From contig JANQRD010000053.1 in the NCBI GenBank assembly GCA_028284725.1, positions 1 through 32,753 of the forward strand: a stretch of DNA of 32,753 bases, in the 5' to 3' direction. Both the position numbers and the translations under genes were made by a program. Positions within the stretch are counted from its first letter, which is position 1. Every line of letters begins with the position of its first letter. Positions 1 through 32,753 of this stretch are shown here, in pieces. The notes under the pieces are model-generated. The model had not been told where the DNA came from. It worked only from the letters and a program-made list of their open reading frames with translations, and ran no database searches. This DNA comes from Allomuricauda sp. (lineage in GTDB: Bacteria; Bacteroidota; Bacteroidia; Flavobacteriales; Flavobacteriaceae).

Positions 1-1
1 G

Positions 2-1111
2 ATTACCGGTAAAAGTTTGGAATGGCTGAAGATGAGGAATAACGAACAAAAACCTTTCTTCCTGATGGTACATCACAAAGCTCCACATCGCAACTGGATG
101 CCTGCTTTGCGACATGCCAATCTATATGATTCGATAACTTTCCCCTTGCCCGACACCTATTTTCAGGATTTTAAAGAACAAAGGGCCGCCAAAGAGCAGC
201 AACAGACAATTTATGAAGATATGTACGAGGGTCATGATCTTAAAATGACGAAAGCTTATAATCACACCGAATTGCTACATGATCCTTGGACCAAAGATTT
301 TGATCGAATGACCCCGGGACAACGAGAAGCCTGGGATAGGGCATATCTGCCCAAAAACAATGCTTTTCACAAAGCCAATCTGAACAGAAGGGAACTAGCA
401 GAATGGAAAGGCCAGCGTTACCTTCAGGAATATCTGGCGACTGTGGCATCGGTGGATGAAGGAGTGGGCAAAATTTTGGACTATTTGGAAGAAACAAACA
501 TGGATGAAAACACATTGGTAGTCTATACTTCCGATCAGGGATTTTACTTAGGCGAACATGGTTGGTTCGACAAACGTTTTATGTATGAGGAATCCTTAAA
601 AATGCCGTTGCTCATGCAGTTTCCTGGTGTGATCCAACCAGGCTCAACGGTCAATGCATTGACCCAAAATCTTGATTTTGCCCCAACTTTTTTGGATTTG
701 GCTGGAGGAACCGAGTTTACTACAGAAATGCAGGGGGAGTCGTTTAAAAATTTATTGAATGGCTCAAAAGCTGACTTTAAAGAAGCCATCTATTACCATT
801 ATTATGACTTTCCAGCGTTTCACATGGTCAAAAAACAGTATGGCGTACGCACACAACGTTACAAGCTCATCCATTTTTATGACGATATCGATGAATGGGA
901 GTTTTATGATTTGGAAAATGACCCCAAGGAACTGCACAATGCCATACATGATAAAGAATATGCCAGGATCATAACAACTATGCACAAAAAATTGGATAGC
1001 TTGCAAAAGCTTTACAAAGTCACTGAAAGAGAATTTGAACGAGCACCTGAAGAAATGGTCGAAAAAGCATATGAAGGATTCAGAAAGCTACGCGGCACCC
1101 CAATGAAATGA
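2..1111 (+). CDS. sulfatase (type I, 5'-truncated by window edge)
   Basis: This is the C-terminal part of a type I sulfatase, which hydrolyses sulfate esters, in marine flavobacteria usually on algal polysaccharides or glycosaminoglycan-like sugars. The frame is open to the window edge, so the N-terminal part with the formylglycine C/S-x-P-x-R site is not visible. The TTG and ATG codons near 17-33 are internal. Visible family marks are the HHKAPH segment early on, the metal-site block SDQGFYLGEHGWFDKR in mid-protein (D, Q, H and K match the sulfatase active-site set), and a C-terminal region (RTQRYKLIHF, then YDLENDPKELHN) typical of the sulfatase C-terminal subdomain. Its last codon overlaps the next gene by 4 nt (ATGA), so the two are probably cotranscribed. 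The substrate cannot be told. Confidence 0.9.
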   Translation: MTGKSLEWLKMRNNEQKPFFLMVHHKAPHRNWMPALRHANLYDSITFPLPDTYFQDFKEQRAAKEQQQTIYEDMYEGHDLKMTKAYNHTELLHDPWTKDFDRMTPGQREAWDRAYLPKNNAFHKANLNRRELAEWKGQRYLQEYLATVASVDEGVGKILDYLEETNMDENTLVVYTSDQGFYLGEHGWFDKRFMYEESLKMPLLMQFPGVIQPGSTVNALTQNLDFAPTFLDLAGGTEFTTEMQGESFKNLLNGSKADFKEAIYYHYYDFPAFHMVKKQYGVRTQRYKLIHFYDDIDEWEFYDLENDPKELHNAIHDKEYARIITTMHKKLDSLQKLYKVTEREFERAPEEMVEKAYEGFRKLRGTPMK

Positions 1112-1947
1112 AAAAAGTACTGCCCCTGTTGGTTCTTTTATTTCTTGCATCCAACATCCTTGGGCAAACCATTGATGTGCTGACCTACAACATCCGATTT
1201 GATAACCCAGGAGATGGACTTAATAGCTGGAATAATCGAAAGGCATTTCTCATTTCACAATTGAACTTTTACTCACCTGATATTTTTGGTACGCAGGAAG
1301 GGCTCATCCACCAGTTGAAGGATATTGAGGAGGGGCTTGGAAATTATACCTTTTTTGGAGTTGGAAGGGACAGTGGGAATGAAAAAGGCGAGCACACAGC
1401 TATTTTTTACAGATCAGAAAAGATTGTGCTTTTGGAGGAGTCTACATTTTGGCTCTCCAAGACCCCGGAAAAACCATCGAAGGATTGGGATGCAGCATTA
1501 CCAAGGATATGCACCTACGGATTGTTTAAGATGAGGGATGGCGATACAAAGTTTTTCGTGTTCAACACCCATTTTGATCATGTTGGAAAAACGGCAAGGG
1601 AGGAAAGTGCAAAACTTATTCTGGAAAAAATAAATGCCTTGAATCCAAACGGATACCCGGTTATTTTGATGGGTGATTTTAATCTTGAAGTTGGCTCCAA
1701 AGGCATCCGAACGATTTTGGAAGAACTTAATGACGCACACCAGCTTGCAGGAGCCAAGGCACACGGCCCTTCGGGCACGTTCAATGGATTCAATTTTTAC
1801 GAACCCGTAAAACGACGGATAGACTTTATTTTTGTTTCAGCCAATAAATTGGAAGTGATTAAAAGTGCAATTTTGAGTGATTCATGGGAAAATAAGTATC
1901 CATCGGATCATTTGCCGGTATTTGCAACACTTCGATTCAAAAATTAA
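1108..1947 (+). CDS. secreted endonuclease/exonuclease/phosphatase-fold hydrolase
   Basis: A 279-residue protein with a Sec signal peptide (about residues 1-19, ending at ILGQ) and a complete EEP domain. The ordered EEP motifs are visible: TYNIR near the N-terminus, TQEG, a TAIFYR strand, NTHFDH, GDFN, DFIFV and the C-terminal SDHLPV. These supply the metal-binding and catalytic Asn, Glu, Asp and His residues of DNase I-like metal-dependent phosphoesterases. Secreted flavobacterial members of this group are thought to act on phosphodiesters or sugar-linked phosphates; the substrate is unknown. The start overlaps the sulfatase stop, which points to translational coupling and perhaps a joint role in stripping modified glycans (inference). 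Confidence 0.85.
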   Translation: MKKVLPLLVLLFLASNILGQTIDVLTYNIRFDNPGDGLNSWNNRKAFLISQLNFYSPDIFGTQEGLIHQLKDIEEGLGNYTFFGVGRDSGNEKGEHTAIFYRSEKIVLLEESTFWLSKTPEKPSKDWDAALPRICTYGLFKMRDGDTKFFVFNTHFDHVGKTAREESAKLILEKINALNPNGYPVILMGDFNLEVGSKGIRTILEELNDAHQLAGAKAHGPSGTFNGFNFYEPVKRRIDFIFVSANKLEVIKSAILSDSWENKYPSDHLPVFATLRFKN

Positions 1948-1999
1948 GGAACTTTTTCACCTTACCTCACTTCCGCATGCTGTAGTAGGGTGTTCAGCG

Positions 2000-2039
2000 T
2001 TGCTTGAAGCTTTGGCTGATTCTTCAAATCTTCAAGCAA
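2000..2039. terminator. 10-bp inverted repeat between convergent genes, possible terminator
   Basis: TTGCTTGAAG at 2000-2009 is perfectly complementary to CTTCAAGCAA at 2030-2039, with a 20-nt loop. It lies between the rightward EEP gene and the leftward symporter gene, where a bidirectional terminator would be expected. There is no clean T-run directly after the stem, so the call is weak. Confidence 0.35.
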
Positions 2040-2100
2040 GCAGTGTTCATTGCTTTGGATAATTTACCATTCTTTGTTTTTCAATAAAACTAACGGATAA

Positions 2101-3174
2101 CTAGCTTTTCGATTTTCGCTGCCAAATAGTCGCCAGTGATGAACCGGAGATATTCATGAGTGGACCGAAAACGGCAGGTGCTAATCCCATAGTCGCAAGT
2201 CGTCCCATCTCCAAGGCAATTCCTGAGGCCAGACCTGCATTTTGCATACCGACTTCAAACGCTACCGTTCGGGAGGACTTTTCATCAAGACCAATCAATT
2301 TACTTCCATAATACCCGAGTAGGTAACCAGAAAAATTATGCACTAATACGACCATGATCAGTATCAAGCCAATTGAAAGCAGGGAATTCCTGCCAGAAGC
2401 GGTAATAATGGTTATTATTATGGCAATGGCCGCCATTGAAACCTTAGGCATTGCTTTATCCAACCATTTGAACTTGCCGTGAGCAAAATGATTGAATGTG
2501 AGCCCTGCCAATATGGGGAGAATCACAATTTTGATAATACTCCAAAACATGGCCAGGTAATCGATGGGAACAAGTTCGTTTGCCAAAAGTTTCATGAAAA
2601 ATGGGGTCAAGAAAGGGGATAACAAAGTAGATACGGCAGTTAGGGTGAGGGAAAGGGCCAAATTGGCCCCCGAGATATAGGCCATTACATTTGAAGCCAA
2701 ACCACCAGGGGAACAACCCACAAGAATAATACCAGCAGCAATCTCCGGAGGTAATCCTGAAAATTTTGCCAGCCCAAACCCAATAAAGGGCATAATGGTA
2801 AATTGTGCTATAAGTCCAATGATTACTCCTTTGGGCATTTTAACCACCTGTACAAAATCAGAAATTCCCATGGAAGTGCCCATACCAAACATGATGATGA
2901 TCAATAGCGGAACAATCAACCGATTTAGTTTGAATGAATTTATTTCTAGAAAAATTTGAGGATAGAACATCGCGGCAGCAACAGCGGCAAAGATCAGTAA
3001 GGTGAATGCGAAGCCCTTCAATTTCTCAACACTACTAAAAGCCAACGCTAAAACGGAAAAAAATAGTATTACCGTTGGGGCCAAATAACTAAGCCAGCCC
3101 AGATACCAAAACAGTAGAATGCCAATCGCTAAAATAGCACTTGCTATAAAGGTCCATTTACCAAAATCTTTCAT
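2101..3174 (-). CDS. bile acid:sodium symporter family (BASS) membrane protein
   Basis: A 357-residue integral membrane protein with about nine or ten hydrophobic helices. The family signature is a Gly/Pro-rich segment (GIILVGCSPGGLASN near residue 150, followed by AYISGANLALSLTLTAVSTLLSP), typical of the BASS/ACR3-like fold where unwound crossed helices form the ion and substrate sites. A second conserved stretch (EVGMQNAGLASGIA) is present near the C-terminus. BASS members move organic acids such as bile acids, pantoate or 2-keto acids with sodium; the substrate here is not predictable. It is transcribed alone, convergent with the EEP gene. The first three N-terminal helices before the core are slightly longer than in minimal members. 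Confidence 0.88.
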   Translation of the reverse strand: MKDFGKWTFIASAILAIGILLFWYLGWLSYLAPTVILFFSVLALAFSSVEKLKGFAFTLLIFAAVAAAMFYPQIFLEINSFKLNRLIVPLLIIIMFGMGTSMGISDFVQVVKMPKGVIIGLIAQFTIMPFIGFGLAKFSGLPPEIAAGIILVGCSPGGLASNVMAYISGANLALSLTLTAVSTLLSPFLTPFFMKLLANELVPIDYLAMFWSIIKIVILPILAGLTFNHFAHGKFKWLDKAMPKVSMAAIAIIITIITASGRNSLLSIGLILIMVVLVHNFSGYLLGYYGSKLIGLDEKSSRTVAFEVGMQNAGLASGIALEMGRLATMGLAPAVFGPLMNISGSSLATIWQRKSKS

Positions 3175-3305
3175 TCTTGTTTTTATTGGGAAAAAGTAAT
3201 CATATTTATTGGTTGTTGCCAGTTGGCCGAGCAGAAGATCTTTTCTTATTTTTAAACAAAAGCCAAGTGTCCTAATAACTCGAAATTCTATAAAGTGAGT
3301 TTAAA

Positions 3306-3561
3306 ATGACCAAACAAACATTTGCATCAGGTGTAATACGAATAGTAGTGGTAATTCTATTGTCATGCCTGATTTTTAATGCGGCTATAACCGCACAGGA
3401 TAGTTCCTCAAGTGACGGGAAGGGTCAAGATGCTCAGTTTACTACCCTGATATGGTCATTCTGATTACTATCTATTATTGAATATCGCCATAGAACCTGG
3501 AATTGACCCAAAGTTCGTTGAAAGCCTAATGATTGTGGACTACATCAGAATATATCAATAA
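3306..3561 (+). pseudogene. remnant of a secreted GH16 glucanase (internal deletion and frameshift)
   Basis: An ATG at 3306 opens 52 codons that read like a secretion signal (hydrophobic IVVVILLSCLIFNAAITAQ, then a Ser/Gly linker) and stop at 3464. Immediately after, in the +1 frame from about 3451, the translation reads YGHSDYYLLLNIAIEPGID and ends MIVDYIRIYQ* at 3561. That matches the usual C-terminus of family GH16 beta-glucanases (a LNLAVGG-like strand, then M-x-VDYVRVYQ). The catalytic core (ExDxxE) is missing, so a secreted GH16 laminarinase-type gene seems to have lost nearly all of its middle. The identification rests on these short end motifs only. Confidence 0.6.
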
Positions 3562-3602
3562 TTTCTACGGTATATCATTTCCATACGAATTCAAGATTCA
3601 GT

Positions 3603-4469
3603 CTAAAACTTTGAATCCCCTTTGTACACGAGGGTGCTATCAGGGTATAATTTGGATAGGTGGAAACTATTTAGCTGAAGATTTTCTATGGATACGGTGT
3701 GCAAGGTCCGTTTTTCCTTTTTAAGCCCGTTGAGTTGGATGAAGAGTTTTCCAGGATAGGTGACGCCGTCTCCGCTCTTGCGAAACGCTGCAAAACGTAT
3801 TGAGCCGAAAACGCTCTTGGGTGCAGGGAGATAGATTCCCCGTACCGTATAACTCGCAAAGGATAGATATCCAGACTTTTGATCAAAGTAAAGAAGGTAC
3901 TGGTCGTGTTCCTTGTGGGCCTCCAAGCTGTCCCACGTGGCAAAAACCAAGTCATAGGTTCCTCCTTCAAATTCCTGGCTCCCGGCATACTTAAGTATGG
4001 GTGCATTCCTGAGGCGCAACGGAAGTTCGAAGAAATACTGAATTGCCGGTAAGGTGAACGTGATACTCTTCTTTTTTTTGAACTTTACTTCACCATGATC
4101 ATTGATACAGTAATAGTTGAAGGACTGCACGCCATATACATTGTCATTCTTGGTCTTCAAATAACTGAACTGACCGTCAAAAGATTCTGGCCTGAACCGC
4201 ATCTCCATCCATTCATTGTCCTTTGGAAATGGATTTACAATAGCGTACAAGCCTCTCCAATTGTCTCGTGCCTCGAGTGAATAGACCTCAGCCTGTGCCA
4301 ACTTATCCAGCCTGTATTTTGAAATAACATTATCCAACAGTATTATGGCTCGCTCTTCGCGGTTGGGTAATGTCGTGTCTATTTTAGAGGTCCGCAAATC
4401 GGCAATTTTACAACCTTGAAATGCGAGAATAAGCGCAAAAACAAGAAATAACTTCCCAATACCATTCAT
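3603..4469 (-). CDS. lipoprotein of unknown function
   Basis: I choose the ATG at 4469 because the protein then begins MNGIGKLFLVFALILAFQGC, a clear lipoprotein signal peptide with lipobox AFQG|C. An upstream in-frame ATG at 4574 would add 35 unlikely residues in front of it. The mature protein (about 270 residues) is rich in aromatic beta-strand segments, for example WRGLYAIVNPFP, WMEMRFRPESF and YLLYFDQKSGYLSFASYTVRG, which suggest a beta-sheet, perhaps LolA/DUF-like periplasmic lipid-binding fold, but I do not recognise a family with certainty. It is convergent with the GH16 remnant, with its stop near the end of that remnant, and stands alone. Confidence 0.7.
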   Translation of the reverse strand: MNGIGKLFLVFALILAFQGCKIADLRTSKIDTTLPNREERAIILLDNVISKYRLDKLAQAEVYSLEARDNWRGLYAIVNPFPKDNEWMEMRFRPESFDGQFSYLKTKNDNVYGVQSFNYYCINDHGEVKFKKKKSITFTLPAIQYFFELPLRLRNAPILKYAGSQEFEGGTYDLVFATWDSLEAHKEHDQYLLYFDQKSGYLSFASYTVRGIYLPAPKSVFGSIRFAAFRKSGDGVTYPGKLFIQLNGLKKEKRTLHTVSIENLQLNSFHLSKLYPDSTLVYKGDSKF

Positions 4470-4813
4470 GTGGATATAGGTCGCAAGGTTGTAAGTACTA
4501 TTACTTTCTTTGCAAGATTTTGTAATTGTTGAGCAGTTTAAAACCAGCTGAGGGGTTGGGGCATTTTTGCTCAAGTTTTTTTAATTGTGACTAAAAAAGG
4601 GACGTCTCCCCAACGCTCACCTAAAAACACCAAAACCACACAAAACAGAAAGAGGTTGGAGGGACGTCCTTACATTAACCAACATTAATAAGATTCAAAC
4701 AGCGACAAAAGGCTGCTTCCTCATACATGCTTTAATAAAATCTTATGGTCAAAATTTGGCATTGTCAAGTTTCAAGATGTTTATCAATAGTTTGAATTTT
4801 GTAATTTAGACTC
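4470..4813. other. gene-free stretch between lipoprotein and AraC regulator genes
   Basis: It holds the divergent upstream regions of the two genes. Visible items are two GGGACGTC copies about 70 bp apart (one near 4601, one near 4662) and the 16-bp element at 4790-4805 described separately. No convincing small gene or RNA was seen. Confidence 0.4.
4790..4805 (+). repeat. 16-bp repeat copy 1, candidate AraC operator
   Basis: GTTTGAATTTTGTAAT ends 8 nt before the GTG start of the AraC-type gene. The identical 16-mer recurs at 5708-5723, upstream of the dehydrogenase. Two exact copies in front of a regulator and its neighbour suggest an operator or shared promoter element. Confidence 0.5.
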
Positions 4814-5713
4814 GTGAAGAAAGCGGAATCCTTAGAAGACTTTTATGAGTCCAAGCTTAATTGGATACCTGATGATTTGAGAAAGGAAATAGGACACTTC
4901 AATGTATTTCGTTTGGAGCCTTTCATAGGAAGTGGAGCAAAACCTATACCCTACAGCAGAAGGGATTATTTCAAAATAAGCCTGATAAAAGGGAACAACA
5001 GGGTACACTATGCTGATAAGGTAATTGAAATTAAAAAACAGGCATTGTTGTTCGCAAATCCACAAGTTCCCTATAATTGGGAGGAAATCGACAAGATTCA
5101 AAGTGGTTACTTTTGCGTGTTCACCCCTTCTTTTTTCCATCAATACGGCAATTTAAACCAATATGCAGTTTTTCAACCGGGAGAGACCCCTGTGTTTGAG
5201 CTGACCGATGAGCAGGTTGTAGAAGTTGAAAACGTTTTTGAGGCAATGTTTAAAGAAATCAACTCGGACTATATACACAAATATGATGTTTTAAGGGCCA
5301 AGGTTTTTGAGCTGTTGCATTATGCCATGAAACTTAGGCCAGTTACAAGTTCGGATGTCGAAAAACTAAACGCCTCCCGTCGAATCTCCATACTTTTTCT
5401 CGAATTATTGGAAAGACAGTTTCCCATTGACGACACCCGACAAAGACTGAAGCTGCGTTCTGCTTCAGACTTCGCAGATCAACTTGCTATTCATGTGAAC
5501 CATCTAAACAGGGCGCTAAAAGAGACCATGCAAAAAACCACCTCCCAAATTATTGCGGAGCGTGTGCTCCAGGAGTCCAAGATTCTTTTACGGCATAGTT
5601 CATGGAATGTTTCGGAGATTGCCTATGCCCTGGGATTTACTGAGGTGACCCATTTCAACAATTTTTTCAAAAAGCACACCGCCTTAACCCCCACAGGGTT
5701 TAAAAATGTTTGA
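4814..5713 (+). CDS. AraC family transcriptional regulator
   Basis: A 299-residue protein with a cupin-like N-terminal sensing region (about residues 30-150, including the RLEPF and ISLIKGN strands) and a C-terminal AraC-type double helix-turn-helix (about 195-299). The second helix-turn-helix carries the family signature WNVSEIAYALGFTEVTHFNNFFKKHTALTP. The frame offers no ATG before residue 1, so a GTG start at 4814 is used; it could be slightly longer or shorter. Downstream in the same direction is a short-chain dehydrogenase gene, a pairing that recurs in Bacteroidota. The identical 16-bp element before both genes suggests that this protein controls itself and the dehydrogenase. The effector is unknown. 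Confidence 0.88.
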   Translation: MKKAESLEDFYESKLNWIPDDLRKEIGHFNVFRLEPFIGSGAKPIPYSRRDYFKISLIKGNNRVHYADKVIEIKKQALLFANPQVPYNWEEIDKIQSGYFCVFTPSFFHQYGNLNQYAVFQPGETPVFELTDEQVVEVENVFEAMFKEINSDYIHKYDVLRAKVFELLHYAMKLRPVTSSDVEKLNASRRISILFLELLERQFPIDDTRQRLKLRSASDFADQLAIHVNHLNRALKETMQKTTSQIIAERVLQESKILLRHSSWNVSEIAYALGFTEVTHFNNFFKKHTALTPTGFKNV

Positions 5714-5723
5714 ATTTTGTAAT
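5708..5723 (+). repeat. 16-bp repeat copy 2, candidate AraC operator
   Basis: GTTTGAATTTTGTAAT, identical to 4790-4805, spans the stop codon of the AraC gene and lies about 75 nt before the ATG of the dehydrogenase. Confidence 0.5.
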
Positions 5724-5796
5724 GTTTTGTTTGTTGGCTGTTAGTGTTTCGTGCTATGCCTAGATACCTTGCCCCCATAATTAAAAAACAAAAATT

Positions 5797-6648
5797 ATGG
5801 ACACGAAAAAAGTATGGTTTGTAACAGGTGCCTCCAAGGGAATTGGGCTAAAACTAGCAAAAAAACTACTTGAAAATGGTTATCGAGTAGCTGCCACGTC
5901 AAGGAGTCGAGAATCATTGCTAAAGGTTTTGGGTGATGTTTCCGATACATTTCTTCCATTGGAAATGAATCTCTTGGATGATTCGAATGTGAAATTCACT
6001 ATAGCGAAATGTGTAGACCATTTTGGCCAATTGGATGTTGTGGTGAACAATGCGGGTTATGGCCTTATTGGAACTTTGGAAGAACTGAGCGATGCTGAGG
6101 TTAGGAACAACTACGATGTGAATGTCTTTGGTTCGCTTAATGTGATTCGATGGGCAGCTCCGTATTTAAGAGAACAAAGATCGGGTCACATATTCAATAT
6201 TGCTTCCGTTGCAGGCTACTCCGGTGGTTTTCCAGGATTTGGGATCTATTGTTCCACAAAATTCGCTATGGCTGGTTTTACCGAAGCATTGGCTGAAGAA
6301 ATGAAAGATTTTGGGGTTCATGTAAGTTTGGTCTATCCTGGATACTTTAGAACAGAATTTCTTACCAGCGGTTCCGCGAAGACTGGGGCAAATCCGATAG
6401 AAGCTTACAAAAGTGCTAGGGCATCGGAAAGGGCACATCTTGATGAAATCAACGGGAATCAGCCCAATGACCCAGAAAAGGCAGCCGAGATTCTCATAGA
6501 AGTCAGTGGGCTTGACTCACCTCCTGTACATCTGTTCTTAGGAAAAGATGCGTACAAGTTGGCAAATCAAAAGATTGAAGTGATTCAACAGACCATGGAA
6601 GCGTACAGCGATTTGGGTACTTCCACAGAAATTGTTGCGGAGATTTAG
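5797..6648 (+). CDS. short-chain dehydrogenase/reductase (SDR)
   Basis: A 283-residue classical SDR. The NAD(P)-binding TGASKGIG is at residues 10-17, the structural NNAGYG near 85, a catalytic Ser in the IASVAG strand near 138, and YCSTK puts Tyr151 and Lys155 in the active site. An Arg/Lys-rich stretch after the first beta-alpha unit (TSRSRE) favours NADP(H) over NAD(H) (inference). It oxidises or reduces an alcohol/carbonyl of unknown identity in the cytoplasm. The gene follows the AraC-type regulator by 83 nt and carries the same 16-bp upstream element, so it is the likely regulated target. Confidence 0.9.
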   Translation: MDTKKVWFVTGASKGIGLKLAKKLLENGYRVAATSRSRESLLKVLGDVSDTFLPLEMNLLDDSNVKFTIAKCVDHFGQLDVVVNNAGYGLIGTLEELSDAEVRNNYDVNVFGSLNVIRWAAPYLREQRSGHIFNIASVAGYSGGFPGFGIYCSTKFAMAGFTEALAEEMKDFGVHVSLVYPGYFRTEFLTSGSAKTGANPIEAYKSARASERAHLDEINGNQPNDPEKAAEILIEVSGLDSPPVHLFLGKDAYKLANQKIEVIQQTMEAYSDLGTSTEIVAEI

Positions 6649-6897
6649 CCAATTGAATTTTAAATATTTTAGTTAAAAGTAGAGCCAAAGAAGAGCGGTA
6701 AAAGAGACATAGCTTTATTCCTGATTTGTCACCAGAAGGATAATATATCTGGCAAAGTTAATTTCTGAGATTGAAGGTGATGCTATCCTTTTTTGCCGCT
6801 ATGGTTAACCCTATCCAACTTCCGTGATTCTGAATCAATATGAAGTTATACTTAAGTCTTTCAAAGCAGTGAAGGAGGGGCTCGCTCCAAGTTTTTC

Positions 6898-6911
6898 CAA
6901 ACAATTGTTTG
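6898..6911. repeat. 14-bp perfect palindrome
   Basis: CAAACAATTGTTTG is self-complementary over 14 bp and lies just past the stop codon of the dehydratase gene, in the gap between convergent genes. It could be part of a termination region or a protein site. The rest of the 6649-6915 gap shows nothing clear. Confidence 0.3.
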
Positions 6912-6915
6912 CAGT

Positions 6916-7851
6916 TCAAAAAGGAAGATTCCCCAAGTCCACGTTTCCTCCAGACAAAATAACCCCTATTTTTTGATCAGCGAACTGTTCCTTTTCCCTC
7001 AGCACTGCAGCAAAAGCCACTGCACATGATGGTTCACAAATGATTTTCATGCGTTCCCAAATGATTCGCATGGCATTCACAATCTCCTCCTCGGCGACTC
7101 GTATAATGCGTTCCACATGTTGTTGGATGATAGGAAAGTTTCGGTCACCCAGTTGTGTTTTGAGCCCATCCGCAATGGTGTTTGTCGCGGTATTTGTCTC
7201 AATGATTCCGCTTTGCAGCGATCTATACGCATCGTCGACCTCAAAGGGTTCACCTCCAATGACGGAACAATTGTTCCCAAAATATGTAGCGGCCAAAGCG
7301 GTTCCTGCTACGAGTCCACCACCACCTACAGGGGCAAAAACGTAGTTTAAATCAGGATGGGATTCCAACAATTCCTTGCAAGCAGTGCCCTGGCCCAAAA
7401 TGACTTCGTCATCATTGGATGGATGCAAAAAGGTGGCTCCTTCCTTTTCTTGGATTGCCCTTGATTGAGCTTCCCGAGCCTCAAGGGTAGGTTCACATTC
7501 CAAAACAATCCCGCCATATCCCCGTACCGCCTCCTTTTTTACCTGAGGGGCATTGGAGGGCATTACAATGAAGGCCTTCACTCCCAAACTTTGCGCGGCA
7601 AGAGAAAGGGCTTGCGCAAAATTTCCAGAGGAATGTGTTACTACGCCCTTTTCGCGATCATGCTCTGATAGCTGTAGAATCGCGTTGACCGCACCTCGCA
7701 TTTTAAAGGCGCCCATTCGTTGAAAATTTTCACACTTAAAAAAGAGTTGTGCCCCGACCATCTTATCGATCGATCGGGAAGTAAGAACAGGCGTATTATG
7801 GATAAAAGGCTTTATCCGTTCATGGCAGGCAATGAGTCGTTGTTTATCCAT
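6916..7851 (-). CDS. PLP-dependent threonine/serine dehydratase (serine racemase-like)
   Basis: A 311-residue fold-type II PLP enzyme. The Schiff-base lysine is Lys50 in AFKMRGA, the SSGNFAQAL loop that holds the substrate carboxylate is near residue 74, the PLP-phosphate loop is VGGGGLVAG near 178, and SGGNVD near the C-terminus contacts the pyridine ring. It has no C-terminal ACT regulatory domain and is short, so it resembles catabolic threonine dehydratase or serine racemase rather than full-length biosynthetic IlvA. It would deaminate Thr/Ser to 2-oxo acids or interconvert L/D-Ser; sequence alone does not decide. Single gene with no visible operon partner. Confidence 0.88.
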   Translation of the reverse strand: MDKQRLIACHERIKPFIHNTPVLTSRSIDKMVGAQLFFKCENFQRMGAFKMRGAVNAILQLSEHDREKGVVTHSSGNFAQALSLAAQSLGVKAFIVMPSNAPQVKKEAVRGYGGIVLECEPTLEAREAQSRAIQEKEGATFLHPSNDDEVILGQGTACKELLESHPDLNYVFAPVGGGGLVAGTALAATYFGNNCSVIGGEPFEVDDAYRSLQSGIIETNTATNTIADGLKTQLGDRNFPIIQQHVERIIRVAEEEIVNAMRIIWERMKIICEPSCAVAFAAVLREKEQFADQKIGVILSGGNVDLGNLPF

Positions 7852-7914
7852 AATCGCTAACTACCGCATAAAGATAGAAAGGTGAACTGAATCTTTGCCT
7901 TCGAAAAGTGGAAA

Positions 7915-8817
7915 CTAGGAGCTGGAGATGGCCTGAGCTTCATTTGTGGTCGCAGAAACCCCTTCCATGCCCAATTCTGGAATCACCAATAATGGTATTT
8001 GTGTATGAAAAGCTGTCCGTTTAACAATAGGTTCACGGGTCATCTGTTCCATATAGCTGTGCTGGTAGTTCAAAAGTGCCAACAAATGGATATCGAGTTC
8101 CTGGGTGAAGACTTCCAAAGTCTGTGAAACGGAATTCAGTTCTGAAACCGTATGCACATAATGTTCGGTTTCGCTCAAATACCTTCTGAGCATGTTCAGG
8201 TTGAATTGCTGCAATTCCGTAAGGGCTTTGATACCATATTGCACATGGACAATGCGAATGGTTGCCTCGAACATATGGGCCAGTTCCATCAAGGGATTGA
8301 GCTCGGAAATTGTATAAAAACGGTTGAAATCAGTAGCAAAGGCAATTTCCGAAGGGGTAACAAACTCGAAGTGTTGCGGAATGGCCAAAACCGGACATTT
8401 TTTGGTGTTCTTAATGATACGCACCGTATTGCTGCCCATAAACACTTCGTCAATTCCAGAAGCTCCCTTGGTTCCGGTTACAATAAGCTGAATGCCTAAC
8501 GCATCCACCAAATCCCTTACTTCGTCCACCAATAAATTGAACGAGGAAATGGTCTCAAATGTATGGTTTGGATTGCGAAAGGTACTTTCAATCCGTTCCA
8601 CGGTCTTTTGTAATCCCTGTTCCGAGGAATTCCGTACCGCATCCACAATTCGGACACCGTCTACCATTTTGGCCATAAACCTGCTGCTTGGAATCACCGG
8701 AGTGTAGGTGTTGAGCAAATAAAAGGTACAGGTCCTATGCCGGAACAGTTGCATGGCATAGGTTATCGCATTCCATGCGTTATCTGAAAAATCCGTTGGT
8801 ATTAATATCTTTTGCAT
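7915..8817 (-). CDS. universal stress protein, tandem UspA domains
   Basis: A 300-residue protein made of two UspA folds. The first begins MQKILIPTDFSDNAW and has the ATP-binding pattern GTKGASGIDEVFMGSNTVRII (G-x2-G-x9-G-S). The second (about 150-290) starts EIAFATDFN but lacks the nucleotide-binding glycines, so it is probably non-binding. UspA proteins support survival under stress; in Pseudomonas several are under the FNR homologue Anr. Here the gene has its own FNR-like box 51 nt upstream, paired with a -7 element, so induction at low oxygen is expected. A related two-domain Usp at 28402-29223 sits downstream of hemN. Confidence 0.88.
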   Translation of the reverse strand: MQKILIPTDFSDNAWNAITYAMQLFRHRTCTFYLLNTYTPVIPSSRFMAKMVDGVRIVDAVRNSSEQGLQKTVERIESTFRNPNHTFETISSFNLLVDEVRDLVDALGIQLIVTGTKGASGIDEVFMGSNTVRIIKNTKKCPVLAIPQHFEFVTPSEIAFATDFNRFYTISELNPLMELAHMFEATIRIVHVQYGIKALTELQQFNLNMLRRYLSETEHYVHTVSELNSVSQTLEVFTQELDIHLLALLNYQHSYMEQMTREPIVKRTAFHTQIPLLVIPELGMEGVSATTNEAQAISSS

Positions 8818-8839
8818 TCCTTTTGAAAATAAGATGGAA

Positions 8840-8882
8840 TAAAATTAGCGGGATGCGAAGGGGAATACTATGACATATGTCA
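8840..8882 (-). promoter_or_regulatory. FNR-like box + -7 element, universal stress protein gene
   Basis: The perfect palindrome TGACATATGTCA is at 8871-8882. Reading leftwards, a 23-bp spacer is followed by TAATTTTA (8847-8840), then 22 nt to the ATG. Spacing is identical to the other seven promoters of this set. Confidence 0.75.
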
Positions 8883-8901
8883 GCTTTTGAAAAGGCCTGT
8901 G

Positions 8902-9591
8902 TTAAAAGCCTTCCACAAGCTCTCTAAGTTTGCGCTCATTTCGGATACCAATCCGTTTACCTGAAGTATGGATAAGTTCCTTTTTCTTGAATTCTGAGAT
9001 GATTCGAATAGCGGACTCCGTCGCGGTGCCCACCACATTGGAGATATCCTCTCTGGAGAGGGTCAAGGCTAAAAAGCCCTCATCATCTTCCCCAAAGTTG
9101 TTTTTTAGATAGAGAAAAGCCTCGGCGATACGCTGCTTCACCGTTTTTTGGGAAATGTTCACGATGACATCATCGGCCTCTTTAAGATCATGGGCCATAT
9201 GGCGAAGTACTTCCAGGGTGAAATTTGGATTTTTTTGCAGTGTATTGGTAATGCTCTCCTTCGGAATAAAGCAGACCTCCATATCGCTAACAGCAACAGC
9301 AGATAGGTTGGTGGATTCCTCAGCGATCACGGAACGCTGTCCCATTACTTCGCCTTTGGTGGCAAGTTTCACAATTTGATCTTTACCGTTAGCACTTAGC
9401 TTAGAAAGTTTGGAAACTCCATCGCGAACACAGAAAACGCCGTTCAACTTTTCGCCTTCCTCAAAAAGCGGTTGCCCTTTTTTGATTTTTTTGGTGGTTT
9501 TGGAATCGGATACCTTTTTGAGCTCATCTTTGCTCATGGCCCGAAGCGAATTGAACTGTCGAATGATGCAATTTTCACACCTACTCTCCAT
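8902..9591 (-). CDS. Crp/Fnr family regulator, FNR-like (putative oxygen sensor)
   Basis: A 229-residue regulator with an N-terminal cyclic-nucleotide-binding-type beta-roll (about 30-115), a dimer helix and a C-terminal Crp helix-turn-helix (LTLSREDISNVVGTATESAIRII, about 176-198). Compared from memory with E. coli FNR, Cys5 and Cys8 (CENC) align with the CxxC at FNR 20/23, and Cys107 (EVCFIP) aligns with FNR Cys122. FNR Cys29 is Asn14 here. Cys54 (VFCV) is the only other cysteine and might substitute. Glu192 and Arg196 of the recognition helix match the FNR Glu209 and Arg213 positions. The gene is divergent from ccoI and shares one palindromic box with it, so autoregulation is likely. It is the natural candidate to bind all seven boxes in this window; direct iron-sulfur sensing is inference. 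Confidence 0.9.
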   Translation of the reverse strand: MESRCENCIIRQFNSLRAMSKDELKKVSDSKTTKKIKKGQPLFEEGEKLNGVFCVRDGVSKLSKLSANGKDQIVKLATKGEVMGQRSVIAEESTNLSAVAVSDMEVCFIPKESITNTLQKNPNFTLEVLRHMAHDLKEADDVIVNISQKTVKQRIAEAFLYLKNNFGEDDEGFLALTLSREDISNVVGTATESAIRIISEFKKKELIHTSGKRIGIRNERKLRELVEGF

Positions 9592-9613
9592 AGTGGTTTA
9601 TTTACCTGAACAG

Positions 9614-9656
9614 CAAAATTAAAGGTAAAGAATTAATCGGGAACTGATAAATGTCA
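9614..9656 (-). promoter_or_regulatory. FNR-like box + -7 element, FNR-like regulator gene
   Basis: The shared box TGATAAATGTCA is at 9645-9656. Leftwards, a 23-bp spacer leads to a perfect TAATTTTG (9621-9614) and 22 nt further the ATG at 9591. This suggests that the regulator activates its own gene. Confidence 0.72.
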
Positions 9657-9687
9657 TGTTTTAAGAATTGATTGTGACACAATTTTG
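9645..9687 (+). promoter_or_regulatory. FNR-like box + -7 element, ccoI gene
   Basis: The same box (9645-9656) read rightwards has a 23-bp spacer, then CAATTTTG (9680-9687) and 21 nt to the ATG at 9709. The spacing on the two strands is exactly symmetrical. Confidence 0.7.
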
Positions 9688-9708
9688 CGATGGGTAAAGC
9701 AAATGTAA

Positions 9709-12093
9709 ATGGCAAACATGACATGTTACCATTGCGGTGATGACTGTGGTAGGGGCAGAGTTCATTTCGATGAAAAGGACTTTTGCTGCCATGGTTGCAA
9801 AACGGTCTATGAGATATTCACCTCAAACGGGCTGTCCAAATTCTATGATTTGGAGTCTAGGGCGGGAATGGCTCCCAATACTGTGTCCAAAAAGTATGAT
9901 TTTCTGGACAATCAGGAAATCGTGGCCCAATTGGTCGAGTTCAATGAAGATGGTGTTCAAGTAGTGAATCTTAGCATTCCGACCATTCACTGTAGTTCTT
10001 GTATTTGGGTATTGGAAAACCTGAACCGGTTGCATGCTTCCATTACGAATTCGCAGGTCGACTTTCCTAAAAAAACGATTCGGGTAACCTATAAAACTGA
10101 AGATTTTTCGCTGAAGGATTTGGTGCTGCTGTTGAGCAGTATTGGTTATGAACCATACATTTCATTGGAGGAATACACAAAAAAAGACCGTAAAGTGGAT
10201 CGTTCCCTGATCTATAAGCTTGGCGTAGCTGGTTTTGCCTTCGGGAACGTGATGCTTCTTTCCTTTCCCGAGTATTTTGAGGTTGAAGAATATTGGCTGG
10301 AGCAATACAAATTGGTATTCCGTTGGCTGATGTTTGCCTTTTCCTTGCCTGTAGTGTTCTATGCCGGACAGGATTACTTTTCATCTGCGATCAAAGGACT
10401 GCGCTCCAAACTCTTGAACATCGATGTTCCTATTGCCCTGGGAATTTTGACACTGTTTGTGCGAAGTACGGTGGATATCATTTTTGATTTAGGCTCCGGC
10501 TTTTTCGATAGCTTGACAGGGCTGGTTTTCTTCCTTCTGTTAGGGAAGTACTTTCAGCAGAAAACATACGCCTTTCTCTCCTTCGAGCGGGATTATAAAT
10601 CGTATTTCCCGATTGCCGTAACAAGATTAAATGAAGACGGATCGGAGGAAAACATTCAAATTTATAAGATAAAAAAGGGAGATCACCTCCTGATTCGCAG
10701 TCAAGAAATCATCCCGGTGGATTGTATTCTATCAAAGGGCAGTGCAGAAATCGATTACAGTTTTGTTACCGGGGAGTCACAAGCGGTTTTTCGACAGGCT
10801 GGTGAAAAACTATTTGCAGGAGGAAAACAACTCTCTGGGGTTTTGGAGGTTGAGGTACTTAAATCGGTTTCACAAAGCTACTTGACCCAGCTCTGGGGAA
10901 ATGCGGTTTTTTCCAAAGACAAGGCATCTACTTTTCAAACCCTTACCGACAGCATCGGAAAACGGTTTACCATCGCCGTTTTGACCATTGCCATTTCAGC
11001 TACAGTGTTCTGGTTGTTCTATGATTCCAGCATGGCCATGAATGTTTTCACAGCGGTTCTCATCATTGCCTGCCCCTGTGCCATTGCCCTGGCCGCTCCC
11101 TTCACTTTGGGAAATATGCTTCGCATATTCGGAAGACATAAATTCTATTTAAAAAACACCAATGCCATTGAGCGATTGGCGAAGGTCGATGCAGCTATTT
11201 TTGATAAAACAGGTACTATTACCACTACCAAGGAGGACACCATTCTTTATGAAGGTATTGAATTAACAGCGGAGGAAACCGCTTTGCTCAAAAACACACT
11301 TCGCGCTTCCAACCATCCCTTGAGTCGGTCATTGTATGATATCTTAAAATCCAACGATATCATGACGCTCGATGAGTTCCATGAACATACTGGAAAGGGC
11401 ATAGAAGGAAGGGTTGACCAACATACCATCAAAGTTGGATCCGCTAGTTATGTGGGTAAAGAACCAACAAGTTCCATGGCAAGCACTTCTGTGTATGTCA
11501 GCACTGATGAAAATGTAAAAGGCCGATTCGTTTTCAAAAATAAATACAGGGATGGTGTGGAAACGTTGTTCCATTCCCTCGGGAAGTCGATGCACCTGGG
11601 GATTCTTTCAGGGGATAATGATGGTGAAAAAACCCAACTGCAAAAAATACTTCCGGCGAAGACCAATCTCTTGTTCAATCAAAAACCGGAACACAAACTG
11701 GAACATATAAAGCGATTACAAAAAGAACATGATGTGTTGATGGTCGGTGATGGACTCAACGACGCAGGCGCTTTGGCGCAAAGTGATGTTGGGATAGCCG
11801 TTTCCGAAAATATCAACGTGTTTTCGCCGGCTTGCGATGCCATTTTGGATGCTTCACAACTTACAAACTTGCCCAGGTTTATTGGACTTTCAAAAAAATC
11901 CATCCAAGTGATCAAAATGAGCTTTATACTCTCCCTGTGCTACAATATTATCGGACTGTACTTTGCCGTCACTGGACAGCTAAAGCCTGTTATTGCCGCC
12001 ATTCTTATGCCATTGAGTTCCATAAGTATTGTGATTTTCACAACGGTAATGACCAACCTAATTTCCAAAAAACTAAACCGAACCGATGAATGA
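9709..12093 (+). CDS. ccoI: copper-transporting P1B-type ATPase CcoI/FixI
   Basis: A 794-residue P-type ATPase that exports copper for assembly of cbb3 oxidase. A Cys-rich N-terminal metal-binding domain (C6, C9, C13, C26, C27, C30) typical of CcoI/FixI-type pumps precedes a heavy-metal-associated domain with C95-S-S-C98. The core has eight membrane helices, the transport-site C455-P-C457, phosphorylation Asp499 in DKTGTIT, the HP nucleotide-domain motif in ASNHPLSRS, and the hinge GDGLND at 680. The gene is divergent from the FNR-like regulator, shares its operator, and lies just upstream of the cco structural genes. Its stop overlaps the next gene by 8 nt. Confidence 0.95.
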   Translation: MANMTCYHCGDDCGRGRVHFDEKDFCCHGCKTVYEIFTSNGLSKFYDLESRAGMAPNTVSKKYDFLDNQEIVAQLVEFNEDGVQVVNLSIPTIHCSSCIWVLENLNRLHASITNSQVDFPKKTIRVTYKTEDFSLKDLVLLLSSIGYEPYISLEEYTKKDRKVDRSLIYKLGVAGFAFGNVMLLSFPEYFEVEEYWLEQYKLVFRWLMFAFSLPVVFYAGQDYFSSAIKGLRSKLLNIDVPIALGILTLFVRSTVDIIFDLGSGFFDSLTGLVFFLLLGKYFQQKTYAFLSFERDYKSYFPIAVTRLNEDGSEENIQIYKIKKGDHLLIRSQEIIPVDCILSKGSAEIDYSFVTGESQAVFRQAGEKLFAGGKQLSGVLEVEVLKSVSQSYLTQLWGNAVFSKDKASTFQTLTDSIGKRFTIAVLTIAISATVFWLFYDSSMAMNVFTAVLIIACPCAIALAAPFTLGNMLRIFGRHKFYLKNTNAIERLAKVDAAIFDKTGTITTTKEDTILYEGIELTAEETALLKNTLRASNHPLSRSLYDILKSNDIMTLDEFHEHTGKGIEGRVDQHTIKVGSASYVGKEPTSSMASTSVYVSTDENVKGRFVFKNKYRDGVETLFHSLGKSMHLGILSGDNDGEKTQLQKILPAKTNLLFNQKPEHKLEHIKRLQKEHDVLMVGDGLNDAGALAQSDVGIAVSENINVFSPACDAILDASQLTNLPRFIGLSKKSIQVIKMSFILSLCYNIIGLYFAVTGQLKPVIAAILMPLSSISIVIFTTVMTNLISKKLNRTDE

Positions 12094-12559
12094 TCAAGCA
12101 ACAACAATCCAAAAGATAGTAGGGAGGATAAAGAAAAAAAATAGGCCAAACCTCTTGGCGATAAGCATAGGAGTAGTGTATTTATGGTTTGGGAGCTTAA
12201 AGTTTTTTCCAGCCTTAAGTCCCGCTGAAGGCCTGGCCAAAAACACCATACATGAGCTTACTTTGGGTCTTTTGCCCGATTCGTATTCCATCCTTCTGTT
12301 GGCGATTATGGAAGTAGGTATCGGAATCTGTTTGTTGTTGGGATTGTGGCGGAAAACCACGGTTGTTGTGGCACTTTTTCACATGGCGCTAACGTTCGCT
12401 CCCTTGATCTTGTTTCCCTCGGAATCGTTCCAAAATCCACCATGGATCCCAACCCTTTTGGGTCAATATATCGGAAAGAATTTTATCATCGTGGCGGCCT
12501 TGTTGAGCTTGATACAACAACAACCGACCACAAAGAATTTAATAAAATATAAAAGCTGA
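12086..12559 (+). CDS. DoxX-like/YkgB-type membrane protein
   Basis: A 157-residue membrane protein with about four hydrophobic helices. The first contains VVYLWFGSLKFFPALSPAEG, a pattern typical of the DoxX/DUF417 (YkgB) group, and the second IMEVGIGICLLLG. The biochemical role of this group is unsettled; some members work in quinone-linked or detoxification complexes. It overlaps the end of ccoI by 8 nt and precedes the ccoS promoter, so it is cotranscribed with ccoI. A role in cbb3 maturation is possible but only suggested by position. Confidence 0.75.
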   Translation: MNDQATTIQKIVGRIKKKNRPNLLAISIGVVYLWFGSLKFFPALSPAEGLAKNTIHELTLGLLPDSYSILLLAIMEVGIGICLLLGLWRKTTVVVALFHMALTFAPLILFPSESFQNPPWIPTLLGQYIGKNFIIVAALLSLIQQQPTTKNLIKYKS

Positions 12560-12599
12560 TTTATGTCATTTTTTGGGCAATTGTGTCAATGTAGTTTTA
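12557..12599 (+). promoter_or_regulatory. FNR-like box + -7 element, ccoS operon
   Basis: The box TGATTTATGTCA (12557-12568) overlaps the stop of the preceding gene. A 23-bp spacer follows, then TAGTTTTA (12592-12599) and 19 nt to the ccoS ATG. This gives the oxidase operon its own low-oxygen promoter, separate from ccoI. Confidence 0.75.
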
Positions 12600-12618
12600 C
12601 GCCAGAATTCAGGTAGGT

Positions 12619-12822
12619 ATGAGTGTGATTTATGTGTTATTGGCCATAAGCATTTCTGTAGCACTGGTCTTTTTTGCAGCCTTCGTCATGTCCGTGAAAA
12701 GCGGTCAATACGATGATGCCTATACCCCCTCCGTGCGTATGCTTTTTGAGGATGAGCTATTGCCGGATGACCAACCCAACGAGGAAGAAGAAATCAAACA
12801 AACTAAAAGTACAAACCAATAA
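12619..12822 (+). CDS. ccoS: cbb3 oxidase maturation protein CcoS
   Basis: A 67-residue single-pass membrane protein: an N-terminal helix (about 3-27), then the short conserved SGQYDDAYTPSVRMLFED segment and an acidic tail. The length and the SGQFDD-like motif after the helix are characteristic of CcoS, which is needed to insert haem and copper into CcoN. It is 2 nt from ccoNO, first gene of the oxidase operon. Confidence 0.9.
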   Translation: MSVIYVLLAISISVALVFFAAFVMSVKSGQYDDAYTPSVRMLFEDELLPDDQPNEEEEIKQTKSTNQ

Positions 12823-12824
12823 AT

Positions 12825-15026
12825 ATGGAAATACAACAATTTCACTACGATAACAAAATCGTACAAAAGTTTTTATACGCCACCATGTTGTGGGGTATTG
12901 TGGGAATGCTGGTAGGTCTTTTGCTGGCATTTATGTTTTTGTTTCCCAACGTCACTGACGGCATATCATGGTTGAGCTTCGGGCGTTTACGTCCCTTGCA
13001 TACCAATGCTGTGATTTTTGCCTTTGTGGGAAACGCCATTTTTGCCGGGGTCTACTATTCCACGCAGCGATTGCTTAAAACCCGAATGTTCAGCGATTTT
13101 CTGAGCAATTTTAATTTCTGGGGATGGCAATTGATCATCGTGGCCGCAGCGATTACCCTGCCCTTGGGGTATACAACTTCCAAGGAATATGCCGAGTTGG
13201 AATGGCCTATCGATTTGGCCATTGCCGTGGTATGGGTCGTCTTTGGATGGAACTTGATTGGAACCATTCTAAAACGAAGACAACGTCACCTGTACGTGGC
13301 CATTTGGTTCTACCTGGCCACATTTGTGACCGTCGCGGTACTTCATATTTTCAACAGCTTGGAGTTGCCCGTATCCGCTTTAAAAAGTTATTCAGTCTAT
13401 GCAGGGGTGCAAGATGCCCTGGTACAGTGGTGGTATGGACATAATGCCGTGGCCTTCTTTTTGACCACACCTTTTTTAGGGTTGATGTACTACTTTGTGC
13501 CCAAAGCGGCCAATAGACCCATCTATTCCTATCGACTTTCCATAGTCCATTTTTGGTCCTTGATTTTTATCTACATCTGGGCAGGACCGCACCACTTGCT
13601 GTATTCCTCGTTGCCTGATTGGGCACAGAATCTTGGGGTAGTCTTTTCGGTCATGTTGATAGCACCTTCCTGGGGAGGTATGATCAACGGATTATTGACC
13701 CTTCGAGGAGTCTGGGATAAAGTCCGAAGCGATGCAACCTTGAAATTTATGGTGGTTGCGATCACAGGCTACGGTATGGCCACTTTCGAAGGGCCCATGT
13801 TGTCCCTTAAAAATGTAAACGCAATTGCGCACTTTAGTGATTGGATCATAGCGCATGTGCACGTTGGTGCACTTGCCTGGAACGGATTCCTCACCTTTGG
13901 GATGATTTATTGGTTGGTGCCGAAAATGTTCAAAACCACACTATACTCCAAAGGATTGGCCAACTTCCACTTTTGGATCGGCACTTTGGGAATTGTACTG
14001 TACGCACTGCCGATGTATGTGGCCGGGTTTACCCAAGCGTTGATGTGGAAGGATTTCAATCCGGATGGTACATTGGTATATGGGAATTTCTTGGAAACTG
14101 TTACCCAGATTATCCCTATGTACTGGATGCGCGCCATAGGTGGTAGCTTGTTTATTCTGGGGATGTTGATCATGGTGTACAACATTGTGGTCACCATCAG
14201 GAAAGGAAGCCGAGTGGAGGATGAACTTGCTGAAGCCCCGGCGTTGACCAAGGTATCACGAAGAAGGGTAGCCGGCGAAACGTTCCACAATTGGTTGGAA
14301 CGAAGACCAGTACAACTTACCATTTTGGCCACCGTTGCGATTTTAATTGGAGGCATTATTCAAATTGTTCCGACGATTCTGGTGAAATCCAATATTCCGA
14401 CCATTACCAGCGTAAAACCGTACACACCTTTGGAACTGGAAGGACGAGATCTGTATATCCGTGAAGGATGCGTGGGTTGTCACTCCCAAATGATCAGGCC
14501 ATTCAGAAGTGAGGTCGAGCGCTACGGGGAATATGCCAAAGCAGGGGAGTTTGTGTATGATCATCCATTCCTGTGGGGAAGTAAGCGAACGGGTCCAGAT
14601 TTGCTCCGTGTAGGAGGGAAGTACTCCGACAATTGGCATTTGAACCATATGTACGATCCGCAAAGTACTTCGTCAGGTTCCATTATGCCAGCATATCAAT
14701 GGCTGGTACGAGACGAGCATGATCGAAGTGGAGTGCAAAGCAAGATGGAAGCCATGGTGAAGCTCGGTGTACCCTATTCCGAAGAGGACATTGCTAACGC
14801 TCAAGAATCTATGGCCGAGCAGGCCTTCCAGATAGAGAAAAACCTCTACACAGATCCAGAATTTGCAAAAACCTATGAAGCGGATAAAAAGTATGCGGCT
14901 GAAAATGGATTGGATTTTGTGCAGATGCGAGATCGAGAAATCGTGGCCTTGATAGCCTATTTACAGCGATTGGGCACTGACATCAAGGTCAAGGAAACAG
15001 AGGAATTATTGTCACAAAACAAGTAG
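12825..15026 (+). CDS. ccoNO: cbb3 cytochrome c oxidase subunits I and II fused (CcoNO)
   Basis: A 733-residue fusion common in Bacteroidota. The CcoN part (about 1-480) has twelve or so membrane helices with the haem b His59 (RPLHTNAV), copper-site histidines in WWYGHNAV and AGPHHLLY, and the haem pair in HVHVG. After a linker and one further helix comes the CcoO cytochrome c domain with C549-VGC552-H553, followed by the conserved QMIRPFRSE and the SxxGSIMPAY segment carrying the Met ligand. The protein reduces oxygen to water at very low oxygen while pumping protons. It is followed 4 nt later by ccoQ. Confidence 0.96.
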   Translation: MEIQQFHYDNKIVQKFLYATMLWGIVGMLVGLLLAFMFLFPNVTDGISWLSFGRLRPLHTNAVIFAFVGNAIFAGVYYSTQRLLKTRMFSDFLSNFNFWGWQLIIVAAAITLPLGYTTSKEYAELEWPIDLAIAVVWVVFGWNLIGTILKRRQRHLYVAIWFYLATFVTVAVLHIFNSLELPVSALKSYSVYAGVQDALVQWWYGHNAVAFFLTTPFLGLMYYFVPKAANRPIYSYRLSIVHFWSLIFIYIWAGPHHLLYSSLPDWAQNLGVVFSVMLIAPSWGGMINGLLTLRGVWDKVRSDATLKFMVVAITGYGMATFEGPMLSLKNVNAIAHFSDWIIAHVHVGALAWNGFLTFGMIYWLVPKMFKTTLYSKGLANFHFWIGTLGIVLYALPMYVAGFTQALMWKDFNPDGTLVYGNFLETVTQIIPMYWMRAIGGSLFILGMLIMVYNIVVTIRKGSRVEDELAEAPALTKVSRRRVAGETFHNWLERRPVQLTILATVAILIGGIIQIVPTILVKSNIPTITSVKPYTPLELEGRDLYIREGCVGCHSQMIRPFRSEVERYGEYAKAGEFVYDHPFLWGSKRTGPDLLRVGGKYSDNWHLNHMYDPQSTSSGSIMPAYQWLVRDEHDRSGVQSKMEAMVKLGVPYSEEDIANAQESMAEQAFQIEKNLYTDPEFAKTYEADKKYAAENGLDFVQMRDREIVALIAYLQRLGTDIKVKETEELLSQNK

Positions 15027-15030
15027 CGTC

Positions 15031-15216
15031 ATGTTGAAATATGTAAAAAACCACATGGAAACTATAGAGGGTATTGCCAATTACCCCATGATATCACTGC
15101 TCATTTTCTTCGTGTTTTTTGTGCTGCTATTCTGGTGGGTGTTTACCGCTACCAAGGAGCACATCAAGGAAATGGGAGAATTGCCATTAGATAAAGATCA
15201 ACCAAATAAACAATAA
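15031..15216 (+). CDS. ccoQ: CcoQ-like small cbb3 oxidase subunit
   Basis: A 61-residue protein with one membrane helix (about 20-40, MISLLIFFVFFVLLFWWVF) and a charged C-terminal tail. Size, topology and position between ccoNO and ccoP fit CcoQ, which stabilises the core complex. Sequence conservation in this family is low, so the name rests mainly on context. It is 4 nt from ccoNO and from ccoP. Confidence 0.8.
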   Translation: MLKYVKNHMETIEGIANYPMISLLIFFVFFVLLFWWVFTATKEHIKEMGELPLDKDQPNKQ

Positions 15217-15220
15217 CATT

Positions 15221-16165
15221 ATGAGAACACCCTGGTGGATACGCATTCCAGTATTATTCTTTCTGATTTTCGGATTGATGGAGTACTTTATCGATTCGGG
15301 AGACAAGCCCGCCATTATCGAATACCCCATCACGCAGTTTTTTATGCTCATGGTGCTCATGATCTTGATTGCCATTGAATTGATCTTAAAGTCCATTGAA
15401 AATGTGATGTTCCAAACGCTTTCAGCCGAAGCCCAGGAGCGATACCTGACTTCCAAAAGCAAAAAAATGGAATGGAAATGGGCAAAACAATTGTACAAGC
15501 GGCTTACGAAAAGTAGATCCATAGAACGGGAAGGTGAAATCATTTTAGATCATAATTACGACGGTATTCGCGAGCTTGACAACGTATTGCCACCATGGTG
15601 GGTATACTTGTTTTATGTGACCATTATCTTTTCGGTGGTGTATTTGATTCGATTTCATATTGCTGGGGATTATACTCAAGCAGAGGAGTATGAACAGGAG
15701 GTTGCAGCTGCCCAAATGGCTATTGAGGAGTACAAAAGAACCGCCAAGGATTTGGTGGATGTCAACACAGTGGAGTTTTTATCCGATGCTTCAGATTTGA
15801 GCGCGGGCGAAAAAATATTCGTTGCCAATTGTGTGGTCTGTCACATGGCTGATGGAGGGGGGGGTATTGGCCCCAATTTAACGGATGAATATTGGATTTT
15901 GGGCGGAGGCATCAAAAACGTATTCAACACCATTTCCGAAGGAGGACGTGATGGAAAAGGAATGGTCGCTTGGAAACAAAGTTTAAAGCCAGCAGAAATG
16001 GCCCAAGTGGCCAGTTATGTGCTGACTTTGGGAGGCACCACTCCGGCTGAACCTAAAGCACCGGAAGGTGAAATATGGGTGGATCCAGATGCGCCAGAAC
16101 CCGAAGAAAGTGAGGAAGCACCCGCGGAGCAGGTTTCTGACTCCACGGATGTAGCCATGAATTGA
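15221..16165 (+). CDS. ccoP: cbb3 oxidase subunit III (CcoP), one-haem form
   Basis: A 314-residue membrane-anchored cytochrome c. Three hydrophobic segments are visible (about 8-24, 38-56 and 127-145). The conserved N-terminal CcoP motif appears as HNYDGIRELDNVLPPWW, and one haem site, C204-VVC207-H208, follows in the periplasmic domain. Proteobacterial CcoP has two haem sites; one is usual in Bacteroidota. The tail after about 270 is acidic and Pro/Glu-rich. A run of eight G (15857-15864) encodes the Gly-rich loop just after the haem site. CcoP passes electrons to CcoNO. Confidence 0.94.
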   Translation: MRTPWWIRIPVLFFLIFGLMEYFIDSGDKPAIIEYPITQFFMLMVLMILIAIELILKSIENVMFQTLSAEAQERYLTSKSKKMEWKWAKQLYKRLTKSRSIEREGEIILDHNYDGIRELDNVLPPWWVYLFYVTIIFSVVYLIRFHIAGDYTQAEEYEQEVAAAQMAIEEYKRTAKDLVDVNTVEFLSDASDLSAGEKIFVANCVVCHMADGGGGIGPNLTDEYWILGGGIKNVFNTISEGGRDGKGMVAWKQSLKPAEMAQVASYVLTLGGTTPAEPKAPEGEIWVDPDAPEPEESEEAPAEQVSDSTDVAMN

Positions 16166-16228
16166 TTGTTGGCATAGCCAGCGATCTAGATAGTTGCCAA
16201 GTCAGGTTAGGCGAGCAAAATAATTGCA

Positions 16229-17638
16229 ATGGAAGAAAATTTTAGAGATTCCATAGGAACCATTTCCGAAGAAGGAAAAAGGGCTTGGATTTTTCCAAAA
16301 AAGCCCAAAGGCCGATTTTTTGAGTATCGCAAATACGTCAGCTATGGGCTATTACTTTTTTTGGTTGCCTCGCCGTTTATCAAGATAAATGGCAACCAAT
16401 TCTTGTTGTTCAACGTGTTGGATAGGCGGTTCAATATTTTTGGATTCCCTTTTTGGCCGCAAGATTTCCACCTAGTGGTCATCTCAATGATCATTGGGGT
16501 CATTTTCGTGGCATTGTTCACCGTGGCATACGGACGTATTTTTTGCGGGTGGATGTGCCCCCAGACCATTTTCATGGAGATGGTTTTTCGGAGAATTGAA
16601 TATTGGATCGATGGAGATCGTGGCGCCCAAATGCGTTTGGATCGATCACCCTGGAACGGAAAGAAAATTAGAAAACGTGTTTTAAAATGGTCGATTTTCT
16701 TTTTTATTTCATTCCTGATTGCCAACATCTTTTTGGCCTACCTGATAGGGAGCGACAAACTTATCCGATATGTCAGTGACGGCCCCATGGCACATTTGGG
16801 GACCATGGTTCCCCTTCTGATTTTTACAGGAGTGTTCTATTTTGTCTTCGCCTGGTTCCGGGAACAGGTTTGTATCATAGCTTGCCCTTACGGACGACTT
16901 CAGGGTGTGCTTTTGGATGATAAATCAATAGTGGTGGCCTATGACCATAAGCGTGGCGAGGGCGAAAATGGACGAAAGAAATTCCGGAAAAATGAGGATA
17001 GGGATGCCTTGGGTCATGGGGATTGCATCGATTGTTTTCAGTGCGTCAATGTCTGTCCTACGGGAATAGATATTCGCAATGGTACCCAATTGGAGTGCGT
17101 AAACTGCACAGCCTGTATTGATGAGTGCGACCACATCATGGACAGCATCAACAAACCCCGTGGCTTGATCCGTTATGCGAGTGAGGACGAAATCAACAAG
17201 AAATCAAAGTTCAAGTTTACGCCACGCTTAAAAGGATATTCAGCGGTGCTTATCATTCTGACAGGAGTATTGGTCGGGATGCTTTTCTTAAGAAATGAAT
17301 TGGAGGCGAACATTCTTCGCTTACCTGGACAGCTATATGAAAGAAAGGCGGACAATATCATCAGCAATGTGTATACCTATAAACTGGTGAACAAAACCAG
17401 CAAGGACATCCAAGATGTGAACTTTAAGTTATTGTCTCATAACGGGACCATAAAAATGGTTTCCCAAGATAATTTTAAGGTTCCAGCCGAAGAATTGGCC
17501 GAGGGTACCTTGTTTATTGAAATCAACAATTCAGCATTGACCGGGGACAAGGATAAATTAAAGATTGGTGTGTACAGTGGCGAAAAACTCATTGAAACTA
17601 CCGTGACCCAGTTTTTGGCACCACGGAGTTATAACTAA
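16229..17638 (+). CDS. ccoG: cbb3 oxidase accessory protein CcoG (ferredoxin-type)
   Basis: A 469-residue membrane iron-sulfur protein. About five membrane helices are visible, with cysteine motifs after some of them (FCGWMCPQ, then CIIACPYGR). A 2[4Fe-4S] ferredoxin domain follows around residues 265-300 (CIDCFQCVNVCPTG and CVNCTACIDECD), then a helix and a C-terminal Ig-like IG/FixG domain. CcoG is a cupric reductase that supplies Cu(I) for the oxidase. A 63-nt gap with a small TTGGCA/TGCCAA inverted repeat (16169-16200) separates it from ccoP. Confidence 0.94.
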   Translation: MEENFRDSIGTISEEGKRAWIFPKKPKGRFFEYRKYVSYGLLLFLVASPFIKINGNQFLLFNVLDRRFNIFGFPFWPQDFHLVVISMIIGVIFVALFTVAYGRIFCGWMCPQTIFMEMVFRRIEYWIDGDRGAQMRLDRSPWNGKKIRKRVLKWSIFFFISFLIANIFLAYLIGSDKLIRYVSDGPMAHLGTMVPLLIFTGVFYFVFAWFREQVCIIACPYGRLQGVLLDDKSIVVAYDHKRGEGENGRKKFRKNEDRDALGHGDCIDCFQCVNVCPTGIDIRNGTQLECVNCTACIDECDHIMDSINKPRGLIRYASEDEINKKSKFKFTPRLKGYSAVLIILTGVLVGMLFLRNELEANILRLPGQLYERKADNIISNVYTYKLVNKTSKDIQDVNFKLLSHNGTIKMVSQDNFKVPAEELAEGTLFIEINNSALTGDKDKLKIGVYSGEKLIETTVTQFLAPRSYN

Positions 17639-17649
17639 AAAGAAACGAC

Positions 17650-18096
17650 ATGAAGATCAATTGGGGAACAGGTATCGTATTGGCTTTTATAGCATTCATA
17701 AGTTTTATTCTCTATTTCGTGGTTCGGATGAGCATGGACGATCGGGCAAATCACGACTTGGTCACAAAGGAGTACTACAAACGCGAACTGGCCTATCAGA
17801 ATGAAATCGATGCATCGGAAAATGCCGCTAAAATGGGTGCGAAACTCAAAGTGGTAAAATCAGAGGAAGGACTGACCATTTTCTTTCCCAATCAATTTGA
17901 ACCAAATAAAATCAAGGGTACAGTGTCCCTTTATAGACCGTCTAACAAGCATTTGGATATTGACTTTCCTATAAGTTTGTCCAAAACACATTTGCTCATA
18001 CCTGACAATCGCTTGGTAGACGGTCGCTGGGACATTAATGTTAAATGGGAGTACAAAGGAAAGACCTTTTTACATAAAGAGAAATTAGTGTACTAA
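17650..18096 (+). CDS. ccoH: cbb3 oxidase assembly protein CcoH/FixH
   Basis: A 148-residue protein with one N-terminal membrane helix (about 8-25) and a periplasmic beta-rich domain. The MSMDDRANHDLVTKEYYKREL segment after the helix and the C-terminal GRWDINVKWEYKG strand are typical of FixH. FixH helps insert copper or stabilise the oxidase. It sits 11 nt after ccoG and 3 nt before the next gene, well inside the operon. Confidence 0.92.
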   Translation: MKINWGTGIVLAFIAFISFILYFVVRMSMDDRANHDLVTKEYYKRELAYQNEIDASENAAKMGAKLKVVKSEEGLTIFFPNQFEPNKIKGTVSLYRPSNKHLDIDFPISLSKTHLLIPDNRLVDGRWDINVKWEYKGKTFLHKEKLVY

Positions 18097-18099
18097 AAG

Positions 18100-18828
18100 A
18101 TGTTGTTTTCTGCTATCGCTTTGGGGTTTTTGGGAAGCCTGCACTGTTTGGGCATGTGCGGACCGATAGCTTTTTTACTCCCCTTGGATCATGAAAACAA
18201 ACTAAAAAAAACAGGGCAGCTTTTCATTTACCATGCTGGTCGATTGTTGGCATACGGTCTTATAGGGGTGGTCTTTGGATTTCTCGGGAAAGGACTTTCC
18301 ATTTTTGGGATGCAACAAAAGTTATCCATTGGAGCAGGTATACTGATGATTATCTTGGTGTTGTTTCCAAGCCGGTATTTGAATGCGACCAAGTTTTCCA
18401 AACCGATTTATTTGGTATTGTCAAGGATAAAATCAAAGTTGGGCTCAGAGTTTAAGAAAAAGACCCCGGATGCCTTTTTGACCATTGGCTTTTTGAATGG
18501 CTTTCTCCCTTGTGGATTGGTCTACATGGCACTTTTAGGGGCGATTGCTTTGGGGAGTCCCATTCAAGGGGGATTCTACATGATGTTATTCGGTATGGGA
18601 ACTATTCCGTTAATGACCCTGGTGGTTTTTTCGCATGGACTTTTTGGCAGCAGAATTAAATCCAAAATACAGAAACTTATTCCGGCATTCGTGGTATTGG
18701 TGGGGCTATTGTTCATTGTCCGCGGACTGGGACTGGGAATTCCCTATGTATCACCCAAGCAAGTACAGACCGATATGGCATCGGCGACTATTGAATGCCA
18801 TCAACCTTTAAACAAAAATCAAAAGTGA
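18100..18828 (+). CDS. TauE/SafE-like membrane protein of cbb3 operon
   Basis: A 242-residue membrane protein with about six helices in two repeats. Each half has a Cys/Pro motif: LGSLHCLGMCGP near residue 10 and NGFLPCGLVYMAL near 130. This is the UreH_2/sulfite exporter TauE/SafE-like family, common at the end of cco operons and thought to handle metal for oxidase assembly; a role in copper delivery is inference. The C-terminus carries a Cys-His pair (ECHQ) near the end. Its stop overlaps the next gene. Confidence 0.85.
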   Translation: MLFSAIALGFLGSLHCLGMCGPIAFLLPLDHENKLKKTGQLFIYHAGRLLAYGLIGVVFGFLGKGLSIFGMQQKLSIGAGILMIILVLFPSRYLNATKFSKPIYLVLSRIKSKLGSEFKKKTPDAFLTIGFLNGFLPCGLVYMALLGAIALGSPIQGGFYMMLFGMGTIPLMTLVVFSHGLFGSRIKSKIQKLIPAFVVLVGLLFIVRGLGLGIPYVSPKQVQTDMASATIECHQPLNKNQK

Positions 18829-20096
18829 AAATCACTACAGCAGCAGAAGCAGTCGGCATTGTAAAATCAGGAGATAGGGTTTTTTTTCAAGGTGCGGCCA
18901 TGACTCCCAATGAACTTATCGATGCACTTTGTGACCGCCACAACGAGTTAAAAGATGTCGAAATCATTTCCATCCATACAGAGGGAGGAGCAAAATACAC
19001 TGAGGAGCCTTATATAAATTCGTTTAGGCTAAACTCCTGCTTTGTGGGCGCCAATGTGCGGAAAAGTGTCAACACACCAAACGCGGGATACATTCCCATC
19101 TTTCTAAGTGAGATTCCGTGGTTGTTCAAGAGAAATATTTTACCCCTGGATGTGGCGGTGGTTCAAGTTTCCAGTCCTGATAAACATGGATATTGTTCGC
19201 TTGGGGTTTCTGTGGATGTGGCCCTGCCGGCCATTCGAACAGCGAAAAAAATCATTGCCCAAATCAATCCTTATGTGCCACGTACCCACGGAACTGGAAT
19301 TATTCATATAGATGACATTGCATATGCCATTGAGGTAAACAGACCCATTCACGAACACGAAATTGGAGAGATTTCGGATGTGGAGCATGAAATAGGCGCA
19401 CACGTGGCTTCCCTTATTGAAGACGGAGCTACACTACAGATGGGAATTGGCAATATTCCCAATGCGGTATTGACCAACTTGAACAATCACAAACGGTTGG
19501 GCATCCACACCGAAATGTTTTCAGACGGAGTGTTGCCATTGATTGAAAGTGGAGTGATTACTGGAGAGGATAAAGCGGTGAAGCATGGTAAAATTGTAAG
19601 CTGCTTCGCGGTAGGTTCCCGAAAGTTGTATGATTTTATTGACGACAATCCTGTTTGTGATTTCCGGGATTCGGGGTATACCAATGATACGGCACGAATC
19701 CGAAGAAACCCTAAAGTAACGGCGATCAACAGTGCCATTGAGATTGATTTAACAGGGCAGGTGTGTGCCGATACAATTGGAAGCTACCAGTTTTCCGGAG
19801 TAGGGGGGCAGATGGATTTTATACGGGGCGCTTCACTTTCTCTTGGGGGCAAGCCCATTTTTGCCATATCCTCCGTCACAAAAAAGGGTGTTTCCAAAAT
19901 AGTTCCATTTTTAAAGGAAGGAGCTGGGGTGACGACGACCAGGGCGCACGTGCATTATGTGGCCACGGAGTATGGAGTGGTCAATCTCTATGGAAAGACA
20001 CTGCAACAGCGTGCTAAAGCGCTTATTTCAATCGCTCATCCAAATCATCGGGAACTTTTGGAAAAGGCCGCTTACGACCGTTTTAATGGCCGTTGA
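18795..20096 (+). CDS. acetyl-CoA hydrolase/transferase family protein
   Basis: A 433-residue class I CoA-transferase-fold protein. Recognisable are an N-terminal AVGIVKSGDRVFFQGAAMTP, the GIGNIPNAVL oxyanion-loop region near 220, GIHTEMFSDG near 238 with the likely catalytic Glu, and the C-terminal Gly-rich GVGGQMDFIRGA. It would move CoA between acetyl-CoA and other acids or hydrolyse acyl-CoA in central acetate metabolism. The ATG at 18795 gives a 34-nt overlap with the preceding gene. A GTG at 18825 would give a GTGA 4-nt overlap and start directly at the conserved region, so it is a strong alternative. It is last in the cco operon, an odd companion for oxidase genes. Confidence 0.9.
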   Translation: MPSTFKQKSKVKITTAAEAVGIVKSGDRVFFQGAAMTPNELIDALCDRHNELKDVEIISIHTEGGAKYTEEPYINSFRLNSCFVGANVRKSVNTPNAGYIPIFLSEIPWLFKRNILPLDVAVVQVSSPDKHGYCSLGVSVDVALPAIRTAKKIIAQINPYVPRTHGTGIIHIDDIAYAIEVNRPIHEHEIGEISDVEHEIGAHVASLIEDGATLQMGIGNIPNAVLTNLNNHKRLGIHTEMFSDGVLPLIESGVITGEDKAVKHGKIVSCFAVGSRKLYDFIDDNPVCDFRDSGYTNDTARIRRNPKVTAINSAIEIDLTGQVCADTIGSYQFSGVGGQMDFIRGASLSLGGKPIFAISSVTKKGVSKIVPFLKEGAGVTTTRAHVHYVATEYGVVNLYGKTLQQRAKALISIAHPNHRELLEKAAYDRFNGR

Positions 20097-20133
20097 AAAA
20101 GTATTGCGATCCAATCGGGCTTACGTAGTTTAA

Positions 20134-20553
20134 TCAATATTGCGCCAGCAGATAGTTGATCAAATCTGTTGTGGTCACAATCCCTACCAACTTGTCATTA
20201 TCTACCACTGGCAAGGCATGAAATTCCTTTTTGGCCAAAAAAGCCGCCACTTCCTGCACAGTAGCTTTTGACGAAACACAAATGACGTCCTTAGCCATTA
20301 CCTGTTCAATCGTGAACATATTGTATACCATGGTGTCCACATGTTGTTCATGTTCGTCCACGGCATCGGCAAAACTTATCCGTAACAGATCGGTGTAACT
20401 CAACATGCCAATCACCTTGTTATTTTCGGTTACGGGCATATGCCGAATATTATTTTTCTTGAAGAGTTCTTCGGCGGTTGTCAAGTCATCTAAGGTACTT
20501 AGAGTAATCACTTTTTTGGTCATTATCTCTGAAATGGGAACTCGCTTTCTCAT
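20134..20553 (-). CDS. free-standing CBS-domain pair protein
   Basis: A 139-residue protein consisting of two CBS domains and little else. The first reads VPISEIMTKKVITLSTLDDLTTAEELF, ending near GMLSYTDLL. The second begins EQVMAKDVICVSSKATVQEVA and ends VGIVTTTDLINYLL. Such pairs bind adenine nucleotides such as AMP/ATP and report energy state to a partner protein, but no fused effector is present. It is convergent with the cco operon and downstream of nosY, and has its own FNR-like box, so it belongs to the low-oxygen set. Its target is unknown; the CBS part of the ligase at 30759 is a distant relative in the same regulon. Confidence 0.9.
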   Translation of the reverse strand: MRKRVPISEIMTKKVITLSTLDDLTTAEELFKKNNIRHMPVTENNKVIGMLSYTDLLRISFADAVDEHEQHVDTMVYNMFTIEQVMAKDVICVSSKATVQEVAAFLAKKEFHALPVVDNDKLVGIVTTTDLINYLLAQY

Positions 20554-20577
20554 AATGTATCATATTAATTATTCCCA

Positions 20578-20620
20578 TTAAGTTACTGGGATAATAGATG
20601 GATTAGTATGATAAATGTCA
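20578..20620 (-). promoter_or_regulatory. FNR-like box + weak -7 element, CBS-pair gene
   Basis: The box TGATAAATGTCA (20609-20620) is identical to the one before ccoI. Leftwards, a 23-bp spacer leads to TAACTTAA (20585-20578), the weakest -7 match of the set, then 24 nt to the ATG. Confidence 0.62.
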
Positions 20621-20644
20621 GTTGGAAATTCAAAGGTTTGACCG

Positions 20645-20664
20645 AGGATTTCTTTAGAAATCCT
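20645..20664 (-). terminator. 8-bp hairpin across the nosY stop codon
   Basis: AGGATTTC / GAAATCCT with a 4-nt loop is a perfect stem spanning the last codons of nosY. No T-run follows on the minus strand, so it may protect the 3' end of the nos mRNA rather than act as a classic terminator. A T-rich run does follow on the plus strand. Confidence 0.35.
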
Positions 20665-21436
20665 TCTTTTTGGCTTTGTAAGAAAGCCGTATGATGGGCA
20701 AGATGGTCCAAATCACCAAAACGGACAAGGAAATTACCAATCCCTTATGGGTGCCAAAAAAGTCTTTAAAAACGGCACCGGTATAGCCTAAAAGGGCGGA
20801 AATATCCAGTTTCAACAAAATAAGGGTGCGTGATAGATCTATGGGATTGATAAGGGTCGCAACCAGGGAAAAGGAATCGAGAGGGTATTCCTCGAAGACA
20901 ATAAGCGACATCAAAAAGAGGCCATCATAGATCACCGCCAAAAAGAGCCATAACAGGACCGCATAGCCAAATCCCTTTATCTTGTTTTCATTGTATAGGG
21001 CAATATTAAAGGCAAGCGCGGTAAAGATCAAAGTCAGAAACGCACCGGTGACCAACAATAATGAAAAATCCCAAATGGCATTACTTCGGAGCAGTCCGTA
21101 CAATAAAAACGGAATACCAAGACCTAAAGCCAAGCTCAGGGTCAGGGATCCCGCCACTCCAAAATACTGTCCCAAAAAAATGGAACTTCGTTTGATGGGT
21201 TGCGCCAACAATAGTTCGGTAAACTCCTTGGAGTTGTAGTAATACATCACCCCAAAAATGGTCGCTATCAAGGGAACCAACACGATGATGACGTTCATAA
21301 GGGTGATGACCGCCTTGGAGACATCATTATTCAAAAATAGGAGGACAAAGCCCAATGCTAGGTAAAAGATAAAGTATACATAACTCCATCGGCTGCGCAT
21401 AAGGTCATAAAAGCTATATTTTAAGATTTTAAGCAT
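20654..21436 (-). CDS. nosY: ABC transporter permease NosY
   Basis: A membrane protein of 260 residues, with about six hydrophobic helices. I use the ATG at 21436 (MLKILKYSFYDLMRSRWSY), where the family-typical cytoplasmic start begins; an upstream ATG at 21481 would overlap nosF by 53 nt and add an unlikely leader. With the chosen start the overlap with nosF is 8 nt. NosY forms with NosF the ABC exporter that supplies NosD with a sulfur-containing species or otherwise helps build the CuZ site of nitrous oxide reductase. Last gene of the nos operon. Confidence 0.9.
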   Translation of the reverse strand: MLKILKYSFYDLMRSRWSYVYFIFYLALGFVLLFLNNDVSKAVITLMNVIIVLVPLIATIFGVMYYYNSKEFTELLLAQPIKRSSIFLGQYFGVAGSLTLSLALGLGIPFLLYGLLRSNAIWDFSLLLVTGAFLTLIFTALAFNIALYNENKIKGFGYAVLLWLFLAVIYDGLFLMSLIVFEEYPLDSFSLVATLINPIDLSRTLILLKLDISALLGYTGAVFKDFFGTHKGLVISLSVLVIWTILPIIRLSYKAKKKDF

Positions 21437-22145
21437 GGTTGTTAGGTTGGTGACCGGCAATCGTGGCAATGGCGTGTTCAAAATCGTTTTGTTGGGTCTT
21501 TTCCCTTAATTCTTGAATGGTTCCCTTAAAGTAAATTTTACCCTCCAAGAGATATATGATCTCATCGGCAACCTCTTCCACAAAACGTAGAATATGTGAG
21601 GTGACCAGAATGGTTTTGCCCTTTTTCTTTTCTTGACCAAGAATTTTCTTGAGTTGAATAAGGGCGGCAGGATCCAGCCCGGTGGTAGGTTCGTCCAATA
21701 TCAACAAGGGGCTGTCGAACATAAGGGCAAGTACAATATTTACTTTTTGCTTTGTACCTCCTGAAAGTGTGGACAGCTTTTTGTTCAGAAATGGTCGCAA
21801 TCCGAATAGATCCAATAGGTTTTCTGAGTCGTTGGGTTTTTGACGTAGGTCGATGATCATCCTAATCAACTCTTTCACCTTTAAGTTTCCTGGGAAATTG
21901 GCAATCTGTGGTAAATAGTTAATTTCTTTTCGATACCTCCATTTATTTTTTACGGAATTTCCCTTTATGGCAATAGTTCCCTTGTTGGCAATGACCATCC
22001 CAAGAATGCTTTTGATCAACGTGGTCTTTCCTGATCCGTTGGGCCCAAGAACAGCAAAAATACCGCCTCCATTAATGGAAAGGTCGAGGCCGCTCAATAC
22101 AGTGTTCTTACCAAACTTTTTGTGGATGTCGGTTACCTGTATCAT
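21429..22145 (-). CDS. nosF: ABC transporter ATP-binding protein NosF
   Basis: A 238-residue ABC ATPase. Walker A GPNGSGKTT is near residue 35, the signature is LSGGTKQKVN near 127, Walker B is LLILDEPTTGLDP near 150, and the switch His is in VTSHIL. It powers NosY for CuZ maturation. Its start overlaps the nosD stop (ATGA) and its stop overlaps nosY, so translation is coupled. The context of nosD, nosF and nosY decides the name among many similar ATPases. Confidence 0.92.
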   Translation of the reverse strand: MIQVTDIHKKFGKNTVLSGLDLSINGGGIFAVLGPNGSGKTTLIKSILGMVIANKGTIAIKGNSVKNKWRYRKEINYLPQIANFPGNLKVKELIRMIIDLRQKPNDSENLLDLFGLRPFLNKKLSTLSGGTKQKVNIVLALMFDSPLLILDEPTTGLDPAALIQLKKILGQEKKKGKTILVTSHILRFVEEVADEIIYLLEGKIYFKGTIQELREKTQQNDFEHAIATIAGHQPNNHA

Positions 22146-23380
22146 TTTAATCTTTTCATTTTGGGGGCATTGTCCATGAGGTTATCAGGGGTGAAAACTG
22201 GAGAGACTTTTTCGGAAAAGTCGATGATATCCATAAAAAGACTACGTAGCAAAATTATAGTCTCTGGAGTGCGGTTAACAATGTATGAAAAGAGCTTTAC
22301 GGGCCTGTAAGGTACATCGCCGATACCGTTTTTGTCAAGATCATAGCCCGTATAATTGCTCCAATAGTTGCCTTCGAAGCGGTTGTCGTTCAATTTGCTG
22401 TTGTAAGAAACATCGAAGGAGTTGTAGAGAAAGTTGTTGTCCAAAAACAGATTTCCGTAGCAAGCTCCCCTGACCTTCAACGCCCACCCATTGTTGACAA
22501 AATCATTTTTCTTGTAGGTAATCCTGTTGGATCCCTCAATACTGATGCCCACGGTATTTTCCTCAAAGGTATTTCCGATGATCTCGGCATCATTGATTTC
22601 CTTCAGAAGCATGCCAAACGAAGCCGTCCCCCAATTCTTTTTAAAGGTATTGTTGTGCATTTTGATGTGCTTCGAGAACATGACCGCCACTCCTGCACCA
22701 TTGTTTTCAAAAGTGTTGTTCTCATAGCTATCGTTGTTGGAGAACATAAAATGGAGGCCGTACCGAACATTGTTAGTGCTTATGTTGTCCTTGATAACGA
22801 CTTGGTCTGAAAACTCCAGGTAAATGCCATCACGCACATGCTGTACGATGTTCCGCTCCACTTTTATGTTTTTGCAATACCAGAGTTGAATACCGTTGCC
22901 GGAATTGAATTCCTCCACAGCATCCCCAATGATTTTGTTATGGTAGACAATACCGTCACGGGCTTTTTCCAAATAAATACCAAAGAAAAGTTTTTCCAAA
23001 ACAACGTTCTGTATCAAAAAGTTTTTGCTCTTCACCACACGAATGGCGGCATAATCTGAGGTATAGCTGGTTCCCACATTTATGATGAACAGCCCATCGA
23101 TGGTAACATTATCGGAAGTTATGGTAATGATTTCCCCCTGATCTTCCCCATCGACCACAGGATAATTTTCACCCAGTAATGTCAACGATTTATCAACCAC
23201 AATGTTGAATTCTTTATAAGTACCTTTTTTTATCAAAAGTGTATCAAAATCAACAGCGATTGCAATACCATCTTTTATACGCTTTATTTCGCAGGATGGA
23301 CAGATTTTCAAAATATGTGCCTGTACAACCCACGGGAGGAGGAGAAAAATAATCCTGGTGGGTTTACTGATTGACCCCAT
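22142..23380 (-). CDS. nosD: nitrous oxide reductase maturation protein NosD
   Basis: A 412-residue periplasmic right-handed beta-helix protein. After a signal-like N-terminus (about 1-22) there is a conserved pattern TLLIKKGTYKEFNIVVDKSLTL, then many PbH1-type repeats with N/G/I ladders (residues about 90-340, for example GIYLEKARDGIVYHNKI and GVAVMFSKHIKMHNNTF). The C-terminal NYWSNYTGYDLDKNGIGDVPYRP is the typical NosD end. A Cys pair (CPSC) directly after the signal region is unusual and could bind copper. NosD works with NosFY and NosL to assemble CuZ. Confidence 0.93.
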   Translation of the reverse strand: MGSISKPTRIIFLLLPWVVQAHILKICPSCEIKRIKDGIAIAVDFDTLLIKKGTYKEFNIVVDKSLTLLGENYPVVDGEDQGEIITITSDNVTIDGLFIINVGTSYTSDYAAIRVVKSKNFLIQNVVLEKLFFGIYLEKARDGIVYHNKIIGDAVEEFNSGNGIQLWYCKNIKVERNIVQHVRDGIYLEFSDQVVIKDNISTNNVRYGLHFMFSNNDSYENNTFENNGAGVAVMFSKHIKMHNNTFKKNWGTASFGMLLKEINDAEIIGNTFEENTVGISIEGSNRITYKKNDFVNNGWALKVRGACYGNLFLDNNFLYNSFDVSYNSKLNDNRFEGNYWSNYTGYDLDKNGIGDVPYRPVKLFSYIVNRTPETIILLRSLFMDIIDFSEKVSPVFTPDNLMDNAPKMKRLK

Positions 23381-23406
23381 AGTTTGTAGGTGTTACGTAT
23401 GAAATA

Positions 23407-23841
23407 CTATTTTTCAAATTTTTTGAGAAGTTCATCCCATGTGAACAATGTACCTTCATGCTTTTCCAAGGCTTCTTGTGCCTCTTCTTGGGTTTTAAAC
23501 GCGGTCAAATACTCCCCCATAGGACTGGGAATACCTTCACTGATAAGAAATGTGGCTTCGGTCGCATCTATCAATTCCTCTGGGTTTGTGAAGTGATTGC
23601 ACAGGTAAAGGGCAATATCATTGGTGTCAATCTCTTTTTGATAATTTATCATGCATTCGATGGCGTCGAACTTAAAGGCTTTACCCTTTTTGGTCACAAA
23701 TTGAGCCGCATGTTGCTGATCGACAATGGTCATTCTGCAAAAGTGACATCCATCCGTGCCATAATTAATGGGCTGGGGTTTAATTGTACATCCAGCCAAT
23801 AGAACTATCAAAAGTATAGTGGTATAATATTGCCCTTTCAT
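23407..23841 (-). CDS. nosL: copper chaperone lipoprotein NosL
   Basis: A 144-residue lipoprotein: signal MKGQYYTTILLIVLLAG with acylated Cys18. The Cu(I) site is C32-HFC35-R-M37, and the NosL core follows (FKFDAIECMINY, with a second conserved Cys/Met). NosL delivers copper for NosZ assembly. It lies between nosD and the membrane protein gene, 6 nt from the latter. Confidence 0.93.
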   Translation of the reverse strand: MKGQYYTTILLIVLLAGCTIKPQPINYGTDGCHFCRMTIVDQQHAAQFVTKKGKAFKFDAIECMINYQKEIDTNDIALYLCNHFTNPEELIDATEATFLISEGIPSPMGEYLTAFKTQEEAQEALEKHEGTLFTWDELLKKFEK

Positions 23842-23847
23842 GTTTCT

Positions 23848-24447
23848 CTAGCTTTTGGATTTTCTTTTCTCCTTTCTTCCCAAGAAATAAGCCACAAAAG
23901 AAAGCGCCATGCCCAGCGCAAGGCTATAGGCTCCCGATTGTGGGTAGGAGTGTGCCCTGAAATTCAGAATATCCTTTGAACCAAAAAAGGGAGGCTGAAA
24001 ACCCATCACTGTTCCATCTGGATTTGTAAATTTTAAGATGGCCTTGGGATCCAAGTCATGCCCGTAGTCGTGTTCCCATAGATAGAAATCATACAGACCG
24101 GCACTACTTAAAACTACCATCAGGATAAACCAGTAGAGGTACCATTTGTAATTGGCTTTGAAGGCGATCAGCAAACCTATTACAGTAGTTATGATGATTC
24201 CGGCAGGGAATATCTTGAACTCAGGAATCGCTTCCGGAATATACTTCATGCCCACATAGTGGTTCATAAGGTTGATGTTCTTGATATCGTGCGGATTTGC
24301 ATCGACAAAGTCATTGATATGAATGTACATCCCCAATGGAGTTGGGTACTGTGGTGCCTCAAGTGTTATTTTCCAAAGGGGGAAAACAAAGAGCAATAAT
24401 GGGAGTAAGGCACCAATCAGCATTACTATTTTTGATTTCCTTTTCAT
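23848..24447 (-). CDS. nos-cluster membrane protein of unknown function
   Basis: A 199-residue protein with about four hydrophobic helices (near 9-27, 80-98, 104-122 and 170-188). Between helices one and two is a periplasmic-looking loop with MYIHINDF and NLMNHYVGMKYIPE. After helix three a His/Asp-rich segment LYDFYLWEHDYGHDLDP could hold a metal. I do not recognise a named family, but a membrane protein at this place, between nosZ and nosL, fits the small membrane proteins of clade II nos clusters (for example NosB of epsilonproteobacteria). Its role is probably in copper handling or electron transfer (inference). Confidence 0.72.
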   Translation of the reverse strand: MKRKSKIVMLIGALLPLLLFVFPLWKITLEAPQYPTPLGMYIHINDFVDANPHDIKNINLMNHYVGMKYIPEAIPEFKIFPAGIIITTVIGLLIAFKANYKWYLYWFILMVVLSSAGLYDFYLWEHDYGHDLDPKAILKFTNPDGTVMGFQPPFFGSKDILNFRAHSYPQSGAYSLALGMALSFVAYFLGRKEKRKSKS

Positions 24448-24473
24448 TTTTTCACGTTAAAAGGTTTAGAAAG

Positions 24474-24615
24474 AGGCTGTTCAAAAAGTATCTTTTGTCA
24501 GTTCGAGCGTCCGCCCGGATGATACGTTCGGACGGGTAGTCGAGAACTTCATCAAATACATTTCGACTGTGCTCAATGTGATATCTGCATTTTCCCTTAC
24601 TTTTTTAAACAGCCT
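24474..24615. mobile_element. 142-bp inverted-repeat (MITE/REP-like) element inside the nos operon
   Basis: AGGCTGTTCAAAAAGTA (24474-24490) is a near-perfect inverted copy of TACTTTTTTAAACAGCCT (24598-24615). Inside are further inverted segments: CGTCCG/CGGACG (24508-24534), and a GTCAGTTCGAGCG...TCGAGAAC half facing TTTCGACTGTGCTCAATGTGATA in reverse. No coding capacity. The interior resembles short TTCGAGCG/TCGA repeats that I recall as common between flavobacterial genes. It fills most of the 205-bp nosZ-downstream gap. Confidence 0.6.
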
Positions 24616-24652
24616 CGTCCGATTTAAAATCCGTAATTATGAATAGAACATT

Positions 24653-26611
24653 TCAATCCTCTCCCAGCGACCAGCTCAGATCAATGTTGGAATTGGCTGG
24701 TGAAACCCTCACATAGCCCTGCATTTCTTGGTGAAGTGCAGAACAGAAGTCGGTACAATAGAAGGGCCAAACACCCACTTGTTTGGGTTCCCAAACGAAT
24801 GTTTCGGTCTGTCCGGGCATGATTAAAAGCTCCGAGGTGTTGGCACCGATCATACTTACGCCATGGGGTACGTCATAATCTTGTTCCAAATTGGTCACGT
24901 GGAAATAGACCTTATCCCCCACCTTTATGCCCTCGATATTGTCGGGGTTGAAATGGCTACGGATCATTGTCATGTATATATGTACCTCTTTGCCATTGCG
25001 TTCGACCCGCACATCGGAAACGGAAGTGGTTGCATGCTTGTGCTTGTTCTCGGTCAAGTTGAAGATTTTTTTGGATCTTGCCTTCACAACATCAGCCGCG
25101 ATTCCGGCCGCGTAATGTGGTTCACCTACCGTTGGGAAATCAAGCAATAATTCCATCTTCTCCCCCGAGATATCGTACAATTGTGCGGATTGGGTCACTT
25201 CCGGACCTGTGGGCAAGTAGCGATCTTTGGTAATCTTATTCATGGCCACCACGTACTTACCATAGGGCTTTCTAGAGTTCCCTCCGGGAATCATCAGGTG
25301 ACCTACGGAATAGTAGCAAGGTTGTCTATCCACAACTTCCCAAGTGCCCAATTTCCATTTCACCACTTCTGAAGAAATGAAGAAAGTAGTATAGGCATTC
25401 CCCTTGCCATCAAACTCAGTATGCAAGGGCCCTAATCCAGGTTGGCTTACGGTACCTGCCAATACATCTTCGAAATTTAAAATGGGAATGCCGTAGGCAT
25501 CACCATCAAACTTTTCATTTTCAATGGCATCTATCATCTTGGTAAAGGAGTGGACTGTTAGGTCGGCGGATAATTTTCCATTCCCAACGATATACTCTCC
25601 GGATGGATCTACATCGCAACCGTGGGGGGATTTTGGAGTGGGTAAAAAATAGACCAGTCCGGGGCATTCCGCTGGATCAAGCACCCTCACCTCTTTTTTC
25701 ATGGTAGAAGTGGCCGTATGGGTCTCCTCATCATATACGTTGTGTGCATAATTGGCGGGCATGGTCTTGAACTTTCCTTCTTTGATGTATTCCTCCGCTT
25801 TTTTCCAATTTATGGCGGCAATGAAGTCCTTGTCGTTTTGTGAGGCATTGACTTCCATCAAGGTGCTGGCTTCTTCGGTGTTGTAGGTAGTGAAAAAGAA
25901 CCATCCGTGCGAAGCGCCTCTTCCAGGGTGCGACAGATCGTAATCAAATCCGGGCATCAATACCTGAAATGAGAGGTCCATCCCACCGTCTTCGGGATCT
26001 ACGCTGATAAAGGACAATGTCCCTTTGAAGTTACCTTTATAATCCTTAATGGAAATATCCCTTTGAGGTACAGGAACGGAAAAACGGGTTGCGGCCACCA
26101 CATATTCCGTGTTCTCTGTGACAAATGCGGAACTATGGTTGCCTGCGCTGTTTGGAATTTCGATAATTTCTGTGGTTTCGAAAACACTTAAATCGATTTT
26201 TGCAATTCGAGGAGTGTTGTTACCATTGATGAAGACATAGCGGCCATCAACTTCCCCGTTGGTCTGTGAGATGTCGGGGTGGTGTGAATCATCCCAAGGA
26301 ATGAATCCATGTGAGGTGTTCAACATTGGCTTTGTCTCTTCGTTGTAGCCCCATGCTTTTTCAGCATCTTGTGAAAAAACAGGAATCACTTTGAACAACC
26401 TTCCGGAAGGAAGTCCATAGACCGACAGTTGTCCACTGAAACCTCCCGAAATAAATGCGTAAAACTCATCGTGCTCTCCAGGGGCCACATAAACCTTTTC
26501 CGCTGCACTGGAGGCCAATGCGCCATTGGAGCTTTTACCCTGCCGATTGCAACTTGTAAGAAGAAGTGCAGTTATCCCGAGGGCAAATAATACATGTGTT
26601 ATTTTTTTCAT
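24653..26611 (-). CDS. nosZ: nitrous oxide reductase NosZ, clade II (Sec/lipoprotein type)
   Basis: A 652-residue multicopper enzyme that reduces N2O to N2 in the periplasm. The N-terminus MKKITHVLFALGITALLLTSC is a lipoprotein/Sec signal with Cys21, not the twin-arginine signal of clade I NosZ. CuZ-site histidines begin with DDSHH (His110, His111) and continue in AGNHSSAF, NYAHNVY, PHGCDVDPSGEY, LGPLHTEFD and EPHYAAG. The C-terminal CuA domain has PHGVSM and C619-TDF-C623-SALH627-QEM630. It is cotranscribed with the upstream cytochrome c and fasciclin genes; the maturation genes follow after the inverted-repeat element. No nitrite or nitric oxide reductase genes are seen, so N2O reduction may be stand-alone. 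Confidence 0.97.
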   Translation of the reverse strand: MKKITHVLFALGITALLLTSCNRQGKSSNGALASSAAEKVYVAPGEHDEFYAFISGGFSGQLSVYGLPSGRLFKVIPVFSQDAEKAWGYNEETKPMLNTSHGFIPWDDSHHPDISQTNGEVDGRYVFINGNNTPRIAKIDLSVFETTEIIEIPNSAGNHSSAFVTENTEYVVAATRFSVPVPQRDISIKDYKGNFKGTLSFISVDPEDGGMDLSFQVLMPGFDYDLSHPGRGASHGWFFFTTYNTEEASTLMEVNASQNDKDFIAAINWKKAEEYIKEGKFKTMPANYAHNVYDEETHTATSTMKKEVRVLDPAECPGLVYFLPTPKSPHGCDVDPSGEYIVGNGKLSADLTVHSFTKMIDAIENEKFDGDAYGIPILNFEDVLAGTVSQPGLGPLHTEFDGKGNAYTTFFISSEVVKWKLGTWEVVDRQPCYYSVGHLMIPGGNSRKPYGKYVVAMNKITKDRYLPTGPEVTQSAQLYDISGEKMELLLDFPTVGEPHYAAGIAADVVKARSKKIFNLTENKHKHATTSVSDVRVERNGKEVHIYMTMIRSHFNPDNIEGIKVGDKVYFHVTNLEQDYDVPHGVSMIGANTSELLIMPGQTETFVWEPKQVGVWPFYCTDFCSALHQEMQGYVRVSPANSNIDLSWSLGED

Positions 26612-26636
26612 TGTTCTAATTTTATGGAGTTGTTTT

Positions 26637-27218
26637 TTATTCGTTAGGTGGTAGGATCACCTTATCCACTACGTGGACTATACCGTTACCTGCTGGGACA
26701 CTGGCTAAGATTTTGGCGCCACCAACCAGGACATCTTCACCCTGAACTTCTACTGCAACATTTTGATTGTTGGCCTGTCCCAACTTTTTGAATTTCTTCA
26801 GAAAGTCCTTGGTGTATCTTCCAGGGGTTACATGATATTTTAAAATGTTGGCCAGGTCATTTTTGTTTTCCGGTTTCAACAAATTTTCGACAGTACCTTC
26901 GGGTAAGGCATCAAAAGCGGCATTGGTAGGCGCAAAAACCATTAAGGGGCCCGCATTCACCAATGCATTTTCCAGTTCTGCGGCCTGTACTGCCGCAACA
27001 AGGGTGGTATGGTCTTTTGAACCTATGGCAATATCCAATACATTTGGGGTGGCCTCATCATCTTTTAGAAAAGCTTGCCCTTGTTTCTTATCGCTAGGTT
27101 GTACCGCAACCTCAGTGGAAGCGGAAGGCTCCGTTTTGGCTTCGTTCTTGCAACTGCACAGCGTGCAAAACACAAGCAGCGAACCAAGTAATAAGTTAAT
27201 TTTGGTGATTACTTTCAT
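26637..27218 (-). CDS. fasciclin-domain lipoprotein in nos operon
   Basis: A 193-residue lipoprotein: signal MKVITKINLLLGSLLVFCTLCSC, then a Lys/Glu/Ser linker and one fasciclin (FAS1) domain (about 58-190). FAS1 marks are NVLDIAIGSKDHTTLVAAVQ, FAPTNAAFDALPEGTVE and the final IVHVVDKVILPP. FAS1 domains are usually adhesion or surface-interaction modules. Its position between the electron-donor cytochrome and nosZ, within 10-30 nt of both, suggests a periplasmic partner or scaffold for NosZ; that is inference only. Confidence 0.88.
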   Translation of the reverse strand: MKVITKINLLLGSLLVFCTLCSCKNEAKTEPSASTEVAVQPSDKKQGQAFLKDDEATPNVLDIAIGSKDHTTLVAAVQAAELENALVNAGPLMVFAPTNAAFDALPEGTVENLLKPENKNDLANILKYHVTPGRYTKDFLKKFKKLGQANNQNVAVEVQGEDVLVGGAKILASVPAGNGIVHVVDKVILPPNE

Positions 27219-27227
27219 AATAGGTCT

Positions 27228-27734
27228 TTATAATGTTCTAAAATATTCGAGAATGGCTCTAGCCTGTTCTTCGGTAAGTCCTTGGTTGGCCATTGGGGAT
27301 CCGTTGAATTCAATCAGTAATTCCTTCGCTAAAGGGTCTTCCTTGACCATGGCCTCTGGATTCAGGATCATGTTCATTATCCATTCTGGAGTGCGTCGTT
27401 CCAACAAACCATTTGGAGCGGGACCTATGAATTTTTTCCCTACTCTATGGCATGCCAAACACATTTGGTCATATACTTTTTTGCCTTCTGCAGCGAGTGC
27501 CTGATCAATTTCATCTTTTAAGGTAATAGAGGTAATCGGGCCGACCCCTTTGCTTTCCAGGTCAATTCTTTCGGAGGGTTTTACAGTGTTGGTCCCGGAA
27601 CTCATTACGGGTTTTTCTGTGGTTGTCTTTTGCCTTTCAACCTGAAAACCATCTTTTTTCTTTTCTTCTTTCCCTCCACAGCTTAGTACCAAGAGGGAAA
27701 AAACCAATGCGAAACTTTTTAATACAATTTTCAT
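27228..27734 (-). CDS. lipoprotein cytochrome c, putative NosZ electron donor
   Basis: I use the ATG at 27734, giving MKIVLKSFALVFSLLVLSCGG, a lipoprotein signal with Cys19; an upstream ATG at 27800 lies inside the FNR-like box and before the promoter. The 168-residue product has a Lys/Glu-rich linker and a class I cytochrome c domain with C92-LAC95-H96. The Met ligand is probably in GSPMANQGLT near residue 146. As first gene of the nos operon it most likely donates electrons to NosZ, as NosC-type cytochromes do in other clade II clusters. Confidence 0.88.
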   Translation of the reverse strand: MKIVLKSFALVFSLLVLSCGGKEEKKKDGFQVERQKTTTEKPVMSSGTNTVKPSERIDLESKGVGPITSITLKDEIDQALAAEGKKVYDQMCLACHRVGKKFIGPAPNGLLERRTPEWIMNMILNPEAMVKEDPLAKELLIEFNGSPMANQGLTEEQARAILEYFRTL

Positions 27735-27756
27735 TGTTATTTTTGTTGATTTCTGC

Positions 27757-27799
27757 CAAAAATAGGAGCGCAGAAGAGGAAATAATATGATATTGGTCA
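27757..27799 (-). promoter_or_regulatory. FNR-like box + -7 element, nos operon
   Basis: The box TGATATTGGTCA (27788-27799) is followed leftwards by a 23-bp spacer, then a perfect TATTTTTG (27764-27757) and 22 nt to the ATG at 27734. This predicts that nosZ and its partners are induced together with the cbb3 oxidase. Confidence 0.75.
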
Positions 27800-27854
27800 T
27801 ATTTAAGACAAAAACATCTTTTTATCATTGTACTTGCTTTATACCCCGTGAAAC

Positions 27855-28286
27855 ATGTTCTCCAACTCAGCTAAATATGCGCTAAAAGCGGTGCTCTACT
27901 TGGCTTTGCATTCCAACGAAGAGAAGAAAATGATGGTCAAGGATATTTGTGAACCTGTCAATGTCCCGAAAGCCTATTTGGGAAAATTGTTGCAGGAACT
28001 GGCCAAGCACAATGTGATTTCATCCACACGTGGCCCCAAGGGAGGATTTTACCTGAGTGAAGAAAACAGGAGTCAGGCATTGATACAGGTGATTGATGTC
28101 ATAGATGGTAAAAGAAGAATGGAATCTTGCCTACTCAGCCTAAGTGACTGCAATGAAAGCGAACCATGCCCTCTTCACAAACTGGTCGGGCCCATGAAAT
28201 CGAAACTCATTGAAAATTTGGAAAACATGACCATAGAACAGCTCTCATCCGATCTTAAGAATAAAAAAGCATTTTTACCAATTTAA
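27855..28286 (+). CDS. Rrf2 family regulator (NsrR/IscR-like, iron-sulfur)
   Basis: A 143-residue Rrf2 protein with an N-terminal winged helix (about 1-70; KYALKAVLYLA, YLGKLLQELA and the wing STRGPKGGFYL). Three cysteines, C92, C99 and C105 (C-x6-C-x5-C), match the cluster-ligand arrangement of NsrR and IscR. NsrR members sense nitric oxide through the cluster, which would suit a gene divergent from the nos operon, 120 nt from its first start. Whether it represses nos, itself, or a distant target cannot be told. No NsrR-type palindrome was recognised in the intergenic region. Confidence 0.88.
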   Translation: MFSNSAKYALKAVLYLALHSNEEKKMMVKDICEPVNVPKAYLGKLLQELAKHNVISSTRGPKGGFYLSEENRSQALIQVIDVIDGKRRMESCLLSLSDCNESEPCPLHKLVGPMKSKLIENLENMTIEQLSSDLKNKKAFLPI

Positions 28287-28324
28287 ATCCATTAGGGACA
28301 ACCCTCTTGGAAAAGCTTTGAATA

Positions 28325-28358
28325 AAAAAGGAGATGCCTTTTTAGAACATCCCCTTTT
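28325..28358. terminator. bidirectional terminator between Rrf2 and usp genes
   Basis: AAAAAGG-AGATG-CCTTTTT (28325-28343) forms a 7-bp stem with trailing T's for the rightward gene. An alternative pairing, AAAAGGAGATG (28326-28336) with CATCCCCTTTT (28348-28358), gives an 11-position stem with one mismatch. It lies between convergent genes. Confidence 0.6.
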
Positions 28359-28401
28359 CATCAAATTGCAAATAAATAAAACCCATCAAAAAATAAACCC
28401 A

Positions 28402-29223
28402 TCAAATTTTAAATGTTATTACCGGAGTTTGGGAATGGTTGGCGATGTCCTCACCGATACTTCCCATAAAAAAGTGTGCCAATCCTCTTCTTCCATGTGT
28501 TGGAATACCAATAAGGTCGGCAGCGACACTTTCGCTGTAATTCAAAACTCCTTTTTCCACAGTATAATCGTTGTAGATGTCAACCTCTAATCCTAAGGTG
28601 GCCATGTTCAAAAGTTTTGAAATTCGAGCATAGGCATCCTCTGTACTCAAGAATTCATCTCCAGGTGTGTTGATATATACTAGATGCAGTTTGGCTTTGA
28701 GCAATTTGGAAATTTCAATGGCCTTTTTAAGGGAATCGATGTTTTCTTCTTTAAAATCGCATGCAAAGACGAAGCGTTCCACCTTGAACTTGTCAACATC
28801 ACCTTTTATGACCAAAACTGGGACATCGGAAGTACGAACCACCCTTTCGGTATTGGAGCCGATAAAGATTTCCTTTAGCCCATCGGTTCCATGGGATCCC
28901 ATTACTATAAGGTCGGCATTGTGTTTTTCCGCCACTTCGTTAACCTCACTAAAAACCTTGTAATGCTTGATCACAGGGATGATATTCACACCTTTCAAAT
29001 AGGGCTTGTCAAGAAAATCTGCGAACCTTTTTTCCCCGATTTTAATCAGATGCACTACCTGTTCCTGGGATATATACCCAGATTCTGTCATGATGGCCGG
29101 AGACAGCTCGAGCATGTGCAGTACCAATAACTCGGCATCGTGCTTTTTGGCCAGCGAGGCGGCTACTTTTAAGGCTTTTTCGGATTGTTCTGAAAAATCT
29201 ACGGGTACAATGATGCTTTTCAT
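28402..29223 (-). CDS. universal stress protein, tandem UspA domains
   Basis: A 273-residue two-domain UspA protein. The first domain (MKSIIVPVDFSEQSEKAL, GSHGTDGLKEIFIGSNTERVV) and the second (FVFACDFKEENIDSL, PTHGRRGLAHFFMGSIGEDI) both keep a G-x2-G-x9-G-S-type nucleotide loop, unlike the Usp at 7915-8817 whose second half has lost it. It follows hemN by 17 nt in the same direction and has no room for its own promoter, so it should be expressed from the hemN FNR-like promoter. Confidence 0.9.
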   Translation of the reverse strand: MKSIIVPVDFSEQSEKALKVAASLAKKHDAELLVLHMLELSPAIMTESGYISQEQVVHLIKIGEKRFADFLDKPYLKGVNIIPVIKHYKVFSEVNEVAEKHNADLIVMGSHGTDGLKEIFIGSNTERVVRTSDVPVLVIKGDVDKFKVERFVFACDFKEENIDSLKKAIEISKLLKAKLHLVYINTPGDEFLSTEDAYARISKLLNMATLGLEVDIYNDYTVEKGVLNYSESVAADLIGIPTHGRRGLAHFFMGSIGEDIANHSQTPVITFKI

Positions 29224-29240
29224 TTGTCTGTTTTTAATGG

Positions 29241-30599
29241 TTAAACGGTCATCGAGAATAGCCTTGTATCTGGCTTTTTACGATGCAATTTTAAATCGAA
29301 GGCCATGCTGATGTTCCGAATAAAAGGCTTTCCCTTTTCGGTCACGGTAATTTGATTGGCTCCTATGATCACAAGTCCATCAGATTCCAATTCTGAAAGA
29401 CTTTCAACGATTTTTTGGAAATCGGTTATCTGAGTTTCGCCTAATCCCCAACTAGTTTCAAATTGACACATGAGATTGAGGATGTGCCTTCTTATTATTT
29501 GATCTTCCTGGGTTAAAATATGTCCTCTGAAAATGGGGAAGATATCCTGCGATACCAGATTTTGATACTCCTCAATACTTTTCACATTTTGGGCAAAACC
29601 ATACCAACTATCGCTTATACTCGACACTCCTAAACCAATCATTAACTTGGTTTTGGAAGAGGTGTAGCCCATAAAGTTGCGATGCAATGTACCTTCGGTC
29701 AAAGCAATGCATAAATCATCTTTTGGAAGGGCAAAATGGTCCATCCCTACATCCTTATAGCCGAAATCAGTTAGCATTTTTTTACCCATCTCGTACTGAC
29801 TTTTTTTAACGATGGATGTTGGAAGATCTTGTTCTTTGTATCCACGTTGTCCATTCCCTTTTAACCAGGGCACATGGGCATAACTATAAAATGCGATACG
29901 ATCTGGTTTAAGGGCATTGGTCTTTGCGAGGGTTTCCTTAACGTGCTGCTCTGTTTGAAACGGCAAGCCATAGATAACGTCATGCCCTATGGAAGTGTAA
30001 CCAATTTCGCGGGCCCATTCGGTAACCTTTTTTACATTTTCGAAGGGTTGGATTCTGTTAATGGCTTTTTGCACGGTCGGATTATAGTCCTGCACACCGA
30101 AGCAGACTCTTCTAAACCCCACATCAAAAAGAGCCTGCAGGTGTGCTTTGGTCGTATTGTTTGGATGTCCCTCAAAACTGAATTGAGCATCCTTAGCTTT
30201 TTTTCCTTCACGTACTATTCCATTTACAAGCAATTGCAAATGGTCAGGTGAGAAAAAGGTAGGAGTGCCTCCACCAAGATGAATCTCTTTTATGATTGGT
30301 TTTCTGCCCAAAAGCTCCACATACATGCTCCATTCTTTGAGGACTGACTTTATATAGGGCAACTCTAGTTCGTGCCTTTTGGTGATTCGTTTATGGCAGC
30401 CACAAAATGTGCACATGCTCTCACAAAAAGGAAGATGAATGTAAAGGCTTATTCCTTCTTCAGAACTTTCTTGAAATGCCCTTACTACACTGGCTTTCCA
30501 TTGTTTTCCCGAAAAGTTATCCAAATCCCAATAGGGTACAGTGGGATAACTGGTATATCTGGGGCCTGGTACATTGTATTTCTGAACAAGTTGACACAT
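29241..30599 (-). CDS. hemN: oxygen-independent coproporphyrinogen III oxidase HemN
   Basis: A radical-SAM enzyme of 452 residues that converts coproporphyrinogen III to protoporphyrinogen IX without oxygen, for haem synthesis at low oxygen. The N-terminal KYNVPGPRYTSYPT is the HemN hallmark. The cluster site is C59-x3-C63-x2-C66-G-C68, followed by the GGGTPTF SAM loop and a HemN C-terminal domain. I choose the ATG at 30599 because the ATG at 30644 lies upstream of the -7 element of its FNR-like promoter. Haem is needed for CcoNO, CcoP and the cytochrome c, so its co-regulation makes sense. Confidence 0.94.
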   Translation of the reverse strand: MCQLVQKYNVPGPRYTSYPTVPYWDLDNFSGKQWKASVVRAFQESSEEGISLYIHLPFCESMCTFCGCHKRITKRHELELPYIKSVLKEWSMYVELLGRKPIIKEIHLGGGTPTFFSPDHLQLLVNGIVREGKKAKDAQFSFEGHPNNTTKAHLQALFDVGFRRVCFGVQDYNPTVQKAINRIQPFENVKKVTEWAREIGYTSIGHDVIYGLPFQTEQHVKETLAKTNALKPDRIAFYSYAHVPWLKGNGQRGYKEQDLPTSIVKKSQYEMGKKMLTDFGYKDVGMDHFALPKDDLCIALTEGTLHRNFMGYTSSKTKLMIGLGVSSISDSWYGFAQNVKSIEEYQNLVSQDIFPIFRGHILTQEDQIIRRHILNLMCQFETSWGLGETQITDFQKIVESLSELESDGLVIIGANQITVTEKGKPFIRNISMAFDLKLHRKKPDTRLFSMTV

Positions 30600-30619
30600 A
30601 CTAGTGAAATGATTTGGAC

Positions 30620-30662
30620 CAAAATTAGCTGTGGGTGATAGCATAAAACATGATAATTATCA
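30620..30662 (-). promoter_or_regulatory. FNR-like box + -7 element, hemN-usp operon
   Basis: The perfect palindrome TGATAATTATCA is at 30651-30662. Leftwards, a 23-bp spacer leads to a perfect TAATTTTG (30627-30620) and 20 nt to the ATG at 30599. It keeps the exact TGAT-N4-ATCA core of the FNR consensus. Confidence 0.78.
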
Positions 30663-30685
30663 GTACTCTCCACAAATTCGATGTA

Positions 30686-30728
30686 TGACAAGTATCATGT
30701 TTTAGAACATATCCACTTTGTAGTTTTA
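30686..30728 (+). promoter_or_regulatory. FNR-like box + -7 element, GCS2-CBS ligase gene
   Basis: The box TGACAAGTATCA (30686-30697) is followed by a 23-bp spacer, TAGTTTTA (30721-30728, identical to the ccoS element) and 30 nt to the ATG at 30759. It is a second box, 35 bp centre to centre from the hemN box. Confidence 0.72.
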
Positions 30729-30758
30729 GTCACAATTCAGCTTATCAAGTTCTTAGTT

Positions 30759-32606
30759 ATGGGTGAGAAAATTCTCGAAAGTAAATTTGACGAAGGCGAA
30801 CGTAAGGCCTTTGTACAACACTTAATAGATGATATAAAAGCCCTGGAGCTTCTATTGGAACGGAATTTAATTGAAGATGATATCATTAGGATAGGCGCAG
30901 AGCAGGAAATGTGTTTGGTGGATGATGATTTCAGGCCTGCTGGAAAGTCACTGGAAGTTCTTGATGCAATCAACGATCCCCATTTTACCACCGAATTGGC
31001 CAACTATAACATGGAAATCAATCTGGATCCCTACAAACTCACAGGGCATTGTTTTTCAACTGTGGAAGATCAGCTGAGAACGCTATTGACCAAAGCGAAG
31101 ACCAAAGCCAATGAACTTGGAACAAAAATATTGTTGACAGGAATCCTTCCAACGATAAGCAAAAAGGAATTGGGCATTGACTTTATGACGCCCATTCCAC
31201 GATATTTTAAATTGAACGATACACTAAAATCTTGGCGGGGCGACGATTTTACGCTCAAGATCAGGGGTGTGGACGAACTAATGCTTCAACACGATTCGGT
31301 GTTGTTTGAAGCCTGCAACACAAGCTTTCAGTTGCACTTGCAGATTGCCCCACAGGATTTCATCAAAAGCTATAATTGGGCACAGGCCATTGCGGGACCT
31401 GTTTTAGGGATTTGTTGTAATTCCCCCCTTTTGATGGGAAGGGAACTTTGGAAAGAAACCAGAATTGCCCTGTTTCAACAAAGTTTGGACACCCGAAAAT
31501 GGACATACACCTTAAAGGAACAAGTGGCCCGGGTCGGCTTTGGAAACCACTGGCAGGAGTCTTCGGTGGCCGAAATTTTCAAGGAGGATGTTTCCACTCA
31601 CCGTATCCTATTGACCAAGCCCATTGCCCAAAACTCGTTGCAACTTTTGAACGAGGGCAATGTTCCAAAGCTCGAGGCACTAAATCTGTACAATGGAACG
31701 GTCTACCGTTGGAACAGACCCTGCTATGGGGTGGGCGGTGGAAAACCGCACTTACGGATTGAGAATAGATATATTCCCGCTGGACCAACCGTACTCGATG
31801 AGATTGCCAATTTTGCCTTTTGGGTCGGACTTATGGTCGGCAGGCCCAAAAAGTATGATGAAATCGCCAAGATCATGGATTTTAAAGAGGCCAAACACAA
31901 TTTTATCAAGTCTGCCACTACCGGAAGGCAAACAGTACTGTCATGGTTGGGCGAATCCATGACACTTAAACAACTGGTACTTAAAGAACTGCTTCCCATT
32001 GCCTACGACGGCCTCAGAAAATACAACATTAGTACTTCCGACATCGAAAGGCTATTGGGTGTTATTGAAGCACGCACCCTGAACCAAACCGGTTCGGAAT
32101 GGCAAGTTGCAAACTTTAGAAGTTTACGAAAGCAAATGAAGTTGGACACCGTTTTGGTTGAATTGACCAAGGCTATGTATGCCAATCAACAACAAGGCGA
32201 ACCAGTACACAAATGGTCGGCTATAAATCAAGTAACCAATGCTAAAACATCCCACGAATTGGTGGGACAAATTATGTCCACTCGGCTCATTAAACTTTAC
32301 GAGGACGATTACACTAATTTGGCGGTTTCCATTATGAAATGGAACAATATTCATCATATCCCTGTTGAAAATGAAAAAGGCGAATTGGCCGGTCTTTTAA
32401 CATGGAGCCACATCGAGGCATTGGAACAAAATGGTACCAAAGAGGATTCCAGGGTGTCGGATATCATGATTAAAAAAGTGGTAACGGTAAGGCCAAGCAC
32501 AAAAATTGAGACTGCGAAAAAGTTGATGGAAGATTATGAAATAGGGTGCTTGCCCGTATGTTCCGAATCAAGTTTGGTAGGGATAATCAGTAAAGTCGAT
32601 TTATAG
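30759..32606 (+). CDS. GCS2-type carboxylate-amine ligase fused to CBS-domain pair
   Basis: The start at 30759 (MGEKILESKFDEGERKAF) lies after the promoter; an upstream ATG at 30681 falls before the box. The 615-residue product has a glutamate-cysteine ligase family 2-like ATP-dependent ligase domain (about 30-480). Its marks are the acidic metal-binding RIGAEQEMCLV near 50, MEINLDPYKL near 105, QLHLQIAP near 210, and HLRIENRYIPAGPTVLDE near 350. A CBS pair follows (about 500-615: QIMSTRLIKLYEDDYTNLAVSIM and VSDIMIKKVVTVRPSTKIETA). Such ligases form an amide between a carboxylate, often Glu, and an amine. The fused CBS pair suggests control by adenine nucleotides. The next gene encodes an AstE/aspartoacylase-like enzyme. 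Substrates unknown. Confidence 0.85.
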   Translation: MGEKILESKFDEGERKAFVQHLIDDIKALELLLERNLIEDDIIRIGAEQEMCLVDDDFRPAGKSLEVLDAINDPHFTTELANYNMEINLDPYKLTGHCFSTVEDQLRTLLTKAKTKANELGTKILLTGILPTISKKELGIDFMTPIPRYFKLNDTLKSWRGDDFTLKIRGVDELMLQHDSVLFEACNTSFQLHLQIAPQDFIKSYNWAQAIAGPVLGICCNSPLLMGRELWKETRIALFQQSLDTRKWTYTLKEQVARVGFGNHWQESSVAEIFKEDVSTHRILLTKPIAQNSLQLLNEGNVPKLEALNLYNGTVYRWNRPCYGVGGGKPHLRIENRYIPAGPTVLDEIANFAFWVGLMVGRPKKYDEIAKIMDFKEAKHNFIKSATTGRQTVLSWLGESMTLKQLVLKELLPIAYDGLRKYNISTSDIERLLGVIEARTLNQTGSEWQVANFRSLRKQMKLDTVLVELTKAMYANQQQGEPVHKWSAINQVTNAKTSHELVGQIMSTRLIKLYEDDYTNLAVSIMKWNNIHHIPVENEKGELAGLLTWSHIEALEQNGTKEDSRVSDIMIKKVVTVRPSTKIETAKKLMEDYEIGCLPVCSESSLVGIISKVDL

Positions 32607-32608
32607 CT

Positions 32609-32753
32609 ATGCGAGGAGTATATGGCCCGCCCCTTATGGGAAAAGTGGAAGTGGAACGTATCATTGATCATATTGATGGGCACAGTAATGGTCCGACTCT
32701 CGTATTTTTTGGAGGGATACACGGAAATGAGCCTGCAGGGGTGACAGCACTTA
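32609..32753 (+). CDS. AstE/aspartoacylase family zinc hydrolase (3'-truncated by window edge)
   Basis: The ATG at 32609, 2 nt after the ligase stop, opens a frame that runs off the window: MRGVYGPPLMGKVEVERII, then a strand LVFFGGIHGNEPAG. GGIHGNEPAG is the zinc-binding HxxE motif of succinylglutamate desuccinylase/aspartoacylase proteins (carboxypeptidase-like M14 fold), which cut or transfer acyl-amide groups. Its coupling to the GCS2-CBS ligase suggests that one enzyme makes an amide bond and the other edits or releases it. Only the first 48 residues are visible. Confidence 0.8.
   Translation, partial: MRGVYGPPLMGKVEVERIIDHIDGHSNGPTLVFFGGIHGNEPAGVTAL

Follow-up and report, generated by a model that had tools for sequence, protein, structure and literature searches.

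FNR of Escherichia coli activates transcription from a class II position at −41.5, and its cluster is held by four cysteine ligands, three N-terminal and one in the barrel. FixJ-type response regulators combine a receiver with a LuxR-type helix-turn-helix (HTH), and Flp-type proteins use a disulfide or thiol switch. As described in the accessible portions of PMC7888657, Rhizobium leguminosarum uses two oxygen sensors, hFixL-FxkR-FixK and FnrN, with one CRP/FNR operator (FNR/FixK consensus TTGATN4ATCAA) to drive cbb3 oxidase; the activating boxes occupy nearly constant positions, −32 to −34 in the reckoning used there, and auto-activation and auto-repression by FnrN are set by box position. For F. 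psychrophilum, the accessible portions of PMC9723704 report a mapped TAnnTTTG box at −12 to −5 and induction of cbb3 oxidase and heme synthesis by oxygen limitation; the terms fnr, crp and palindrom are absent from its main text, and no class II activator box is described in those portions. We found little literature on activator-dependent promoters in flavobacteria. Here, we analysed a 32,753-nt stretch of Allomuricauda sp. DNA (the window; contig JANQRD010000053.1). Judged from its boxes, their spacing and family-wide conservation, their joint occurrence with regulator A or B and the shared target families, the window probably carries part of a low-oxygen regulon that extends across the family, with a fixed class II slot and two regulators having one recognition core. 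This arrangement resembles the R. leguminosarum network both in its two proposed sensors, single CRP/FNR operator and control of cbb3 oxidase and in its nearly constant activating boxes (PMC7888657, as far as accessible).

The window contains 11 matches to TGAYN4RTCA, where 2.77 are expected, and none of 100 shuffles reached 11. All seven palindromes listed by the initial annotation are among them; the four unlisted ones (2355, 2892, 25849 and 28090) are located within ORFs and lack a −7 element at 23 bp. In each of the eight box/−7 pairs that it had proposed, the spacer measures exactly 23 bp and a start codon lies 19–30 nt past the −7 element, and its count of eight grows to nine with a promoter that it had overlooked before an Rrf2-family gene. 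At 9645 (+) and 20609 (−), a further ATG lies closer to the −7 element than the one originally chosen. The class II spacer is thus 23 bp in 9/9 window promoters, six of which are strict matches and three of which are imperfect in the box or the −7 element.

The first promoter (8840–8882, − strand; TGACATATGTCA, 23 bp, TAATTTTA) precedes a universal stress protein (USP) gene (7915–8817, −; PF00582), whose ATG lies 22 nt on, at 8817. The promoter of regulator A (9614–9656, −; TGACATTTATCA, 23 bp, TAATTTTG) leads to an ATG at 9591, and its box, read in the opposite direction, serves ccoI through CAATTTTG at 23 bp (9645–9687, +); this gene (9709–12093, +) encodes a P-type ATPase with an ATPase-cat_bd domain and is named by context. 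The box of the cco operon promoter (12557–12599, +; TGATTTATGTCA, 23 bp, TAGTTTTA) shares 3 bases with the end of the preceding ORF. It is followed by a small ORF from 12619, which we take to be ccoS-like, and then by a ccoNO fusion encoding cbb3 oxidase subunits I/II (12825–15026, +; 1354 bits against an NCBIfam cut-off of 1080). A ccoP-like cytochrome gene, ccoG and another small ORF follow at 15221–18096 (+; Pfam and NCBIfam); the cytochrome scores 111.7 bits, under the NCBIfam ccoP cut-off of 179.95, and the small ORF (17650–18096) had no match in the NCBIfam search. A CBS-domain gene (20134–20553, −; Pfam CBS) has the promoter 20578–20620 (−; TGACATTTATCA, 23 bp, TAACTTAA), in which the last two letters of the −7 element deviate from TAnnTTTG.

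A single palindrome region serves two divergent units. On the − strand, the promoter 27757–27799 (TGACCAATATCA, 23 bp, TATTTTTG; ATG 27734) precedes a cytochrome c/nosZ gene run that includes nosZ for a Sec-dependent nitrous oxide reductase (24653–26611, −; TIGR04246), nosD (TIGR04247) and nosL. On the + strand, the ninth promoter (27788–27830; TGATATTGGTCA, 23 bp, TATCATTG) lies before the Rrf2-family gene (27855–28286, +; PF02082), with the ATG 24 nt on; in another genus, the sequence upstream of an Rrf2 homologue behind locus L230 matches the box-23 bp-(−7) pattern exactly. The promoter 30620–30662 (−; TGATAATTATCA, 23 bp, TAATTTTG; ATG 30599) precedes hemN (29241–30644, −; TIGR00538; likely start 30599) and a downstream USP gene (28402–29223, −; Usp domain). 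The last promoter (30686–30728, +; TGACAAGTATCA, 23 bp, TAGTTTTA; likely ATG 30759) belongs to the gene ending at 32606. This gene had been called a GCS2-CBS ligase; its C-terminal CBS domains were found, but the GCS2 part was not (Pfam, E 0.001). In three cases (27757, 30620 and 30686) the mechanical ORF extends farther upstream, so that translation must truly start at the later ATG.

If the −7 element spans −12 to −5, the place mapped for it in F. psychrophilum, a 12-bp box that ends 23 bp earlier is centred at −41.5, which supports the class II placement proposed in the initial annotation. By analogy with CRP/FNR proteins, this is the class II activator position, from which the regulator is predicted to contact the polymerase. 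All nine promoters have −7 elements that belong to the flavobacterial primary-sigma type TAnnTTTG or come near it (PMC9723704, accessible portions); this Bacteroidota-type element and the Flavobacteriaceae hosts distinguish the system from the R. leguminosarum network.

The genome scan for box, 23 bp and −7 element that had been suggested as a check revealed a clear excess at 23, nearly always before ORF starts. A relaxed search (TGAN6TCA-N(8-38)-TANNTTTR, 31 spacings) gave 98 matches, 20 at spacing 23 and at most 8 at each other spacing. The 13-bp spacing (8/98) was dropped owing to its poor boxes, and no other spacing is notably enriched in this genome. The strict box gave 38 matches over all 31 spacings, of which 18 lie at 23 bp, compared with 1 for the reversed-pattern control and 20/30 = 0.67 for each other spacing (Poisson P ~6e-20, assuming independent matches). 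At 17 of the 18 strict sites a correctly oriented ORF starts 2–56 nt past the −7 element, the exception being L037. Six of the sites lie within the window and 12 outside it; two of the outer ones (L032 and L039) fall inside called ORFs (67 and 54 aa) that were taken as spurious. The regulon is therefore not 'compact', as first described, since there are 17 perfect class II-like promoters genome-wide and three imperfect ones in the window.

In 80 related loci, the operator consensus is AAAnMTGAYAWWTRTCAKnTTT. The base 5′ of TGA is C or A at 212/220 sites, G at 8 and T at 0; the box had been described as FNR-type, but T never precedes TGA, and the A/T-rich flanked TGAYN4RTCA differs from the TTGATN4ATCAA of the R. 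leguminosarum network. Across these loci, 226 matches lie at 23 bp, followed by 35 at 0, 10 at 17 and 8 at 9. The matches at spacing 0 were set aside: 32 flank a single box, on its ccoI side, and were taken as the T-rich flank of the operator. On that side, nAnnTTTG lies exactly 23 bp off in 63/64 box-bearing relatives. The geometry had been called invariant, and 23 bp is indeed mostly kept, but the promoter of A itself has 23 bp in 56/64 box-bearing relatives and 9 bp in 8/64, a position that appears suited to repression.

To cover the family, we surveyed 120 Flavobacteriaceae genomes, one per genus, and obtained 1664 matches at 23 bp versus 104.5 per other spacing and 63 in the reversed control. 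Frequent boxes and a spacing inherited from a few old promoters could in principle produce such a pattern by chance and shared ancestry: TGAT is common, palindromes number 354 in the Allomuricauda genome against 112 in the reversed control, and relatives are not independent. We find this explanation scarcely credible, as the excess at 23 bp appears within a single genome, before different genes, and spacer sequences vary among relatives while the length of 23 holds. The original claim that constant spacing is hard to explain by chance is thus borne out in one genome.

Regulator A (8902–9591, −; 229 aa) has a CRP-type effector domain and HTH (PF00027 (cNMP_binding), PF13545 and PF00325), with the recognition helix GTATESAIR, in which residues G, T, A, E, I and R are invariant in 84/84 homologues. 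The regulon had been called FNR-type. The effector domain and HTH are FNR-like (E. coli, A. fischeri), and its CxxC and VC-IP cysteines align; however, it scores 109.4 bits against the NCBIfam FNR model, whose cut-off of 228 is not reached, and it lacks the third N-terminal cysteine of FNR, which also separates it from the R. leguminosarum network. Residue 14, at the position of that cysteine, is N, S or G in 347/347 ungapped rows, and only C5 and C8 are N-terminal cysteines, in addition to C107. C5, C8, C54 and C107 are invariant (339/339, 346/346, 359/359 and 360/360 ungapped rows). Three of the four align with cysteines of solved FNR, in structures that presumably come from A. fischeri, whereas C54 faces an Ala there. 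The best solved sequence match is 2gau (E 2.4e-26), a Crp/Fnr family regulator from the same phylum, which we take to be from P. gingivalis and which has Tyr and Leu where A has C54 and C107.

In the structure predicted for A from an 84-row alignment (mean pLDDT 80.3), C54 lies in strand 51–57 and C107 in strand 104–110, and the N-terminal block means of 51 and 57 denote low confidence. A single-sequence prediction was unusable (mean pLDDT 40.2). Given the jelly-roll topology, the cysteines would be expected to meet. C54 is a possible substitute for the missing FNR cysteine, and the four residues probably hold an oxygen-labile iron-sulfur cluster that replaces the classical FNR set; no description of this cysteine set was found in the literature searched. 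Redox sensing by a disulfide/thiol switch, or by another ligand, with the remaining model kept, is a less probable but serious alternative. The missing third N-terminal cysteine would fit it, as would the induction of hypoxia genes by iron scarcity in F. psychrophilum (PMC9723704, accessible portions), while the four invariant cysteines, three of them aligned with FNR cysteines that serve as ligands, and the low-oxygen nature of the targets argue for the cluster.

A second protein in this genome, regulator B, is a receiver-CRP fusion (Response_reg, cNMP_binding and HTH_Crp_2), unlike FixJ with its LuxR-type HTH, and its gene adjoins a PAS kinase gene. The fusion of the receiver to the CRP module distinguishes B from the R. 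leguminosarum network and would do away with FxkR (or FixJ) and FixK as distinct steps. The recognition helix is GIATESLIR in 10/10 B homologues, and thus A and B have the common core G[TI]ATES-x-IR. The first PAS domain of the kinase matches 14 PDB sequences (FixL 7, DosP 4, heme PAS sensor 1, yddU 1 and multi-sensor kinase 1), and a histidine aligns in 21/21 kinases with the one that we take to be the heme ligand of FixL. This likeness to FixL-type heme PAS kinases suggests that the kinase senses oxygen through heme. A palindrome before the kinase-B operon has TATTTTTA 42 bp on (by eye), a possible class I site observed in a single case. Other HTH_Crp_2 proteins were set aside because their recognition helices differ (contigs C262 and C52) or because they are not CRP-type by eye (C153 and C18).

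The surveyed genomes were then divided by regulator, with presence cut-offs for A and B chosen after the scores were known. Mean matches per genome, uncorrected for kinship, were 12.3 with A only (n=45), 16.5 with B only (n=27), 24.7 with both (n=25) and 2.1 with neither (n=23). A linear model with genome size, which treats related genomes as independent, attributes 7.8 matches (SE 1.8) to A and 12.4 (SE 1.7) to B. The excess at 23 bp over other spacings is 11.6-fold in the A-only group, 20.5-fold in the B-only group and 3.5-fold in the neither group; one genome (G462) supplies 29/48 matches of the last group, and its assembly is 82% complete with CRP-type proteins examined in part. At least 6 matches occur in 27/27 B-only genomes, and 5 or fewer in 11/45 A-only genomes. 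The groups are not sharply bounded: a distant receiver-CRP protein occurs in at least two A-only genomes (G182 and G107), and a distant A-like protein in at least four B-only genomes (G450, G489, G522 and G527). In raw counts, eleven gene families common to both groups account for 30/56 A-only and 34/60 B-only sampled first genes. The target families include cbb3 oxidase, hemN, nos, USP, OmpW and ribosome hibernation factor, and CBS-family genes, the family of the window target at 20134–20553, make up 3/56 A-only first genes. By analogy with their known roles elsewhere, the targets are low-oxygen genes.

B-only genomes thus keep the box, spacing and many targets of genomes with A. The attribution of the regulon to a single regulator, as in the initial annotation, captured the FNR-like nature of A but missed B. 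Were A a plain FNR that reads every box, with B an unrelated CRP-type protein co-occurring through lifestyle, one would expect A to sit in the cluster under a boxed promoter, as it does, and A-only genomes to have matches, as their mean indicates. That account is improbable given the B-only genomes, their partly identical target families and the recognition core that B has in common with A. Equally doubtful is the idea that both regulators respond, in the manner of CRP or MalR, to carbon state or a cyclic nucleotide and not to oxygen. The effector domain of A is of the cNMP_binding family, and in a Flavobacteriales MAG the CRP/FNR homologs were predicted to sense carbon in a MalR-like role (PMC8510549, accessible portions); however, that work treats other genomes and perhaps another protein, the targets include cbb3, hemN, nos and USP and no sugar genes, and FNR is among the best solved relatives of A.

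In the favoured two-regulator model, a CRP/FNR-type dimer would bind the consensus palindrome centred at −41.5, beside a primary-sigma promoter with a TAnnTTTG-type −7 element, and activate from the class II position. The operator would be served by A, a cytoplasmic FNR-like protein with an oxygen-labile iron-sulfur cluster, and also by B, a response regulator whose receiver is joined to a CRP module and whose partner would be the PAS kinase with a first PAS domain like those of FixL and DosP, which sense oxygen through heme. From sequence we predict the binding of DNA, the class II contacts, the cluster in A, the heme in the kinase, phosphorylation and low-oxygen induction. The broadest reading is evenly balanced in our judgement: a single operator code and a single −41.5 slot may be used by two sensing routes across a Bacteroidota family, the FNR-like protein with C5/C8/C54/C107 and a FixL-like kinase with a receiver-CRP fusion, equivalent to the rhizobial FixL-FixJ-FixK cascade in two proteins, while one sub-clade would have a duplicate, A′, whose recognition helix has changed and which lies before A, with the operator at A swapped and the slot kept. 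Among the best matches listed, in titles and abstract openings with few subscription journals, we found no report of this regulon or of a FixL-like kinase that controls a receiver-CRP protein.

If so, the fixed geometry would allow low-oxygen genes in flavobacteria to be predicted from sequence and provide a design rule for them: box, 23 bp, TAnnTTTR. Genomes with A only, B only or both would constitute a natural experiment on a regulon that outlives a change of regulator, and the A′ loci one in which operator and recognition helix change while the geometry remains constant. The regulon would take in both nos, for N2O removal, and cbb3 oxidase.

The window contains 11 TGAYN4RTCA palindromes (boxes), against 2.77 expected. 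All seven boxes listed in the initial annotation are present, but they are not the full set; the other four lie within ORFs and have no −7 element of the TAnnTTTG type at 23 bp. The eight promoters described there likewise stand, but a ninth exists and serves an Rrf2 gene. The spacer between box and −7 element is 23 bp in all nine promoters, with a perfect TAnnTTTR in six of them and a one-letter departure in the ccoI, CBS and Rrf2 promoters. Besides ccoI and the Rrf2 gene, the window carries a cco run including ccoNO and ccoG, an acetyl-CoA hydrolase/transferase family gene (18795–20096) that directly follows the cco cluster and overlaps the preceding ORF, a nos run with a Sec-dependent nosZ, hemN, two universal stress protein (USP) genes and genes for two CBS proteins. 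Regulator A, the CRP/FNR-type protein encoded in the window (8902–9591, minus strand), is closest to Flagellimonas/Allomuricauda (Flavobacteriaceae) proteins and shares 92% identity with the Flagellimonas hymeniacidonis homologue.

Mapped starts in Flavobacterium psychrophilum place TAnnTTTG at −12 to −5 (PMC9723704), so that a 23-bp spacer would span −35 to −13, the 12-bp box would span −47 to −36 and the box centre would fall at −41.5. The proposal of a constant spacer and a class II activator position was correct, with 9/9 window promoters at this predicted centre. The same study reports that oxygen limitation strongly induces the cbb3 oxidase and also induces enzymes of heme synthesis, and it describes an iron-scarcity response that includes hypoxia-induced genes (PMC9723704); in its main text, neither "fnr" nor "crp" occurs.

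Across the whole genome, relaxed boxes with spacings of 8–38 bp gave 98 matches, 20 of them at 23 bp and at most 8 at any other spacing. Strict boxes gave 18 at 23 bp versus 20 summed over the other 30 spacings (P ~6e-20, assuming independent matches). In the proposed comparison of coding with upstream sequence, 17 of the 18 strict sites precede a correctly oriented ORF start, 2–56 nt past the −7 element (6/6 inside the window and 11/12 outside). The sole exact genome match that is not followed by an ORF on the same strand lies at locus L037:2448-2490. Two strict sites outside the window fall inside short predicted ORFs (67 and 54 aa), which we take to be spurious. Further targets outside the window encode four USPs, a ribosome hibernation factor (S30AE), OmpW and a thioredoxin; a biotin-carboxylase run and three genes with no Pfam match also belong to this set. 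The USP target gene on contig C85 is followed by transporter, PEPCK and phosphofructokinase genes.

Conservation was assessed in 80 loci from Flagellimonas, Allomuricauda, Maribacter, Croceivirga and others, with flanks of up to 10 kb (1.52 Mb, 311 boxes). With strict −7 elements, 226 spacings across all 80 loci were 23 bp, followed by 35 at 0, 10 at 17 and 8 at 9. The consensus of 220 different sites was AAAnMTGAYAWWTRTCAKnTTT, although many of these sites are orthologous and the logo is thus weighted toward few promoters. In 64/80 loci, a box sits in the A–ccoI interval, near A. On the ccoI side, nAnnTTTG occurs exactly 23 bp from the box in 63 of these 64. Towards A, the distance to the −7 element is 23 bp in 56 loci (55 by the strict pattern and one by the relaxed pattern) and 9 bp in 8, and an intermediate spacing alone was found in none of the 64. 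In more distant orthologues, read by eye, the A promoter often has a box 0–12 bp from the −7 element. Because the spacing is nearly constant on the ccoI side and either 23 or 9 bp on the A side, ccoI appears to be kept at the activating distance, and A's own promoter is, judging from these sequences, a two-state promoter, predicted to be activating or repressing according to box position.

A sub-clade departs from this arrangement. In 11/80 loci (L091, L116, L119, L124, L125, L128, L131, L132, L133, L135 and L140; the contig of L135 ends before ccoI), a third CRP-type paralogue, A', is encoded in the ccoI–A interval, within ~900 bases upstream of A, and its recognition helix reads GTS[PQS]EY[IV]IN in place of GTATES-x-IR. 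A TGAY box is 23 bp from the −7 elements of both A' and ccoI in 10/10 loci scanned. The A promoter of these loci is without a TGAY box and carries, in 11/11, a 16-bp CCTAAAAAATTACAGG-like element, a clear palindrome in some copies only, that ends 21 bp before the −7 element. Its centre is 33 bp from the −7 centre, as with the TGAY box, and so occupies the same −41.5 slot. The simplest reading is that A' would recognise the CCTAAAAAATTACAGG-like element at the position that a TGAY box takes in the other loci. The element is also present in L139 and L163 (shifted by 1 bp in the latter), where A' was not detected; in L122 and L146, neither the element nor A' was found.

The genome encodes two strong HTH_Crp_2 proteins, A and B. 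B (contig 57, 349 aa) combines receiver, cNMP_binding and HTH_Crp_2 domains; a PAS kinase lies upstream of it and three USP genes, each with a box at 23 bp, lie downstream. The family as a whole, sampled as 120 genomes with one per genus, contained 1664 matches; the reversed pattern gave 63, and the other spacings averaged 104.5 each. These genomes were sorted by their best matches to A (E <= 1e-50) and B (E <= 1e-38), cut-offs chosen after the scores were known. The mean number of matches was 12.3 in 45 A-only genomes (11 of which had at most 5), 16.5 in 27 B-only genomes, 24.7 in 25 genomes with both, and 2.1 (median 1) in 23 with neither; the seven of the last group that are at least 3 Mb all had at most 5. 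Separate effects of A and of B persisted in a linear model of the 120 genomes that included genome size, and the excess at 23 bp over other spacings was 11.6-fold for A only, 20.5-fold for B only, 28.7-fold for both and 3.5-fold for neither. One genome below 3 Mb (G462, an 82% complete assembly) had 29 matches and neither regulator at the cut-offs used; it has three CRP-type HTH matches, one with the helix GTSRPT. The initial picture of a compact regulon under one regulator was thus too narrow, given 18 strict sites in the genome and the matches in B-only genomes.

Targets were compared through the first gene downstream of each of 60 sites in five A-only genomes and 60 sites in four B-only genomes. 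Eleven gene families, including USP, hemN, ccoN, a nos-linked-like cytochrome c, S30AE, OmpW, NadA and a TonB-like protein, were common to both and accounted for 30/56 and 34/60 genes, respectively, counted as raw overlap. Within these sampled sites, thioredoxin and CBS targets were behind A-only sites alone. In a phylum sample of 296 genomes, the 30 of the same family each had 5–48 matches, with 0–4 for the reversed control, and those of other families mostly had 0–4, some 5–17. One genome of another family, G271, had 28 box-N23-TANNTTTR matches versus 0 controls.

The recognition helices of the two regulators are alike, with GIATESLIR in 10/10 B proteins and the G, T, A, E, I and R of GTATES-x-IR invariant in 84/84 A proteins. 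At C5, C8, C54 and C107 of A, every ungapped row in an alignment of 360 homologues has cysteine. At the position of FNR's third N-terminal cysteine, placed by alignment to solved FNR, these homologues never have a cysteine; A falls outside FNR by this third cysteine, by the model cut-off and by the operator. In the predicted structure of A, C54 and C107 are located in strands. The two strands are adjacent within a jelly roll, which makes a four-cysteine site plausible. In the kinase beside B (locus L032:3903-5909), PAS1 matched 14 PDB sequences (seven FixL, four DosP, one heme PAS sensor, one yddU and one multi-sensor kinase), and a His aligned to FixL's heme ligand is present in 21/21 kinases (this genome and 20 others). 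PAS2 of the same kinase resembles LOV photoreceptors but has Leu at the position of their flavin-binding Cys.

In rhizobia, hFixL-FxkR-FixK and FnrN converge on a single anaerobox upstream of fixNOQP (PMC7888657). The flavobacterial network would work in a similar way but is, by its features, a different system. Carbon sensing has been predicted for CRP/FNR homologs in a Flavobacteriales MAG (PMC8510549). The flavobacterial regulon is real and large and has a fixed class II geometry, and its targets, as predicted from their promoters, speak for oxygen over carbon sensing.
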